Source: Aureimonas sp. AU20
Lineage (GTDB): Bacteria; Pseudomonadota; Alphaproteobacteria; Rhizobiales; Rhizobiaceae
Length of the DNA: 64,000 bases
NCBI RefSeq assembly: GCF_001442755.1
Contig: NZ_CP006367.1
Span: 496,001 to 560,000 of the forward strand
Reading direction: 5' to 3'
In this document: piece by piece, positions 1 through 64,000 of the stretch
Position numbering within the stretch: the first letter of the stretch is position 1
Layout: each line of letters opens with the position of its first letter
Position numbers and translations under genes: made by a program
The notes under the pieces: model-generated
What the model was told of the DNA's origin: nothing
Database searches by the model: none
Seen by the model: only the letters and a program-made list of their open reading frames with translations

Positions 1-176
1 GCATTCCGCCCGCCGAGGAGCATCCCGGTCCCTACTTCGCGTTGCTCGAGAAGATCGCGGGCGAGGCGGGAGTGGAGAAGCTGTCCATGGGCATGTCCGG
101 CGATTTCGAGCGCGCCATCCCCTTCGGCGCCACCAGCGTGCGCGTCGGCTCGGCGATCTTCGGCTCACGCTCGTAG
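1..176 (+). CDS. YggS/PLPBP-family pyridoxal phosphate homeostasis protein, C-terminal end
   Basis: Only the last 57 codons are inside the window, open from base 3 to the TAG at 174. The peptide carries the family's C-terminal signature: [20 protein letters not shown], then [10 protein letters not shown]. In this family the segment forms part of the PLP phosphate-binding site of a single-domain alanine-racemase-like barrel. These proteins carry PLP without a known catalytic reaction and buffer vitamin B6 and amino-acid pools in the cytoplasm. The gene converges on the DedA gene, with 28 bases between the stop codons and no obvious terminator. Identification rests on this motif alone, but the motif is very characteristic. 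Confidence 0.85.
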
Positions 177-204
177 GCGGGAGCTTCGCGCGATTAGACG
201 ACGC

Positions 205-825
205 TCAGGCGCGGCTGCGGCCCCGGCTGCGCCAGAACCAGACGGCGCCGACGATGACGGCGAGGATCACCAGCGCGTCGGCCACGTGGAAGGCGGTCTT
301 GACCCAGGGCGTGTCGTTCCAGTGCTCGCCGAGGCGCGCGCCGAGCCAGGCGAGGGCGTAGCACCAGAGAAACGAGCCGGTGAACGTGTAGAGGTGGAAG
401 CGCCAGAGATTCATCCGCGCGATGCCGGCGGGCAGCGACAGGAAGGTGCGCACCACGGGCAGGAGGCGGCCGATGAAGATGGCGAGCGAGCCGTAGCGGG
501 CGAAGAACCGGTCCGACAGCGCCAGCTCCTTGGTGCCCCAGTGCGCCCGGCGGATCAGCCGCTCCACGAAGGGCCGCCCGCCCCGCGCGCCGATCTCGTA
601 GGCGAGATGCGAGCCGATATTGCAGCCGATCGCCCCGGCCAACGCTGCCGCCAGAAGGCTGAACTGCCCGGTCGAGGCGAGATAGCCGGCAAAGGGCATG
701 ATGATCTCGGAGGGCAGCGGCAGGCAGGCCGACTCCAGCCCCATCAATACGGCGACGCCCACCAACCCGCCGGCTGACATGACAGCGACAAGGCTGGCGA
801 CGAGGGGAGCAAGCACGGCTTCCAT
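205..825 (-). CDS. DedA-family inner-membrane protein
   Basis: 206 residues, usual for DedA/VTT proteins, which are polytopic inner-membrane proteins linked to envelope integrity, proton-motive force and undecaprenyl-phosphate or lipid flipping. Family marks visible: LESACLPLPSEIIMPFAGYL near residue 30, a glycine-rich re-entrant segment (AGAIGCNIGSHLAYEIGARGG), and the FIGRLLPVVRTFLSLPAGIA block near residue 120. About five hydrophobic segments; the C-terminus is basic (WRSRGRSRA). I start at the ATG at 825. The frame stays open far upstream, but that part is composition-driven and overlaps the divergent permease gene. It is divergent from the AI-2E-type permease, with about 230 bases between the starts. 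Confidence 0.9.
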   Translation of the reverse strand: MEAVLAPLVASLVAVMSAGGLVGVAVLMGLESACLPLPSEIIMPFAGYLASTGQFSLLAAALAGAIGCNIGSHLAYEIGARGGRPFVERLIRRAHWGTKELALSDRFFARYGSLAIFIGRLLPVVRTFLSLPAGIARMNLWRFHLYTFTGSFLWCYALAWLGARLGEHWNDTPWVKTAFHVADALVILAVIVGAVWFWRSRGRSRA

Positions 826-1053
826 GGAACGGCGATCCTTCACTGTCTCGCCCTGCCCGTAACAGAAATGTGAGCCGCTGTAACGACCGGCTTCTCGACG
901 GGTGAGAGGTGCGCGCATCGCGCGTCGCCTCGCTGCCGCCCGGCCCGAACGGCCCACTCTCGATTTCGCCGATGCGAGAGCAATATTGGTCGCACTGCCG
1001 GCGCGTTTCCGGCCGCGTCGTTCGGGCGCGTGTTTTGTCAGGAGTGCGGCCGC

Positions 1054-2136
1054 GTGCAGAATCCCTTTTCCAGCTCCTCGTCCGGCCCCGCGCCCACGCC
1101 GGCCGCGACGCCGCGCCCGGTGGCCTATCGCACGGTGTCGATCGCGGCGATCGTGCTCGGGATGATCCTGGCCGTGGTGGTGTTCTCTTACGCCGCCACG
1201 GGCTTCTTCCTGATCTTCGCCTCGCTGCTGCTGGCGGCCATCTTCTGCGGCGTCGCGCGCCTGTTCCAGCGCCTCGGCCTGCCGCGCTGGGCCTCGCTGC
1301 TTCTGGTCTATCTCCTGACCTTCGCCATGATCCTCGCCCCCGTAGCCTGGGGCGGCATCGCGCTGGTGCAGGAGTTCAACAATCTTCTGGCCGGCGTGCG
1401 CGAGCAGGCCGACAAGCTCCTGCATTCGCTGCAGCAGATGGGCCTGCCGGTGGACCCCGGCTCCGGCTCGAAATCCTTCGAGGATCTCCTGCCCTCGGGC
1501 CTCGCCTCCTCGGCGGGGCAGGCACTGTTCGGCGCGCTGGGCGCGGTGGGCAATTTCTTCGTGGTGCTGTTCCTCGCTATCTTCGTGTCCTGGCAGCCGG
1601 GCGTCTACCGAGACGGGGTCGTCTCGCTGTTTCCCAAGGAGAAGCGCGCGCGCGTCTCGGCGGTTTTGAAGAAGGCCGCCCATTCGCTGATCCTCTGGGT
1701 GGCGGGCGACGCCATCTCCATGGCGCTGATCTTCACCGTCTCCTGGGCGGGCCTGCTTCTGATCGGCGTCAACAACGCCTTTCTCCTGGCGCTCCAGGCC
1801 GGCCTTCTCGCCTTCGTGCCGACCGTGGGCGCCTTCGTGGCGGGGGCGATCATCGTCCTGGCCGCGCTTGCGCAGGGCGTCGACATGGCGCTCTGGGCGC
1901 TCGGCCTCTACCTTCTTATTCAGGGCGTGGAAAGCAATGTCGCCCAGCCCATCGCCCAGCGCTACACGACCTCGCTGCCGCCGGCGCTCACGCTCGGCGC
2001 GCAGGTGATCTTCGGGCTCCTGTTCGGGCTTCTCGGCTTCGTTCTCGCCGTGCCCGTGGTCGCCGTGGTGCGCACGCTCGTGCGTGAGTTCTATATCGAC
2101 GACGTGCTCGGAGGCCCGGTGAAGCGGGAAGACTGA
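1054..2136 (+). CDS. AI-2E family transporter (PerM/YdiK-like permease)
   Basis: 360 residues with the AI-2E transporter layout: paired N-terminal helices (about residues 25-75), a third helix, a soluble amphipathic section, then a C-terminal block of four to five helices including FLLALQAGLLAFVPTVGAFV and LYLLIQGVESNVAQPIAQR. The last two match the family's conserved P-x-x-G and E...v.P signatures. Family members export small solutes or autoinducer-2 or act in Na+/H+ exchange; the substrate here is unknown. I chose the GTG at 1054 (protein begins MQNPFSS), because AGGAG at 1040-1044 sits nine bases upstream. An in-frame GTG at 1030 lacks such a site. It stands alone, upstream of acs. Confidence 0.85.
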   Translation: MQNPFSSSSSGPAPTPAATPRPVAYRTVSIAAIVLGMILAVVVFSYAATGFFLIFASLLLAAIFCGVARLFQRLGLPRWASLLLVYLLTFAMILAPVAWGGIALVQEFNNLLAGVREQADKLLHSLQQMGLPVDPGSGSKSFEDLLPSGLASSAGQALFGALGAVGNFFVVLFLAIFVSWQPGVYRDGVVSLFPKEKRARVSAVLKKAAHSLILWVAGDAISMALIFTVSWAGLLLIGVNNAFLLALQAGLLAFVPTVGAFVAGAIIVLAALAQGVDMALWALGLYLLIQGVESNVAQPIAQRYTTSLPPALTLGAQVIFGLLFGLLGFVLAVPVVAVVRTLVREFYIDDVLGGPVKRED

Positions 2137-2243
2137 TCGGGTCGCGGCACAAGGTTTCCTCGCCGCTTGAAGCGCTCTAGACTTTGCGGAAGGCTGAGTC
2201 GCGCGCCAACGCGCGCCGCCGATGTCTGGGAGGAAACGAGACG

Positions 2244-4202
<1,959 letters not shown>

Positions 4203-4230
4203 CCCGGACCGAATCCAAGCACTAAACAGG

Positions 4231-4255
4231 AAGGGGGGCTTTGGCCCCCTTTTTC
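4231..4255 (+). terminator. rho-independent terminator of acs
   Basis: The stem AGGGGGGC/GCCCCCT with a short T-rich loop is followed directly by five T residues, 30 bases after the acs stop codon. Confidence 0.85.
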
Positions 4256-4393
4256 ATGGACGCTCGGCCTCTGAGGAAAGGGCCGGCTTGCCGCCGCCGG
4301 GCGAGCGGGGCCCTTTGACCGATATCCCCGGCCGACCAGCCCATCAGGCGACTGAGCCGAAGGCGAGACGCGCAAGGGAAAAGCGGGGACTCG

Positions 4394-4432
4394 TCTGTTT
4401 GAACAACTTGATAACCGTCAAGACAAGTGTTC
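4394..4432 (+). promoter_or_regulatory. candidate operator/promoter region of the PTS operon
   Basis: Two nested inverted repeats lie 78-108 bases upstream of the IIC start. The inner one is CTTGA (4407-4411) with TCAAG (4418-4422); the outer is GAACAACTTG (4401-4410) with CAAGTGTTC (4424-4432). The stretch is AT-richer than its surroundings. No regulator gene is adjacent, so the binding protein is unknown. Confidence 0.35.
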
Positions 4433-4509
4433 CACTTCCTCGGGGGAGGAAAGACGGAAAGCTTGAAGCCGCGCCGCCCCGGCAAGCCTTTGTGCTTCGG
4501 GAGGACACG

Positions 4510-5952
4510 ATGAACGACATGCTCGGCCTGTTGAAGGGGGTCGTGGACGCGCTCGGCGCGACCGTCCTTCTTCCCATTCTCATCTTCGCGATTGCTCTCG
4601 TGCTCGGCGCCAAGCCGGGCCGGGCCTTTCGCGCCGGCCTCACCATCGGTGTCGCCTTCGTCGGCATCAATCTCGTGCTCGGTCTGATGCTGACGACGCT
4701 GGGGCAGGTGGCCCAGGCCATCGTCACCAACACCGGGATGCAGCGCGACATCGTGGATGTCGGCTGGCCATCGGCCGCCGCGATCGCCTTCGGCTCCTCG
4801 GTCGGGCTCTGGGTCATTCCCATCGGCATTCTCGTCAACGTGGCGCTGCTCTTTTCCGGGCTGACGCGCACGCTGAACGTCGATGTCTGGAACTTCTGGC
4901 ACTTCGCTTTCGTCGGCTCGCTGGTGACGGCGGCGACGGGAAGCCTCGGCTACGGACTCCTCGCCGCCGCCCTCATGGCCGCCCTGTCGCTGGTGCTGGC
5001 GGACTGGACCGCCAAGGGCGTGCAGCGCTTCTACGGCGTTCCGGGCGTCTCCGTGCCGCATCTCGCCTCCGCGCAGATCGTGCCGGTCGCCATCGGGCTG
5101 AACTGGCTGATGGACCGCATTCCCGGCATCCGCGACATCCGCATCGACACCGAGACCGTGCAGCGCCGGCTCGGCGTGTTCGGCGAGCCGATCGTCATGG
5201 GCCTCGTCATCGGCCTGGTGCTCGGCCTCGTCGCCTATGCCGGCAGCGCGGATGCCGGCACCGTCATCACCAAGGCGTTGCAGACGGGCGTCAATCTTGC
5301 CGCCGTCATGCTGCTTCTGCCGCGCATGGTGAAGATCCTGATGGAAGGGCTGATCCCGGTCTCGGAGGCGGCGCGCTCCTTCGTGCAGAAGCGGGCGGGG
5401 GACCGCGAGATCCATGTCGGGCTCGACTCCGCGATCCTGATCGGCCACCCGGCGGCGATCGCGAGCTCGCTGATCCTCGTGCCGATCGCCATTCTCCTGT
5501 CGCTGATCCTGCCGGGCAACCGCATCATCCTCTTCGCCGATCTCGCCGTGATCCCCTTCGTGGTCGCCATGGCCGCGCCCATCGTCAACGGAAACGTCTT
5601 CCGCATGGTGGTCATCGGAACGGTGACTCTGACGCTCGGCTTCTATGTCGGCATGGCGCTCTCGCCGCTGATGACGGCGACGGCAGCGGGATCGGGCTTC
5701 GCCATTCCCCCGCAGGCCAGCGCCATCACCAGCGTCGTGGACGGGTTCCTCTACCTCCCCTATCTCGTGATCCGGGCGGCCGAGGAATGGGGGCTGATGG
5801 GTCTCGGCCTCGTGCTGGTGGCGATCCTCGCGCTCCTGTTCGGCTACCGCGCCGCGCCCCGCGCCTTCGACAGGCTGGCGGGCGGCGAGGAGCCGGCGGA
5901 AACCGCGCCGCTCTCGCGCGGCCCCGGTGCGCCCGCCGTCACGCCGCGCTGA
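4510..5952 (+). CDS. gatC: PTS galactitol-type permease subunit IIC
   Basis: 480 residues, about 10-12 membrane segments, matching the EIIC-Gat family (usually about 450 residues). Family-like blocks are TVLLPILIFAIALVLGAKPG at the N-terminus, VDVGWPSAAAIAFGSSVGLW, and IGHPAAIASSLILVPIAILL near residue 315. The C-terminus adds a short hydrophilic tail. It would form the membrane channel and receive phosphate from IIB to phosphorylate a hexitol or related sugar on entry. GGGAGGAC precedes ATG 4510 at good spacing. IIA and IIB follow on the same strand 25 and 29 bases apart, so this is one operon. The true substrate is not readable: no sugar-phosphate dehydrogenase or aldolase is adjacent. Confidence 0.85.
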   Translation: MNDMLGLLKGVVDALGATVLLPILIFAIALVLGAKPGRAFRAGLTIGVAFVGINLVLGLMLTTLGQVAQAIVTNTGMQRDIVDVGWPSAAAIAFGSSVGLWVIPIGILVNVALLFSGLTRTLNVDVWNFWHFAFVGSLVTAATGSLGYGLLAAALMAALSLVLADWTAKGVQRFYGVPGVSVPHLASAQIVPVAIGLNWLMDRIPGIRDIRIDTETVQRRLGVFGEPIVMGLVIGLVLGLVAYAGSADAGTVITKALQTGVNLAAVMLLLPRMVKILMEGLIPVSEAARSFVQKRAGDREIHVGLDSAILIGHPAAIASSLILVPIAILLSLILPGNRIILFADLAVIPFVVAMAAPIVNGNVFRMVVIGTVTLTLGFYVGMALSPLMTATAAGSGFAIPPQASAITSVVDGFLYLPYLVIRAAEEWGLMGLGLVLVAILALLFGYRAAPRAFDRLAGGEEPAETAPLSRGPGAPAVTPR

Positions 5953-5977
5953 TCCACCGACCCGCCGAGGAGACAAC

Positions 5978-6430
5978 ATGCTGCGAACTCATCTCGACCC
6001 GTCGCTGATCCTCCTGGGGGCCGAGGCGCGCTCGGCGGAGGAAGCCATCACGCTTCTGGCGGAGCGGCTGGAGGCGGCGGGGCGGGTGCGGCCGAGCTAT
6101 GGCCCGGCCGTGATCGAGCGCGAGCGCACCATGCCGACCGGCCTGCCGCTCGGCGCGATCAACGCCGCGATCCCGCACACGGACCGGGAGCATGTGATCG
6201 CCCCCGCCGTGGCGCTGGCGGTGCTGCGCGAGCCCGTCCGCTTCGCCAGCATGGACGATCCCGACGAGGCGCTGCCCGTGCGCATCGTCTTCGCCCTCGC
6301 GATCTCGGACAAGAACGGCCAGATCGCCCTTCTCCAGGCGATCATGGGCTTCCTGCAGGACCAGGGGGCGCTGGAGCGCATCCTCACCGCTCAGACGCCC
6401 GACGAGGTTCTCTCCCTCGTCGCCGCCTGA
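5978..6430 (+). CDS. gatA: PTS IIA component, mannitol/fructose/Gat type
   Basis: 150 residues, a complete PTS_EIIA type-2 domain. The phosphorylated histidine is His67 in the INAAIPHTDREH block, which corresponds to the family's G-x-A-x-P-H signature; an ALAISDKNGQIALLQAIMGF segment near residue 110 is also typical. It accepts phosphate from HPr (not encoded here) and passes it to IIB. PtsN of the regulatory PTS-Ntr has the same fold, but its position between IIC and IIB argues for a transport role. GAGGAGA lies about eight bases upstream of ATG 5978. Confidence 0.85.
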   Translation: MLRTHLDPSLILLGAEARSAEEAITLLAERLEAAGRVRPSYGPAVIERERTMPTGLPLGAINAAIPHTDREHVIAPAVALAVLREPVRFASMDDPDEALPVRIVFALAISDKNGQIALLQAIMGFLQDQGALERILTAQTPDEVLSLVAA

Positions 6431-6459
6431 CCTCTTCCCTTTCAAGATTGGACGACCCC

Positions 6460-6744
6460 ATGCGCAAGAAGACCATTCTGATCGCCTGCGGCACCGCCGT
6501 CGCCACCTCCACCGTCGTCGCCGTGGCGATCGAGGAGGCCATGCAGGAACGCGGCATTCCGGTCGAGATTCGGCAATGCAAGGCGACGGAGGTGCGCAGC
6601 TTGGCCGAGGACGCCGACCTCGTGGTCGCCACCACTCCGGTGCCCGACGACATCGGAAAGCCGGTCTTCAAGGGCTTGCCCTTCCTGACGGGTATCGGCC
6701 GCGACGCGCTGATCGAGGAGATCGCGGCGGCGCTGAAGGCGTGA
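6460..6744 (+). CDS. gatB: PTS galactitol-type IIB component
   Basis: 94 residues, the usual GatB length. The N-terminal IACGTAVATSTVVA loop carries Cys10, the phosphocysteine of the PTS_IIB fold, and it is followed by the DLVVATTPVPDDIGKPVFKG segment. I start at ATG 6460 (MRKKTILIACG). A TTG at 6448 would add four residues and has no better ribosome-binding site. It would take phosphate from His67 of the IIA protein and pass it to sugar bound by IIC. The reading frame continues, after the stop, straight into the DUF1330-like remnant. Confidence 0.85.
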   Translation: MRKKTILIACGTAVATSTVVAVAIEEAMQERGIPVEIRQCKATEVRSLAEDADLVVATTPVPDDIGKPVFKGLPFLTGIGRDALIEEIAAALKA

Positions 6745-6753
6745 GCGGGAAAG

Positions 6754-7005
6754 GTACCCCGCTTCCGGGCGGCGCTACCGGCCGCAGGCGGACGTCTCGT
6801 TCACTTCGGCCCGGTGGGGCAGACCTTGGAAGGGGCCGTGGAACCTTTGCCGATCGCCGGCATCTTCGAGCTCGCGACCCTTGCCGAGGCGTTGGCCTTC
6901 TACCGATCGTCCAAGTAGGCACCGATCAAGATCGAGCGCGGCGAAGCGCAGGAAGCGCGCATGTTCATCGTGGATGTGGGCTTAGGACGCCCGTCATTCT
7001 CATGA
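6754..7005 (+). pseudogene. DUF1330-family gene remnant, 5' truncated with in-frame TAG
   Basis: From 6754 the frame reads RFRAALPAAGGRLVHFGPVG, later FELATLAEALAFYRSS, then after a TAG at 6916 APIKIERGEAQEARMFIVDV. This resembles the DUF1330 domain order: FR..L...GGR, then F.....A..FYRS..Y.P....R....ARLF.V. The TAG sits where the family usually has the tyrosine of RSpeY, so it may be a TAC to TAG change. No start codon or N-terminal half is present. It is in the same frame as gatB and begins three codons after the gatB stop. Identification is by eye and moderate. Confidence 0.5.
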
Positions 7006-7227
7006 ACCTCGGAAGACGCGGGACGGGTGGTTTGGGTCCAAATCCGCCTCCCGATCGCAGTTCCCACACCGATGCCGCGATGAACGCAAAGAGCTCCACT
7101 CGCATGCGCAACCTCGCCTCAGCACCTCGCGAAACGCCGGCCAAAAGAGGCGGGGCGCGATGACGCACCATTGGCCCTTGCGCATCCCTTCGCATCACCC
7201 CATTCTCTGTCTCGTGTTCAACGAAGC

Positions 7228-7242
7228 GAAAGGAGGTGATCC
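7228..7242 (+). promoter_or_regulatory. full-length Shine-Dalgarno site of the small ORF
   Basis: GAAAGGAGGTGATCC is a 15-base match to the complement of the 16S rRNA 3' tail. AGGAGG ends seven bases before ATG 7244. No other gene in this window has a site this long. Confidence 0.6.
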
Positions 7243-7243
7243 A

Positions 7244-7321
7244 ATGTCGAGTGATTTCCAAATGCCGGTTGGGTCTTTGTATCTCACGGGTTTGCAGGAG
7301 CAGCCTCTTTCGAACGCGTAA
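7244..7321 (+). CDS. small ORF of 25 codons, unknown product
   Basis: ATG to TAA encodes 25 residues, beginning MSSDFQMPVGSLYLTG and ending QEQPLSNA. I do not recognise it. Support for expression comes from context: the exceptional ribosome-binding site directly upstream and a perfect 12-bp GAAA-loop terminator that starts 55 bases downstream. Together they make a compact transcription unit. It has no signal peptide or membrane segment, few charged residues, and no adjacent peptide-modification or export gene. Alternatives are a leader peptide, a translated regulatory RNA, or an RNA in which the anti-anti-SD sequence itself is the functional part. Confidence 0.4.
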   Translation: MSSDFQMPVGSLYLTGLQEQPLSNA

Positions 7322-7376
7322 ATGATATGTCGATCCGACAGCGGTCCGACGACCCCCGGCATGACTGATATCACGG

Positions 7377-7407
7377 AGGCCGCTTCCCGAAAGGGGAGCG
7401 GCCTTTT
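7377..7407 (+). terminator. perfect GAAA-loop rho-independent terminator
   Basis: A 12-bp stem (7377-7388 with 7393-7404, one G-T wobble) is closed by a GAAA tetraloop and followed by TTTT. It ends the transcript that carries the 25-codon ORF. Confidence 0.8.
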
Positions 7408-7708
7408 CGTTGGGCGCTCGCCCGGCCGGTCAGCCGAGGCTGCTCGGCGACGCCCTTTCTAAATTTTCGGACAGCTTGGCGCGAGGCCGCAGGACGGGCT
7501 TGACCCGGCCCGCGTTCGGATTCATTTCCCCCCTTGCGCCGCAAGCCTTCGTGCCCGGCGCTCCCCATTACCAACCGGTCCCCAAGGATCATGCCCAGCA
7601 ACAACGATCCCAGTCGATCGCGTCTGCCGCAGAGCCTGTCGCTGAGCTGATCTTCTTGGCTCACTTCGCGACCGGTGCTGCGGCCCGTCGCGACATGTGA
7701 GGTGAGCC
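7408..7708. other. intergenic region before the DUF1003 gene
   Basis: About 300 bases with no supported gene. It must hold the promoter of the DUF1003 gene, but no clear boxes or palindromes were seen. Confidence 0.5.
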
Positions 7709-8227
7709 ATGAACACGGCAATCCGTTTCGTCGCCTATCAGCTCCGCCGTGCCTCCCGCATGCGCGATCCCAACGAGATGTTCAACGACGGCATGACCTT
7801 CGGCGAGCGTCTGGCGGACCGGGTCGCCGTGATCGGCGGCTCCTGGAGCTTCATCATCGGCTTCACCGTCTTTCTGGTCGGCTGGGCCGTCCTGAATACG
7901 GTGGTGCTCGCCGCCAACGCCTTCGATCCGTTCCCCTTCATCTTCCTGAACCTCGTGCTCTCCATGGTCGCGGCGCTGCAGGCGCCCGTCATCATGATGA
8001 GCCAGAACCGGCAGGCGGCGAAGGACCGGTTCGAGGCCCGTCTCGACTACGAGACCAACCTGCGCGCGGAAGCCCAGATCACCCAGCTAGGCGAGGAACT
8101 GGCCCTGCTGCGCGAGGAGATCCGCTTCCTCGTCAGCGCCGAAACCCGGCGCAGCGGCGCGGAGCTCGGCTTCTTGGACGAGGGCGATGCGGCCGAGGCG
8201 TCCCGCGCCCGTCCCATCCACGCCTGA
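7709..8227 (+). CDS. DUF1003 domain membrane protein
   Basis: 172 residues with the DUF1003 pattern: MTFGERLADRVAVIGGSWSF, two membrane helices (about residues 48-70 and 80-98), the FDPFPFIFLNLVLSMVAALQ block and the MMSQNRQAAKDRFEARLDYE segment after the second helix. The cytoplasmic tail is predicted coiled coil (TQLGEELALLREEIRFL). The biochemical role of the family is unknown. GAGGTGAG lies just before ATG 7709. It is followed by a terminator shared with the convergent emrB gene. Confidence 0.88.
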   Translation: MNTAIRFVAYQLRRASRMRDPNEMFNDGMTFGERLADRVAVIGGSWSFIIGFTVFLVGWAVLNTVVLAANAFDPFPFIFLNLVLSMVAALQAPVIMMSQNRQAAKDRFEARLDYETNLRAEAQITQLGEELALLREEIRFLVSAETRRSGAELGFLDEGDAAEASRARPIHA

Positions 8228-8255
8228 CCCTGGTCTCTCCGGTCTACGCTGAAAG

Positions 8256-8278
8256 AAGCCCCGCTCCGGCGGGGCTTT
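8256..8278. terminator. bidirectional terminator between DUF1003 gene and emrB
   Basis: A 9-bp stem AAGCCCCGC/GCGGGGCTT with a TCCG loop lies between two convergent genes. It ends in TTT on the plus strand and gives a T-rich flank on the minus strand as well. Confidence 0.75.
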
Positions 8279-8290
8279 CAAGTTTCCCGC

Positions 8291-9883
8291 TCAGTGCCCA
8301 CCCGCCGGAGCGCCGCCGCCGAGCTTGACGTTGCGCAGGATCAGGGCCAGCGGAACGGCGGCGGCCGAGATCAGCATGAGCACGTGGAAGACGTCGATAT
8401 AGGCCAGCGTGCCGACCTGTCGTTGCAGGGTCTGGCCGATCACGGCGATAGCGCCGGACTGCGCGTCTGCCGCCGACAGGCCTTGCGAGCGCAGGTAGGA
8501 GGTCAGCGTCTGCATCGTCTGCTGATAGGCCGGCTCGCTCGGCACGATATGCTCCACCAGCCGGCTCTGGTGGAACTGCTCGCGGAAGGCCAGCGTGTTC
8601 TGCGCGATCGAGACGCCGATCGAGCCGCCGACATTGCGAGCCACGTTGATGAGCGCCGAGGCCTGGTCGGTCTTGTCGGGCGGAATGCCGTCGTAGGACG
8701 CCGTGGTTATCGGAATGAAGATCAGCGGCAGGCCGAGGCCGACATAGATGCGCGACCAGACGAAGAAGCCGAAGTTGAGATCGGGGAACAGGCGCGTCAG
8801 GTCCCACATGGCGCCGGCGACGATCGCGGCGCCCAGCGCGATCAGATATTTCGGCTGCACCACGCTGGTGAGGCGCCCGACCACGAACATCATGGTCATG
8901 GTGACGACGCCGCCCGGCGAGAGCGCAAGGCCCGCCCAGGTCGCGGTGTAGCCGTAGAAAGTCTGCAAAAGCTCCGGCAGGAACTGCGTGGTGGCGATCA
9001 GGATCGCGCCCGTCGCCATCATCACGAGGAAGCAGGAGCCGAACTGCCGGCTCCAGATCATGCGGATGTCCACCACAGGATTTTGATGCTTCAGCTCCCA
9101 CGGGACCATGAACAGGAAGGCGAGGACGCAGACCGCGGTGGAGACGATGATGAAGGTCGAGCCGTACCAGTCCTCCGTCTGGCCGCGGTCGAGGATCAGC
9201 TCCAGCGCGCCGAGGAAGGTCGCGACCGAAAGGAAGCCGACGAGATCGAAGGGCACGCCCCGGCGCTTCAGCTCCGCCCGCTCGCGCCGCGTCTCGTCCG
9301 ACTCCGTCACCAGCTGCCAGACGAGCGCGAAGGCGAGGATGCCGATCGGGCCGTTGATGAGGAAGCACCAGTGCCAGGAATAATTGTCCGACAGCCAGCC
9401 GCCGAGCGTCGGGCCGATCACGGGCGCGACCACGACCGCGACGCCGAACAGGGCGAAGGCCTGCCCCCGCTTTTCCGGCGGAAAGCTGTCGGCGAGGATG
9501 GACTGCGAGATCGGCACCATGCCGCCGCCGGCAAAACCCTGAAGCACGCGGAAGAAAAGCAGCGACTCGATGTTCCAGGCAAGGCCGCACAGGACGGAGG
9601 AGACCGTGAAGAGCGCGAGGCACGCGAGATAGAAGCGCTTGCGCCCATAGCGCTTGGCGATGAAGCTGGAAGCGGTGAGCACGATGGCATTGGACACGAG
9701 ATAGGTCGTGACCACCCAGGAGGCCTCGTCCGAGGACACGCCGAGCCCGCCCGAGATGTAGCGCAGCGCCACGTTGGCGATGGTCGTGTCGAGAACCTCC
9801 ATGAAGGTCGCGATCGACACGACCACGGCGATCAGCCACGGATTGCTCGGCCGCCCGGCCGAGGCGCCTGCCGCTGCGGCCAT
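8291..9883 (-). CDS. emrB: DHA2-family multidrug MFS permease, EmrB type
   Basis: 530 residues with 14 predicted helices, standard for DHA2 drug:H+ antiporters. Visible marks: FMEVLDTTIANVALRYI in helix 1 (motif D1), LACLALFTVSSVLCGLAW, motif C in helix 5 (FGVAVVVAPVIGPTLGGWLS), and a large periplasmic loop in the second half. It extrudes hydrophobic drugs through a tripartite channel with the EmrA adaptor encoded immediately upstream (four-base gap) and a TolC-type outer-membrane protein that is not encoded here. No local regulator gene (emrR/marR) was found. Confidence 0.93.
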   Translation of the reverse strand: MAAAAGASAGRPSNPWLIAVVVSIATFMEVLDTTIANVALRYISGGLGVSSDEASWVVTTYLVSNAIVLTASSFIAKRYGRKRFYLACLALFTVSSVLCGLAWNIESLLFFRVLQGFAGGGMVPISQSILADSFPPEKRGQAFALFGVAVVVAPVIGPTLGGWLSDNYSWHWCFLINGPIGILAFALVWQLVTESDETRRERAELKRRGVPFDLVGFLSVATFLGALELILDRGQTEDWYGSTFIIVSTAVCVLAFLFMVPWELKHQNPVVDIRMIWSRQFGSCFLVMMATGAILIATTQFLPELLQTFYGYTATWAGLALSPGGVVTMTMMFVVGRLTSVVQPKYLIALGAAIVAGAMWDLTRLFPDLNFGFFVWSRIYVGLGLPLIFIPITTASYDGIPPDKTDQASALINVARNVGGSIGVSIAQNTLAFREQFHQSRLVEHIVPSEPAYQQTMQTLTSYLRSQGLSAADAQSGAIAVIGQTLQRQVGTLAYIDVFHVLMLISAAAVPLALILRNVKLGGGAPAGGH

Positions 9884-9887
9884 CGGA

Positions 9888-11129
9888 TCAGTCCCTCGGG
9901 CGCACGGTGACGGTGGGCACCACCGACATGCCGGGGCCGATCGACACGTCGGTCGGCCAATTCTCGGCGACGATCTTCACCGGCACGCGCTGCACGACCT
10001 TCACGTAGTTGCCGGTCGCGTTCTCGGCCGGCAGGAGCGAGAAGGCGGTGCCGGACCCCGGCTGCACGGAATCCACATGGCCCCGGATTTCGTGGTCGGG
10101 ATAGGCGTCGATGCGGATATCCACGGGCTGGCCGGGGCGCATGTCGGTGATCTGTGTTTCCTTGAAATTCGCGGTTACCCAGATCTCGTCGGGCACGAAC
10201 ATGGCAAGGCTCTGCCCGGCCTGGACATATTGGCCGACGGCGCCGGTCAGGCGCACGAGGCGGCCGGGCTGCGCGGCCTGGACGGTGACATAGGTGAGGT
10301 TCAACTCGGCCTGCATCTGCTGCGCCTCGGCCTCGCGCAGGTCCGCGAGCGAGGTCGCCTTCTGCGCCTGGAGAGAGCCGACCTGCTTCTGCGCGGAGAC
10401 GACGCCGGCGCGGGCGCGGGTTAGCGCCGCTTCCTGCTGTTGCAGGTTGGAGGTCTGCTGCTGCGCCGTCTGCACCGTGCCGGCGCCTGAGCGAACGAGT
10501 TCCTGCGCGCGGGCGGCTTCCTGCTTGGCGAATTCGAGGCTCGCCTGCGCCTGCTCGACCTGCGAGCGGGTTTCCTCGACCTGCGCCTGCTGGGCGGCGA
10601 TCTGCGCGTCCGCACCGTTGACGGCGGCCTGCGCGGCGGCGACGCGCGCCTTGGCCTCCGCCAGAGCGGCCTCATAGTCGCGCGGGTCGATGCGGAACAG
10701 CGTGTCGCCGACATTCACATGCTGGTTGTCCTCCACCGGAACCTCGACGATGGCCCCGGGGATCTTCGGCGAGACGGCGAACTGGCGCGAATCGACGAAG
10801 GCGTCGTCGGTGGTCTCGAAAGGATGGGAATAGACCAGCCAGTACCAATAGCCCCCGGCGCAGGCGAGCGCGACGAGGAGGACGGCGAGGAGAATGCGGA
10901 ACGGATGGCGCCTCAGGAGGGACGGGCGCTTGGCTTTAGTTTCTGCATCAGCGTCGGACTTGGACGCGTCGCTTTCCCCGGCGCCCTCGCTCCGGCCTGG
11001 CTTGGGCGCGGGATCACGCCGAGGCGGGGCGTCGCCGGTGCGGGACTCGAGATTGCCCTCGTTCCAGGGATAGCGCTCGCCTTCACCGTTCGACCTTGGC
11101 GCGGCTCCCGGCCTTTCCTCGTCCAACAT
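9888..11129 (-). CDS. emrA: HlyD/EmrA-type membrane fusion protein of a drug efflux pump
   Basis: 413 residues. A long polar N-terminus (about 80 residues) precedes one transmembrane anchor (ILLAVLLVALACAGGYWYWL). Then come a first lipoyl-like half (FVDSRQFAVSPKIPGAIVEV), an extended alpha-hairpin rich in Ala/Gln/Glu (about residues 150-270, coiled coil) and the second lipoyl and beta-barrel part. It bridges EmrB to the outer-membrane channel. The start at 11129 has GGAGGG five bases upstream. The cytoplasmic extension is longer than in Escherichia coli EmrA (about 390 residues). It is the first gene of a two-gene operon with emrB. Confidence 0.92.
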   Translation of the reverse strand: MLDEERPGAAPRSNGEGERYPWNEGNLESRTGDAPPRRDPAPKPGRSEGAGESDASKSDADAETKAKRPSLLRRHPFRILLAVLLVALACAGGYWYWLVYSHPFETTDDAFVDSRQFAVSPKIPGAIVEVPVEDNQHVNVGDTLFRIDPRDYEAALAEAKARVAAAQAAVNGADAQIAAQQAQVEETRSQVEQAQASLEFAKQEAARAQELVRSGAGTVQTAQQQTSNLQQQEAALTRARAGVVSAQKQVGSLQAQKATSLADLREAEAQQMQAELNLTYVTVQAAQPGRLVRLTGAVGQYVQAGQSLAMFVPDEIWVTANFKETQITDMRPGQPVDIRIDAYPDHEIRGHVDSVQPGSGTAFSLLPAENATGNYVKVVQRVPVKIVAENWPTDVSIGPGMSVVPTVTVRPRD

Positions 11130-11265
11130 GCCAACCCTCCGGCTCGCCTCGCGCGCTTCGCGCTCACGCCGGGATCAACTCTTCGGGAGCCTTCCTGTTC
11201 CCGCAGCGCAGTGATGCGAAGGGCCGACGAAACCCCTCAGGCCAGAAAGGCGGAAGGGTGGGGCG

Positions 11266-12564
11266 TCAGCGGTAGAGATCGGCGCGGGTCGGCGGCAGGC
11301 CGGAGGGGCCCTTGTCGCGCTTGGAGGCGAGGGTCTGGTTGATCATCACCGTGCCGCGCTCGAAGGCCAGGGCGCAGCCGGCGAGATAGAGCAGCCAGAG
11401 CCGCGCCTGCGGCTCGCCGACCTCGGCCACCGCTTCGTCCATTCGCGCCTGGAGGCGCTGCGCCCAGAGCCGGCAGGTGCGCCCGTAATGCTCGCGCCAG
11501 TTCTCGACGTCGTGCACCTCGAACCGGTTCGCCTCCAGTTTCTGGAGCGAATGGCCGATCCAGTCGAGCTCGCCGCCGGGGAAGATGTAGCGGGTGAGCG
11601 CGCGGTATTCGCGCGAGCCCTTGGTGAAGGTCTTGAAATCCTTCTTCGCGGGCCGGGCGATCGTGTGGTGGAGATAAAGGCCGCGCGGGCGCAGCAGCCG
11701 CTTCACCGCGCCGAAATAGGCGTCGTGGTTGGCAAAGCCGACATGCTCGAACATGCCGATGGAGGAGATCTTGTCGAAGGTCCCCGTCAGCTCCTGAAAC
11801 GGTTTCAGCTCGATCGTGATCCGATCCTCTAGGCCGGCGGCTCGCACGCGCTCCGAGGCGAGGTCGAACTGCGCCTGGCTGAGCGTCACGCCATGGCCGG
11901 TAACGCCATAGGTCTGGGCCGCGTGAATCAGCAGCGCGCCCCAGCCGCAGCCGATGTCGAGCATCCGCTCGCCCGGCTGGAGCCGCAGCTTGCGGCAGAT
12001 CATGTCGAGCTTGTCGCGCTGGGCGCGGTCGATATCGTCGTGCCACTCGGTGAAATAGGCGCAGGAATAGACCATGCGCTCGTCCAGAAAGAGGCCGTAG
12101 AAGCGGTTCGACACGTCGTAGTGAAACTGGATCGCCGCCTTGGTGGAGCCGCTGGCCCCGGCATCGGCGCCGACCTTCGCCTCGTCCGCCTCGGCCTTGG
12201 CGAGCTTGCGCAAGGAAAGAAGCGCCGGCAGCGCCTTGGCGAGGCGCCACTTGTCGAGCCGCTTGAGCACGCCCCGCGAGCTCGTTCCCGAGCGCGCCTC
12301 GGCGATGTCGAAGATCGTGCCGTCCTCGATGTCGAGGCTCTTGTCCATCCACAGCGCCACCAGCGTGTCGATCCGTGGGCGGAAGGCGAGGCGGGCGAGG
12401 GTGGTGGCGCTGCGGATGGTCAGAACCGGGCCGCTGGCCGGCCCGATGCGCTCGCCCGTCCACAGGCGGACGGCAAAGCCCGGCGCAAGCGCCTCGACGG
12501 CCTGTCGAACCACGTCCGCCAGCTTGGCTTCGGCAATGTGCGTGCGGGAGGAGGAAGACGTCAT
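11266..12564 (-). CDS. cfa: cyclopropane-fatty-acyl-phospholipid synthase
   Basis: 432 residues, family-typical. It transfers a methylene group from S-adenosylmethionine to cis double bonds of membrane phospholipids, a stationary-phase and acid-stress modification. Visible: an N-terminal lipid-binding domain, the YDVSNRFYGLFLDERMVYSC motif at the domain junction, the SAM site MLDIGCGWGALLIHAA, and the conserved SIGMFEHVG segment. A parS sequence lies 13 bases upstream of the start codon, so its promoter region overlaps a ParB-loading site. It is followed at the 3' end by a gap of about 135 bases before emrA. Confidence 0.93.
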   Translation of the reverse strand: MTSSSSRTHIAEAKLADVVRQAVEALAPGFAVRLWTGERIGPASGPVLTIRSATTLARLAFRPRIDTLVALWMDKSLDIEDGTIFDIAEARSGTSSRGVLKRLDKWRLAKALPALLSLRKLAKAEADEAKVGADAGASGSTKAAIQFHYDVSNRFYGLFLDERMVYSCAYFTEWHDDIDRAQRDKLDMICRKLRLQPGERMLDIGCGWGALLIHAAQTYGVTGHGVTLSQAQFDLASERVRAAGLEDRITIELKPFQELTGTFDKISSIGMFEHVGFANHDAYFGAVKRLLRPRGLYLHHTIARPAKKDFKTFTKGSREYRALTRYIFPGGELDWIGHSLQKLEANRFEVHDVENWREHYGRTCRLWAQRLQARMDEAVAEVGEPQARLWLLYLAGCALAFERGTVMINQTLASKRDKGPSGLPPTRADLYR

Positions 12565-12576
12565 GCGGGTCCCCGG

Positions 12577-12592
12577 TGTTTCACGTGAAACC
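12577..12592. other. parS-like ParB-binding site 1
   Basis: TGTTTCACGTGAAACC contains the complete 14-bp palindrome GTTTCACGTGAAAC (12578-12591), the core of the near-universal bacterial chromosomal parS. It is intergenic, just upstream of cfa. Confidence 0.85.
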
Positions 12593-12634
12593 TTCTAGCC
12601 CTGCTCGTGCGATGGAACCAGCCGTTCTCACGCA

Positions 12635-12955
12635 TCATGCGGGCGTCCAGACCTTCATCAAGACGAGACCGCCGAGAATGAGTAGGGCAGCCAGAAGCCG
12701 CATCGGATTGGCGCTTTCGCCAAGCACGAGAATGCCGACCAGAAAGGCGCCGAGCGCGCCGATGCCGGTCCAGATCGCATAGGCCGTGCCGAGCGGCAGG
12801 CTGCGCATGGCCAGCGACAGGAGCGCGAAGCTTGCCGCCATGAGCGCGAAGGTCAGGAGCGTCGGCCCGAGGCGCGAGAACCCGTCCGACTGTTTCATGG
12901 AGAAAGCCCAGCCGACTTCCAGAAGGCCGGCGACGAGAAGAAGGAGATAGGCCAT
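12635..12955 (-). CDS. small multidrug resistance (SMR) family transporter, SugE/Gdx-like
   Basis: 106 residues and four transmembrane helices, the SMR design. The essential membrane-embedded carboxylate is Glu13 in the first helix (LLLVAGLLEVGWAF). The SLAMRSLPLGTAYAIWTGIG segment is the conserved helix 3 signature; the AIWTGIG form is closer to SugE/Gdx guanidinium exporters than to EmrE. It acts as an antiparallel or paired dimer exchanging protons for cations. I start at the ATG at 12955, since the upstream in-frame extension is proline/arginine-rich and not SMR-like. It is on the same strand as cfa but 70 bases upstream, with parS between them. Confidence 0.88.
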   Translation of the reverse strand: MAYLLLLVAGLLEVGWAFSMKQSDGFSRLGPTLLTFALMAASFALLSLAMRSLPLGTAYAIWTGIGALGAFLVGILVLGESANPMRLLAALLILGGLVLMKVWTPA

Positions 12956-13261
12956 GGGAGGACCCTTTCTGAAAAGGCCGGGTCGTCCCGAGCGGATCAG
13001 CCGTCCCGGCCGAGGCCGGGCGGGAAGGGGCGTCCCTTCGTGGCCAAGAGGTAGCGATCGGGGCGGGGGAGGCAAGGGCGGGGAGGGAGGGAAGGGGCAG
13101 GGTCTGGTCCCCCCGATAGAACGGTGCGTCTTCCAACGAGAGCGATGCCGCCATTCACGGGACGGCGTTTCGCAAGGTGCGCCTCAGCGTCTACGTGATG
13201 CCTGGCGTGTCTCGGCGAAGATGTGCCTTTGGTCGGGACGCGTTGGTAGGGGTCCGCACGG
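12956..13261. other. intergenic region upstream of the SMR gene
   Basis: Purine-rich DNA around 13030-13100 and no supported gene. It leads into the repeat block at 13262. Confidence 0.5.
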
Positions 13262-13488
13262 AGCTATGGTCCATCACTGCCTCTACGTCTTCGCTAGGGG
13301 GCAAGACGTGTCGCGCAGGCGGATCAGACCTGCGTAGACGCATCCGAAGTTTCGCTTTTCCGCTTGGATGGTTGCCGATCCTTGCCGCTGCGCCCTCTCA
13401 TCCCGAAGCGACGCGCCTCGTAACATCCCACATCTCGCGCCCGCTCTTCGCTCGCTAATTCTCAAAGAGGTTCCAGAGCAGTCAGGCG
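13262..13488 (+). repeat. copy of the dispersed intergenic element (copy C)
   Basis: It matches the element at 19088-19323 in the same order: a GGGCAAGACGTGTCGCGCAG stretch near 13300, a TTGCCGATCCTTGCCGCTGC stretch near 13371 (four mismatches to the central 27-base core) and a right-end-like CAAAGAGGTTCCAGAGC near 13464. The terminal repeats are decayed. Confidence 0.6.
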
Positions 13489-14055
13489 AGATGTTCGGCG
13501 TTGGTTGGAAGAGAAGGCGGCAAGTGCGCGGCAACCCTTGCCCGTCGGCATTCTGCGGCAGGTAGGCTAACCGCTTTTTCGACCCCTTCCTTTGGGACCC
13601 AGCTTCGAGCGAGGGGCGAATAGCGAAGCGTGGTGGCTTCGAAAGCCGATCCTCACGCCCGACTCCGCTGGCAGCTTCTCCACCGCAAGGCGAACGTGAG
13701 CGGCGAGGCCGGGAAGCGGCGCGATCGCCTCGCACCTAGCGAAGCGCCCTCTTTGCCGGCGACTTTCCAAACAGGTTCTGGGGGCGTTAGGCGAGGTGTT
13801 TGTCTTGGGCAGGAGAGGGCGGCGGCATGCGCGCGGCAAGTTCCTCGCGCGGCAGCAGTCTACGGCAGGCAGGCTAACCGCTCTTTTGGCCCCTCCCTCT
13901 CGGACCCAGCGTCGAGCGAGGGGCGTATAGCGAAGCGTGGCGGTTTCGAAAGCCGATCCTCGCATTCGATTCCTCTAGCAGTTTTCCGCTGCATGCTGGA
14001 CGTGAGCGGCAAGAGCCGAGAGCGGCCCGATCGTCTCACACCCAGCGAGGCGCCC
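13456..14055 (+). repeat. diverged tandem duplication, two units of about 306 bases
   Basis: Bases 13456-13761 repeat as 13762-14068 with an offset of 306-307. Anchors are GGCTAACCGCT at 13565 and 13872, CGAAGCGTGG at 13624 and 13931, CTTCGAAAGCCGATCCTC/GTTTCGAAAGCCGATCCTC, and ACGTGAGCGGC near 13695 and 14001. Identity is roughly four bases in five where checked. The second unit ends at the nuclease gene. Neither unit has a convincing coding frame. Confidence 0.75.
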
Positions 14056-14535
14056 TCAGCCCCTGGTCGGCAGCGCCTGTTTCAAGGCGCCGACCGTCGC
14101 GCACCAGTTGCGGCGCCGTCCGCCGTCATAGGCGTCCACCAGCCCTTCGCGCAGGAGCCGCGTGGCGATGTCGGGCTCGGTCGGGCTTGAGAGATCGGCC
14201 AGGACCCGGCCGAAATACTTGTCGCCGGAAATGCGGCGGAGCTGTACCGGGCCATCGCCGACAAGGGCGGCGAGACGCTCGCGCGCCTGCCAGGCGCTGG
14301 TCCGTTCCGCCTCGCATTGGCCCCGGAGCTCGGGCGCGTCGACATTGCGCAGGCGCACCGCGACGGTCACGCTTTGGAGCGGCCAGATATAGGCCTCGAC
14401 CTCCACCGTGTCCCCGTCGCGAACCTTGATTACCCGCGCCGTGACCGGCCCCGCGATCTCGCGCGGCGGCGTTTCCTCGTCGGCGGCGAGGGCGGGCGTG
14501 AGACCGAGAAAGAGAACGAGGCAGACCAATCGCAT
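14056..14535 (-). CDS. secreted thermonuclease-family (SNase-like) protein
   Basis: 159 residues: a signal peptide (MRLVCLVLFLGLTPALA, cleavage likely after ALA) and one staphylococcal-nuclease-like OB domain. Catalytic positions are recognisable: DGDTVEVE, the arginine and acidic residue in VRLRNVDAPELRGQCEAE, and YFGRVLADL with the second catalytic arginine. It would be periplasmic or extracellular and cut DNA or RNA with Ca2+. The start at 14535 is supported by AGGAG eight bases upstream. Its last codons run into the tandem duplication, so the C-terminus may have been shaped by that event. Confidence 0.85.
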   Translation of the reverse strand: MRLVCLVLFLGLTPALAADEETPPREIAGPVTARVIKVRDGDTVEVEAYIWPLQSVTVAVRLRNVDAPELRGQCEAERTSAWQARERLAALVGDGPVQLRRISGDKYFGRVLADLSSPTEPDIATRLLREGLVDAYDGGRRRNWCATVGALKQALPTRG

Positions 14536-15159
14536 GGAAGCGCTCCTAAGCCCCAAAGATTAAATTCCTATTCTCAAACGTTTAAGGTCGGGTTCGTCTT
14601 CCTCAATAGGCTTCGAAAGAGAGCACATAGAGGTCGAAGGGGTTTGCGCCATCTGCCACATTGGGTGGCCGCGCAAACCATCGCACCTGATAGCCGTAAG
14701 CCAGCCCGGAAGTGGTTTGACCGGCGTCGGCTCCTCGTGAGTGCAGGCCTCGCGCCCATGGCTAAGACGCCTGCCCCATTCACCGATCTCTCCCGGCCCG
14801 CTGGAGCCGTCCCGCCCCATTACAAAGCGCCAATCAGCAAGCGCTCGGCCGGCGTCCCTATCGCAGATGCTCTTACGATCGACGCTCCGGGAAATTGCAT
14901 CACCCTGGGACATCGCCGGCTTTCCCGGACGAGCTATGAGCAGCGAGGCGGACGCCACCTCTGCTACGGCGCCCGCTTGAAATTCAATCTGTCCCTTGGG
15001 GGCTTTCGTCGCTCATATCCCTGCCCTTGAAGTCATCGCAGTCAGGCGCGAACGCCTGTCGTCTCCTCGTCGCCCAACTCTGAACGCTCTCTCAGGAAAC
15101 CGCCCTACCGAGGGGAAGGCCGCGTCCGCTCCCCGGCAACCCGTGCGACTAGCCGCCGA
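14536..15159. other. 624-base intergenic region with a repeat end
   Basis: No convincing gene. Bases 14594-14635 (GGGTTCGTCTTCCTC... then AATAGGCTTCGAAAG) resemble the right end of the dispersed element. Several arginine-rich open frames exist on both strands, but they have no ribosome-binding site or recognisable domain. Confidence 0.5.
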
Positions 15160-15366
15160 TCAAAAGTCCGAGATAATGCCGTTCTTTTCCCAGTCGCCGT
15201 AGCGGGCCGGCTCGGCGCCGCCGCGCCCGCCTTGTTCGGGCGGCCGCTCGCTGCTGTTCAGCTTTTCCGCCTCGCCGCGCGCCCGGCGCGCCTCGGCCTC
15301 CGCCAGCGCCCGCTGCGCGGCGGGGGAAAGAACGCGCTCCTGCGTTCGGTCGGCTTCGTTGGTCAT
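15160..15366 (-). CDS. DUF1674 / SDHAF4-like succinate dehydrogenase assembly factor
   Basis: 68 residues. The C-terminal signature [20 protein letters not shown] is the DUF1674 (Sdh8/SDHAF4) motif. Eukaryotic relatives bind flavinylated SdhA and promote complex II assembly; a similar chaperone role is inferred here. The N-terminal half is charged and Ala/Arg-rich. The start MTNEADRTQ at 15366 is set by GAGGAG nine bases upstream. It is divergent from htpX, an arrangement common in Hyphomicrobiales. Confidence 0.85.
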
Positions 15367-15536
15367 CGCAGGGGCTCCTCGTGGGCGGGAAGGCTGGCCT
15401 CCTCGGCCGGCGCGCTTCGTTGACGGGCCGGCAGGTCGGCCCCACATCCTATGCCGTGGCAGATCGGTCGAAACGGCGCCGACCGCAAGCCCCCAATGGA
15501 TTTCACGGCGCGCCGGGGCGAGGAACGATCCGACCC

Positions 15537-16514
15537 ATGAACCAGATCAAGACGGCCATGCTGCTTGCCGGGATGACCGCCCTTTTCATGGGCGTCGGCT
15601 TCCTGCTCGGCGGGCGCGGCGGCATGATGATCGCCTTCCTGTTCGCGCTCGCCACCAATCTCTTTTCTTACTGGAACGCCGACAAGCTGGTGCTGCGCAT
15701 GTACGACGCGCACGAGGTGGACGAGCGCACCGCGCCCGATCTTTACCGCATGGTGGCGGTCCTGTCCGAGCGTGCCGGCCTGCCCATGCCCCGCGTCTAT
15801 CTCATCGAGAACGACCAGCCCAACGCCTTCGCCACCGGCCGCAATCCGCAAAACGCGGCGGTGGCCGCGACGACCGGTCTTCTGGCTCGCCTGACGCCGG
15901 ACGAGGTGGCCGGGGTCATGGCGCACGAGCTCGCCCATGTGCAGAACCGCGACACGCTGACCATGACCGTCACCGCGACACTGGCCGGCGCGATCTCCAT
16001 GCTCGGGAATTTCGCCTTCTTCTTCGGCGGCCACCGCGAGAACAACAATCCGCTGGGCCTGATCGGCATCCTGGTGGCGACGCTGGTCGCGCCCTTCGCG
16101 GCGATGATCGTGCAGATGGCGATCTCGCGCACGCGCGAATATTCCGCCGACCGGCGCGGCGCGGAAATCTGCGGCAACCCTCGCGCGCTCGCCTCGGCCC
16201 TGGCCAAGATCGCCGGCTCGGCGGGGCACAGCGTCAACATAGAGGCCGAGCGCAATCCCGCGACCGCGCATATGTTCATCGTCAACCCGCTGAACGGGCA
16301 GCGCATGGACAGTCTCTTCTCCACCCATCCGGACACGCAGAACCGGATCGACGCGCTTCTGACGATGGAAGGCGAGGGCGGCTTTTCCGGTGGCTTCATC
16401 CCGCCCGCCGCCGCCGCGCCCCGGCGCGTGGCCCGTTCGGGACCCTGGGGCCGGGGCTCCGTGCCGCCGCACGGCGGCTCGAGCGGCGCTGGCGGGCCGG
16501 GGCCTTGGGGCTGA
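15537..16514 (+). CDS. htpX: membrane zinc metalloprotease HtpX
   Basis: 325 residues. Two N-terminal membrane helices, the zinc motif [10 protein letters not shown] (HExxH) near residue 130, two further helices, and the third ligand region [15 protein letters not shown] (E in EYSAD). HtpX degrades misfolded membrane proteins with FtsH. The C-terminal 45 residues are Gly/Pro/Ala-rich and extend beyond Escherichia coli HtpX, as in other alphaproteobacteria. The start ATG 15537 follows a GAGGAACGATC stretch. It converges on nhaA with nine bases between the stops. Confidence 0.93.
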
Positions 16515-16523
16515 GAAGGTGCC

Positions 16524-17738
16524 TTAAGCTGCCCGCAGGCGCGTCGGCACTAGCCGCAGCACCAGCGCGCCGAGGCACCCCGAGGTGAGCGATCCGAGAA
16601 GCACGCCGAGCTTCACCTCGTCCTGCAGCGTGGGCGAGGTGGGAAAGGCGAGAAGGCCGATGAAAAGGCTCATGGTGAAGCCGATGCCGCAGAGGAGCGC
16701 CACGCCATAGACTTGCGCCCAGGTGGCGCGCTCGGGCACGCTGGCCCAGCCCGCGGAGACGGCAAGGCGCACCATGGCGAAGACGCCGATCTGCTTGCCG
16801 AGAAACAGCCCCGCCGCGATGCCGAGGGGAACGGGGTCGAGCAGCGCGGCCGGGGAGAAGCCGGCAAAGGACACGCCCGCATTGGCGAAGCCGAAGAGCG
16901 GCACGATCAGGAAGGCGACCGTGGGCTGGATCGCGTGTTCCAGCCGGAGAAGCGGCGGGGCCTCGCGCTGCAGGCCGGGTGCCGCCACCCTGAGTGGAAT
17001 GGCGAGCGCCAGCAAGACGCCCGCCAGCGTCGCGTGGACGCCCGACAGGAAGACCAGCGCCCAGAGAACCGCGCCGAGCGCGAGATAGGGCGCGAGATGC
17101 GTGACGCCGCGCCGGTTGAGAAGCGCGAGCAGCACGACCACGCCGCCCGCGCCGGCCAGCGCGAGAAGGTCGAGTTCGGCGGTGTAGAAGAGCGCGATGA
17201 TGAGAACCGCGCCGAGATCGTCGAGGATCGCTAGTGCCGCCAGGAAGACCTTCAGCGACGGCGGCACGCGCGAGCCGATGAGCGACAGGACGCCGAGCGC
17301 GAAGGCGATGTCGGTTGCCGCCGGAATGGCCCATCCGCCCCGGCTCTCCGGCGAGGCGGCGTTGAAAGCGAGATAGATCAGCGCCGGCATTGCCATGCCG
17401 CCGAGCGCGGCCAGCCCCGGCAGAACGCGCGCCTGCCAGCTGGCAAGCTGCCCGCCCAGCACCTCCCGCTTGATCTCCAGCCCGACCAGCAGGAAGAACA
17501 GCGCCATCAAGGCGTCGTTGATCCAATGAAGCAGCGACAGCCCGCCGAGATCAGCATGGAGCGCCGCGAAATAAACCGGCGCCAGCGGCGAGTTGGCCAC
17601 CACCAGCGCCAGCGCCGCCGCCGCCATCAGCACCAAGCCCGCCGCGCTTTCGCTTGCCAGGAAGCGCGAGAGCGCACCGGCGGGGTGCGGCGCGGCTGGG
17701 GGCGGCATACGTGGTTGAGACGGATCGCGCGAGGACAT
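16524..17738 (-). CDS. nhaA: Na+/H+ antiporter NhaA
   Basis: 404 residues, 11-12 helices. The pair of transport aspartates (Asp163/Asp164 in Escherichia coli) is visible as [37 protein letters not shown] and the [20 protein letters not shown] block are further NhaA signatures. It exchanges protons for sodium or lithium across the inner membrane for pH and salt homeostasis. I start at ATG 17738 (MSSRDPSQP), which has GGGAAGG seven bases upstream; an upstream ATG at 17771 would add 11 residues without a better site. No nhaR-type regulator is adjacent. Confidence 0.93.
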
Positions 17739-17896
17739 GGCTTCGCCTTCCCTAAGGACGGAATGAATCAAGTCTCCGTCGGTTTAGGGAAGCCCAAGGC
17801 GCACGCAGCACACGCCCTTGGGATGACACATAGGAAGACCGGCCGGCCATGGCCAGACTGATCGAGTCCGATCGTCGCGCCGGCTCGCCCGCGCCC

Positions 17897-18379
17897 TCAG
17901 GTGCTGGCCAACTCGCGGCCTTCCATCCGGCGTCGGGCGGGTTCGGCGTGGTGCAGATGGACCGCCAGCGTGTCCCACGGCAACGGGACGCCGATCTGGC
18001 CGAGGATGCGGGCGACCTCGCCACGATGCACCGCGCCATGGAGCAGGACATGGGCCAGCATTTCCTCGCGCGTCATGCAGCCCTTGTCGCCATCCGAGAA
18101 GGTGAAGCAGACCGGCTCCCTCAGCCTGTCGCGGTCCACGCCTGCCACATAGGCGAGATACCATTGGTGCTTCCGCTCCGTGGCCTCGCTGAGGGCACTG
18201 AGCGCCGGCACCGGGTCCGACCGATCCCGCTGGATGCCGGATCGCCCTCGCGCTGAGCCTGGGTCAGAGGGCGATGCCGCTCCATGCCATGCTCCCCGTG
18301 GTCCCCTCTGTTTCCTGTTGGCCCGCGCGCCGGCGTCTCGACCAATCTCCGTTCGGCGACCGCTTCCCCGCCGTCGCAT
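17897..18379 (-). pseudogene. truncated DinB-family protein
   Basis: The C-terminal half is clearly DinB-like: SEATERKHQWYLAYVAGVDR, then CFTFSDGDKGCMTREEML and AHVLLHGAVHRGEVARILGQ, which holds two of the three metal-binding histidines. The first 50-55 residues are arginine/serine-rich and unlike the family, which normally begins with a four-helix bundle segment containing the first histidine (LNHLL). I see no replacement N-terminus in the other two minus-strand frames. DinB proteins are metal-dependent thiol S-transferase-like enzymes. A 5' deletion or frameshift is the simplest reading; a divergent intact gene is possible. Confidence 0.55.
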
Positions 18380-18402
18380 TCGCCACGGCGGGGCGCGTAC
18401 TC

Positions 18403-18912
18403 TCAGCCCTCGCGCGGTTCTTCCAAGAGAGCGGGCGTGTCGGCGGCGCCCATGGCGCGGGCGGCAGCGAGCGCGGTGAGGCCTTCGGGCGTCTGGCGCG
18501 AGGGGTCGGCGCCATGCTCGAGGAAAAGGCGCACGAGCGCGACGCGGTTGAACATGGCGGCCATCATCAGCGGCGTGCGCCCGTCCGGCCCCGCCGCGTC
18601 GACCGCCGCGCCGCCCTCTAGGAGGGCCTGCGCGGTGGCCGCGTCGCCCTTGAAGGCGGTGCCGGCCAGCGGCGTCTGGCCCCGGTCGTTGGCGCGGTCC
18701 GGGTCGGCGCCGTGGCGCAGGAGCAGCGCGGCGAGTTCGGTGTGGCCGTGATAGCTCGCCAGCATCAGGAGCGTGTCGCCCTTGTCGTTGCAGAGATCGG
18801 CCGGCAGGCCATGCGCCAGCGCCCCTTCCAGCGTCGCGGCGTCGCCCTCCCGCGCAGCCTGGAACAGCCGGCCGGCCAGGGCCAGCGTCTCGTCGTCAAA
18901 GTCCGGTTCCAT
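18403..18912 (-). CDS. ankyrin repeat protein
   Basis: 169 residues with about four ankyrin repeats of 33 residues: for example DKGDTLLMLASYHGHTELAA, DRGQTPLAGTAFKGDAATAQ and DGRTPLMMAAMFNRVALVRL, each with the TPL and helix-turn-helix pattern. It has no signal peptide or membrane segment, so it is cytoplasmic and acts by protein-protein binding; the partner is unknown. The start at 18912 (MEPDFDDETLAL) has AAGGGACAGG upstream. It is on the same strand as the DinB remnant, 23 bases apart. Confidence 0.88.
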   Translation of the reverse strand: MEPDFDDETLALAGRLFQAAREGDAATLEGALAHGLPADLCNDKGDTLLMLASYHGHTELAALLLRHGADPDRANDRGQTPLAGTAFKGDAATAQALLEGGAAVDAAGPDGRTPLMMAAMFNRVALVRLFLEHGADPSRQTPEGLTALAAARAMGAADTPALLEEPREG

Positions 18913-19087
18913 GCCCTGTCCCTTCCCGGTTTTTCGCAAGCAGTCCTCATTATGGAGCGGGCCGCGCCGTCCGCCCGCCCAAACCGCGCTTCGCGCGCTT
19001 TGGCAAGGGGGCGTTGAAAGGCGAGTGTGCATGCGTCGATCAGCGCCGTGTCTGAAACGCGGCCGCGAGACGCGCCATTGGACCTTC

Positions 19088-19323
19088 GAGACTGTTTGAC
19101 AACCCGGGCGGGTCGGTCCGCAGACGCATTTCCGCCGTCGCCCCAGGGCGAGACATGCCGCGCAGGCGCGGCAGTGCTGCGCAAGCGCATCAGATGTCTC
19201 GTCCGTCCGCATGGACCGTTGCCAATCCTCGCCGATGCGCCCTTACATCACTCAAGTTTGGCGGCTCTCGAACATCAAAAAATCACTTGGCGGGCCTCCG
19301 CCGTCGGGTCGTCAAACAGTCTC
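19088..19323. repeat. MITE-like element with 13-bp terminal inverted repeats (copy A, best preserved)
   Basis: The 236-base segment begins GAGACTGTTTGAC (19088-19100) and ends GTCAAACAGTCTC (19311-19323), a perfect inverted pair that extends with about two mismatches to 20 bases. It has no coding capacity. Its interior holds a 27-base core (19217-19243) that is identical in the copy near 58.1 kb. Flanking target-site duplication was not obvious. It lies between the ankyrin gene and rsmB. Confidence 0.75.
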
Positions 19324-19450
19324 TCAGGGCATGACGCTCGGGCAGAGGATCGCCGACAACTCTCCCGGCCGGCCGCGAGGGCAGGGCGGTGCGGCCTTCC
19401 GTCCTGCCGCGCTCTTGCTCCCGGCCGCGCTCTTGCCCATAGACTGGCCG

Positions 19451-20875
19451 ATGGAAACTCCCCGCACCTCCGCCCGCTCCGCCTCGTCCTCGGGCCGCCG
19501 CCCGTCCGGCCGAGGGGGGCGCCCGCCGTCCAACGAGAGCGGCGGCGAGCGCCCGGGCCTCGCCACGCGCCGCACGGCGGCCCGCCTGCTCGCCGCCGTG
19601 GTGGACGCCAAGACCTCCGCCGACGGGCTCACCGATCGCCGCCACGGCCATCCCGACATTCTCAAGCTCGACGCGCGCGACCAGGGCCTGGTGCGCGCCA
19701 TCCTGCTGACCGCGCTGCGCCGGCGCGGCACGATCGAGGCGATCCTCTCCGACTGCCTCGACCGGCCGCTGCCGGGCCGGGCCGATCAGCTGCGCCATCT
19801 TCTTCACGTCGGCGCGGCGCAGATCCTGTTTCTCGACGTGCCGGATTCGGCGGCGGTGGATCTCGCCGTCGCCCACGCCTTGGCCGATCCGCGCTCGGAG
19901 CGCTTCTCGGGCCTCGTCAACGCCGTGCTGCGGCGCGTGGCGCGCGAAAAGGACGAGTTCCTCGCGCGCTTTTCCGATCCGCGCCTCGACTGCCCGGACT
20001 GGCTGTGGACGCGCCTTGCCGCCGCCTATGGCGAGGAGGGTGCGCGCGCCATCGTCGCCATGCACCAGCTGCCGGCGCCGCTCGACCTCACCGCGCGGGG
20101 CGATCCGGCGGGCGTGGCGCAAGCGCTCGGCGGCGAGGTGCTGCCCTTCGGCACGGTGCGCCGCCCGCCGGGCGACGAGTCCGTCAGCGACCTGCCGGGC
20201 TACGAGGCGGGGGACTGGTGGGTGCAGGACGCCGCCGCCAGCCTGCCGGTGCGCCTCATGGGCGAGGTGACGGGGCTGAGGGTGGCCGATCTCTGCGCCG
20301 CGCCGGGTGGCAAGACGGCGCAGCTCGCCGCGCGCGGCGCCAAGGTTACGGCGGTGGAAATCTCGCCCTCGCGCCTGCGCCGATTGAAGGAGAACTTCGC
20401 CCGGCTTGGCTTGGAGGCGGAGTTCGTCGGCAGCGATCTCATGCGCTTCGAGACGGACGAGCGCTTCGACGCCGTGCTGCTCGACGCGCCCTGTTCCTCC
20501 ACCGGAACGATCCGCCGCCATCCCGATGTCGCCTACACCAAGGACGCCGAGGAGGTGCGCAAGCTCGCCGAGGTGCAGGCGCGGCTTCTGGCGCGCGCGG
20601 CCGATCTCGTGGCCCCCGGCGGGATGCTTCTTTTCTCCAACTGCTCGCTCGACCCGTTGGAAGGCGAGGAGACGGTCTCGGCCTTTCTCGCCTCGCGCTC
20701 GGACTACAGCGTCGAGCCGGTGCGGCCCGACGAGGTGCCGGGCATTAGTGACGCCGTGTCGAAGGAAGGGTATCTGCGCACCACGCCGGCTATGCTGGCG
20801 CGCGACACGCCGGCCCTGTCCGGCCTCGACGGCTTCTTCGCCGCGCGTCTGCGGCGCAGCGAGCGGAGCGCCTGA
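19451..20875 (+). CDS. rsmB: 16S rRNA (cytosine-C5)-methyltransferase RsmB
   Basis: 474 residues. An Arg/Ser-rich N-terminal tail, a NusB-like helical domain (TRRTAARLLAAVVDAKTSAD to about residue 165), then a Rossmann methyltransferase. SAM site: VADLCAAPGGKTAQLAARGA. The two cysteines of the m5C mechanism are in LLDAPCSSTGTIRRHPD and LLFSNCSLDPLEGEE. It methylates C967 of 16S rRNA. I start at ATG 19451, after the repeat element; upstream in-frame sequence is repeat DNA. In Hyphomicrobiales rsmB usually precedes the heparinase gene, as here, though the gap is 1 kb. Confidence 0.93.
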   Translation: METPRTSARSASSSGRRPSGRGGRPPSNESGGERPGLATRRTAARLLAAVVDAKTSADGLTDRRHGHPDILKLDARDQGLVRAILLTALRRRGTIEAILSDCLDRPLPGRADQLRHLLHVGAAQILFLDVPDSAAVDLAVAHALADPRSERFSGLVNAVLRRVAREKDEFLARFSDPRLDCPDWLWTRLAAAYGEEGARAIVAMHQLPAPLDLTARGDPAGVAQALGGEVLPFGTVRRPPGDESVSDLPGYEAGDWWVQDAAASLPVRLMGEVTGLRVADLCAAPGGKTAQLAARGAKVTAVEISPSRLRRLKENFARLGLEAEFVGSDLMRFETDERFDAVLLDAPCSSTGTIRRHPDVAYTKDAEEVRKLAEVQARLLARAADLVAPGGMLLFSNCSLDPLEGEETVSAFLASRSDYSVEPVRPDEVPGISDAVSKEGYLRTTPAMLARDTPALSGLDGFFAARLRRSERSA

Positions 20876-21560
20876 GGGGGCGTTCCGAGGCTGTAAGGGC
20901 AGACCAGAAGGGTCGGTCTCGCCGTCGGTTGCGCTAGGGGCGAGACCGGGGACGGGCTCAGGTGGACGGGCGGGGTAGCTGCGCGCTGTCGTGCGTCACC
21001 AGCCCGCCCGGGCCGACACGAGACCTACCCATGAAGCATAACCGCTTCGGCGCGTTCGCACGGCTTCGGGGCGATCGGAAAGCAGTCGGCGGGCGTCTTC
21101 ACTGAGGTTGCGGGGAGGAGCGCAATCCCATCCACTAGACCTCCATGGGGGAAGCCATGCGGCCGGTCTGATCTTGGAGGTATGGGAACCCTTATCCAGG
21201 CGCGCCTTCCCTCGCAAGGTCAGTAGGCGAGTCCGATCCGAGCGTGTTGCTTTCTGGAGCATCGCTGGAAACCGGGGCGGGTCGATCCTGCGGCTCCTTT
21301 GCACCTCCGCCCGGAGCGAGCCACGCGGTCCGCCTGCGCGCGGGGAAAGTTGCTGACCCTCTCCGATGCTGCCGGGACTCGCTGCGGTCGGCGCGTCCCG
21401 AACGGTGAAAAACCGATCGCCAACTCTGCGCCGCCGAATGTCTCAGACGGGCTCTCGCTGGACCGGTGGAAGGACGCGTATCCAAACTGTCGCGCAGTGC
21501 CGGTGGGAGCGCGTCCGCCTTTCGCAGCCTTAGCCCACGCCAAAGCCTCCCAAACATTCG

Positions 21561-21597
21561 ACATGTCGCAAGCGATGCAGCCGTCCTTGCGACATGT
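21561..21597. other. perfect 12-bp inverted repeat (stem-loop)
   Basis: ACATGTCGCAAG (21561-21572) pairs exactly with CTTGCGACATGT (21586-21597) across 13 bases. There is no T-run on either side, so it is not a standard terminator. It could be a protein-binding palindrome or the stem of a small RNA. Confidence 0.5.
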
Positions 21598-21781
21598 GCG
21601 AAGGGGCTGGACGCGGGCTCGGCACGATCCGTCTCTGAGGTCTCGCAGCCTCAAAAGCCGGCCTCGCCCGACCGGCCCCAAACCCACCCGTTCGCGATCC
21701 AGCCTCAGGCCAGCGCAAACGCCCGATTTCACGTTTTCGCGTTCGCGCCGGCCCGCTTTGCTGTCCTGTCATCGATTCGTA

Positions 21782-21796
21782 TTAGGGGCGTATTAA
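21782..21796 (+). promoter_or_regulatory. CtrA-box-like sequence upstream of heparinase gene
   Basis: TTAG-N7-TTAACC at 21782-21798 differs by one base from the CtrA consensus TTAA-N7-TTAA, about 110 bases before the start codon. A chance match is possible. Confidence 0.25.
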
Positions 21797-21905
21797 CCCT
21801 GTTTGCCGAAAATCCGGAGCAACACGACGCGCTTGCCGCACCTCCACCCTGCGGCGCAGGCAGGATCGGGGCACAAGGCCGTTCGTGACGGTCGGGAGAG
21901 TTGCG

Positions 21906-23591
21906 ATGACGACGGGATTTGTCGATGAGCCACGCCTCGCGGGACTGATGGTCCGCGAGACGCTGCGCCGCCTGCGCGGCGTCGCGCCGGCCATGGTCGC
22001 GCTCTCGCCGCTGGCCGGGCGGCGCGCGGGAAGTCTGGCGGCCGTGCCGGCCGACTTACGCCGCGCCGAGCCGGGCCTCGTGGAAAGCTTCTATTCCGGC
22101 CATGTCAGGCTCGCCGGCCATGACGTGGAGTTCGGCAGCCGCTCGCCCTTCGCGCTGCGCCAGGCGCCGCGAAGCTGGATGGCGGAGCTGCACGGTTTTG
22201 GCTGGCTGCGCCATTTCACCGAGGCCGGCGACGCGCTCGCGGCCGAGCAGGCGCGCGTGCTGGTGGGCGATTGGCTCGGCTTCGAGCGCCGCGCCCTGCC
22301 GCGCCTCGCCTTCGACCACGAAGTCTCCGCCCGCCGCCTCGTCAGCCTCCTGTCCCATTCGCCGATCGTTCTGGCGCAGGCGGACGAGATGTTCGCGCGG
22401 CGCTTCGAGGCCGGTCTGGCGCGCCAGACGCGCCATCTCGCCCGCGCCGCCGGCTCGGCGCCGGACGGCATGCCGCGCCTTCTCGCCCGCATCGCGCTCG
22501 CCACGGCCGCGCTCTGCCAGCCCGCCCGGCGTTGCGCCGTGCGCGGCGCGGCCAAGCTGCTGGCCGAAGAACTCGACCGGCAGATCCATCCCGACGGGGG
22601 CCACGTCTCGCGCAATCCGGCCGCGATCCCCACGCTTCTGGCCGATCTTCTGCCGCTGCGCCAGCTCTTCGCCCATCGCAACCAGGCGATGCCGCGGGCC
22701 CTGTTCAGCGCCATCGACCGGATGCTGCCGGCGCTGCGCTTCTTTCAGCATGGCGACGGCGCCCTGGCCCTGTTCAACGGCGCGGGGCTCGCCGACCGCG
22801 CGCTGCTGCACCAGCTCCTGCGCTATGACGAGACCTTGGGCGAGCCGGTTTCGGCGCTGCGCCAGTCCGGCTACCAGCGTCTGGCCGCCGGCGGCACCGT
22901 GCTTCTGGCCGACACCGGCCTGCCGCCGGCGCCCGCCGTCGCGGGCGAGGCCCATGCCGGCACGCTGGCCTTCGAGTTCTCCTCCGGCCGTCGCCGCATG
23001 GTGGTCAATTGCGGCGCGACCGTTCGCGCCGAGGATGCCGGCCGGCGCCTGGCGCGCAACACGGCGGCGCATTCGACCCTGGTGCTGGGCGACCATTCCT
23101 CCTCACGCTTCGCCAAGTCGCCCGCGCTGGACCGCTATCTCGGCGTGCCGCTCCTGCCGGGGCCGACCCGCGTTCCCGTCTCGCGCGAGGACACGGGCGA
23201 GGGCCAGCTTCTCACCGCCGCCCATGACGGTTACCGCGTCCCCTTCGGCTTCGTCCACGAGCGCGAGATCCATCTGTCGCGCGACGGGCGGCGCATCGAG
23301 GGCATCGACCGCTTGTTCCAGGCGAACGGCCGCGCCCATCGCCCGGCCTCGGACGAGCCGCTGGGCATGCTGCGTTTCCATCTCCACCCCGACGTGACCG
23401 CCGACGAGACGCCGAGCGGCATCCGCCTCAGCCATGGCGAAGAGGTCTGGTGGTTCCGCAGCGAGGTCGCGGCGCGGCTGGAAGATTCCATCCTCTTCGC
23501 CGACCGGAGCGGCGCGCGGCCGACCCTGCAGATCGGCATCGTGTTCGACCCGATGGAGCGCACCGAACTCGCCTGGTGCTTCGAACGCTGA
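21906..23591 (+). CDS. heparinase II/III family protein
   Basis: 561 residues. The C-terminal half has the heparinase II/III beta-sandwich signature (MVVNCGATVRAEDAGRRLAR, then NTAAHSTLVLGDHSSSRF, with the conserved H and the RNTAAHST block). The N-terminal half is the alpha/alpha toroid (HGFGWLRHFTEAGDALAAEQ, LSHSPIVLAQAD). Such proteins are polysaccharide lyases acting on uronate polymers; alphaproteobacterial members next to rsmB and purH are conserved, but their substrate is undefined. There is no clear signal peptide. GGGAGAG precedes ATG 21906. An element copy begins at its stop codon. Confidence 0.88.
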   Translation: MTTGFVDEPRLAGLMVRETLRRLRGVAPAMVALSPLAGRRAGSLAAVPADLRRAEPGLVESFYSGHVRLAGHDVEFGSRSPFALRQAPRSWMAELHGFGWLRHFTEAGDALAAEQARVLVGDWLGFERRALPRLAFDHEVSARRLVSLLSHSPIVLAQADEMFARRFEAGLARQTRHLARAAGSAPDGMPRLLARIALATAALCQPARRCAVRGAAKLLAEELDRQIHPDGGHVSRNPAAIPTLLADLLPLRQLFAHRNQAMPRALFSAIDRMLPALRFFQHGDGALALFNGAGLADRALLHQLLRYDETLGEPVSALRQSGYQRLAAGGTVLLADTGLPPAPAVAGEAHAGTLAFEFSSGRRRMVVNCGATVRAEDAGRRLARNTAAHSTLVLGDHSSSRFAKSPALDRYLGVPLLPGPTRVPVSREDTGEGQLLTAAHDGYRVPFGFVHEREIHLSRDGRRIEGIDRLFQANGRAHRPASDEPLGMLRFHLHPDVTADETPSGIRLSHGEEVWWFRSEVAARLEDSILFADRSGARPTLQIGIVFDPMERTELAWCFER

Positions 23592-23802
23592 GAGGCGGTT
23601 CGATAAAGCGGTCGGGTCGGTCCGCCGGCGCTTGTCCGCCGTCCCCTAGGGCGAGACATCTGCCGCGTGAGCGGCGCACGGGTGAGCCATCTGCGGTGCT
23701 CGCGCCAATCCGACGCGCTGGCACTGCCGTCCCGCCGTGCCCGGTCAGCGAAGAATCGCTGTCGGACCGACCCGACCGAGTTTCCAAACAGGCTTCGAGA
23801 CC
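23592..23802. repeat. dispersed intergenic element copy B with inverted ends
   Basis: CGGTCGGGTCGGTCCG (23609-23624) and its exact reverse complement CGGACCGACCCGACCG (23763-23778) bound the copy. Outer flanks AGGCGGTTCG and GGCTTCGAGACC are weaker. Bases 23597-23676 align with 19093-19170 of copy A at roughly four bases in five. It is non-coding. Confidence 0.7.
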
Positions 23803-23907
23803 GGGCGCATCGTTCGCTTCTGCCGCCCCTGCTTGCGGCGAAGACGCCATGGGGCTGAAAGCCGCCGCCGCCGGCTCTATGTCAGGGTGCGAACCCGGGA
23901 GCCCGCC

Positions 23908-24081
23908 ATGCCTCGCCTGTCTCTTCTTCTCGCGCTGCTCTGTGCCGGTCTCGCCGGATGCGGGGGGATGAACCGCGCGGTCGGCGTCCTGCCCAACACT
24001 TTGGACGACCTCGCCCGTCGCACCGAGCCGATGCGCCCCGGCCAGCAGCCGGGCGACGAAGCGCTGGCGGCGACCCGCTGA
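23908..24081 (+). CDS. small lipoprotein, unknown function
   Basis: 57 residues. A lipoprotein signal peptide ends in the lipobox LAGC (MPRLSLLLALLCAGLAGC), then a short polar mature part of 38 residues with no known domain. It would be anchored in the inner or outer membrane by diacylglycerol on Cys18. CGGGAGCC is a plausible ribosome-binding site seven bases before ATG 23908. It follows the element copy B, so it probably has its own promoter. Small and unrecognised, but the signal is good. Confidence 0.65.
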   Translation: MPRLSLLLALLCAGLAGCGGMNRAVGVLPNTLDDLARRTEPMRPGQQPGDEALAATR

Positions 24082-24563
24082 GGCTAGACGTTCAGTTACC
24101 CCGCCATCGGCTGCGCCCGGCTGCATTTCGCGGTCAAAAAGCACCTAGCGAACATCTCGTGGGGACAGCTAGTCGGGTCCATTTCGCCGTGGACTTCGTC
24201 TCAAATGCTTGGCCCTGCGTGCTCGCACGATTGCGTCTCGCTCCACGACGATAAACAGAAATCCCTCCGGCCATCCTCCGCCCGGAGGTTCTGTCAGACG
24301 CTCCAAGGCACTGACCGCAGCTGCCGCGTCCCGACCTGCAACCCGAGCTATGTCAGCCGGCTTGGTTCAATGCTTGAAACGAGATGGAGCCGGCTAAGAT
24401 CGGGCCGAAGTTCCGGGTGAAGGACGGCTGAGGATTGGGTCCGCTGGAGAGGGCGAGTGCCGTCGATATTGGCGGCACAGCTTGAGTCTTTGCGGCGAAG
24501 CGCGCAGGCGAAAGACCCTGGCCCGCCGAGCTGGCAAGTCCTGAAAAGCCCCCGGCGTCCGAT
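24082..24563. other. 482-base intergenic region with element copy K
   Basis: No gene was found. Bases 24195-24318 resemble the right half of the dispersed element (CGACGATAAACAGAAATCCC, then GGCCATCCTCCGCCCGGAGG and TCTGTCAGACGCTCC), matching the order seen near 40.5 kb. The rest carries no recognisable signal. Confidence 0.5.
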
Positions 24564-24959
24564 CTACCTCGCCAGCACCTGTGCGGCCATGCGCACGGCT
24601 TCCGACAAGGGCTCCGGCAGCGCGTCCAGCGCGAACCAGCCGAGCCCGCCATGCTTCTCCGGCTCCAAAAGGCGCGGCTCGCCCTCGAACTCGGTGGCGA
24701 GAAAGACCGGCGAGACCCAGTGCGTGCCGCCCGCCCGGTCGATCAGGTCCACCAGGCAGAGCAGTTGCAGCGGCCCGACCGCGATGCCGAGTTCTTCCGC
24801 CGTCTCGCGCGCGGCCGCCGCATCGGACGTCTCGAACAGATCGACCTTGCCGCCGGGAAAGCTCCAGCAGCCCGCCTCCGGCGCCCGCAGCCGCTGGACC
24901 AGAAGAAGCTGGTTGTCCCGCAGGATCGCGATCCCGCAGCCGACGCCGGGTGAATTCAT
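24564..24959 (-). CDS. Nudix hydrolase, ADP-ribose/8-oxo-dGTP type
   Basis: 131 residues, single Nudix domain. The Nudix box is complete at residues 37-59 (G-x5-E43-x7-R51E52-x2-E55E56-x-G58-I). It hydrolyses a nucleoside diphosphate linked to another moiety with Mg2+; sequence alone does not separate MutT-like housecleaning from nucleotide-sugar or ADP-ribose substrates. The segment LLCLVDLIDRAGGTHWVSPV resembles members that act on ADP-ribose or NUDIX hydrolases of unknown substrate. AAAGGAG lies seven bases before the start. It is divergent from purH. Confidence 0.9.
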   Translation of the reverse strand: MNSPGVGCGIAILRDNQLLLVQRLRAPEAGCWSFPGGKVDLFETSDAAAARETAEELGIAVGPLQLLCLVDLIDRAGGTHWVSPVFLATEFEGEPRLLEPEKHGGLGWFALDALPEPLSEAVRMAAQVLAR

Positions 24960-25336
24960 GGTCCGTCTCCTTTACCAAGGCACCCTGAATAGGGATCGCC
25001 CGGCCGGCGTCAACCGGCCTCCGCCGGGCGCTCCGACGGTTGGCGCGCTCGACTGGGCTTCGCCACCATCGGCTTCCGCCCACGAGGGCTGCGGCCCCGA
25101 CCCGCGCGACAAATTTCCGGTGCCGATCTTCGGCCCCGCCCTGTCGGCACACGCCGCGAGGCGAGGGGACGGCGTCGGACAGCGCGCCTGCCGCGCGCTC
25201 CAAGCTTCCGCTGCATGGCCAAATGGCCGAAGACCGTTGTTCCCCGCCCTTTTGCGCTTTATGGGGAGGACAATCTGTCCGGGGCTTCTCGGGCTTTGCT
25301 GACCCTGACCGCCCCTTCCAGCCTGGAGTGCCGCCC
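24960..25336. other. divergent promoter region of Nudix and purH genes
   Basis: 377 bases with no gene. It holds both promoters. A hairpin-prone CCGGCCGGCGTCAACCGGCC lies near 25000. I looked for the conserved loops of a ZTP riboswitch, which is common before purH, and saw no convincing match. Confidence 0.45.
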
Positions 25337-26950
25337 ATGGCCGTCGCCGCCAATCTCTACCCCGCCCCTGATCGCCATCCCGTACGCCGCGCGCTTCTCT
25401 CCGTCTTCGACAAGACCGGCCTCGTGGATCTCGCCCGGGGCCTTGCCGCGCGCGGCGTCGAGCTGGTGTCCACCGGCGGCACGCGCGCCGCGATCGAGGC
25501 CGCCGGCCTGCCGGTGCGCGACGTCAGCGAACTGACCGGCTTTCCCGAGATCATGGACGGACGGGTGAAGACGCTGCATCCCGGCGTCCACGGCGGTCTG
25601 CTCGGCATGCGCGCCGACCCCGCGCATCAGGCGGCGATGGACGAGCACGGCATTTCCGGCCTCGACCTTCTCGTGGTCAATCTCTACCCCTTCGCCCAGA
25701 CCGTGGCGTCCGGCGCCGACAAGGCGGCGATCATCGAGAATATCGACATCGGCGGCCCGGCCATGATCCGCGCCGGCGCCAAGAACCACGCCTATGTCAG
25801 CGTTCTGACCGACCCCGCCGACTACGACGGCTTCCTCGCCGCACTGGAAGAGGGCAAGGGCGAGGTCGAGCTCGACCTGCGCCGCCGCCTCGCCGGCAAG
25901 GCCTATGGGCTGACGGCGGCCTATGACGCGGCGGTCTCGACATGGTTCGCCGGCGTCACGCAGGACGTCTCGCCCGCCCGCCGCGCCTTTGCCGGCACGC
26001 TGGCCTCCTCGCTGCGCTATGGCGAGAACCCGCACCAGAGCGCTGCCTTCTATCTCGACGGCTCCAACCGCGCGGGCGTCGCCACCGCCCGGCAGGTGCA
26101 GGGCAAGGAACTCTCCTACAACAACATCAACGACACGGACGCCGCCTTCGAGCTGGTGGCCGAGTTCGACCCCGCCCGCACGGCCGCCGTCGCCATCATC
26201 AAGCACGCCAACCCCTGCGGCGTGGCCGAGGGCGGCAGCCTGATCGAGGCCTATGGCAAGGCGCTGGCCTGCGACCCCGTTTCGGCCTTCGGCGGCATCG
26301 TGGCGCTGAACCGCCGGCTCGATGCGGCGTCGGCGGCGGAGATCGTCAAGGTCTTCACCGAGGTCATCATCGCGCCCGAGGCGGACGAGGAGGCGATCGC
26401 GCTGGTGGCCGCCAAGAAGAACCTGCGCCTGCTTCTGACCGGCGGCCTGCCGGACCCGCGCACGCCGGGGCTCCTCGTCAAGTCCGTGGCCGGCGGCCTG
26501 CTCGTCCAGAGCCGGGATGCCGGAACGGTGGACGCGCTGGATCTGAAGGTCGTCACCAAGCGCGCGCCGAGCGAGCGCGAAATGGCGGACCTGCGCTTCG
26601 CCTTCCGCGTCGCCAAGCATGTGAAGTCCAACGCCATCGTCTATGTCCGCGATCTCGCGACGGTGGGCATCGGCGCCGGCCAGATGAGCCGGGTGGATTC
26701 GGCCCGCATCGCCGCCCGCAAGGCCGAGGATGCGGCACAGGCAGCCGGCGGCGAGGTGCTGACGCGCGGCTCGGCCGTGGCGTCGGACGCCTTCTTCCCC
26801 TTTGCCGACGGGCTGCTGTCGGCGGTCGCGGCCGGCGCGACGGCGGTGATCCAGCCCGGCGGCTCGATGCGCGATCAGGAAGTGATCGACGCCGCCGACG
26901 AGCACGGCATCGCCATGGTCTTCACCGGGATGCGCCATTTCCGCCATTAA
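25337..26950 (+). CDS. purH: bifunctional AICAR transformylase / IMP cyclohydrolase
   Basis: 537 residues, normal for PurH. The last two steps of de novo purine synthesis: AICAR to FAICAR (10-formyl-THF), then IMP. The N-terminal IMP cyclohydrolase domain (MGS-like fold) is seen in [34 protein letters not shown] and [16 protein letters not shown]. The transformylase domain carries the Lys-His pair in [16 protein letters not shown] and ends [24 protein letters not shown] (here [11 protein letters not shown]). GGAG nine bases upstream supports ATG 25337. It is followed by a palindromic repeat and a convergent MFS gene, the usual order in the Hyphomicrobiales. Confidence 0.96.
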
Positions 26951-27053
26951 AGCACTTCCAGGCAAAGCGGACACGCGTTGCTTGGAATAATGCTGTCAAA
27001 ACAAAGAGCTAAAGCCCTGTCGGTGAATCCGAATTCACCGGAAAGGTTTTAGA
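26948..27053. repeat. Rhizobiales-type double-palindrome intergenic repeat, terminator-like
   Basis: Two imperfect hairpins in series after purH: TTCCAGGCAAAGCG with CGCGTTGCTTGGAA near 26957-26990, a short AAAACAAAGAGCTA linker, then CGGTGAAT/ATTCACCG (27021-27028, 27033-27040) in a longer stem ending in GGTTTTAG. The arrangement matches the familiar rhizobial intergenic palindromes with an AAACAAAGAG linker. It covers the stop codon of the convergent MFS gene and probably ends both transcripts. Confidence 0.6.
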
Positions 27054-28582
27054 GGCGGATCGCCCCCTCCAGCCGCCCCCGGCGCGATGTGCCGGGGCAG
27101 CAGCAGGAGACCCGAGACGAAGAACAGGCCGATCACCGCCATGCCGATGCGCGTGGCGGTGGTGGGCTCGGTCCAGAGGCTGGCGAGCGCCGTCGCGCCC
27201 GCCACCATGAGCGGCGCCCGGAAACCCGTGGCCCGGCCCGCCAGCGCATAGAGCCCGAACCAGCGCGCGGCGTCCGCCACCGGGACGGCCATGGCCAGCG
27301 CCGAGCGCGAAGACGCCTGCACCGGGCCGAAGGCGATGCCGATCATCAGGCCATAGAGCAGGAACGCCTTCTCGGCCGGCTGGCCGAAGAGCCCCGCCGC
27401 GCCCTCGCGGGCCGCGAAGGAGACGAGGCCGAACAGGGTCGAACTGGGCCCGGTGGACACGATGCCGAGCGTCGCCAGCGTCAGCAGCGCCAGCCCGGCG
27501 AGGAGAACCGGGCGCGGGCCGAAGCGCCGGTCCAGAAACGCCGCGCCGAGGCAGCCGAAGGTCGCGGCGATGGCGAGAAGCAGGCCGAAGACGCCGCTTT
27601 CGGTCGTGGTCCAGCCGAAGGTCGCCGCCGCGAAGGCGCCGCCCAGCACGAGAAGCGCGTTGATCCCGTCCTGATAGAGCATGCGCGCGCCGATGAAGCG
27701 GGCAAGGCGGGGATGGGCGAGGAGGTCGCCGCGCAGCGTGCGCCAGAAGGGTGCGGGCGTGTCCGTCTCAAGCCGCTCCACCGGCGCCCGGCGCGGCCGA
27801 TCCGGCACGAACAGGAACATCGGCCAGACGAAGGCGAGATACCAGAGCGCGGCGAGCGGGCCGCTGGCGCGCGCGCCCTCGAAGCTTGCGGGGTCGAGAC
27901 CGAAAAGCGGGGCGAGGCCGAGCAGCGTCCGCCCCGTGTCGGGCTCGGCGGCGAGCAGGCCCAGCGTCACGATCAAGGCCAGGATGCCGCCGACATAGCC
28001 CGTGCCCCAGGCGATGTTGGACACGAGGCCGAGCGAGGCGCGGGGCACGAGGCTCGGCAGCAGCGTGTCGTTGAGCACGACCGATAGTTCTGCCGCGACG
28101 CCGGCCAGCACCACGGAGATCGCGATCGGCAGCAGCGCCGAACCGGGCGCGGCCGTCCAGAGGGCGAAGCAGGCGACGACCTGCACCAGTGCGAGCAGGA
28201 GGAGGAGGGGCTTCACCGGCCCCAACCGGTCGGCCCGCTGGCCGAGAAGCGGCGAGGCGATGGCGACCAGAAGGCCCGTCGCCCCCGCCGCCAGCGCCCA
28301 GGCCGACTGGCCCCGGGCGGGGTCTTCCGCCAGATGCGCCACGAAATAAGGGCCGAACACGAAGGTCAGAACCACGGTGAAGAAGGGCTGCGCAGCGAAG
28401 TCGAAGCCGATCCAGCTCCAGACCGCGAGGCGCCGAAGCGGCTTGGCCGGAGGCTCGGGGCCATCCGGCGCGTCGGGCTCGGCACCGATGTCGTGGCGCG
28501 GGCCGCCGGCCAGGCGCTCGGCCGCCGGGTGGCCGGTGCGCGGGGGCGCGCCAAGGGCGTGTTCGGGCAAGGGCTCTGTCAT
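27035..28582 (-). CDS. MFS transporter, UMF1/Atg22-like
   Basis: 515 residues, 12 predicted helices after a polar N-terminus of about 50 residues. The first helix block WSWIGFDFAAQPFFTVVLTF corresponds to the UMF1 signature (W..yd.a.qp). The SVVLNDTLLPSLVPRASLGL and NIAWGTGYVGGILAL segments, and GPVQASSRSALAMAVP near residue 420, are also family traits. UMF1 proteins resemble yeast Atg22 amino-acid effluxers, but the bacterial substrate is unknown. It neighbours purH convergently, as in many rhizobia. The C-terminus overlaps the palindromic repeat. Confidence 0.88.
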   Translation of the reverse strand: MTEPLPEHALGAPPRTGHPAAERLAGGPRHDIGAEPDAPDGPEPPAKPLRRLAVWSWIGFDFAAQPFFTVVLTFVFGPYFVAHLAEDPARGQSAWALAAGATGLLVAIASPLLGQRADRLGPVKPLLLLLALVQVVACFALWTAAPGSALLPIAISVVLAGVAAELSVVLNDTLLPSLVPRASLGLVSNIAWGTGYVGGILALIVTLGLLAAEPDTGRTLLGLAPLFGLDPASFEGARASGPLAALWYLAFVWPMFLFVPDRPRRAPVERLETDTPAPFWRTLRGDLLAHPRLARFIGARMLYQDGINALLVLGGAFAAATFGWTTTESGVFGLLLAIAATFGCLGAAFLDRRFGPRPVLLAGLALLTLATLGIVSTGPSSTLFGLVSFAAREGAAGLFGQPAEKAFLLYGLMIGIAFGPVQASSRSALAMAVPVADAARWFGLYALAGRATGFRAPLMVAGATALASLWTEPTTATRIGMAVIGLFFVSGLLLLPRHIAPGAAGGGDPPLKPFR

Positions 28583-28985
28583 GCTCGGCTCCCGTCGATG
28601 GTCCGCGCGCCCCTCCCGGTTCGGGCGGGGTGGCCGGCATAGGCTCTAGAGCGTGTTTGGCGCCATGGACAGGTTCTTGTGTCGGACCGGGCATCCTTGC
28701 CGATCCCTGCCGCGCCGGTGCGGCGGCGCCCTGGCCACCCCGCCTCTGGGTTGCACTCCGGCGACCCGCGGCGGATGGCGCAGAACCGGTCTCGGAAGAC
28801 TTGGCAGGCCGGGCCCGGCAGCGCGGTTCGACGGAAACGGTCAAGGCAAGGCAGCGCCTTGCCAAGACTTCATGCGCAGCCCCCGCAAGGCCTCTTGTGG
28901 CCCCGCGAAAAACAGCCCACAAAACCGCTTCGACCACGGGTTCAGTCCTGGAATTCCCGGACGCGTCGGTCAACGGGAGGACATC
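28583..28985. other. 403-base intergenic region with degenerate element copy
   Basis: Bases 28645-28790 share the element's order (GCGTGTTTGGCG, TGTCGGACCGGGCATC, CCTTGCCGATCCCTGCCGCG). The remainder, 28860-28980, carries the presumed promoter of the small basic protein; no boxes are clear. Confidence 0.45.
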
Positions 28986-29117
28986 ATGGCCAAGGGTCAG
29001 ATGCGCAGCAACAAGGAAACGCGCAAGCCGAAGGCGGACAAGACCAAGAAGGTCGAGCCGACCGCGATTGGCGTCCCCGGCAAGTTCGCGACACCCCAGA
29101 AGGACACCAAGAAGTAA
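28986..29117 (+). CDS. small lysine-rich conserved protein, unknown function
   Basis: 43 residues, beginning MAKGQMRSNKETRKPKADKT. About one third of the residues are lysine or arginine, with a short PTAIGVPGKFA segment and a KDTKK tail; it is probably disordered and may bind nucleic acid or ribosomes. The MAKGQ.RSN.ETKKPK.DK start is a pattern I associate with short hypothetical proteins of rhizobia. GGGAGGAC five bases before ATG 28986 is a strong ribosome-binding site, and a hairpin follows the stop at 29131. No function is assigned. Confidence 0.7.
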   Translation: MAKGQMRSNKETRKPKADKTKKVEPTAIGVPGKFATPQKDTKK

Positions 29118-29130
29118 GATGCCTTTCGCC

Positions 29131-29158
29131 GCGACCGGCGGCGCATGTCGCCGGTCGC
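29131..29158 (+). terminator. stem-loop after the small basic protein gene
   Basis: GCGACCGGCG (29131-29140) pairs with CGCCGGTCGC (29149-29158), 10 bp. There is no T-run, so termination is only probable. It lies 14 bases after the stop codon. Confidence 0.45.
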
Positions 29159-29220
29159 TAGGAAGGATGGGGTGAGTTCAGCCTCCGCCGTGCTCGATGC
29201 TGGTCTCTTGGGACAATCCA

Positions 29221-30300
29221 TCACGAACCGAGCGGTGCGGGGATCGGCGCTCCGGGGTCGATGTCGGTGGCGCTCGGGCGCCCTGTCCTCCGGCCGCGAA
29301 CGAAGGCTCGGAGCGGCGTCTCGACGAAGCGATAGAGCAGCCAGCCCGCTCCGATCGACACCAGGATCGCCGCAATCACCACGGCCCCTTCGGCCAGGGG
29401 CGACGCGGCGGCGAGGCCGAGACGCCGGCCCACCTGGCGGAACGCGGTCAGGACGAAGGGGTGGGCAAGATAGAGCGAGTAGGACGCATCCCCCAACTCG
29501 CGCAGCCAGGGCGCCTCGAAAAGCTGCCCCTGCCGCTCCCGGCACAGGCCGGCGAAGACGATCAGCGTGGCGCCCGACCCGAACCAGGCGACCCGCGAGA
29601 ACCCGTCGCCGCTCTGCCGCTCCGCGCCAAGTCCCATCAGCAGCATGCCGACGAGCACGCAGCCGAAGAGAACCACGCCGGGCAAGGCGGGAAAGCGCTC
29701 GGACCGCAGCGCGTAGCCCAGCACGGCGCCGGCCAGGAACTCCAGAAGAAACGGGTGTGTGTAGGTCTGCAGCACCGGGCTTTGCGGCGTCAGCAGGGCG
29801 CCGAGGGCGACGAGGCCCGTAATCGTGGCGAGGAGCGCCAGCATCCGTGGCCCCTTGCGCGGGATCAGCAGCATGATGGCGAAGAGGGCATAGAAGTACA
29901 CTTCGTAGACCAGCGTCCAGCCGATCTTCAGAACCGGCGCGTCGTCATGCGCGATCAGCAAGAGCGACAGGACGGCATGGGAGAGCGTCGCCGACCCGTC
30001 GATAAAGGCGGAAGGCAGGACGACGTAGAGCCCCAGGCTCGTGAGCGTCAGCAGCCAATAGAGGGGATAGACGCGTTCGAAGCGCCGCCGAAGAAACGCG
30101 ACCGGCCGCATCGGCCGGCCAAGCGTGGTGTGCATCATGATGAAGCCGCTGATGCAGAAGAAGAGATCCACGCCGGAATAGCCGAACTTGCGCGGCAGGC
30201 CCCAGGCATAATCGGCGAGATAGACCTTGGTGTGGAAGTAGACGACCAGGACCGCCGCCACGCCGCGCAGGTATTGGATCGATAAAAAAGTGCGAGGCAT
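29221..30300 (-). CDS. acyltransferase 3 (OafA/YrhL-like) membrane protein
   Basis: 359 residues, about ten helices, the Acyl_transf_3 design. Catalytic histidine in the first segment (FLSIQYLRGVAAVLVVYFHT), the FGYSGVDLFFCISGFIMMHT block and the RRRFERVYPLYWLLTL arginine-rich loop are all present; helix SYSLYLAHPFVLTAF is near residue 275. It transfers acyl (usually acetyl) groups to exported sugars of LPS O-antigen, exopolysaccharide or peptidoglycan; the acceptor is unknown. It has no SGNH domain. It stands alone with an AT-rich promoter region upstream. Confidence 0.9.
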   Translation of the reverse strand: MPRTFLSIQYLRGVAAVLVVYFHTKVYLADYAWGLPRKFGYSGVDLFFCISGFIMMHTTLGRPMRPVAFLRRRFERVYPLYWLLTLTSLGLYVVLPSAFIDGSATLSHAVLSLLLIAHDDAPVLKIGWTLVYEVYFYALFAIMLLIPRKGPRMLALLATITGLVALGALLTPQSPVLQTYTHPFLLEFLAGAVLGYALRSERFPALPGVVLFGCVLVGMLLMGLGAERQSGDGFSRVAWFGSGATLIVFAGLCRERQGQLFEAPWLRELGDASYSLYLAHPFVLTAFRQVGRRLGLAAASPLAEGAVVIAAILVSIGAGWLLYRFVETPLRAFVRGRRTGRPSATDIDPGAPIPAPLGS

Positions 30301-30309
30301 AGGCCGGAT

Positions 30310-30415
30310 CTGGATGGGAGAAATTCCGGAACTCTATTGATCTGCTGATGGTTCGGAAAGGATACGACTTATCCTGTTCTTATAAATCTAAAATCTATAT
30401 TTTAAAAGACGGGTG
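30310..30415 (-). promoter_or_regulatory. AT-rich promoter region of the acyltransferase gene
   Basis: The segment includes TATAAATCTAAAATCTATAT, far below the local GC content. An inverted repeat AGGATA-N5-TATCCT lies at 30359-30375, 60-75 bases upstream of the start codon; it may be an operator. The bound factor is unknown. Confidence 0.4.
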
Positions 30416-30718
30416 AGTTCCGCTTTCCCGTTGCGACCCTTCCATCCGTCCCTGCGCTGTGGCGCGGTCATAGGTGAAGCGGCCGTTATCCCGCGAGGGC
30501 AGTCCACCGATGGTCCGCCCTATGCGCCCGGTTGGTTGCCAGGCGGCCGACCGGCAAACCTCCCCCACGCCATAGGGTCGGCAGAGAGGTCGCAACTTGC
30601 GCGGAGGCTAGCCCTTTCGGTCCATCCCGGGCTTGTTGTCAGGCCGCCAAGGCTCCTTTTTGAAGCATCATGAGCATGGCCCTGCGGTTGCCGCGCTGAT
30701 GCTCCAACCATCTTCGGT
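30416..30718. other. intergenic region between acyltransferase and NAD-GDH genes
   Basis: About 300 bases with no supported gene. A faint resemblance to the dispersed element (TTGTTGTCAGGCCGCCAAGG near 30628) is too weak to claim. Confidence 0.4.
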
Positions 30719-30754
30719 GACGGGGCCGGCGCCGCATGGCGCGCCGGCCCCGTC
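30719..30754 (-). terminator. stem-loop downstream of NAD-GDH gene
   Basis: A perfect 14-bp stem, GACGGGGCCGGCGC with GCGCCGGCCCCGTC, and an 8-base loop, 21 bases past the stop codon. No T-run follows, so it may end or protect the transcript. Confidence 0.5.
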
Positions 30755-30775
30755 GATGCCTTCCCTCGGCCCCGT

Positions 30776-33700
30776 CTAGTGCCCCAGATCCTGCAAGAGG
30801 CCAGCGGCGAGCGTCAGGCGGGAGACGGAGGTTTCGCCGGTGCCGGCGAGGCGCGCCATCTGCTCGCTGGCATCGCGCAGGGCGTCGCCCTGGCTGGCGA
30901 GCCAGTCGGCCACGGGGTTTTCGCCCTCGCCCTTCTGAAGCGCGAGGGTCGTCAGGCGGCGGCGCTCGCGGGCGATCTGGCTCGCGGCGCGCTCGAGCGC
31001 CAGTGTCTCGTAATAGTCGGTCGGGCGCAGAGTGCCGAGCGCGGCTTCCAACTGACCAATGCGCAGGGCATGGGACAGTTCGAACGTGGCGCGCACTGTG
31101 GCTTCGATCGGCTGCGATGTTTCACGTGAAACGGCGTCCATGTCCGGCACTAAGGCCAGCAGCGGCAGGAGGGCGAGGTCGGCGGCTAGATCCTGCGGCA
31201 CGCCGCGTTGGACGAACTCGGCCTCCGCCGCTTCCACGCCCTGCCGGGCGCGCTCGCTGGCCAAACTCGCCAGTTGGGGCTTCAAGCGTCGCACCCGCTC
31301 CTGAAGCGCCGCGACGGCCGGGCCGAGATCCACCGTGCCAGCCCGCACCAGGCCGACCGTCACCCGCTGGAGGAAGGCGGACACGGCGGCATAGAGCTCG
31401 TTCTGCGTGTCGCCGGGCAGGGCGGCGTCGAGCGCGTCGATCCGGGCCAGGAGATCGGCCATCTCGAACCCGTCCGCCGCCAGGACGAAGCCTTGGCAGA
31501 CCGCGCTGGCGTTGCGGCCCGTTGCGTCGCGCAGCACCACGGCGAAGCTCGGGCCCAAGCGGTTGACGAGGTCGTTGGCCAGACCCGTCGCGACGATCTC
31601 GCGGCGCAGCCGGTGCCCGTCGATCTCGGCGGCGAAGCGCTGGCGCATGGCCGGCGGGAAGTAGGAGACGAGCCGCTCGTGCAGATAGTGATCGTCCGGC
31701 AGCGGGCCGGAGACGATGCCGTTGAACAGGTCGATCTTGGCATAGGCGAGGAGCACGGCGAGTTCGGGCCGGGTCAGGCTCTGGCCCTTGGCGCGAAGAT
31801 CGGCGATCGCCGCGTCGGTGGGCAGCGTCTCCACCGCGCGGTCGAGCGCGCCGGTCTCCTCCAAGACGCTCATCAGACGGGCCTGGAGCGACAGGCGGGC
31901 CGCGCCCGCGCGCTGTTCCAGCGAGAGCGCCAGGGTCTGCTCGTAATTGTTGCGCAGAACCAGCCGCGCCACGTCGTCGGTCATGGAGGCGAGCAGCGTA
32001 TCGCGGTCGGGGCGGAGCAGGCGCCCGCCGGCGACCGCCGCGCGCAGCGCGATCTTGATGTTCACCTCGACGTCCGACGTGTTGACGCCCGCCGAATTGT
32101 CAATCGCGTCCGTGTTCAGCCGCACGCCGGCGCGGGCCGCCTCGATGCGGGCCTGCTGGGTGAGCGCGAGATTGGCGCCTTCGCCGACCACCTTGGCGCG
32201 GATGTCGCGACCCGTGATGCGCACGGCGTCGTTGGCGCGGTCGCCCACATCCAGATTGCTCTCCGCGCGGGCGCGCACATAGGTGCCGATGCCGCCGAAC
32301 CAGAGCAGGTCCACCGGCGCGCGCAGGATGGCGGTGATGACCTCCTGCGGCGTGCCGGTTCGCTTGTCCCAGCCGATCGCCTCGGCGGCCTCGGCCGAGA
32401 GGGTGATGCGCTTTTCGCGGCGCGAGAAGACGCCGCCGCCTGCGGAGATTTTCGAGCGGTCGTAGTCGTTCCAGGAGGAGCGCGGGAGGTCGAACAGGCG
32501 GCGCCGCTCGGCATAGGACGAGGCCGGGTCCGGCTGCGGGTCGATGAAGATGTCGCGATGGTCGAAGGCGGCGACGAGGCGCGTCTGGGTCGAGAGCAGC
32601 ATGCCGTTGCCGAACACGTCGCCCGACATGTCGCCGCAGCCGGCTGCGGTGAAGGGCTCGGACTGGATGTCCCAAGCCTTGTCGCTGGCGCCCATCTCGC
32701 GGAAATGGCGCTTCACCGCCTCCCAGGTGCCGCGCGCCGTGATGCCCATGGCCTTGTGGTCGTAGCCCGCCGAGCCTCCGCTAGCGAAGGCGTCGCCCAG
32801 CCAGAAGCCGCGCGCCTCGGCCACGGCATTGGCCGTGTCGGAGAAGGTGGCCGTGCCCTTGTCGGCCGCCACCACGAAATAGGGATCGAGATCATCGTAC
32901 CGCACGACGCCGTCGGGCGTCACCGTCTCGCCCGCCCCATCGATATTGTCTGTGACCGACAGGAGCGAGGCGATGAAGACGATATAGGCCGAGCGGCCGG
33001 CCTCGAACCAGACGTCCCGCTGCGCGGGGTCGGGCAGGCGCTTGGGGTAGAAGCCGCCCTTGGAGCCGACCGGCACGATCACCGCGTTCTTGACCTGCTG
33101 CGCCTTCACGAGGCCGAGCACCTCGGTCCGGTAGTCCTGGGAGCGGTCGGACCAGCGCAGGCCGCCGCGCGCCACCGGGCCGAAGCGCAGATGCACGCCC
33201 TCGACGCGCGCGTCGAACACGAAGATCTCGCGGTAGGGCACGGGCGCGGGAACGCCCTCCAGAAGATGCGGGTCGAACTTGAAGGCGAGCGCCGGCTCGA
33301 CCTGCGTCGGCCGCGAGTTGGGATCGGCCGAAACATGGGGCACGGCGTAGAAATTGGTGCGCAGCGTGGCGAGCACGGCGGAGAGGAGGCGGCGGGCGAC
33401 GCGGTCCTCGTCCAGCGTTTCCAAGGCGTCGAGCGAGGCGCGAAGGCGCAGGAGAACCGGCAGCGCGCCGCGCCGGGCGGCGCGCTCGGCCTCGCCGTCG
33501 CCCTTCAGCTCATCGGGGAGATCATCCGCCTGGTCGGCGCGCGCGGGGTCGAAGCTGGCAGTAAAAAGCAGGGCGAGATCGCGCGCGATACCCGGCTGGC
33601 GCTCCAATACCTGCGCGATGAAGGCGTCGGTATAGGCAAAGCCGGTCTGCCTGACATAGCGGGCATAGGCGCGCAGCAGATTGGCGGTGCGCCAGTCCAG

Positions 33701-35653
33701 CCCGGCGGCGAAGACCAGCGCGTTGAACCCGTCGTTCTCGATGCGCCCGTCCGTGACGGCGGCAAAGGTCGCCTCCAGCGCGGCGCCGCCATCGGGCAGG
33801 GCGATCTCGCCGCCCGAGCGCAGCGTCAGTTCCATGTCGTGCAGCCACACGGTCGTCTCATCCGGCCGGCGCATTTCGAAGGAGCGCTCGGCCACCGCCG
33901 AGAAGCCCATATTCTCCAGGATCGGCACGCGGCGCGAAAGCGACAGCGGCTGGGCGAGATTGTAGAGGCGAAGCCGCAGAACCTCGGCACTGTCGTTCGG
34001 CCGGCGATAGAAATCGGCGGCGAGGCGCTGCGTGTCGGACAGCGCCAGCATGTGGAGCGCGTCGCCCACCGCTTCGTCCGGCGGCACGAGGTCGCGGTAG
34101 CCGTCCGGCAGGCCGGGCGCCATGGCCATCAGCTCGCCATGCTTGCCGGCGAGCGCGCTTGCCCGCTCGAAGCCGAGCATCCAGTCGCGGGCGAGATCGG
34201 TGATCGCGGCTTCCAGCTCGGCCGGGTCGGGCTGCGGGGTCGGGCCGCCGCGACGGCCGATGATGAAGTGTATCGAGGCGAGCGACCCTTCGGGGAAGGC
34301 GGGATACCAGGCCGAGACATGGCCGTCGTAGCGCTCGGCCAGGAGCAGCCCAATCTCGTCGCGCAGCCGCGCGTCGTAGCGGTCGCGCGGCACGAAGACG
34401 AGGACGGAGGCGAAGCGGTCGAACCGGTCGATGCGCGGCAGGACGCGGATGCGCGGGCGCTCGCCCAGCTCCGTCACGACGCCGATGAAGTCGGCGAGGA
34501 GATCGGTGTCGATCTGGAACATCTCGTCGCGCGAATAGGTGTCGAGCGCGACGCGCAGGGCCTTGGCCGAATGCGAACGGGGCGAGAAGGCGAAGCGCTC
34601 GATCACCGCCTCGGCCTTGCGGCGCAGAAGCGGGATGGAGAGAACCGAACTCGCATAGGCGTTGGAGGCGAAGAGGCCAACGAGCCGGGTTTCCCCGACG
34701 AGCCGCCCTTCCGCGTCGCGCCGTTTGATGCCGACATAATCCATGTAGACGCGGCGATGAACGCGCGAGCGGGCGTTCGCCTTGGCGACGATGAGCGGCG
34801 CGGGGTCCTCCAGAAAGGCGCGGACCTCGGCGCTGGTGGCCGAGCCCGGCGCCTCGCGGCGCAGGACGCGCACCTCCGGGTCGGTCAGGATGCCGAGTTC
34901 GGAGCCCTCGACGCGGCGCAGCGCCTCACCCTCGGGGAAGTAGCTGAAGTCGCGAAGGCCGAGGAAGATGAAGTTCTCGTCGCAGAGCCAGCGCAGGAGC
35001 GCGGCGCCTTCGCGCTCGGCATCGGCGCGGGCGGGGTCGCCCTCACTTGCGGCGCGCGCTTCGATCTCGCCGGCGGCGGCCTCGACGCGGGCGCGCATGG
35101 CCTGATGGTCGCGATTGACGACGCCGACTTCGCTGAGGATCGCTTCCAGATCGCGGGCCAGCGCTTCTTCCGCGCGCGGCTCGGCGGTGGGCTCGATCGC
35201 CACCTGGATCAGGCTGACGCGCTCCGTTCCGCCTTCGCGGCCGGCGGCGCGGAACGCGGCCGGCGCGCCGGAGGCATCGCGCGACACGTCGAGCACGGGA
35301 TGGGACACGGCGTGGATGGCCGGGGCGCGGGAGGCGATGGCGGCCGTCACGCTGTCGAACAGGAAAGGCATATCGTCATGGACGAGCGTGACCAGCGTCA
35401 CGGGTTCGCCGAGGCGCGCCGCCTCGCTGAAGCGCTCGACGCGGACCTTGGACCCGCCGGGGCGATGGGCGGCGAGAAGATCGGCGGCGCGCTCGGCCAT
35501 GCCGGCGAGAAAGGCGGGGTCGAAGGGCGCGAGATCCTCGGCCGGCGGGCGCGCGAAGAGAAGAGGCGCGAGCCGTGCCGCCATGCCGCCGTCCGGCAGG
35601 CGCGACAGGGCCGCTTGGAGGATGGCGCGCTTCTCGCCGGTGGAATCGGGCAT
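30776..35653 (-). CDS. gdhB: NAD-specific glutamate dehydrogenase, large (180 kDa) type
   Basis: 1,625 residues, matching the GDH180 class (about 1,600). It deaminates glutamate to 2-oxoglutarate with NAD+, feeding the suc cluster. Order: an N-terminal ACT-like regulatory part (residues 1 to about 700), a catalytic domain in the middle (LRFGPVARGGLRWSDRSQDY, then VKNAVIVPVGSKGGF with the substrate lysine, and GDMSGDVFGNGMLLS), and a C-terminal helical domain. The start is at 35653 (MPDSTGEKRAIL), with GAGGAA seven bases upstream. A parS core is embedded at 31119-31132 and encodes SRET. It is monocistronic. Confidence 0.95.
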   Translation of the reverse strand: MPDSTGEKRAILQAALSRLPDGGMAARLAPLLFARPPAEDLAPFDPAFLAGMAERAADLLAAHRPGGSKVRVERFSEAARLGEPVTLVTLVHDDMPFLFDSVTAAIASRAPAIHAVSHPVLDVSRDASGAPAAFRAAGREGGTERVSLIQVAIEPTAEPRAEEALARDLEAILSEVGVVNRDHQAMRARVEAAAGEIEARAASEGDPARADAEREGAALLRWLCDENFIFLGLRDFSYFPEGEALRRVEGSELGILTDPEVRVLRREAPGSATSAEVRAFLEDPAPLIVAKANARSRVHRRVYMDYVGIKRRDAEGRLVGETRLVGLFASNAYASSVLSIPLLRRKAEAVIERFAFSPRSHSAKALRVALDTYSRDEMFQIDTDLLADFIGVVTELGERPRIRVLPRIDRFDRFASVLVFVPRDRYDARLRDEIGLLLAERYDGHVSAWYPAFPEGSLASIHFIIGRRGGPTPQPDPAELEAAITDLARDWMLGFERASALAGKHGELMAMAPGLPDGYRDLVPPDEAVGDALHMLALSDTQRLAADFYRRPNDSAEVLRLRLYNLAQPLSLSRRVPILENMGFSAVAERSFEMRRPDETTVWLHDMELTLRSGGEIALPDGGAALEATFAAVTDGRIENDGFNALVFAAGLDWRTANLLRAYARYVRQTGFAYTDAFIAQVLERQPGIARDLALLFTASFDPARADQADDLPDELKGDGEAERAARRGALPVLLRLRASLDALETLDEDRVARRLLSAVLATLRTNFYAVPHVSADPNSRPTQVEPALAFKFDPHLLEGVPAPVPYREIFVFDARVEGVHLRFGPVARGGLRWSDRSQDYRTEVLGLVKAQQVKNAVIVPVGSKGGFYPKRLPDPAQRDVWFEAGRSAYIVFIASLLSVTDNIDGAGETVTPDGVVRYDDLDPYFVVAADKGTATFSDTANAVAEARGFWLGDAFASGGSAGYDHKAMGITARGTWEAVKRHFREMGASDKAWDIQSEPFTAAGCGDMSGDVFGNGMLLSTQTRLVAAFDHRDIFIDPQPDPASSYAERRRLFDLPRSSWNDYDRSKISAGGGVFSRREKRITLSAEAAEAIGWDKRTGTPQEVITAILRAPVDLLWFGGIGTYVRARAESNLDVGDRANDAVRITGRDIRAKVVGEGANLALTQQARIEAARAGVRLNTDAIDNSAGVNTSDVEVNIKIALRAAVAGGRLLRPDRDTLLASMTDDVARLVLRNNYEQTLALSLEQRAGAARLSLQARLMSVLEETGALDRAVETLPTDAAIADLRAKGQSLTRPELAVLLAYAKIDLFNGIVSGPLPDDHYLHERLVSYFPPAMRQRFAAEIDGHRLRREIVATGLANDLVNRLGPSFAVVLRDATGRNASAVCQGFVLAADGFEMADLLARIDALDAALPGDTQNELYAAVSAFLQRVTVGLVRAGTVDLGPAVAALQERVRRLKPQLASLASERARQGVEAAEAEFVQRGVPQDLAADLALLPLLALVPDMDAVSRETSQPIEATVRATFELSHALRIGQLEAALGTLRPTDYYETLALERAASQIARERRRLTTLALQKGEGENPVADWLASQGDALRDASEQMARLAGTGETSVSRLTLAAGLLQDLGH
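31118..31133. other. parS-like ParB-binding site 2, inside the NAD-GDH gene
   Basis: TGTTTCACGTGAAACG contains the full 14-bp core GTTTCACGTGAAAC. It lies within codons for VSRETS near the GDH C-terminus. Confidence 0.8.
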
Positions 35654-35845
35654 GGTGCTTCCTCGCTTGGAACCGCAGGGCTGTTCTCGCCCCGTTCGGT
35701 CGGGGAGGGACCCTGGCAAGACCGGCTGGCGCGGGGCTTTCCGCCGCCTCGGGCGTGCCGGTCCTTCTCTAATCGGCGTTCGCGACGGGCCGATGGCAGG
35801 CCCGCTCTCCGTTTGGGTGTCGCCACCAAGGATGGGACGGCGCGC

Positions 35846-36478
35846 TCAGATTTCCACCAGCCGGTCCGGAATGGCGTTGCGCCCGGCCGGGTCCGGCGGA
35901 AAGCGGGCGGCGAGCAGCGCGCCGCTGCGGCCCACCGCCGCCTCGAAGCCTTCGACCAGCCGGTCGCCCTTGGCGGCCTCCACCAAGCCGGCGACGATCC
36001 CGTCCCATTCGGCCTGAGGCACCTCGGCCGCGATGCCCTCGTCGGCGATCACCTCGGCATAACGTTCCGCCTCCGAAACGAAAAGGAGGACGCCGGTGCG
36101 CTCGGGCGTGCGGTGGAGATTGTGGGCGAGGAACTGCGCCCGCGCCATGCGCGCGGCACGCGCCCGGGCGAGGGCCGGGGGCACGAAGAGCATGGTGAGA
36201 TGCGAGGAGCGCAGGAGAAGAAAGAGGATCGCAGCGCCTGCCAGCTGCGCGGTTTCCACCAGAAGGGCGGGAAGGGCGAGGCCCGACAGAGCGGCGACGA
36301 GCGCCGCCACCCAGCCGAAGAGGAGCGAGAGCGCCAGCGCCAGCGTGGCGGCGACGAAGCGATAATCGTCGCTCGCGCGGGCGAAGACGGCATAGATCTC
36401 GCCGCCGGTCTCCCGCTCCGCCGCCGCGATGGCCCCGGCGATGCGGGCATGGTCCTCTGGGGTGAAACGAAGCGCCAT
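35846..36478 (-). CDS. TPM-domain membrane protein (second of pair)
   Basis: 210 residues. A short TPM domain (TPEDHARIAGAIAAAERETG then GEIYAVF near residue 25) is interrupted by two membrane helices (about residues 45-90) and continues in HRTPERTGVLLFVSEAERYA and EVPQAEWDGIVAGLVEAAKG. This is the YgcG/TPM_phosphatase fold in the arrangement that often follows lemA and a secreted TPM protein. A phosphatase or membrane-complex role is proposed for the family, not shown here. It is the last gene of the lemA operon, eight bases after the previous stop. The upstream neighbour is the NAD-GDH gene on the same strand. Confidence 0.85.
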   Translation of the reverse strand: MALRFTPEDHARIAGAIAAAERETGGEIYAVFARASDDYRFVAATLALALSLLFGWVAALVAALSGLALPALLVETAQLAGAAILFLLLRSSHLTMLFVPPALARARAARMARAQFLAHNLHRTPERTGVLLFVSEAERYAEVIADEGIAAEVPQAEWDGIVAGLVEAAKGDRLVEGFEAAVGRSGALLAARFPPDPAGRNAIPDRLVEI

Positions 36479-36486
36479 CCTGTCTC

Positions 36487-37401
36487 CTACCAGCTTCCCG
36501 ACGAGCCGCCGCCGCCAAAGGACCCGCCGCCGCCCGAGAAGCCGCCGCCGGACGAAGAACCGCCGCCGCCCCAGCCCGAGCCGCCTCCGAACCCACCGCC
36601 CCAGCCGGGGCTGATGGGAATGGCGCGTCGGCGCCGGCGGGCGGGCATGGCCGAGCCGCCGTCCGGCCCGCTTCCGGGGCCTCCGCGCCCGCCGCCGAAA
36701 AGGCGCGACAGGAGGGCGGCCAGAAGCGGGCCGACGGCGACGAAGAGAATGAAGAGGATGACCGCAAGGCTCAGCCAGCCATCCGAGCCCTGTCCCTGTC
36801 CCTGCCCCTGGCCCTGCCAGCCTGCGTTACGCTCGGCGCGGGCCTGGACCTCGGCGGCGTCGCCGCCCAGGATCTGCAGGATGGCGTCGGTTCCGGCGCG
36901 GATGCCGCCGGGATAGTCGTTGGCGCGAAAGCGCGGCAGGATGTCGTTCTCGATCACGAGCCGCGACAGCGCGTCGGTCAGCGTGCCCTCCAGCCCATAG
37001 CCGACCTCGATGCGCACGCGCCGGTCGTTCTTTGAAACGAGAAGGATGACGCCGTTGTTCTCACCCTCCCGCCCGATGCCCCAGGCGCGGCCTAGCCGGT
37101 AGCCGTAGTCGGCGATCTCGTACCCTTGCAGATCGGGCACGGTGGCGACCACGACCTGATCGCTGGAGCGCTGCTCGAAGGCCTCGAGCTTTTGCGTCAG
37201 CTCCGCCTTCGTGGCCGTGTCCAGAAGGCCCGCGCTGTCCACCACCCGGCCGGAAAGCGGCGGGAAGGTCTGCGCCAGGGCTGGCCCCGCAAGGGCAAAC
37301 CCCACGAAAAGCGGGAGCGTCAGAAGGGCCAGCAGCCAGAGCGCGGCGAGCGCCGAGGCGCGAACCGGCCGCTTTGTCTGACGGGCAGGATGGGCGCGCA
37401 T
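36487..37401 (-). CDS. secreted/membrane TPM-domain protein, YgcG-like
   Basis: 304 residues. A signal or anchor helix (ALWLLALLTLPLFVGFALAG), a TPM domain (LSGRVVDSAGLLDTATKAEL, then VVVATVPDLQGYEIADYGYR, NNGVILLVSKNDRRVRIEVG, and GYGLEGTLTDALSRLVIEND), one transmembrane helix near residue 225 and a glycine/serine-rich C-terminus ending GSSGSW, all typical of YgcG. The start MRAHPARQTKRPVRA at 37401 avoids a proline-rich extension that overlaps lemA. It sits between lemA (13-base gap) and the second TPM gene. Confidence 0.88.
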   Translation of the reverse strand: MRAHPARQTKRPVRASALAALWLLALLTLPLFVGFALAGPALAQTFPPLSGRVVDSAGLLDTATKAELTQKLEAFEQRSSDQVVVATVPDLQGYEIADYGYRLGRAWGIGREGENNGVILLVSKNDRRVRIEVGYGLEGTLTDALSRLVIENDILPRFRANDYPGGIRAGTDAILQILGGDAAEVQARAERNAGWQGQGQGQGQGSDGWLSLAVILFILFVAVGPLLAALLSRLFGGGRGGPGSGPDGGSAMPARRRRRAIPISPGWGGGFGGGSGWGGGGSSSGGGFSGGGGSFGGGGSSGSW

Positions 37402-37414
37402 GGCCGCCCTCGCC

Positions 37415-38044
37415 TCAGCGGTTGAACGAGACGGGCGGCGGCGTCGCGGCGCCGGTGTTGGCTTCGAAGACCTGCATGGGCTTGGAGTCGGGGTAGAGGA
37501 CACCGGCGATCCAGCGGCCCGGAATGGTGCGAAGCTCGGTGTTGTAGGCCTGCACCGCCTCGATATAGTCGCGCCGCGCCACGGCGATGCGGTTTTCGGT
37601 GCCTTCCAGCTGGCTCTGCAGAGCCAGGAAATTGGCGTTGGACTTGAGGTCGGGATAGCGCTCCACGGTGACGAGCAGGCGGGACAGGGCGCCGCCCAAC
37701 TCCTCCTGCGCGGTCTGGAAGCGCTGCACGGCGGCGGGGTCGGTCAGCTGGTCGGCGGTGATCGTGGTCTGCGTCGCCTTGGCGCGCGCTTCCGTCACCG
37801 CCACCAAGACGTCGCGCTCCTGCGCGGCATAGCCTTTCACGGTTTCCACCAGATTGGGGATCAGATCGGCGCGGCGCTGGTACTGGTTCTGCACCTCGCC
37901 CCAGCTCGCCTTGGCGCGCTCTTCCAGCGTCGGCACGTTGTTGACGCCGCAGGCCGACAGAAGCGGGGCGAGAACCAGGAGCGCGAGGGCGAGGCGCCAC
38001 CTTGCGAAGCGGGAAACGCCCGAGGGGGCGAGCGACAGGGACAC
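37415..38044 (-). CDS. lemA: LemA family lipoprotein
   Basis: 209 residues. Lipobox LSAC after a basic N-terminus (LALALLVLAPLLSAC), then the LemA helical core: VQNQYQRRADLIPNLVETVK-like (here EVQNQYQRRADLIPNLVETV), ERDVLVAVTEARAKA, TVERYPDLKSNANFLALQSQ and LEGTENRIAVARRDYIEAVQ. The role of LemA is unknown; it usually pairs with TPM proteins, as here. I start at the GTG at 38044, nine bases after GGAGG (38054-38058 on the minus strand). It is the first gene of lemA-TPM-TPM. Confidence 0.88.
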   Translation of the reverse strand: MSLSLAPSGVSRFARWRLALALLVLAPLLSACGVNNVPTLEERAKASWGEVQNQYQRRADLIPNLVETVKGYAAQERDVLVAVTEARAKATQTTITADQLTDPAAVQRFQTAQEELGGALSRLLVTVERYPDLKSNANFLALQSQLEGTENRIAVARRDYIEAVQAYNTELRTIPGRWIAGVLYPDSKPMQVFEANTGAATPPPVSFNR

Positions 38045-38203
38045 GGGGGCAGTCCTCCGGGATGCGGGCACGTTCGCGCCATATAGGGCAAGATGTCGCG
38101 GCGGGCAGGGCCCGCGCCCCGACCCTCGGCAGGGGGGCGAATTCGTGTGCGACAAGCGGGCGCCGACTTGCCCGAAGCCCGCTTTTCCGGCAGGTTCGCC
38201 GCC

Positions 38204-38461
38204 ATGACAGGACGATCCGACGACCGGGAGCGCCGCGACGAGGCCGAGGCCATCCTGCGCCGCGTGCGCCAGGAGACCGAGCCGCAGACCGGGGTCGCGG
38301 CCGAGCGGATGGTGCTCGGCGCGCGGCGGCATTTCTGGGCGGGCGATGCCGACCCGGCCGATCGGATCGAGGTCTGGGGCACGCGCATCGGCCGGCTGGC
38401 GGGGCTGGCGGCCTTTCTCGTGCTCGCCGTGCTACTCGTCATCCAGCTTTTGGCGGAGTGA
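38204..38461 (+). CDS. small membrane protein, unknown function
   Basis: 85 residues. A charged N-terminal part (MTGRSDDRERRDEAEAILRR, with heptad-like spacing), then one C-terminal transmembrane helix (IGRLAGLAAFLVLAVLLVIQ). Tail-anchored topology with the bulk in the cytoplasm is inferred. No domain is recognised. It is divergent from lemA and lies 11 bases upstream of pdxY on the same strand, so co-transcription with pdxY is likely. The ribosome-binding site is weak (CAGG). Confidence 0.6.
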   Translation: MTGRSDDRERRDEAEAILRRVRQETEPQTGVAAERMVLGARRHFWAGDADPADRIEVWGTRIGRLAGLAAFLVLAVLLVIQLLAE

Positions 38462-38472
38462 ACCAAGCGTCC

Positions 38473-39372
38473 ATGTCCCAGGTCCCTCCCGCGTCGGGCG
38501 AAAAGCCGGCGGTCATTTCGATCTCGTCCCATGTGGCGCGCGGCACGGTGGGCAACCGGGCCGTGGTCTTCGCGCTGGAAACGCTGGGCTATCCCGTCTG
38601 GTCGGTGCCGACCGTGACGCTGCCCTGGCATCCCGGCCATGGCCCCTCGACCCGCATCGTGCCCGACCCCGAAACCTTCGCCGCCTTCATCGCCGATCTC
38701 GCCCGCGCGCCCTGGCTGGGCGAAGTGGGCGCGGTGATCTCCGGCTATTTCGGCGGCCCGGAGCAGGTGGAGGCGGTGGCCTCGCTGGTGGACGCGGTGA
38801 AGGCCGGCAATCCCCGCGCGCTCTATCTCTGCGATCCCGTGCTTGGCGATGGTGGGGCGGACGGCGCGGGCCGGCTCTACCAGCCGCGCCCGGTTCTCGA
38901 CGCCATTCGCGACAAGCTGATCCCGCGCGCCGACATCGCCGTGCCCAACCGGTTCGAGCTCGAATTCCTCACCGGCCTCGAATTCTCCGCCAATTCGCAT
39001 CTGGTGGAGGCGGCGAGCGCGCTCGGGCCGCGCTCGGTCGTCGTCACTTCCGCCTATCCCTTGCTGCGCGGGGGCATCGGCAATCTCCTGGTGGAGGATG
39101 ACGCGGCGATCCTCGCGGAGCATCGCTGCATCGAGGGCGTGCCGAACGGCTTGGGCGATCTGACGGGCGCGGTGTTCCTGGCGCGCAAGCTCGCCGGCCT
39201 TTCCGGCGAGAAGGCGCTGCAATCCACCACCGCCGCAGTGTTCGAGATCCTGGCCCGCACCACCAAGCGCGGCAAGGACGAGCTGACGCTGGAAACCGAC
39301 GCCGACAGCCTGAAGACGCCGATGGCCATGGTGCAGATCCGCCGCCTTGCCACGGGTGGCCGGCGGGCGTGA
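38473..39372 (+). CDS. pdxY: pyridoxal kinase PdxY/PdxK
   Basis: 299 residues, PfkB/ribokinase fold. It phosphorylates pyridoxal (B6 salvage) with ATP in the cytosol. Visible: VISISSHVARGTVGNRAVVF (the S-x-V-x-G-x-VGN substrate motif), GYFGGPEQVEAV, YLCDPVLGDGG, VPNRFELEFLTG, and the anion-hole motif NGLGDLTGAVFLA near residue 235, where the catalytic aspartate is Asp in GD. It follows the small membrane protein gene with 11 bases between them. A YggS-like PLP carrier is encoded at the start of the window. Confidence 0.93.
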   Translation: MSQVPPASGEKPAVISISSHVARGTVGNRAVVFALETLGYPVWSVPTVTLPWHPGHGPSTRIVPDPETFAAFIADLARAPWLGEVGAVISGYFGGPEQVEAVASLVDAVKAGNPRALYLCDPVLGDGGADGAGRLYQPRPVLDAIRDKLIPRADIAVPNRFELEFLTGLEFSANSHLVEAASALGPRSVVVTSAYPLLRGGIGNLLVEDDAAILAEHRCIEGVPNGLGDLTGAVFLARKLAGLSGEKALQSTTAAVFEILARTTKRGKDELTLETDADSLKTPMAMVQIRRLATGGRRA

Positions 39373-39559
39373 GCGGCGCGGCCTCCTCGTGAGGGACGCG
39401 ACTTTGCCGGCAAAGCGAAGTGATTGCTCATGTGCTCGGCAGAATGAAGTGAGCAGCGCCGTCTTCGTTGCCGGCGCTTTCAGCGCGGGGCCGAAGGGCT
39501 TTCTTCCTCTCTGCCGGGCTCTCGCGGCAAGGCTTTCTCCGTTGCCGGCGCAAGGCGAC

Positions 39560-39611
39560 GGAAACGCGACGTCGGCCCGGCCTGAACGGAGTCCCGAACA
39601 GTCTCGACCCT
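39560..39611 (+). repeat. right end of a dispersed intergenic element copy
   Basis: GTCGGCCCGGCCTGAACGGA (from 39570) then CCCGAACAGTCTCGAC follows the pattern of the copy B right end at 23761-23802. The rest of this 240-base spacer (39373-39559) is degenerate. It abuts the DUF429 start codon. Confidence 0.5.
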
Positions 39612-39612
39612 C

Positions 39613-40383
39613 ATGAGCGGCACCCGCGCCCTTGCGGGCGTCGATGGTTGTCGGGGTGGCTGGATCGCGGCGCTGGAACGGCCGGGCGAGGCGTGCGCGC
39701 TCCTCGTCGCGCCGCGCTTCGCCGATCTTCTCGCCGCCCTTCCGGCGGATGCGATCCTCGCGGTGGACATGCCGATCGGCCTGCCGGAGCGGATCGACGG
39801 GGCGGGGCGCGCCGCCGAGATCGCCGCCCGCCCGCTCCTGACGCCCGGCCGCCGCTCCAGCCTCTTTTCCATTCCCGCCCGCGCAGCGGTGGAAGCGGGG
39901 GCGGGGCCGTTCGCCGATGCGGCCGCGAGGGCGGACGCCTATCGGAGGGTTTGCGCGCGGGCTCGCGAGGCCTCCGAGCCGCCGCGCGCGGTCTCGATCC
40001 AGGGCTTCGGCCTGTTTCCGCGCATTCTGGAACTCGACGCGCTCCTGCGCGCCGAGCCCGCGCTGGCGAGGCGCGTCTTCGAAAGCCATCCCGAAATCGC
40101 CTTCGCCCGGCTGAACGGCGGCGAGGCCATGCGCCATTCCAAGAAGCGGGGCGGGCGGGTCCATGAGGAGGGGGCGGCCGAGCGCCGCCGACTGCTCATG
40201 GCAAAGGGCCTGCCGCCGGAGCTCCTGAGCGCCGCGCTTCCCAGAGGCGCCGGGGAGGACGACCGGCTCGACGCCTGCGTCCTTCTTCTCGTGGCGCGGC
40301 GGCTGGCGCGGGGGGAGGCGACCTCCTTGCCCGACCCGCCGGAGCGCGACGGCTTCGGCCTTCCGGTGGCGATCTGGGCCTGA
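39613..40383 (+). CDS. DUF429 domain protein, predicted RNase H-like
   Basis: 256 residues. The DUF429 order is complete: GVDGCRGGWIAALER, ILAVDMPIGLPE, RRSSLFSIPARAAVE, SIQGFGLFPRILELDALL, FESHPEIAFARLNGG, SKKRGG and EDDRLDACVLLLVARRLARG, ending GFGLPVAIWA. The fold is a predicted ribonuclease-H-like nuclease with acidic residues D (VDG), D (VDMP), E (ESHPE) and D (DDRLDA); biological substrates are unknown. The start is ATG 39613, right after an element end. Confidence 0.9.
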   Translation: MSGTRALAGVDGCRGGWIAALERPGEACALLVAPRFADLLAALPADAILAVDMPIGLPERIDGAGRAAEIAARPLLTPGRRSSLFSIPARAAVEAGAGPFADAAARADAYRRVCARAREASEPPRAVSIQGFGLFPRILELDALLRAEPALARRVFESHPEIAFARLNGGEAMRHSKKRGGRVHEEGAAERRRLLMAKGLPPELLSAALPRGAGEDDRLDACVLLLVARRLARGEATSLPDPPERDGFGLPVAIWA

Positions 40384-40932
40384 CCATTGGAGACGCTGGG
40401 GTGATGGCGTCTGACAAAATCTTGCGGGGTCGGCTGATCTGGTTCTTTCGCCATAGACTTCGCCGCGAAGGCTCGGTCCTGAGCCCTCGTCTCACATGAG
40501 CTTCGCTTCTCGCCCCGAACGAAAATCGTTCAGCCATCCTCTGCCTGAGGTTTCATCAGGCACTCTCAGTCCCGCGGTGGCTCAGTGAAGATCGGCCGCC
40601 TGCGTGGAGTGCCGGTCAGGTGACGGCGCGCTAGAGGTCTCGCCCGTCCGCAGGACGGGAGGCAGGATCGGCGGAGACTGGCCGATCGGGGCGACGATGC
40701 GAATGACGCCGCTCGTGCGATCCTTCAAGCCACCCCCTTCGAGCAGTTACGGGGCGGCGGCTGCGCTGCTCTCTCCACCAGCCCCTGACTCCTGCCCGGC
40801 GGATCGGGGCGGGGCCTGTCCATGCCCCATAGGAGTCTCTATGTGAGCACGTGCAAAAAAGGTTAGAGACGTTTCAAACCCAAGGCCTCGTGCTCCAAGG
40901 CGCGATGGCCCCCACCCCGCATGGAGCGCCCG
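40384..40932. other. 549-base intergenic region with element copy and a hairpin
   Basis: Bases 40464-40573 are a copy of the dispersed element's right half (GCTTCGCTTCTCGCCCCGAA, CGTTCAGCCATCCTCTGCCT, GAGGTTTCATCAGGCACTCT). A 7-bp inverted pair GTCTCTA/TAGAGAC (40835-40841, 40864-40870) lies about 65-100 bases before the carbonic anhydrase start. No gene is supported. Confidence 0.5.
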
Positions 40933-41697
40933 ATGTCCCTTCTGCCGACGCCTCTTCTCCAGGGTTACCGGTCCTTCGTGGAAGGCCGCTATCTCCAGGA
41001 AACGCAGCGCTACCGGACACTGGCGCGCGACGGGCAGACGCCCGAGACCATGGTGGTGGCCTGCTGCGACTCCCGCGCCGCGCCCGAGACGATCTTCGGC
41101 GCCGGGGCGGGCGAACTCTTCGTGGTGCGCAACGTCGCCAATCTCGTGCCGCCCTACAATCCCGACGGGGATTTCCACGGCACCTCGGCGGCGCTGGAAT
41201 TCGCCGTGCAGGCCTTGAAGGTCAAGCACATCGTCGTGATGGGCCATGGGCGCTGCGGTGGCATCAAGGCGGCGCTGGCGCCCGAGGCCGAGCCGCTGTC
41301 GGCGGGCGACTTCATCGGCAAGTGGATGAGCATCCTGGAGCCGGTGGCCGCCGCCGTCTCGGCCAACGAGCTCCTGACCTCGGGCGAGAGGCAGACCGCG
41401 CTGGAGCGCATCTCGATCCGCACCTCGATCGCGAACCTGCGCTCCTTCCCCTATATCGTCGAGCGAGAGGCAGCCGGCGACTTGTCGCTGCACGGGGCTT
41501 GGTTCGACATTTCCACCGCCGAACTCTGGGTCATGGACCCCGAAACCGGCGATTTCCAACGCCCGCTGGTCGATCTCGACCCCGAGCCGGCGGAAAGTAT
41601 CGCGACCGGCGATCCCATGCACAGGGCCGAGGGCCAGGGCGAAACGCTGGGCGGCGAGGGGCCGGGCGAGGACGCGCTGTCGGAAGGCGCCAACTGA
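40933..41697 (+). CDS. beta-class carbonic anhydrase
   Basis: 254 residues. It interconverts CO2 and bicarbonate with zinc. Ligands visible: the C-x-D-x-R motif (Cys44 in ACCDSR) and the H-x-x-C of MGHGRCGGIKAAL. The FGAGAGELFVVRNVANLVPP segment is characteristic. The C-terminal 40 residues are acidic and Gly-rich, longer than usual. I prefer ATG 40933 (MSLLPTPLL), with GGAG six bases upstream; ATG 40921 would add four residues. There is no signal peptide, so it is cytoplasmic. It is probably monocistronic. Confidence 0.93.
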   Translation: MSLLPTPLLQGYRSFVEGRYLQETQRYRTLARDGQTPETMVVACCDSRAAPETIFGAGAGELFVVRNVANLVPPYNPDGDFHGTSAALEFAVQALKVKHIVVMGHGRCGGIKAALAPEAEPLSAGDFIGKWMSILEPVAAAVSANELLTSGERQTALERISIRTSIANLRSFPYIVEREAAGDLSLHGAWFDISTAELWVMDPETGDFQRPLVDLDPEPAESIATGDPMHRAEGQGETLGGEGPGEDALSEGAN

Positions 41698-41999
41698 GAG
41701 CTTGGGACGCCAAGCCGGCGGGGAGCGGGCAACGATCTGGTTCGCCTCAGCTCCCCGCGATGGCTCGATCAAGGCGCCCTCGTGGACTGGGAATGACCCG
41801 AGCGTTCGACCCGGCCGGCTACATCCCGCCTTCTAAACCGTGCCGCGCCCTTGCGTGGCGGCACCGCCACAATTTACCGTGCAATTTAACGATTGGGCCG
41901 GCCTTGGCTTGCGAAACCGCGAGCCGGCCCCTTTTAACGATTGGAAACGGCGCGCGTCGCGAACGGCGTCGATGGCGGATGGACGAGGATCGGGCTGAC
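41698..41999. other. intergenic region before the omp19-like gene
   Basis: 302 bases. It contains the terminator at 41895 flanked by a 12-bp direct repeat TTTAACGATTGG (41885-41896 and 41933-41944), and presumably the omp19 promoter. Nothing else is visible. Confidence 0.5.
41895..41935 (+). terminator. rho-independent terminator
   Basis: GGGCCGGC (41895-41902) pairs with GCCGGCCC (41923-41930); an inner GGCTTGCG/CGCGAGCC partial pairing and a CTTTT tail complete it. It probably ends the carbonic anhydrase transcript about 200 bases downstream, or a leader. Confidence 0.6.
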
Positions 42000-42557
42000 A
42001 TGACCCATTGGACCAAGACCGGTGCGGCGCTGGCCGCGCTTCTGACCGTGGCCGGCTGCAACTCGGTCGCCCCCGGCATGGGTGGCCCGAGCATGGCCGG
42101 CAATTCCGGCATCGCGCCCTTGCGCGCGGCGCCGACCGGCCAGGTCTACGCCAACCAGCTTCCGCCGCCGCCCCCGCCGCCGGTCGCCCCCGCTTCGCAG
42201 ACCCCGCCCCCGGGCCAGACGCCGCCCGGCGCTGCACCTACCCAGGCCACCCCGCCGACGCAGACCGCCTCCGCCGCGCCCGTTACGCGCGAAGGGCTGG
42301 TGGGCGCCTGGCGCGTGTCCTCGGGCGGCGGCAACTGCCAGATCTTCATGGCGCTGACGCAGTGGACCGGCGGCTACCGCGCCGCGTCGCGCGGCTGCCC
42401 CGGCCAGGTGGCCGACGTCTCGGCCTGGGACGTGTCGGGCAATCAGGTCGTCCTGAAGGATTCGGGCGGCTCGACGGTCGCCACGCTCTCCAACGCCGGC
42501 GGCACGCGCTACGAAGGCACCACAAGCGGCGGCCAGTCCGTCAGCCTCTACCGCTAA
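42000..42557 (+). CDS. Omp19-like lipoprotein, AprI/Inh metalloprotease-inhibitor family
   Basis: 185 residues. Lipobox VAGC at the end of a signal peptide (TGAALAALLTVAGC). A proline-rich linker (PPPPPPPVAPASQTPPPGQT) leads to an Inh-type beta-barrel: LVGAWRVSSGGGNCQIFMAL, GYRAASRGCPGQVADVSAWD, NQVVLKDSGGSTVATLSNAG and a C-terminal GQSVSLYR. The two cysteines (GGGNC and RGCPG) match the family disulfide. Brucella Omp19 has the same design and inhibits host and bacterial proteases. I start at ATG 42000; an earlier in-frame ATG would add eight residues without a signal advantage. Confidence 0.85.
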   Translation: MTHWTKTGAALAALLTVAGCNSVAPGMGGPSMAGNSGIAPLRAAPTGQVYANQLPPPPPPPVAPASQTPPPGQTPPGAAPTQATPPTQTASAAPVTREGLVGAWRVSSGGGNCQIFMALTQWTGGYRAASRGCPGQVADVSAWDVSGNQVVLKDSGGSTVATLSNAGGTRYEGTTSGGQSVSLYR

Positions 42558-42600
42558 AGAGGTCTCGCGCGGCCGATCGAGTCGCGCTTGGGGCTTGCCG

Positions 42601-42647
42601 CGCCGCCGCGTCTCCCGCTTTCGGCGGATGAGGCGCGGCGGCGTTTT
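42601..42647 (+). terminator. terminator of the omp19-like gene
   Basis: A 14-bp stem CGCCGCCGCGTCTC/GAGGCGCGGCGGCG (one G-T pair) is followed by TTTT at 42644-42647. Confidence 0.75.
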
Positions 42648-42798
42648 GCCGTGCGGCATCGCGGATGCTAACAAGCGGGCCGAATAGAATGCCGGCTCAG
42701 GCGACGGGCCGGCAGGACGGTCCGGCCGCGCCCCGCATGGGCGCCCGCCACGCCGCCCGATCCAGGGGCGCGGGGCAGTTTCTTGAGGTTCATCCGAC

Positions 42799-43971
42799 AT
42801 GGCTGATGCGAAGCATTACGGCAAGCCGGGTTCCGAGCGCGGCCCGGTGCGCACCGAGCTGGAGCGGCGCGTGCGGGCCGGCGAGATGCAGCCCGATCCC
42901 ACCCAGGCCGATCTCGCGGACAAGCTGGATCGGCTCGGCGCCGAGCTGAAGCTTCAGGCCCTGCCGTCGAAATCCAGCGCGCTGAGCTGGCTGTTCGGCA
43001 AGAAGGAAAAGCCGCAGGCGCCGCGCGGGCTCTACATCCACGGCTCGGTCGGGCGCGGCAAGTCCATGATGATGGACCTGTTCTTCAAGCTCTGCCCCGA
43101 GCCGCGCAAGCGCCGGCTGCATTTTCACGAGTTCATGCGCGAGGCCCATGCGCGGATCAACGCGCACCGCGCCGCCGTGAAGGCCGGCGAGGCCAAGGGC
43201 GACGATCCGATCCCGCCGGTGGCCGAGGCGATCGCGGCCGAGGCGCGGCTTCTGTGCTTCGACGAGTTCACGGTGACCGACATCGCGGACGCCATGATCC
43301 TGTCGCGCCTGTTCGACGCGCTGTTCGCTCGAGGCGTCGTGCTTGTCGCCACTAGCAATGTCGCGCCCGACGATCTCTATCGCGACGGGCTGAACCGGCC
43401 GCTCTTCCTGCCCTTCGTGGAAACGCTGAAACAGCACGCCGAGATCTATTTCCTCGACGCGCCGACCGACTACCGGATGGAGACGGTGGAGGGCGAGAGC
43501 CTCTATGTCACGCCGCTCGGGCCGGAGGCGGACCGGCGCATGGACGCGCTCTGGCGCTCGATCCTTGCCGGCGGAGGGGAGGCGCCGGACGGGTTCGAGG
43601 TGGCGGGGCGGCGGGTCGCCGTGCCCCGCGCGGGCAACGGCGCGGCGCGCTTCGCCTTCGCCGACCTGCTGCAGCGCCCGCTCGGCGCCAACGACTACCT
43701 CGCTCTGGCGGCGCGCTATGATACGCTGATGCTGGAGGGGATTCCCGTTCTGAGGCAGGACCAGCGCAACGAAGCCAAGCGCTTCATCCTCCTCGTGGAC
43801 ACGCTCTATGATGCCGGGCGGCGGATCGTCGTCTCGGCCGCAGCGCCCGCGCACGAGCTCTACCGGGCCAGCTCCGGCACGGAGCTCTTCGAGTTCGACC
43901 GCACCATCTCGCGCCTTACCGAAATGCGCTCCGGCGACTATCTCGCGCGCGCCCAACTCAAGGCCGCCTGA
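42799..43971 (+). CDS. zapE: cell division protein ZapE (AFG1-like ATPase)
   Basis: 390 residues. AFG1/ZapE AAA-like ATPase; in Escherichia coli it acts with FtsZ at the late divisome. Walker A GSVGRGKSMMMDLFF near residue 80, Walker B LLCFDEFTVTDIADAMIL, sensor region LVATSNVAPDDLYRDGLNRP and the HFHEFMREAHARI segment are all clear. In rhizobia this gene precedes mdh and sucC; here it precedes sucC after a 572-base gap. It is cytoplasmic and membrane-peripheral. Start ATG 42799. Confidence 0.93.
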   Translation: MADAKHYGKPGSERGPVRTELERRVRAGEMQPDPTQADLADKLDRLGAELKLQALPSKSSALSWLFGKKEKPQAPRGLYIHGSVGRGKSMMMDLFFKLCPEPRKRRLHFHEFMREAHARINAHRAAVKAGEAKGDDPIPPVAEAIAAEARLLCFDEFTVTDIADAMILSRLFDALFARGVVLVATSNVAPDDLYRDGLNRPLFLPFVETLKQHAEIYFLDAPTDYRMETVEGESLYVTPLGPEADRRMDALWRSILAGGGEAPDGFEVAGRRVAVPRAGNGAARFAFADLLQRPLGANDYLALAARYDTLMLEGIPVLRQDQRNEAKRFILLVDTLYDAGRRIVVSAAAPAHELYRASSGTELFEFDRTISRLTEMRSGDYLARAQLKAA

Positions 43972-44543
43972 GTCGCTGAGATGCCCGGCCGCTTCTCCGC
44001 CCGCGTGGCTGTCCCCGCCGGCGCGGGGCAAGGGGAGGGCGGTGCCGAGGCTGGGCCGGTTTGGGTGAAAGAGGCGCTGGATGGGCCGTTCGCACGTGCA
44101 AATGCGAAAAAATTTCATTTGCTCCGCGTGGTCTCGGCTTTCCCGTTGTTAGCGCGGCGGTTTACCAATGACTTTTACGTAAGCCCCACTTGGTCTAACC
44201 GGTTGAAACTGCTCACCCCCGAAAAGCAGTGATTGCGCTTTGGGGAGAGGGACGGTAACTCAGCCGCCGACAACGGTCGCGAGGGAGCGCGATGCCGAAC
44301 CGGGACGGGCGCGCGCCGCCTGCCGCTTTGGCCGAGCCGATCCCGCCGCACCGTGGATGCGAAACGAGGCGTCATGGCGCGACTGCGCACGAACTGGATC
44401 GAGACCCGCCGCGCGGCCCGTGCCGCCGGTTCGTCGCGCTCCGCGCCCGGCTCTCTCCCAGCCCACCCGCAGCACCCGGCCTCCGGGCGGTCCCTCCTCC
44501 GGGCCGCAGACTGCACCGATCCCGCTCCCAACGAGATGATCCC
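43972..44543. other. zapE-sucC spacer, likely sucC promoter region
   Basis: 572 bases. No gene is found, and mdh, often present at this place, is absent. An AT-richer section 44095-44185 contains the inverted pair GCAAATG (44098-44104)/CATTTGC (44116-44122) and TTTACGTAA at about 44173. This is the best candidate for the promoter and an operator of the suc operon. The right part (44230-44540) is GC-rich without signals. Confidence 0.5.
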
Positions 44544-45734
<1,191 letters not shown>

Positions 45735-45743
45735 CGAGCCTCG

Positions 45744-45779
45744 TCGGAGCCAGCGTCGCGCCTGCGGCGTTGGCTCCGA
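45744..45779 (+). other. stem-loop between sucC and sucD
   Basis: TCGGAGCCAGCG pairs with CGTTGGCTCCGA (12 bp, one G-T pair) across 12 bases. No T-run follows. It may stabilise the sucC transcript end or attenuate read-through. Confidence 0.5.
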
Positions 45780-45972
45780 CTGGTGTCTGGTTCGGGTGGC
45801 AGGCGAAGGAGGAAGGGTGACAGGGGTTCGAAGCGACGGGCAGTCCCGCTGCGCTCACCCCAGGCAGACCCCCTTTCTCCCTTCGCGGCCGCTGGCATTT
45901 TCATCATTTTTGGCGCGACGATCGCGGTATCGTCGATGCGTCAACGCCGAAAGAAGAGATCGGAAACGTTGA

Positions 45973-46875
45973 ATGTCCATTCTCGTTGACAAGACCACCA
46001 AGATCATCGTGCAGGGCCTGACCGGCAAGACCGGCACGTTCCACACCGAGCAGGCGCTGGCCTATCACGGCACGCAGATGGTCGCCGGCATCCACCCCAA
46101 GAAGGGCGGAGAGACCTGGACCGGCTCGAAGGGCGAGAGCCTGCCGATCTACGCCACGGTCGCCGAGGCGCGTGACGCCACGGGCGCCAACGCCTCCGTG
46201 ATCTATGTGCCGCCCGCCGGCGCGGCCGACGCCATCATCGAGGCGATCGAGGCCGAGATCCCGTTCATCACCTGCATCACCGAGGGCATTCCGGTGCTCG
46301 ACATGGTGCGCGTCAAGGCTCGCCTGGAGAAGTCGAAGTCGCGCCTTCTCGGCCCCAACTGCCCCGGCATCATGACGCCGGACGAGTGCAAGATCGGCAT
46401 CATGCCCGGCTCGATCTTCAAGAAGGGCAATGTCGGCATCGTCTCGCGCTCCGGCACGTTGACCTACGAGGCGGTGTTCCAGACCACCAACGAGGGCCTC
46501 GGCCAGACCACGGCGGTCGGCATCGGCGGCGACCCGGTCAAGGGCACCGAGTTCATCGACGTGCTGGAGATGTTCCTGGCCGACGACGAGACCAAGTCGA
46601 TCATCATGATCGGCGAGATCGGCGGCGCGGCCGAGGAAGACGCGGCGCAGTTCCTGATCGACGAGGCCAAGCGCGGCCGCAAGAAGCCGATGGCCGGATT
46701 CATCGCGGGCCGCACGGCGCCCAAGGGCCGCACGATGGGCCATGCCGGCGCCGTCGTCTCCGGCGGCAAGGGCGACGCGGAATCCAAGATCGCAGCCCTG
46801 GAAGCGGCTGGCATCCGCGTCTCGCCTTCGCCGGCGCGCCTCGGCAAGACGCTGGTGGAAGTTCTCAAGGGCTGA
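45973..46875 (+). CDS. sucD: succinyl-CoA synthetase alpha subunit
   Basis: 300 residues. The CoA-binding Rossmann domain ([28 protein letters not shown]-like HPKKGGETW) and ligase domain. The phosphorylated active-site histidine is in the [20 protein letters not shown] block near residue 250. The [20 protein letters not shown] and [20 protein letters not shown] segments are typical. It pairs with SucC. It lies 238 bases after sucC, longer than usual, and 287 bases before sucA. The start at 45973 follows AGAAGAGATCGGAA. Confidence 0.97.
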
Positions 46876-46883
46876 CGCCATAT

Positions 46884-46928
46884 CCGATCCGGCCAAAGCG
46901 CGGTTTCGCCGCGTTTCGGCCGGATTGG
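46884..46928 (+). other. 20-bp stem-loop after sucD
   Basis: Bases 46884-46903 pair with 46909-46928 across a TTTCG loop with three mismatches or wobbles. No T-run follows. The downstream part of the spacer carries a right end of the dispersed element (47036-47073). Confidence 0.55.
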
Positions 46929-47035
46929 TCCGACAAGACGAAGCCGCGCGGCTGACCTGGCCCGCGCGGCCTTCGCGCAAGGTAAAGCCGGGTAAGAGTC
47001 CGGCTGGAAGTTCGGTGACGGAAAAGCCCCGCAAG

Positions 47036-47073
47036 GCCGACCCGACCGAGATTCCGAGCGGGCTCTTAGAGCG
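47036..47073 (+). repeat. dispersed element right end in the sucD-sucA spacer
   Basis: GGCCGACCCGACCGAG then ATTCCGAGCGGGCTCTTAGA follows the layout of copy B's right end at 23761-23802 (GGACCGACCCGACCGAG and TTTCCAAACAGGCTTCGAGA). It is partial. Confidence 0.5.
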
Positions 47074-47162
47074 TTCGAGTGAACGGCGAAGCGACGGACC
47101 TTCGCCCTTTTTCCATTCCAAGGAGACGGCGCCCGAAAAAGCGGGAGCCGCGTTTTCAAATC

Positions 47163-50100
47163 ATGGCACGCAACCCGGCGAACGAATCCTTCGCGCAGAC
47201 CTCGTTCCTCTACGGCGGAAACGCCGATTATATCGAGGAACTGGCGGCTGCCTTCGAGCGCGATCCTTCCTCCGTGTCGGAGGAATGGCGCTCCTTCTTC
47301 GGCGCGATGGCGGACGACAAGGCGACCGTCGTGAAGAACGCCGAGGGTCCGTCCTGGCAGCGCGCCAACTGGCCGATCGCGGCCAATGGCGAACTCGTCT
47401 CCGCGCTCGACAGCAACTGGGGCCAGACCGAGGCCAAGGTCGAGAAGAAGCTGCGCGACAAGGCCGCCGTGGAGGCGCCCAAAGCCGGCGCCGCCGCCCC
47501 GTCCGAGGCCAGCATTCTGCAGGCGACGCGCGATTCTGTGCGCGCCCTCATGCTGATCCGCGCCTACCGGGTGCGCGGCCACCTCCACGCCAAGCTCGAC
47601 CCGCTGGGTCTTGCCAAGCCGGAAGACGACTACAACGAGCTCTCCCCTGAGAACTACGGCTTCACCGCCGCCGATCTCGACCGCAAGATTTTCATCGACA
47701 ATGTGCTCGGCATGGAGTTCGCCACGATCCGCGAGATCGTGGACATTCTGGAGCGCACCTACTGCTCGACCATCGGCGTCGAGTTCATGCACATTTCCAA
47801 TCCGCTGGAGAAGCAGTGGATTCAGGAGCGCATGGAAGGGCCGGACAAGGGCGTCGCCTTCACGCCCGAGGGCAAGCGCGCCATCCTCAACAAGCTGATC
47901 GAGGCCGAGGGCTTCGAGAAGTTCATCGACGTCAAGTACAAGGGCACGAAGCGCTTCGGCCTGGACGGCGGCGAGTCGCTGATTCCCGCGCTCGAGCAGA
48001 TCATCAAGCGCGGCGGCCAGCTGGGCATGAAGGAGATCGTGTTCGGCATGGCCCATCGCGGCCGCCTGAACGTGCTCGCCCAGGTCATGGGCAAGCCGCG
48101 CCGCGCCATCTTCCACGAGTTCAAGGGCGGCTCCTACAAGCCCGAGGACGTCGAGGGTTCGGGCGACGTGAAGTACCATCTGGGCGCTTCGTCGGACCGC
48201 GAGTTCGACCAGAACAAGGTTCACCTGTCGCTGACGGCGAACCCTTCGCATCTGGAAATCGTCAATCCGGTGGTGATGGGCAAAGCGCGCGCCAAGCAGG
48301 ACCAGCTGGGCGGCGGTCGCACCCGCACCGAGTCGGTTCCCGCCGAGGTTCGCGCCGAGGTCCTGCCGCTCCTGATCCATGGCGACGCGGCCTTCGCGGG
48401 CCAGGGCGTCGTGGCGGAATGCTTCGGCCTGTCGGGCCTGAAGGGCCACCGCGTCGGCGGCTCGCTGCACGTCATCATCAACAACCAGATCGGCTTCACC
48501 ACCAATCCGCGCTTCTCGCGCTCCTCGCCCTACCCGTCGGATGTGGCGAAGATGGTCGAGGCGCCGATCTTCCACGTCAACGGCGACGATCCGGAGGCGG
48601 TGACCTACGCCGCCAAGATCGCGATCGAGTTCCGCCAGACCTTCGGCAAGCCGGTCGTCATCGACATGTTCTGCTATCGCCGCTTCGGCCACAACGAGGG
48701 CGACGAGCCGGGCTTCACCCAGCCGATCATGTACCGCAAGATCCGCGAGCAGAAGACGACGCTCGAGATCTACGCCGCCAAGCTCGTGTCGGAAGGCGTG
48801 CTGAGCCAGGACGACGTCGACGCCCGCCGCGCGGAATGGCGCGCCGATCTCGAGGCCGAGTACGAAGCCGGCCAGAGCTACCAGCCCAACAAGGCCGACT
48901 GGCTCGACGGCGCCTGGTCGGGCCTCAAGCGGGCCGACGACGAGGACGAGCAGCGTCGGGGCATCACCGGCGTTCCCGTCAAGTCGCTGAAGGAACTCGG
49001 CCGCAAGCTGACCGAGGTCCCCGCCGACTTCGAGGTCCACAAGACGATCGGCCGCTTCCTCGAAAACCGCGCTAAGCAGATCGAATCGGGCGAGAATCTC
49101 GACTGGGCGACGGGCGAGGCGCTGGCCTTCGCCTCGCTGCTCACCGAGGGCACGCCGATCCGCCTGTCAGGCCAGGATTCCGAGCGCGGCACCTTCTCCC
49201 AGCGCCACTCGGTCCTCTACGATCAGCGCAACGAGAACCGCTACATCCCGCTGTCCAACCTCGCCAAGGGCCAGGCGAACTACGAGGTCATCAACTCGAT
49301 GCTCTCGGAAGAGGCGGTGCTCGGCTTCGAGTACGGCTATTCGCTGGCCGAGCCCAACGCGCTGACGCTCTGGGAAGCCCAGTTCGGCGACTTCGTGAAC
49401 GGCGCGCAGGTGGTGATCGACCAGTTCATCTCGTCGGGCGAAGCCAAGTGGCTGCGCATGTCGGGCCTCGTCATGCTCTTGCCGCACGGCTATGAAGGCC
49501 AGGGCCCCGAGCACTCCTCGGCGCGCCTGGAGCGCTTCCTGCAGGCCTGCGCGCAGGACAACATGCAGGTCGCCAACTGCACGACGCCAGCCAACTACTT
49601 CCACATCCTGCGCCGGCAGATGAAGCGCGACTTCCGCAAGCCGCTGATCCTGATGACGCCGAAGTCCCTGCTGCGCCACAAGCGCGCCGTGTCGGACCTC
49701 GCCGAGTTCGGCGGCGACACCTCGTTCCACCGTCTCCTGTGGGACGATGCCGAGATGAAGCCGAACTCGCTGAACGTGAAGCTCAAGAAGGACAAGGACA
49801 TCCGCCGCGTCGTCCTGTGCACCGGCAAGGTCTATTACGACCTTCTGGAGGAGCGCGAAAAGCGGGGCGTCGACGACATCTACCTCCTGCGCGTCGAACA
49901 GCTCTACCCGTTCCCGGTCAAGGCGCTGGTCAACGAGCTGTCGCGCTTCAAGGATGCGGAGATCGTCTGGTGCCAGGAGGAGCCCAAGAACATGGGCGCC
50001 TGGAGCTTCATCGAGCCCTATTTGGAATGGGTGCTGGATCGCATCGGCGGCACCAAGCGCCGCGCCCGCTACGCCGGGCGCCAGGCCGCGGCCTCGCCGG

Positions 50101-50177
50101 CGGTCGGCACCATGTCGAAGCATATCGCGCAGCTGGAAGCCTTCCTCGAGGAAGCTCTCGGCGACGCGGCGGCCTGA
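47163..50177 (+). CDS. sucA: 2-oxoglutarate dehydrogenase E1 component
   Basis: 1,004 residues, typical of OdhA/SucA. A thiamine-diphosphate enzyme that decarboxylates 2-oxoglutarate and passes succinyl to the E2 lipoyl arm. Visible: the N-terminal E2-binding segment with QTSFLYGGNADYIEELAAAF, the HRGRLNVLAQVMGKP motif near residue 295, HVNGDDPEAVTYAAKIAIEF, the ThDP site block GDAAFAGQGVVAECFGLSGL, and the transketolase-like C-terminus (FGYSLAEPNALTLWEAQFGD, LPHGYEGQGPEHSSARLERF). I start at ATG 47163 (MARNPANESF); upstream in-frame sequence is Arg/Pro-rich repeat DNA. Confidence 0.97.
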   Translation: MARNPANESFAQTSFLYGGNADYIEELAAAFERDPSSVSEEWRSFFGAMADDKATVVKNAEGPSWQRANWPIAANGELVSALDSNWGQTEAKVEKKLRDKAAVEAPKAGAAAPSEASILQATRDSVRALMLIRAYRVRGHLHAKLDPLGLAKPEDDYNELSPENYGFTAADLDRKIFIDNVLGMEFATIREIVDILERTYCSTIGVEFMHISNPLEKQWIQERMEGPDKGVAFTPEGKRAILNKLIEAEGFEKFIDVKYKGTKRFGLDGGESLIPALEQIIKRGGQLGMKEIVFGMAHRGRLNVLAQVMGKPRRAIFHEFKGGSYKPEDVEGSGDVKYHLGASSDREFDQNKVHLSLTANPSHLEIVNPVVMGKARAKQDQLGGGRTRTESVPAEVRAEVLPLLIHGDAAFAGQGVVAECFGLSGLKGHRVGGSLHVIINNQIGFTTNPRFSRSSPYPSDVAKMVEAPIFHVNGDDPEAVTYAAKIAIEFRQTFGKPVVIDMFCYRRFGHNEGDEPGFTQPIMYRKIREQKTTLEIYAAKLVSEGVLSQDDVDARRAEWRADLEAEYEAGQSYQPNKADWLDGAWSGLKRADDEDEQRRGITGVPVKSLKELGRKLTEVPADFEVHKTIGRFLENRAKQIESGENLDWATGEALAFASLLTEGTPIRLSGQDSERGTFSQRHSVLYDQRNENRYIPLSNLAKGQANYEVINSMLSEEAVLGFEYGYSLAEPNALTLWEAQFGDFVNGAQVVIDQFISSGEAKWLRMSGLVMLLPHGYEGQGPEHSSARLERFLQACAQDNMQVANCTTPANYFHILRRQMKRDFRKPLILMTPKSLLRHKRAVSDLAEFGGDTSFHRLLWDDAEMKPNSLNVKLKKDKDIRRVVLCTGKVYYDLLEEREKRGVDDIYLLRVEQLYPFPVKALVNELSRFKDAEIVWCQEEPKNMGAWSFIEPYLEWVLDRIGGTKRRARYAGRQAAASPAVGTMSKHIAQLEAFLEEALGDAAA

Positions 50178-50232
50178 CGCCGCCGCTTCCCCTTAAACAT
50201 ACGCCCTTTTGCGATAGACGAACGAGCAAGCG

Positions 50233-51522
50233 ATGAGCACCGAAGTCAAAGTCCCGACGCTGGGTGAATCCGTCACCGAGGCCACGATCGGCCAGTGGTT
50301 CAAGAAGACCGGCGACCGGGTCGAGCAGGACGAGATCATCGCCGAGCTCGAGACCGACAAGGTGACGGTCGAGGTGCCCGCGCCTGCCGCCGGCACGCTG
50401 GCCGAGATCATCGTCAAGGAAGGCGAGACGGTCGGCGTCGGCGCGGTGCTGGCGGTGATCGGCGAAGGCGGCGCGGCCGGGGCCTCGGCCCCCGCCGCCA
50501 AGCCCGCTGCCGCCGCTTCGGCCACCACGCCGGCGACGCCCACTGCGGACGCCAAGGAAGGCTACGGCAACGCCGCGCCCGCGCCGAGCGGCTCCGACAC
50601 GACGTTGCCGAACCCCTCGTCCTCCTCCACCATGCCGGCGGCGCCGTCGGCGCAGAAGCTCATGGCCGAGAAGGGCCTCCAGGGCTCCGACGTCGAGGGT
50701 TCGGGCAAGCGCGGCCAGGTGCTGAAGGGCGACGTGCTCGACGCCATCGCCAAGGGCACGACGGCGCCTGCCGCCGCCTCCGCCCCGGCCGCGCCGCGCC
50801 CGGCTTCCGCTGCGGACGACGCCTCGCGCGAAGAGCGCGTGCGCATGACCAAGCTGCGCCAGACCATCGCGCGCCGCCTGAAGGACGCGCAGAACACGGC
50901 CGCCATGCTCACCACCTTTAACGAGGTGGACATGACGGCGGTGATGGAACTGCGCGCCCGCTACAAGGACCTGTTCGAGAAGAAGCACGGCGTGAAGCTC
51001 GGCTTCATGGGCTTCTTCACCAAGGCGATCACGCACGCCCTGAAGGAGATCCCGGCGGTGAACGCCGAGATCGACGGCACCGACCTCATCTACAAGAACT
51101 ACTGCCATGTCGGCATGGCGGTCGGCACCGACAAGGGCCTTGTCGTGCCCGTGGTGCGCAATGCCGACCAGCTCTCCATCGCCGGCATCGAGAAGGAGCT
51201 CGGCCGCCTCGCCAAGGCGGCCCGCGACGGCTCGCTGACGATGAGCGACATGCAGGGCGGCACGTTCACCATCACCAATGGCGGCGTCTACGGCTCGCTC
51301 ATGTCGACGCCGATCCTGAACGCGCCGCAGTCCGGCATCTTGGGCATGCACAAGATCCAGGAGCGCCCGATGGTGGTCGGCGGCAAGATCGAGATTCGCC
51401 CGATGATGTATCTGGCGCTCTCCTACGACCACCGCATCGTGGACGGCAAGGAAGCCGTGACCTTCCTCGTACGCGTCAAGGATTCGCTGGAAGATCCCGA
51501 GCGTCTGGTGCTCGACCTCTAA
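50233..51522 (+). CDS. sucB: dihydrolipoyllysine-residue succinyltransferase (E2 of OGDH)
   Basis: 429 residues. One lipoyl domain (Lys43 in [13 protein letters not shown]), an Ala/Pro-rich linker (residues 80-130), an E1/E3-binding domain ([20 protein letters not shown]), a second linker, then the catalytic CAT domain with His400 and Asp404 in [12 protein letters not shown]. It forms the 24-mer core of the complex. It follows sucA by 55 bases. A stem-loop at 51536 separates it from the next gene. Confidence 0.97.
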
Positions 51523-51535
51523 GACGAAAGCCAGA

Positions 51536-51563
51536 GGTGGGCCGGCTCTCATGCCGGCCCACC
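51536..51563 (+). other. stem-loop after sucB
   Basis: An 11-bp perfect stem GGTGGGCCGGC/GCCGGCCCACC with a TCTCAT loop, 13 bases after the sucB stop. No T-run. It could stabilise the upstream mRNA. Confidence 0.55.
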
Positions 51564-51597
51564 ATTCAGCCAAACCCGAGGGACGCGAAGACACGAG

Positions 51598-52176
51598 ATG
51601 GGCCGGCCTCAACGCATGATCGGGACGCGCAAGGTCGCGGCCGGTGCCCCCGGCGCGCCGGTTTCGCGCGGCGTGGCGCGGGGCGCGCTCGCGCTTTGCG
51701 CGCTTCTCGCCATCAGTCCCGCCGTCCCCGCCGGGGCGCAGACCCCGCCGGACTATCGCGACGATCGCTCGACGCCCGAGGCGGTGATCGAGAGCCTCTA
51801 CAACGCGATCAACCGGCGCGAATTCCTGCGCGCCTGGAGCTATTTCCGCGACGAGCCGGACCGGCCGGAGTTCGAGAGCTTCGCCAAGGGTTATGCCGAC
51901 ACGAGCCGCGTGCGCCTGAAACTCGGCATGGCCGAGGCCGAGGGCGCGGCGGGCTCGACCTATTACCGCGTACCGGCGGTGGTAGAGGCGACGCGCGGCG
52001 GCACGGCCGCGGTGTTCTCGGGCTGCTACGAGCTGCGCCTTCTCCAGCCCGGCGCCCAGGCCGAGCCGCCTTTCCAGCCCATGGGCATCGTGCGCGGCAA
52101 TCTGCGCCAGTCCAAGGCGAGCTTCGAGGAAGGGCAGGGCGACTGCTCCGTCCCCAACGCGCCGGCCAAGCCGTGA
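51598..52176 (+). CDS. secreted protein, NTF2-like or unknown domain
   Basis: 192 residues. A signal peptide with hydrophobic core ALALCALLAISPAVPAGAQ and a likely cleavage at AGA-Q. The mature part starts PPDYRDDRSTPEAVIESLYN and continues AINRREFLRAWSYF, resembling the first helices of NTF2-like domains, then a beta-rich half with two cysteines (GCYELRLL and GDCSVPN) that may form a disulfide. A periplasmic location is inferred; function unknown. Start at 51598 (an ATG at 51616 is possible). It lies between sucB and lpdA with a MAPEG gene. Confidence 0.65.
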   Translation: MGRPQRMIGTRKVAAGAPGAPVSRGVARGALALCALLAISPAVPAGAQTPPDYRDDRSTPEAVIESLYNAINRREFLRAWSYFRDEPDRPEFESFAKGYADTSRVRLKLGMAEAEGAAGSTYYRVPAVVEATRGGTAAVFSGCYELRLLQPGAQAEPPFQPMGIVRGNLRQSKASFEEGQGDCSVPNAPAKP

Positions 52177-52324
52177 CGCGAGGGGCTGGCCGACCGGGCA
52201 GGGCCGCGCCGACCATTGGCGATCGGCCCGCGCGGGCGCGCCGCGCCATGCCCTTGCGCGCTGGGCGCCCTAGCTCAGGGACAAAGCGGCGCATGATGCG
52301 TCTCGCTGCGGAGCTTGTCCTCTC

Positions 52325-52726
52325 ATGAACACATCCTTGCCGCTCGAACTGGTTCTCCTCGGCTGGTCGGTCGTCGTCCTCCTCGTCCATATCGGCCTGC
52401 AGGGGCAGCTTGCCACGCGCGAGCGCGGCACAGACTGGAACGCAGGCCCGCGCGATGGCGAGGCCAAGCCTCTCGGCCTCTATGCCGGGCGGGCCGAGCG
52501 GGCGCTGCGCAATTTTCTCGAGACCTATCCCGCCTTCGTGGCGCTGGCCCTGGCGCTCGCCGTTTCGGGCCGCACGGGTGGCATCGGCGCGGTGGGCGCA
52601 GCCCTGTGGTTCGCCGCCCGGCTCGCCTACATTCCGCTCTATCTCTTCGGGGTGCCCTATATCCGCAGCCTCGCCTGGCTCGTTTCGCTGCTTGGGCTCC
52701 TCCTCATGCTCATCCGCTTCCTCTGA
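52325..52726 (+). CDS. MAPEG family membrane protein
   Basis: 133 residues with four helices: LVLLGWSVVVLLVHIGLQGQ, LETYPAFVALALALAVSGRT, LWFAARLAYIPLYLFGVPYI and SLAWLVSLLGLLLMLIRF. The E(T)YP and ARLAYIPLY segments match the MAPEG domain (membrane-associated proteins in eicosanoid and glutathione metabolism). The bacterial role is unknown; some bind glutathione. It sits between a secreted protein gene and lpdA, as in several rhizobial suc clusters. The start ATG 52325 has no strong ribosome-binding site. Confidence 0.85.
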   Translation: MNTSLPLELVLLGWSVVVLLVHIGLQGQLATRERGTDWNAGPRDGEAKPLGLYAGRAERALRNFLETYPAFVALALALAVSGRTGGIGAVGAALWFAARLAYIPLYLFGVPYIRSLAWLVSLLGLLLMLIRFL

Positions 52727-52746
52727 CACTTTGAAAAGACGGCCCC

Positions 52747-54165
52747 ATGTCCGACACTTCTGACAGCTTCGATCTCATCGTCATCGGTTCCGGCCCCGGC
52801 GGCTATGTCTGCGCCGTGAAGGCCGCCCAGCTCGGATTGAAGGTCGCCGTGGTCGAAAAGCGCGCGACCTATGGCGGAACCTGCCTGAACATCGGCTGCA
52901 TCCCGTCCAAGGCGCTGCTCCACACCTCCGAGATGTTCGCCGAGGCTTCGCACTCCTTCGCCGATCTCGGCATCAAGGTGGCGCCCGAACTCGATCTCGG
53001 CACGATGCTGGCGCACAAGGACAAGACCGTGCGCGCCAACACGGACGGCGTTGCCTTCCTGTTCAAGAAGAACAAGATCACGGGCGTCATCGGCACGGGC
53101 CGCATCGTCAAGGCCGGCGAGGTCGAGGTGACGGCCGAGGACGGCGCCAAGCGCACGCTGAAGACCAAGTCGATCTGCATCGCCACCGGTTCGGCGGTCG
53201 CCGGCATTCCGGGCCTCGACGTCGCCTTCGACCGCGATACGATCGTGTCGTCCGACGACGCGATCGCGCTCCAGAAGGTGCCGGCCACGATGGTGGTCGT
53301 CGGCGGCGGCGTGATCGGCCTGGAGCTCGGCTCCGTCTGGTCGCGCCTCGGCGCGCGGGTTACGGTTGTCGAATATCTCGACAAGATCCTGGGCCCGATG
53401 GACGCAGACGTGTCGAGCCAGTTCCAGAAGCTCCTCGTCAAGCAGGGCTTCCACTTCAAGCTCGGCGCCAAGGTCACGGCCGTGACCAAGAGCGCGTCCG
53501 GCGCCAGCGTCACCTTCGAGCCGGCCAAGGGCGGCGCGGCCGAGACCGTGGAAGCCGAGGTCGTCCTGATCGCCACCGGCCGCAAGCCCTTCACCGCGGG
53601 CCTAGGCCTGGAAGAGGCGGGCGTGGCCATGGACAAGGCGGGCCGGGTCGAGATCGACGCGCATTACCGCACCAATGTCGAGGGCATCTACGCCATCGGC
53701 GACGTGGTGAAGGGGCCGATGCTGGCGCACAAGGCGGAGGACGAGGGCATCGCGCTCGCCGAAATCCTGGCCGGCCAGCGCGGCCACGTGAACTATGCCG
53801 TCATCCCGTCCGTGGTCTACACCTCGCCGGAAGTGGCGTCGGTCGGCCAGACCGAGGAAGAGCTGAAGGCGAACGGCACGGCCTATAAGGTCGGCAAGTT
53901 CCCCTTCTCCGCCAATGGCCGCGCGCGCGCCATGCTGCACACCGATGGTTTCGTGAAGATCCTGACGGATGCTGCGACCGACCGGGTGCTCGGCGCCCAT
54001 ATCCTTGGCTTCGGCGCCGGCGACATGATCGCGGAAGCGGCGGTTCTGATGGAGTTCGGCGGCTCGGCGGAAGACCTCGCCCGCACCTGCCACGCCCATC
54101 CCACCCTTTCGGAAGCGGTGCGCGAAGCGGCCTTCGCCGCCTTCGCCAAGCCGATTCATATGTAA
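52747..54165 (+). CDS. lpdA: dihydrolipoamide dehydrogenase (E3)
   Basis: 472 residues. FAD site IGSGPGGYVCAVKAAQLGLK; redox disulfide Cys46/Cys51 in GGTCLNIGCIPSKALLH; NAD site VVGGGVIGLELGSVWSRLGA; second FAD segment YAIGDVVKGPMLAHKAEDEG; active-site pair His451 and Glu456 in HAHPTLSEAVREA. It reoxidises the E2 lipoyl arm and passes electrons to NAD+. It is the last gene of the suc cluster, 20 bases after MAPEG, and is followed by two stem-loops, the second a terminator. Confidence 0.97.
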   Translation: MSDTSDSFDLIVIGSGPGGYVCAVKAAQLGLKVAVVEKRATYGGTCLNIGCIPSKALLHTSEMFAEASHSFADLGIKVAPELDLGTMLAHKDKTVRANTDGVAFLFKKNKITGVIGTGRIVKAGEVEVTAEDGAKRTLKTKSICIATGSAVAGIPGLDVAFDRDTIVSSDDAIALQKVPATMVVVGGGVIGLELGSVWSRLGARVTVVEYLDKILGPMDADVSSQFQKLLVKQGFHFKLGAKVTAVTKSASGASVTFEPAKGGAAETVEAEVVLIATGRKPFTAGLGLEEAGVAMDKAGRVEIDAHYRTNVEGIYAIGDVVKGPMLAHKAEDEGIALAEILAGQRGHVNYAVIPSVVYTSPEVASVGQTEEELKANGTAYKVGKFPFSANGRARAMLHTDGFVKILTDAATDRVLGAHILGFGAGDMIAEAAVLMEFGGSAEDLARTCHAHPTLSEAVREAAFAAFAKPIHM

Positions 54166-54175
54166 TACCGATGGA

Positions 54176-54200
54176 CGTCGCGCCTGGATCAGGCGCGACG
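54176..54200 (+). other. first stem-loop after lpdA
   Basis: CGTCGCGCCTG/CAGGCGCGACG is a perfect 11-bp stem with a three-base GAT loop, 10 bases after the stop codon. Confidence 0.6.
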
Positions 54201-54215
54201 GTTCGACAAATCGAT

Positions 54216-54250
54216 GGGGAAGGGCGGCTATGTCGCCCTTCCCCTTTTTG
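54216..54250 (+). terminator. terminator of the suc-lpdA operon
   Basis: GGGAAGGGCG (54217-54226) pairs with CGCCCTTCCC (54234-54243), followed by CTTTTT. Confidence 0.85.
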
Positions 54251-54541
54251 CTCCGTAAGGAAGGGCGCGTCCTCGTTCAGGCGATTTCGTTTGGGAAGGG
54301 TCTGTCTAAAAACGGCTCTGGATTTCGATGCAACCGGAGGTGTAATTTTTTCAAGCGATTCAGTTGGCTCTCGTGAGTGTCCTTCAAGTTCACACACTTG
54401 CAACATCGCGATGCCCCGCCTCGCCGCCGCCATACAACAAGAGGGTCAAAACCCCGGTCGTCCGGACGTTTCGACACTTGGTGCAGTGACTTCCAGCAAG
54501 CTGATCAAGCGCATCTCAAAAGGTTAAGATCGTCGTCACCA
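54251..54541. other. spacer between lpdA terminator and parS site 3
   Basis: About 290 bases, AT-richer in 54280-54410 (GTGTAATTTTTTCAAGCGAT). No gene is supported. It leads into the third parS copy. Confidence 0.5.
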
Positions 54542-54557
54542 TGTTTCACGTGAAACA
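54542..54557. other. parS-like ParB-binding site 3, full 16-bp palindrome
   Basis: TGTTTCACGTGAAACA is a perfect 16-bp palindrome and equals the canonical bacterial parS. It lies intergenic, 65 bases before the diguanylate cyclase start. Confidence 0.9.
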
Positions 54558-54622
54558 CGCAGGGCGCCAAACCTTTAGAACTCGGAAAGATTTCGCGGGT
54601 CAAAGTCCCAACACGAGGTTGC

Positions 54623-56008
54623 ATGGATGCAAGCCTCGACCGGATCGTTTCCATGAGTCTTGCAGCCGTCTATCTCCTTGGTGCCCAGCGGGCGCCGGGC
54701 TCGCAGGGGCCGGAATGCGATCCGCGCGTCGATGAATCGACGCTGGGCGATCCGCTGGAAGCGGTTCAACGCGAACTCGCGCACACCGAAGTCTCCGCTG
54801 CGCCGTTCCAAGGCGAATTGGAAGTCCTCTATCAAACCGAGCGCAAAGCGCGCCGGCCGGCCTTTCTCAAGTCGTGGCTGAAACTCTGGAGCCTTGGCCA
54901 GTCCGCTGTCGCGTCCGGCCTGCTGCTCGCCGTTCAGGGTTCCGATCTCCCGTTCGGCGCGGCACCGGCCGTCCTTTGCCTGAGCCTCGGCGTTCTGGCG
55001 CTGCCGCTGTCCTGGATGGGTCAGCCCTCGCTGCTGCTTGGCGGCACGATGGTTCTCGTCGCCGCCGCCACGCTTTTGCAATTGGCGATGCTCTTCCTCG
55101 TGGCCTGGGCGGACCAGACCGCGCCGCTTGCGATGATCGTCGCCCCGCTCGTGACGTTGGCGCTGCTCTGCGGCAGCCCGCTGCCGACACGATGGAGCCG
55201 GATCGGTGCGAGCAGTCTGGCGCTCGCCACGATCCTGGCCGATTTCGCGGCGCTGTCCGGCCGCGATGCGTTGGTCGCCGGTGCCGGGGCGCTGACCTTG
55301 CGCCTCGTAGTGAGCCATGTGAGCGGGCGCCTGTCGCAGCTCAACCGCGAATCGTTCCTGCTGCGCCGTCAAGCCGAGCTCCAGCTGGAGCAGGGCCAGA
55401 TCGAGCGCGGGGCGATGGAGCGGCTGGCGAAGATGGACGCGCTGACCGGCATCAGCAATCGCCGCGCCTTTGACGGCTGCTTGATCGAGCATCTCACGCG
55501 CGCGCGCCCAAACAGCCCGGTCTGCGTCGCGCTTCTCGACATCGACTATTTCAAGGCCCTCAACGATTCCGCCGGCCATCTGTCGGGCGACGAATGCTTG
55601 CGACGGGTCGCGGTGGAGCTGCGAAAGGCGGCGGGACCGGCGTTTGTTGCGAGGTATGGCGGCGAGGAGTTCGCGATTCTGTTCGAGCTTGCCGAGGGGG
55701 ACGACCCATTGGAGCGGCTGGAGCGTCTGCGCGAAGCCGTGCTTGGCCTCGATATCGCCCATCCCGGGCGGCCGGGTGAACTCGTGACGATCAGCATCGG
55801 CGGGACGATGGCGGTGGAGGCCGAGAACAGCCGCGTCGTGCTCGACCGCGCGGACACGGCGCTCTACCGGGCCAAGACGCAAGGGCGAAACCGAGTCGAG
55901 ATGGAAACGAAGCTGCCGCGCGTCGCCGACACGGCCAGCCTCAAGCGCCTGCTCGACGTCGCCAACCACGGACGAAACATCGCGTGGACCCAACGCGACA
56001 GCGCTTAG
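54623..56008 (+). CDS. membrane-bound GGDEF diguanylate cyclase
   Basis: 461 residues. A polar N-terminus (about 85 residues), a membrane domain of about five or six helices (residues 90-240), a short coiled-coil linker (RRQAELQLEQGQIERGAMER), then a GGDEF domain: LAKMDALTGISNRRAFDGCL, LLDIDYFKALNDSAGHLSGD and the active-site loop RYGGEEFAILFE (GGEEF form). It makes cyclic di-GMP from two GTP; the membrane domain may sense an unknown signal. No RxxD inhibitory site was noticed in the segment before GGEEF. The start is just downstream of parS site 3. Confidence 0.9.
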   Translation: MDASLDRIVSMSLAAVYLLGAQRAPGSQGPECDPRVDESTLGDPLEAVQRELAHTEVSAAPFQGELEVLYQTERKARRPAFLKSWLKLWSLGQSAVASGLLLAVQGSDLPFGAAPAVLCLSLGVLALPLSWMGQPSLLLGGTMVLVAAATLLQLAMLFLVAWADQTAPLAMIVAPLVTLALLCGSPLPTRWSRIGASSLALATILADFAALSGRDALVAGAGALTLRLVVSHVSGRLSQLNRESFLLRRQAELQLEQGQIERGAMERLAKMDALTGISNRRAFDGCLIEHLTRARPNSPVCVALLDIDYFKALNDSAGHLSGDECLRRVAVELRKAAGPAFVARYGGEEFAILFELAEGDDPLERLERLREAVLGLDIAHPGRPGELVTISIGGTMAVEAENSRVVLDRADTALYRAKTQGRNRVEMETKLPRVADTASLKRLLDVANHGRNIAWTQRDSA

Positions 56009-56308
56009 ATTTTGGCAAAGCCTGCTGGGTCGGCGTCGCGCCTTCGGGTTCCCATCCGTATCGCTATGACGGCTTGTGTTGTGCCAAGCGTAAGGTCTGC
56101 ACGCCCGTTCTACGCGACGAGGAAAACGCGGGGCATGTTCATGCCGATTATTTCACATCCGTAACATTCTCGGATGTTATTAATATTCGTGGGCTGAAGT
56201 CCGAACCGACGTCACGCCGACAAATTCTGGATGGGCTGAAGTTTGAGCGAAATCGCCCCGCTAGCTGGATCGCCCTGCCTAGGGCGCCAGACGGGCCTTC
56301 CGCTCAGT
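56009..56308. other. convergent intergenic region with AT-rich palindrome
   Basis: 300 bases between convergent genes. Overlapping inverted repeats ACATCCG/CGGATGT (56155-56161, 56171-56177) and TAACAT/ATGTTA (56162-56167, 56174-56179) lie in an AT-rich section. No T-run terminator and no gene. Confidence 0.5.
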
Positions 56309-56566
56309 TCAAACGCCCGCTGCGGCAGCGTGCATAGGCGCGCCGACGGAATCCTCGGCCTGCTGCCGGGTGAGCAGCCGGGCGCCGAGCGAATCTTCGC
56401 TGTCGATCTGATTTTCATAGGTATTGCGCGCCGTCTGGTCCGCGTAGTTTTCGCAGCCGGGGCGCACGGGCGGGCGATAGGAGGCCGGCGCGAGGCCGAT
56501 CTCGGGCGCGGCGGACACGCAGCCGGCCATGGGCAGCGCGAGAAGCAGCAAAAGCACGCGGCGCAT
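56309..56566 (-). CDS. small lipoprotein, unknown function
   Basis: 85 residues. The signal peptide MRRVLLLLLALPMAGC ends in the lipobox MAGC. The mature part includes PEIGLAPASYRPPVRPGCEN and NTYENQIDSEDSLGARLLTR with no known domain; one further cysteine is present. The start at 56566 has GGGAGG five bases upstream. It is a single gene between two repeat-bearing spacers. It is probably attached to the periplasmic face of a membrane; function unassigned. Confidence 0.7.
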   Translation of the reverse strand: MRRVLLLLLALPMAGCVSAAPEIGLAPASYRPPVRPGCENYADQTARNTYENQIDSEDSLGARLLTRQQAEDSVGAPMHAAAAGV

Positions 56567-56734
56567 GGAAGCCTCCCCATCTGCCACTGAATGAAAGGAC
56601 AAGCGGAGTCGCCGCAAATGGTTCCGACAGAGGAGGGCGCTGGGAAAGCCCCGCTTCCTCATCGTCAGGCTTGAAGCACCTGACAAGACTGCAAGGCGTT
56701 AGCTGATCGGGTGTTTTTTACTCTCTTTCCCTGA

Positions 56735-56823
56735 AGGCTCGGCCTTTCGCCCTCCATCACTTTCGCTTCGCCTTCAGCCTCCAAAACCTTTCCAGCCTTC
56801 CTCCGCAGACAGGTCTGCCCGGC
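56735..56823 (+). repeat. dispersed element copy M (right half)
   Basis: GAAGGCTCGGCCTTTCGCCC, then CCAAAACCTTTCCAGCCTTC and CTCCGCAGACAGGTCTGCCC follow the order seen at 40464-40573. It lies in the 261-base spacer 56567-56827 before the TraB-like gene end. Confidence 0.45.
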
Positions 56824-56827
56824 GCCT

Positions 56828-57877
56828 TTAATCGGCGCGCGTCACCTGCCAGCCGGCGCGGCGCAGGCTTTCCACGAGGCCGGTCTCGCCGGGCAGATGC
56901 AGCGCGCCCACCGCGACGAAGAGCCCGCCGCGTGCCAGCAGAGGCTGAAGCCGCTCGCTCATCACCGCATTGCGGCGATGCACCACCGCCTCGTCGAAGC
57001 GTTGCGTCACCTCCAACGAGCGCGCCTCGTCGGTGCCGGAGGGGGCGAGCGCCGTGGTCGCGGGCTCGATCAGGGCGATGCGATCCGAAAGATAAAGCTC
57101 GGTCATGGTCTCGAAGAGATCGGGCAGCGTGTCGATGAGATCGAGCGTCGCCACGAGATTGTCGACCTGCAGATCGAGCGGCATGGTGGCGAGCGCCTCC
57201 AGCTGCTCGGTCGCGCTTTCCAGACCTTGGACGGGCTTGCCGCTCTCCTTGGCACGGCTCGCCAAGGCGATGTCCAGCACCTTCGCTCCGCCCTTCATCC
57301 GCTCCGCCTCGCAGGGCGCGACGAGAAGCTGCGTCGCCACGAACCAGGGCTGCAACGTGCGAATGGCGGCGAGCGGCATGGCGCGCTGTTCGAACTGCGG
57401 CGCGAGGCGCGTCATCTCCTGCGCCGGCACGATCGTCTCCAGGGTCTGGCCCGCCGGAAGGGTCGTGAGGTCCGGGCGCGACAGGAGCGCCGTCGCCATG
57501 ACAGCGGGGTCGAGCGCGTCCGTGGTCTCGATCACGAGGCCGGAAGCCTTTGTGAAGGCGGCGTCGGCCGAGGGCGGAAGGGTGAGAACGCGCGGGTCCG
57601 AGAGATGCATCGTACCGTAGACGAAGGAGGGCGCGACGCCCTCGCGCTCGATCCGAAACAGGCGCCCTTCGCCATTGGGAACGAGAGCCGCCTCGCGCTC
57701 GGCTTCCGCCAGTTTGCCGCTCACGGCGAGCGCGGGAAGCGCGCTCGTGCCGGCCCGGCAGGCCGTCGGCGCGGGTGCTTCGGCCAAGGCCGGCGCGGCG
57801 AGCAGCGCCAGGGCGAGACCGGGGAGAAGCAGGCGCCGCGAGGCGCGGGCGAGGTGGGATGACAGGCGAACGGGCAT
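56828..57877 (-). CDS. TraB/GumN family protein, secreted
   Basis: 349 residues. A signal peptide (LLLPGLALALLAAPALAEA). TraB/GumN signatures: FVYGTMHLSDPRVLTLPPSA with the GxxH motif, the ETTDALDPAVMATALLSRPD segment, and the C-terminal GGLFVAVGALHLPGETGLVE with a second GxxH. The family resembles TIKI metalloproteases; its bacterial role is unknown, and GumN lies in xanthan clusters. I start at ATG 57877 (MPVRLSSHLARASRR). It is predicted periplasmic and monocistronic. Confidence 0.85.
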   Translation of the reverse strand: MPVRLSSHLARASRRLLLPGLALALLAAPALAEAPAPTACRAGTSALPALAVSGKLAEAEREAALVPNGEGRLFRIEREGVAPSFVYGTMHLSDPRVLTLPPSADAAFTKASGLVIETTDALDPAVMATALLSRPDLTTLPAGQTLETIVPAQEMTRLAPQFEQRAMPLAAIRTLQPWFVATQLLVAPCEAERMKGGAKVLDIALASRAKESGKPVQGLESATEQLEALATMPLDLQVDNLVATLDLIDTLPDLFETMTELYLSDRIALIEPATTALAPSGTDEARSLEVTQRFDEAVVHRRNAVMSERLQPLLARGGLFVAVGALHLPGETGLVESLRRAGWQVTRAD

Positions 57878-58447
57878 GAGGGTCCAGGCAGATAAGAGGG
57901 TCGGAGGATCAGAAGCGGTCGGAACGTCGGCGAAACGAGGGGCAGGGCGAAGGCGAGCGGGATGGGGCCGCAGTCTCATGGCCATCCGAAGGCGCGCCGG
58001 GCCGCGATGGCGAGGAGTGGGCCGGCGGCGCCTGCCTTTCCCTCTTGGCGCCTCGCGCCTTGGAGCCCGTCCGAAAGGTTTGCTGTGTCGGCTCAACGGG
58101 TCCTTTCGCCTCCGACTTCGTTGCCAATCCTCGCCGATGCGCCCTCGCATCGACTGCGTTTGGCGCCTCGTGGAACGACAAAATCCCTCGTTGATCCTCT
58201 GCAGGGGACTTTCCGGACGCGCTCTTTGGAGCGGCTGACGAAACCTCTGCGCCGGGCATGGTTAGGGGATCTCGGGTGCAGACGAGCCCCTCGACTCTCG
58301 GAATGCCGGGGGGCGGTGCAAGGCCTTCGCACCGACATCCTCGCCCAAAAGAACCGGCCCGCCGACCTCGCGAGGGTCTTTCCGGCGCTCTCGGGCCTGC
58401 CGCTCGGGCGCGCTTTCTGGCGCCGCCCGCCCTCGTGCTGCGGCTCG
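57878..58447. other. 570-base intergenic region containing element copy D
   Basis: Bases 58085-58235 are an element copy: the central 27 bases (58119-58145) equal 19217-19243 exactly, followed by TTTGGCGCCTCGTGGAACGA and GGACTTTCCGGACGCGCTCT. The rest shows only arginine-rich frames without ribosome-binding sites. Confidence 0.6.
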
Positions 58448-59404
58448 TCACGCCGCGCCGCGCCGGGCGCGGGGATGGGCGTCGTCGTAGATCTGTAGAA
58501 GGCGGTTGCCTTCGATCGCGGTATAGACCTGCGTCGAGGAAAGCGAGGCGTGGCCCAGGAGATCCTGGATCGCACGAAGGTCCCCGCCCTTCGCCAGGAG
58601 ATGGGTGGCGAAGGAATGGCGCAGCGCATGGGGCGTCGCGGAATCGGGCAGGCCGAGAAGCCCGCGCAGCCGCTGCATCTCGCGCTGGATGATGCCTGGC
58701 CCGAGCGGGCCGCCCCGCGCGCCGCGAAACAGCGGCTTGTCCGCCGAGAGCGCGTAGGGGCAGAGGCGGCGATAGGTGCTGGCGGCCTCCAGAACGGCGG
58801 GCAGGAGCGGCACGAGCCGCTGCTTGTTGCCCTTGCCGGTGATGATCATAGAGCGGGCCTTGGGGTCGGCCAGCGCTTCTCCCGGCAGGTTCAGCGCCTC
58901 GGAAATGCGCAGGCCGCAGCCATAGAGCAGCACCATCACCGCCGTGTTGCGCGCCGCGATCCAGGGCTCGGCCGCCATGGCGCCGACCTCTTCGGTCACG
59001 GCCAGCGCGTCGGGCACGCTCAAGGGGCGCGGCAGGGATTTCGGCCGCTTGGGCGCGCGCATCGACGCCGCGCCCGCCCCCGAGGCCAGCCCCTCGCGCT
59101 CAAGATACCGCACGAAGGAGCGCACGCCCGACAGATGCCGCCCGAGCGAGCGAGCACACGCGCCCTCGCGGCGGCGATCGGCCAGAAAGGCGCGAAACTC
59201 CGCCGGCTTGAGATCGGCGAGGTCGGGGGGCGCAACCGGGCGCCCCTGGTAGCCGGCGAAGAATTGAAGAAACTGCCGGAGGTCCCGCTCATAGGCCTCC
59301 ACCGTCTGCGGCGAGGCGCGGCGCTCCACCTCCAGCCGGCGCAACCATTCGGCCTTCAGGGCCAGAAGCGGGGAGGTCGCCGAAATCAGAAGCGGGGCGT
59401 TCAT
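58448..59404 (-). CDS. xerC: tyrosine recombinase XerC
   Basis: 318 residues, the XerC/XerD length. The N-terminal SAM-like domain (LEVERRASPQTVEAYERDLR) and catalytic domain with all six positions: Arg in GCGLRISEALNLPG, Lys in ITGKGNKQRLVP, His-x-x-Arg in HALRHSFATHLLAKGG, His in LLGHASLSSTQ and the Tyr nucleophile in TQVYTAIEGNRLLQIYDDAH. With XerD it resolves chromosome dimers at dif. I start at ATG 59404 (MNAPLL). Rhizobial xerC often lies near lpdA. The upstream hairpin and osmC are on the other strand. Confidence 0.92.
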   Translation of the reverse strand: MNAPLLISATSPLLALKAEWLRRLEVERRASPQTVEAYERDLRQFLQFFAGYQGRPVAPPDLADLKPAEFRAFLADRRREGACARSLGRHLSGVRSFVRYLEREGLASGAGAASMRAPKRPKSLPRPLSVPDALAVTEEVGAMAAEPWIAARNTAVMVLLYGCGLRISEALNLPGEALADPKARSMIITGKGNKQRLVPLLPAVLEAASTYRRLCPYALSADKPLFRGARGGPLGPGIIQREMQRLRGLLGLPDSATPHALRHSFATHLLAKGGDLRAIQDLLGHASLSSTQVYTAIEGNRLLQIYDDAHPRARRGAA

Positions 59405-59719
59405 GATGAGCTTTCTCTTCCAAGTCGACGGCGAGCGGGTCGGGCGGGCCGTTTTATAGCCGGGCGGCGCGGGTCTTCGGCGGGGCGCGAGGCGGCGCCG
59501 CGCCGCGTCAGACCCGCCCTTTGGCGGCCCTACGCCATCCTCCACTCTCACAGGTCTTTCGTAAATGAAGCGTTGCGGCGCTGGAAACCGCGACGCCGCG
59601 CCCCAAAACCCTGCCGGGATGTCCTGCGCGCGACCCGACGGGACGCGGCGCGGGGCCGAACAGGGGCATGGACCCCCGGGACGGCGGGCCGCGCCGTCCC
59701 GACCCATTCGAAGGAGACA
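59405..59719. other. divergent xerC-osmC spacer with leader hairpin
   Basis: 315 bases. A perfect 10-bp stem CGGGACGGCG/CGCCGTCCCG (59677-59686, 59692-59701) lies nine bases before the osmC ribosome-binding site AAGGAG (59711). No gene is supported. Confidence 0.5.
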
Positions 59720-60160
59720 ATGATGAAGCGTCATGCAACCGCCATCTGGAACGGAGCGCTGGCAACCGGCAAGGGAAGTCTGACGACCCAGTCCGGCGCG
59801 CTCGACAACCACGGCTATTCCTTCAAGGCCCGGTTCGAGGACGAGACCGGCAAGTCCGGCACCAACCCCGAAGAGCTTCTGGCCGCCGCCCATTCCGGCT
59901 GCTTCGCCATGCAGCTCTCGCATTTCCTGGCCGAGAACGGCACGCCCGCCGACGAGCTGAAGGCGCGCGCCGTGGTCAGCGTCGAGCAGGCCGCCGCCGG
60001 CGGCTTCGAGGTGCGCTCCAGCGCCATCACGCTGGAAGCCAAGGTGCCCGGCATCGACGACGCCACGTTCCAGCAGCTCGCCACCAAGGCCAAGGAAGGC
60101 TGCCCGATCTCCAAGGCGCTCGGCGCCATCGAGGTCTCGCTCGACGCCAAGCTGGTCTGA
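59720..60160 (+). CDS. osmC: OsmC family peroxiredoxin-like protein
   Basis: 146 residues. Reduces organic hydroperoxides with paired thiols. Catalytic cysteines: AAAHSGCFAMQLSHFLAENG near residue 58 and AKEGCPISKALGA near residue 128. The N-terminal half (HATAIWNGALATGKGSLTTQ) and EELLAAAHSGC are typical OsmC. AAGGAG seven bases upstream of ATG 59720. A hairpin in the leader might modulate translation or transcription. It is followed by a terminator. Confidence 0.93.
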   Translation: MMKRHATAIWNGALATGKGSLTTQSGALDNHGYSFKARFEDETGKSGTNPEELLAAAHSGCFAMQLSHFLAENGTPADELKARAVVSVEQAAAGGFEVRSSAITLEAKVPGIDDATFQQLATKAKEGCPISKALGAIEVSLDAKLV

Positions 60161-60174
60161 GCGATTTTTCGAGG

Positions 60175-60200
60175 GGAAGCCCGCCGCGTGGCGGGCTTTC
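60175..60200 (+). terminator. terminator of osmC
   Basis: AAGCCCGCC (60177-60185) and GGCGGGCTT (60190-60198) form a 9-bp stem with a GCGT loop, followed by TCCTGTCT. Confidence 0.7.
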
Positions 60201-60207
60201 CTGTCTC

Positions 60208-60260
60208 TACGGTTTCGAAGCCTATTGGGGAAATTCCGCCGGGTTGGTCCGACCGGGCGG
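60208..60260 (-). repeat. dispersed element end in the osmC-mur spacer
   Basis: GGTTTCGAAGCCTATTGGGG then GCCGGGTTGGTCCGACC matches the reverse complement of copy B's right end. It is partial. Confidence 0.5.
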
Positions 60261-60371
60261 TTTCCACCGTTGCCTATCCGCGCAGGGGGCGCTGGTGTCG
60301 CTTAAGTTCAGCGCCCCATGGTGCCCGGAAAATCCGCGCCGCACCTCCGCTGACGATGCCTCGACAGACGC

Positions 60372-60797
60372 TCAGCCGCCGCTCTTGCGCCCATAGAGTT
60401 CGAGCCGGTGGAAGACGATTTCGTACCCCAGCTCGCGAGCAATCTCGTCCTGCAAGGCTTCGATCCGCTCGGAGCGAAATTCGATTACCGCACCCGTGTC
60501 CATGTCGATCAGGTGATCGTGATGGGCGCTGTCGGCCTGCTCGAAGCGCGAGGGGCCGTTGGCAAAGGCATGGCGGTGGATCGCCCCCTTTTCCTCCAGA
60601 AGGCGCATGGTGCGATAGACCGTCGACAGCGAGATCGAGGGGTCGATCGCCGAGGCGCGGCGAAAGATTTCGAGCGCGTCGGGATGGTCGCCCCCTTCGC
60701 TCAGGATGCGCAGGATCGTCTTTCGAGGCCGGGTGATCCGAACACCCGCCTCGCGCAACAGGGACTCGTAATCGAGCGCTTTGTTCGCCGTGGTCAT
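60372..60797 (-). CDS. mur: Fur-family regulator, Mur-like (manganese)
   Basis: 141 residues. A winged-helix N-terminal half ([20 protein letters not shown], then [20 protein letters not shown]) and the Fur metal-binding block [20 protein letters not shown], ending in [14 protein letters not shown]. The divergent mntH gene with a Mur-type operator points to Mn2+ sensing rather than Fe2+. Alternatives are Fur or Irr: Irr usually has a haem-binding HxH/HRM region that I do not see. The start is ATG 60797. Confidence 0.8.
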
Positions 60798-60952
60798 TCC
60801 TGCTCTCTACAAGCAAACGCGGCGCGGCGCGAGACGCTTTGGCCAGACGTGGATCGACCTTTTGCCCGGCCCAAACACCTCCGATCGCCTCCCTTCGCCG
60901 AGCCGCGCCGACACCCGTCTTGCCCTAATTCTACAACCCTTCCACCTTTTCT

Positions 60953-60973
60953 TGCAAATCATTCGCATTTGCA
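60953..60973. promoter_or_regulatory. Mur-responsive operator (MRS) before mntH
   Basis: TGCAAAT-N7-ATTTGCA is a perfect inverted repeat 66-86 bases before the mntH start. The layout corresponds to the rhizobial Mur-responsive sequence. It lies between mur and mntH and could control both. Confidence 0.65.
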
Positions 60974-61038
60974 TTGACGCCCAGCGGCTTTCTCCCTAGC
61001 TTCCCCGCTGCCCAGCCCCGCATGAGGACCGTTTCCGC

Positions 61039-62421
61039 ATGGCACGCGTCGATGTCGAGACCAGCAATTCCACGCCCATTCCTCCGCCTCGCACCGACGG
61101 GTTCGCCCGCGCGCGGGCGGAGGGCTCGCTGCAGCAGTCCTATCGCAGCGTCGGGGTGGGGGAGGGCGGGACGATGCTGCGCCGCTTCCTCGCGTTTCTC
61201 GGCCCTGGCTATCTCGTGGCCGTCGGCTACATGGACCCCGGCAACTGGGCGACCTCGCTCGCCGGCGGGTCCGAGTTCGGCTATACGCTGCTCTTTGCGG
61301 TGCTCCTCTCCTCGCTGATGGCGATCGTCCTCCAGGCGCTCTGCGCGCGCCTTGCCATTGCGACGGGCCGCGACCTCGCCCAGGCCTGCCGCGACGCCTA
61401 TCCCAGGCCCGTCTCCTTCGGCCTCTGGATTCTGGCGGAACTGGCCATCGTCGCGACCGACCTCGCCGAAGTCATCGGCACGGCGATCGCGCTGAAGCTC
61501 CTGTTCGGCCTGCCGCTGGAATGGGGCGTGCTCGTCACCGCGCTCGACGTGTTCGTGATCCTCTGGCTCCAGTCGCGCGGCTTTCGCTATGTGGAGGCCT
61601 TCGTCGCGACCATGATCCTGGTGATCGCGATCTGTTTCGTAGGCCAGCTGCTGCTCGCCCAGCCCTCGATCGCGGCGGTGGCCAGTGGCTTCCTGCCAGC
61701 CAGCTCGATCGTCACGGACGAGCGGCAGCTTTATCTCGCGCTCGGCATTCTCGGCGCCACCGTCATGCCGCACAATCTCTACCTCCACACCGGCATCGTG
61801 CAGACCCGCGCCTATCGCCAGGACGAGGCGGGCAAGCGCGAGGCGATCCGCTTCGCCACCGCCGACTCCACCCTCGCTCTCGGCTTCGCGCTGCTGGTCA
61901 ACGCCTCGATCCTGATCCTGGCGGCGGCCGCCTTCCATGCCACCGGCCAGGGCACGGTGGGCGATCTGGAAGAGGCCCATTCGTTGCTGGCGCCGCTTCT
62001 CGGCGCGGCGCTGGCCCCGATCCTCTTCGCAGTCGCGCTTCTCGCCTCGGGCCTGTCCTCCACGGTCACCGCGACGCTGGCCGGGCAGATCGTCATGGAA
62101 GGCTTCCTGCGCCTTCGCATCTCGCCGGTCCTGCGGCGCCTCATCACGCGCGGCCTCGCCATCCTGCCGGCGGCCGGCATCATCATCGCCTATGGCGAGG
62201 CGAGCGCCGGCGAGCTTCTGGTTTTCAGCCAGGTCATCCTGTCGATGCAGCTTCCCTTCGCCGTGGTGCCGCTCGTCATGATGTCGCGCGACCGCGCCAA
62301 GATGGGAGCATTTCGCGCCCCTGCCTGGCTGCTCGGCATCGCCATCCTGATCGCGGGCCTAATCGTGGCGCTCAATCTCAAGCTTGTCTTCGACTTTGCC
62401 CGAGTCGGCGCGGGCGGCTGA
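61039..62421 (+). CDS. mntH: Nramp-type Mn2+/H+ symporter
   Basis: 460 residues, 11 helices after a polar N-terminus of about 48 residues. Metal-binding marks: the DPGN motif at residues 66-69 ([20 protein letters not shown]) and the helix 6 MPHN motif ([20 protein letters not shown]). It imports Mn2+ (and to some extent Fe2+) with protons. It is divergent from mur with the operator in front of its promoter, so manganese repression is likely. A hairpin lies after the stop, best read as asd's terminator. Confidence 0.93.
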
Positions 62422-62444
62422 TCCCTTCCGATACACCTGCGGCC

Positions 62445-62475
62445 AAACGAAAACGGCGCCCCATGGGGCGCCGCT
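62445..62475 (-). terminator. terminator of asd (minus strand)
   Basis: CGGCGCCCC-AT-GGGGCGCCG is a near-perfect palindrome (62454-62473) followed, on the minus strand, by TTTTCG. The flank on the plus strand is not T-rich. Confidence 0.7.
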
Positions 62476-62501
62476 CGGTCGTCTGTAGAAGCGGACGGGT
62501 C

Positions 62502-63536
62502 TCAGGCGGCCTTGCGCTTGGCGCCCAGCAGCTTGCGGTTGATCAGGAGTTCCGCGATCTGGATGGCGTTGAGCGCGGCGCCCTTGCGCAGGTTGTCGGC
62601 GACGACCCAGAGGTTGAGGCCGTTCTCCAGCGTCTGATCCTCGCGGATGCGCGAGATATAGGTCGCGTCCTCGCCCGCCGTGTCGAGCGGCGTGACGTAG
62701 CCGCCGTCCTCGTGCTTGTCGATCACCAGGCAGCCCGGCGCCTCGCGCAGTATGGCGCGCGCCTCGTCGGCGGTGATCGGGTTCTCGAACTCGATGTTCA
62801 CGGACTCTGAATGGCCGATGAAGACGGGAACGCGCACGGCGGTGCAGGTCACCTTGATCTTCGGGTCGAGCATCTTCTTGGTCTCGACCATGACCTTCCA
62901 CTCTTCCTTGGTCGAGCCGTCTTCCATGAAGACGTCGATATGGGGAATGACGTTGAAGGCAATGCGCTTGGTGAACTTCTTGGCGCTGACGGGATCGGCC
63001 ACGAACACCGCGCGGCTCTGCTGGAACAGCTCGTCCATGCCTTCCTTGCCGGCGCCCGAAACGGACTGGTAGGTCGAGACCACGACGCGCTTGATCGTCG
63101 CCTTGTCGTGCAGCGGCTTGAGGGCCACGACGAGCTGGGCGGTGGAGCAGTTCGGATTGGCGATGATGTAGCGCTGCGTGAAGCCGGAAATGGCGTCGGC
63201 GTTCACTTCCGGAACGATCAGCGGCACGTCGGCATCGTAGCGGAAGGCCGAGGAATTATCGATCACGACGCAGCCCTGCGCGCCGATCTTGGGCGCCCAT
63301 TCCTTGGCGACCGAACCGCCGGCGGACATGAGGCAGATGTCGACGTCGGAGAAGTCGAAGAGCTCGAGCGCCTTGACCTTCAGGGTCTTGTCGCCGAACG
63401 AGACCTCGGTGCCCTGGCTGCGGCGCGAGGCGACCGCCACCACTTCGTCGGCGGGGAAGCCGCGCTCGTCGAGAATGTTGAGCATTTCGCGGCCGACATT
63501 GCCCGTCGCGCCGACCACTGCAACCTTGTAACCCAT
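62502..63536 (-). CDS. asd: aspartate-semialdehyde dehydrogenase
   Basis: 344 residues. NADP binding VAVVGATGNVGREMLNILDE; active-site Cys130 in YIIANPNCSTAQLVVALKPL; the HSESVNIEF region contributes the catalytic histidine. It converts aspartyl phosphate to the semialdehyde for lysine, diaminopimelate, methionine and threonine synthesis. It is an essential single gene with a terminator downstream, facing away from the COG0523 gene. The start is ATG 63536. Confidence 0.96.
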   Translation of the reverse strand: MGYKVAVVGATGNVGREMLNILDERGFPADEVVAVASRRSQGTEVSFGDKTLKVKALELFDFSDVDICLMSAGGSVAKEWAPKIGAQGCVVIDNSSAFRYDADVPLIVPEVNADAISGFTQRYIIANPNCSTAQLVVALKPLHDKATIKRVVVSTYQSVSGAGKEGMDELFQQSRAVFVADPVSAKKFTKRIAFNVIPHIDVFMEDGSTKEEWKVMVETKKMLDPKIKVTCTAVRVPVFIGHSESVNIEFENPITADEARAILREAPGCLVIDKHEDGGYVTPLDTAGEDATYISRIREDQTLENGLNLWVVADNLRKGAALNAIQIAELLINRKLLGAKRKAA

Positions 63537-63728
63537 GGGTCTGACCTGTTCCTCGCCCCCCTCAAGAACTCGTCATGCGCTTCTAGCCCCGTTCCGGGGG
63601 CGAGCGGAACGAGGGTCAGGGCGTAATCGTGGTTTTGGTCGGAAGCGCGGACATGACGCCCCCTATGCTCTCGTTGCCCGTCCCTGTCAATCGCGCCGCT
63701 CCCGGCTTGCATCCTCGATCCCAAGTCG

Positions 63729-63751
63729 ATTATGTTATGATATAACATTAC
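63729..63751 (+). promoter_or_regulatory. Zur box before the COG0523 gene
   Basis: ATGTTAT-GAT-ATAACAT (63732-63748) is a perfect inverted repeat matching the alphaproteobacterial Zur site with its TGTTATA/TATAACA-type arms, 19 bases before the start codon. Confidence 0.75.
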
Positions 63752-63766
63752 GAAATGGAGATCCCG

Positions 63767-64000
63767 ATGGGCCGCTATCGCTGCGAGGAAACACCGAACG
63801 ACACGCGCCTTCCCGTCACCGTCCTGTCCGGCTTTCTGGGCGCGGGCAAGACCACGCTACTGAACCACGTTCTCAACAACCGCGAGGGTCGGCGCGTCGC
63901 GGTGATCGTCAACGACATGAGCGAGGTGAACATCGACGCCGACCTCGTGCGCGAAGGCGGGGCCGACCTGTCGCGCACCGACGAGACGCTGGTGGAGATG
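63767..64000 (+). CDS. COG0523 GTPase / zinc metallochaperone, N-terminal part
   Basis: The first 78 codons; the gene runs off the window. Walker A is [20 protein letters not shown] near residue 24, followed by [20 protein letters not shown], which is the CobW/COG0523 signature ([10 protein letters not shown]). Members move zinc to target proteins under starvation. The Zur box directly upstream supports the ZigA-type zinc branch rather than CobW (cobalamin). GGAG six bases before ATG 63767. The C-terminal CxCC-type domain is not visible here. Confidence 0.85.

Follow-up and report, generated by a model that had tools for sequence, protein, structure and literature searches.

Many long intergenic gaps in the window, by which we mean the whole 64,000-nucleotide stretch of Aureimonas sp. 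AU20 DNA that was analysed, contain copies, old and young, of a small mobile hairpin element. With a profile built from 33 copies outside the window, ten places scored 13.3-125.8 bits, compared with a best score of 7.0 bits among 21 controls of 64 kb each (20 dinucleotide-preserving shuffles and the reversed window). Scores below are from this profile unless another model is named.

13270-13471, minus strand: decayed copy, 28.1 bits (first profile); 13353-13470 at 30.0 bits
19088-19323, minus strand: full-length long-form copy, 236 bp, 125.8 bits; paired terminal repeats at 19088-19107 and 19304-19323, extra hairpin module present
21266-21448 (first profile), minus strand: decayed copy; 21266-21442 at 52.6 bits
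23592-23795, minus strand: full-length copy, 204 bp, terminal repeats paired; 23593-23794 at 40.3 bits
24159-24285, minus strand: decayed copy, 21.1 bits
39554-39605, plus strand: right-end fragment shortly ahead of a DUF429 gene, 13.3 bits
40425-40555, minus strand: strongly decayed copy, 13.5 bits
47013-47065, plus strand: right-end fragment, 17.4 bits
58064-58218, minus strand: short-form copy, almost whole, outermost end decayed, 74.5 bits
58091-58195, minus strand: inner core of the preceding copy, the top core of the window, 79.1 bits (core-only covariance model R2)
60219-60358, minus strand: decayed copy, 42.9 bits

The copy at 23592-23795 directly follows the stop codon of a gene with a heparinase II/III domain (21885-23591), and that at 60219-60358 adjoins a Fur-family regulator gene (60372-60797, minus strand). 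The copy at 40425-40555 is flanked by the DUF429 gene and a carbonic anhydrase gene, and the fragment at 47013-47065 by a succinyl-CoA ligase-domain gene (45973-46875) and a 2-oxoglutarate dehydrogenase E1 gene (47163-50177), all named from Pfam matches. The preliminary description had placed the repeats always outside genes; this holds for the nine neighbour genes tested, all Pfam-matched, none of which overlaps a window copy, but genome-wide a crude ORF caller places 13 of the 63 copies within ORFs. Nine of the 13 places it listed are copies (13.3, 19.1, 23.6, 24.2, 39.57, 40.5, 47.05, 58.1 and 60.2 kb); those at 14.6, 20.9, 28.65 and 56.75 kb are unsupported by the profile, and the copy at 21.27-21.44 kb had been missed. 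The 27 identical bases that it reported at 19217-19243 and 58119-58145 are present, both orientations occur (eight minus, two plus), and the conserved end that it quoted is the right-hand end of the element.

The dispersed, diverged family that had been proposed is real, and it stood up to the checks suggested for it: a profile, a covariance model, shuffles and a comparison with relatives. The Aureimonas genome holds at least 61 distinct copies of 56-254 bp, 42 of them near full length; the figure of 61 comes from a flank-only rule, and a recount with flanks gave 63, the base of the per-copy figures used here. The copies are of different ages, as had been claimed, and range from those with intact 3-bp duplications to end fragments. 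Rfam yielded no match in the window at gathering score, no match at eleven loci at E up to 0.1, and two matches at eight loci at E up to 1, neither at the element. Among the matches listed in our literature searches there was no published description of this family, and a text search of a 5.39 million-paper corpus with core and end strings returned nothing related, as judged by title.

Mobility and target choice

The elements are MITEs, and their mobility is firm. Their ends read GAGNCTGTTTGGAAA, with inverted terminal repeats paired in 38 elements, and the terminal-repeat pattern with up to three mismatches occurs at 84 places in the genome, compared with two for the reversed pattern. Exact 3-bp target duplications flank 14 of the 38, every one of them TNA and none inverted, compared with a mean of 4.9 and a maximum of 12 in 10,000 shuffled pairings. 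The insertion site is CTNAG, with C ahead of the target in 30 of 38 elements and G behind it in 28. In the long copy at 19088-19323 the flanks are TGA and GAA, the duplication having been lost. An empty orthologous site makes the event visible: locus L104 has a single TCA where L109 has TCA-element-TCA, and the flanks can be aligned. Neither this mechanism, nor the end-to-end hairpin, nor a core common across Pseudomonadota formed part of the preliminary description.

What might have moved these elements? GAG tips are the rule for the IS1031 group of the IS5 family, and a resident 842-bp IS (locus L092) has GAG tips and a TAA/TAA duplication. The passage of PMC12016507 on IS1031-group elements gives them a TNA target and a 3-bp repeat. 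The Aureimonas MITEs share target, duplication length and tips with this group and with the resident IS, and so fit it on sequence grounds; unlike the group, they have no transposase gene inside. The genome contains eight transposase matches each to PF13340 and PF01609. The inner terminal-repeat sequence was not found at the eight PF13340-bearing IS loci examined, an autonomous IS with the same repeats was not found in this genome or in Sphingomonas pokkalii, and the short end pattern gave no autonomous partner among the matches listed in ten genomes. Orphan MITEs are common. The GAGGCTGTGTCAAAA repeats of a relative (G011) were considered as an IS and set aside, since the one studied whole proved to be another repeat of about 200 bp.

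Sixteen of the 63 copies (25%) lie directly 3' of a stop codon. This was striking at first, and would favour a view of the repeats as regulatory or terminator hairpins that belong to the host, have increased in number and move only incidentally; so would the gap between two ABC-transporter ATPase genes that is filled by one copy in four genomes of the genus. However, stop codons account for 9% of the window's intergenic TNA sites and 32% of its CTNAG sites, so that the CTNAG target itself offers the stop codons and targeting of them need not be invoked. Orientation was likewise discarded as proof of an mRNA function, as five of the sixteen are sense and 11 antisense to the gene ahead, and the sense strand is thus not favoured in mRNA. 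The clean duplications and the empty site demonstrate mobility, and few positions are shared with relatives (four orthologous groups among 27 relative loci). Host-owned hairpins are therefore a very improbable explanation.

Fold and strand preference

The whole element folds end to end into a single rod of -94.5 kcal/mol (z -8.7), compared with -78.9 kcal/mol (z -6.45) for the opposite strand. The inner 100 nt or so are kept with compensatory changes, and the ends are more variable. Across 22 sequences, 93.1% of core pairs are paired, compared with 80.6% after shuffling, and 20 of 35 pairs have changed on both sides, which occurred in none of 500 shuffles; across 23 sequences of many lineages the figures are 93.6% and 64.1%, with two-sided changes at 33 of 35 pairs. 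Alignments A3-A5, the last of them used in testing for compensatory changes, had been fitted to the structure of the model. The loop bases are nearly invariant and the capping stem varies in pairs.

The sense strand gives the better fold for 46 of 49 elements and 22 of 23 cores, as well as for all 13 sequences outside the model set. G-U outnumbers A-C by 54 to 13 in the core set and by 148 to 72 over all pairs of the 49-element alignment; in pairs found in the folds of both strands the latter count becomes 60 to 38, and 18 to 17 for the elements of this genome. Part of the strand excess may be due to G-A mismatches that came along with the loops and stabilise the fold, and to the choice of the sense strand of matches.

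This asymmetry bears on whether the core could be a DNA requirement of transposition, serving the transposases of several IS5 groups as a subterminal hairpin or a host-factor site, with no RNA function. The cores that we viewed do sit within elements with transposon-like ends, and some elements have two core-like stretches inverted to each other, the arrangement that a site required at both ends would have. The Aureimonas elements, however, have a single core in the middle, and recognition of duplex DNA would not favour one strand in fold stability and G-U excess. There are also three core-less forms of 56-70 bp, one with an exact TGA duplication and one with TAA/TAG, so that the core may be dispensable. 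We regard a purely DNA-based requirement as improbable, and selection of the core as a one-strand structure as the better account.

The core in other bacteria

Sphingomonas, plasmids of Burkholderiales and nine other sampled Pseudomonadota genomes also contain the apical core, AGGCGC-AAC-GCAG-hairpin-GCGAGGAT-GCAACG, often with other arms and ends. The exact core motif is found in four of 398 genomes, and its reversed control in none. At E 1e-5, R2 had no match in the 16 other genomes of the same bacterial family in the phylum sample. Against a plasmid collection, the G611 element matched seven plasmids in its core part only, with 50-67 of 201 bases aligned (five of the seven viewed), and the Aureimonas element gave one partial match; the G786 and G783 elements gave none there, nor did the Aureimonas element in a phage collection. 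Palindromy alone brings R2 up to 42.8 bits on the antisense strand of true copies, and genomes G492, G534, G538 and G542 (37-41 bits) were therefore excluded as evidence; the weak covariance matches in G580, G662, G703 and G761 reach 44-46 bits, compared with this level of about 43. Genome G414 was also excluded (41 and 38 bits with model R1, but 19 bits with R2 for one copy, the other being unmatched among those listed), and a pattern-scan match in Microbacterium telephonicum, 15 bits over only 38 profile positions, was taken as chance or coding.

Could this be an ordinary MITE family and nothing else, its core likeness due to recent horizontal transfer and its paired changes to template switching between the arms of a quasi-palindrome rather than to selection? 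Long palindromes are known for self-correction, S. pokkalii, of another order, has five copies that are 96-99% alike, the ends in G343 and G347, genomes from other families, are like those in Aureimonas, and matches at about 43 bits or below can be explained by palindromy. Template switching would not, however, hold unpaired loop bases near-invariant while stems change. In Burkholderiales plasmids and several other genomes the core alone matches, with arms that look unrelated by eye, and in relatives evolution has been quicker at the ends than in the core, with the caveat that the search was biased towards copies whose core is conserved. An ordinary MITE family is on balance unlikely, with a better claim than a DNA requirement. 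The recurrence of the hairpin heart in distant bacteria, often with different outer ends, hints that the heart has a job of its own.

Known repeat families offer parallels by description rather than by sequence. RIME of Rhizobium and CIR of Caulobacter and other alphaproteobacteria are intergenic repeats, and are set beside the Aureimonas family on that account. ERIC of enterobacteria, a different host group, is an intergenic, end-to-end palindrome of about 127 bp with extra internal modules, all features that the Aureimonas MITEs share. As far as ERIC is described in PMC10969869, it has no core common to different ends. The same source, in its passage on Correia/NEMIS of Neisseria, describes a MITE whose transcripts are cut by RNase III and which can invert in place; its terminal repeats are a feature that the Aureimonas family also has. 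According to the relevant passages of PMC5896051, QMITE1 and QMITE2 of Coxiella burnetii are MITEs that form palindromes of great length, some of them give rise to small RNAs, and they have short derivatives of a REP-like type; their direct repeats are 2-4 and 7-9 bp, unlike the TNA of the Aureimonas MITEs, and QMITE1 had no relatives that its authors could find in other genomes.

Proposed explanation

We infer an RNA role for the core, whereas the mobility of the MITEs is firm. The mostly antisense lie of copies behind stop codons (11 of 16) counts against that role, and the reading below has further points against it: the searches for an IS with matching repeats gave none, no Rfam match lies at the element, and the ends do not differ in every carrier. 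The reading that we favour, at a probability of about one half, is of one Aureimonas MITE family served in trans by an IS5/IS1031-type transposase, with a core on which selection would act in single-stranded form, for one of the two strands and most likely as RNA. The copies would have been moved by an IS1031-type transposase of the IS5 family that is now absent or has differing repeats. An element landing behind a stop codon or between operon genes would be co-transcribed and form a stable rod, and a protein or RNase recognising the two conserved internal loops might act on the element RNA, by analogy with RNase III on Correia elements. In this way it would be tolerated, or sometimes kept, and would move by borrowing ends that the local transposase accepts.

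A further step, which we advance only tentatively from the sequence comparisons, is that the apical core stands by itself as a structured module, probably an RNA that a widely conserved protein recognises, and has spread in Pseudomonadota on successive, different transposon ends and arms. The Aureimonas-like ends of G343 and G347, and those of G786, which resemble them, slightly lower the odds of such a passenger with changing vehicles.

At the least, Aureimonas genomes gain a repeat family, with covariance models, to which many of the long spacers can be ascribed. The usual definition of a MITE rests on conserved ends, with a dispensable middle; if the passenger reading is true, this logic is reversed, the heart being kept and the vehicle changed, and the family would be an example from nature of a small structured element that survives by switching transposase. 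If the core does have its own job, one function would be common to a class of intergenic repeats, as yet unnamed, in Alpha- and Betaproteobacteria.

Copies, target site and mobility

The preliminary description had placed diverged copies of an intergenic family at 13 sites in the window. A profile trained on 33 copies, all from outside the window, gives ten matches of 13.3-125.8 bits there, while no score in 20 dinucleotide shuffles or in the reversed window exceeds 7.0 bits. Nine of the claimed sites are among the ten; those at 14.6, 20.9, 28.65 and 56.75 kb are not. The profile search adds a copy at 21.27-21.44 kb, and the 27-base identity between two window copies is present in the sequence as described. 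The window also holds a second repeat, with units at 13536-13751 and 13843-14057, about 307 bp apart and 82% and 76% alike, between which lies a weak end-like site (13750-13777; 3.5 bits, under the control level), and a GC-rich repeat of 18-bp period, rich in CCGCCG, at 36497-36568.

Across the genome (5.21 Mb in nine contigs; the window is positions 496001-560000 of contig C1), the end pattern GAGNCTGTTTGGMAAYTCGG occurs at 84 places with up to three mismatches, compared with two for the reversed pattern. Thirty-eight elements with paired ends were extracted, most of them 148-185 bp long; three are core-less hairpins of 56-70 bp, and longer forms of 197-254 bp have additional middle sequence, usually with at least one extra hairpin. 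When the retrieved loci were searched with the profile, at least 61 distinct copies emerged, of which 42 are nearly full-length; the figure is a lower bound because only loci matched by the genome searches were retrieved (a looser rule gives 63). The 3.74-Mb contig has 46 family places, some weak. Outside the window, the 1.16-Mb stretch G000:C1:1948241-3107112 of this genome has none, and a gap as large arose in none of 20,000 uniform simulations. In copies with T as the fourth end base (e.g. locus L032) the tip is GAGTC and matches the methylation motif GANTC; the CIR elements of alphaproteobacteria reportedly carry DNA methylation sites.

Comparison of the 3-bp flanks of the 38 paired elements shows 14 exact matches and 13 pairs with a single difference; when flanks were paired at random (10,000 runs), exact matches averaged 4.9 and never exceeded 12. 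All 14 exact triplets are TNA (TAA seven times, TTA three, TCA and TGA twice each) and there are no inverted matches, so the triplets are target duplications, not part of a longer inverted repeat. Since C precedes the triplet in 30 of 38 elements and G follows it in 28, the target is CTNAG. This target also accounts for the 16 of 63 copies that lie directly 3' of a stop codon, as stop codons make up 9% of TNA and 32% of CTNAG sites in the intergenic DNA of the window; targeting of stop codons by the element was therefore rejected.

One insertion is visible among relatives: one genome (G015, locus L109) reads CCGCCTCA-element-TCACACCATG where another (G004, locus L104) has the empty site CCGCCTCACACCATG, with flanks 84-87% alike. 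Among 27 relative loci compared, four orthologous groups have a copy in common. In one group, a copy between two genes (L104 1484-1646 and its counterparts in L106, L107 and L109) fills the intergenic gap in four same-genus genomes and has lost part of the core in two of the four; from their translation, the flanking genes can be read as ABC-transporter ATPases, urtD/urtE-like. At another orthologous place in two same-genus genomes (L118 1501-1661 and L120 1481-1641) the elements have opposite orientations, as if the element had been inverted in place or inserted twice.

According to PMC12016507, members of the IS1031 group, within the IS5 family, regularly produce TNA duplications. The genome carries an 842-bp IS (L092) whose tips are GAG and whose flanks show a duplicated TAA; its inner repeat, GAGYTRGGGACAAAAC, is unlike that of the elements. 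No IS with the terminal repeats of the elements was found in searches of the own genome, among the listed matches of an end-pattern scan of ten genomes, or in the genome of Sphingomonas pokkalii. The element behaves as a MITE mobilized by an IS5-family transposase would, and the MITE features tested were all found except an identified autonomous partner. Rfam has no family matching the element. Passages on ERIC and Correia/NEMIS (PMC10969869) and on QMITEs (PMC5896051) likewise present hairpin elements of intergenic space; because the likeness to the Aureimonas element rests on descriptions and not on sequences, the element was assigned to none of them.

Structure of the element and strand of the core

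A 161-nt copy folds into an end-to-end rod (-94.5 kcal/mol, z -8.7; complement -78.9, z -6.45), and in 46 of 49 elements from 13 genomes the sense strand is the more stable, the mean difference over all 49 being 15.8 kcal/mol. Of the 42 column pairs found by RNAalifold, 33 have undergone a double change at least once. Mean identity in relatives is 74-77% in the inner parts, 56-57% at the ends and 47-55% in the rod middle, although the contrast between inner parts and ends is partly a selection effect, as whole-element similarity searches favour copies with a conserved core.

Within the core (the inner ~100 nt), 27 sequences, one per locus, have near-invariant AGG, GC, G, A and G 5' of the capping hairpin and GCGA, GA, GC and ACG 3' of it. 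Those near-invariant bases that are not in helices are located in internal loops flanking the inner helix on both sides; the capping stem (helix 4) is free to vary in pairs, with double changes in seven of eight. In 23 cores, whose alignment was fitted to the covariance model, 33 of 35 pairs show double changes and 93.6% of cells are paired, compared with 64.1% in shuffles. Column conservation in the apical part is 0.77 for unpaired and 0.74 for paired positions, a difference so slight that the case for loop conservation lies with individual loop bases. In 22 of the 23 cores the sense strand has the better fold, and the same is true of 13 of 13 cores that were not in the model set; the excess is perhaps inflated by the Vienna bonus for G-A mismatches and by the picking of hits on the sense strand. 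G-U outnumbers A-C 54 to 13 in the cores; among pairs common to the folds of both strands it does so only weakly, by 60 to 38 and, within the own genome, by 18 to 17.

Together these features fit a structure that is read single-stranded, probably as RNA, and has fixed recognition loops. Against this single-strand reading, 11 of the 16 post-stop copies are antisense to the abutting gene and five sense, which is contrary to a simple role of the sense strand in mRNA.

Host range of the element and its core

With the whole element as query (E 1e-3), 15 of 81 genomes match, the own genome included: 10 of 20 others of the genus, one of 28 from other genera of the family and three of 32 from other families of the order; two (G024 and G065) are marginal. 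The covariance model R1 (E 1e-5) matches six of 385 genomes of the class, three weakly; two genomes from other families, G343 (at least seven copies) and G347 (three), have Aureimonas-like ends. Scanned for the exact core, a collection of 84,980 named species yielded 44 stretches; they come from Aureimonas, Jiella, Rhizobiaceae MAGs, Sphingomonas pokkalii and, in one doubtful case, Microbacterium. S. pokkalii (4.2 Mb) holds five complete copies, 96-99% alike. Elements L100 and L101, from same-genus genomes, are identical in the compared stretch to elements L185 and L209 from Aureimonas records, which would place the window in that genus.

The core extends further. Its own alignment (A2, 22 sequences) has 93.1% paired cells against 80.6% in shuffles and double changes in 20 of 35 pairs, and the core-only model R2 (E 1e-5) matches 18 of 398 Pseudomonadota genomes. 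Because R2 gives as much as 42.8 bits to the complement of a true core, only genomes above 46 bits were counted: nine others (G806, G802, G596, G611, G664, G783, G786, G803 and G813). G611, G783, G786 and G813 each have at least seven R2 matches among those listed, some weak. By eye, most copies in the nine share the inner motif and have other arms, and G596, G802 and G806 are partial. Elements end in CTAG-TGTGGTGTTTCAGAAG in G783, in CTAG-TGTRGTGTTTCG in G611 and in TAA-GAGCCTGTTCA, similar to Aureimonas ends, in G786. A scan for the exact motif GGCGCVAACSGMAG-N(10-28)-GCGAGGATTKGCAACG, which is independent of the structure model, finds it in four of the 398 genomes (own genome two, G664 one, G803 one, G786 eleven) and its reverse in none.

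Seven plasmids, from Cupriavidus, Mitsuaria, Comamonas and Diaphorobacter, match the G611 element, and they do so in its core part only (50-67 of 201 bases). The five plasmid elements viewed fold into long hairpins; L298 and L300 have the same arms, and otherwise the arms are unlike any of the others seen. Some units hold two core-like stretches, inverted (L230, L232 and some loci of G786, G813, G806 and G662), the second often only at the score expected from palindromy. L231 and L235 (genome G414, 1.0 Mb) are two hairpin repeats of 94% identity that have AGACCTGTTGCAAAAG as their ends, and their inner part is faintly core-like (R1 41 and 38 bits; R2 19 bits or nothing).

As far as literature searches show, the Aureimonas family is itself new, as is a core common to several classes, often over different ends.
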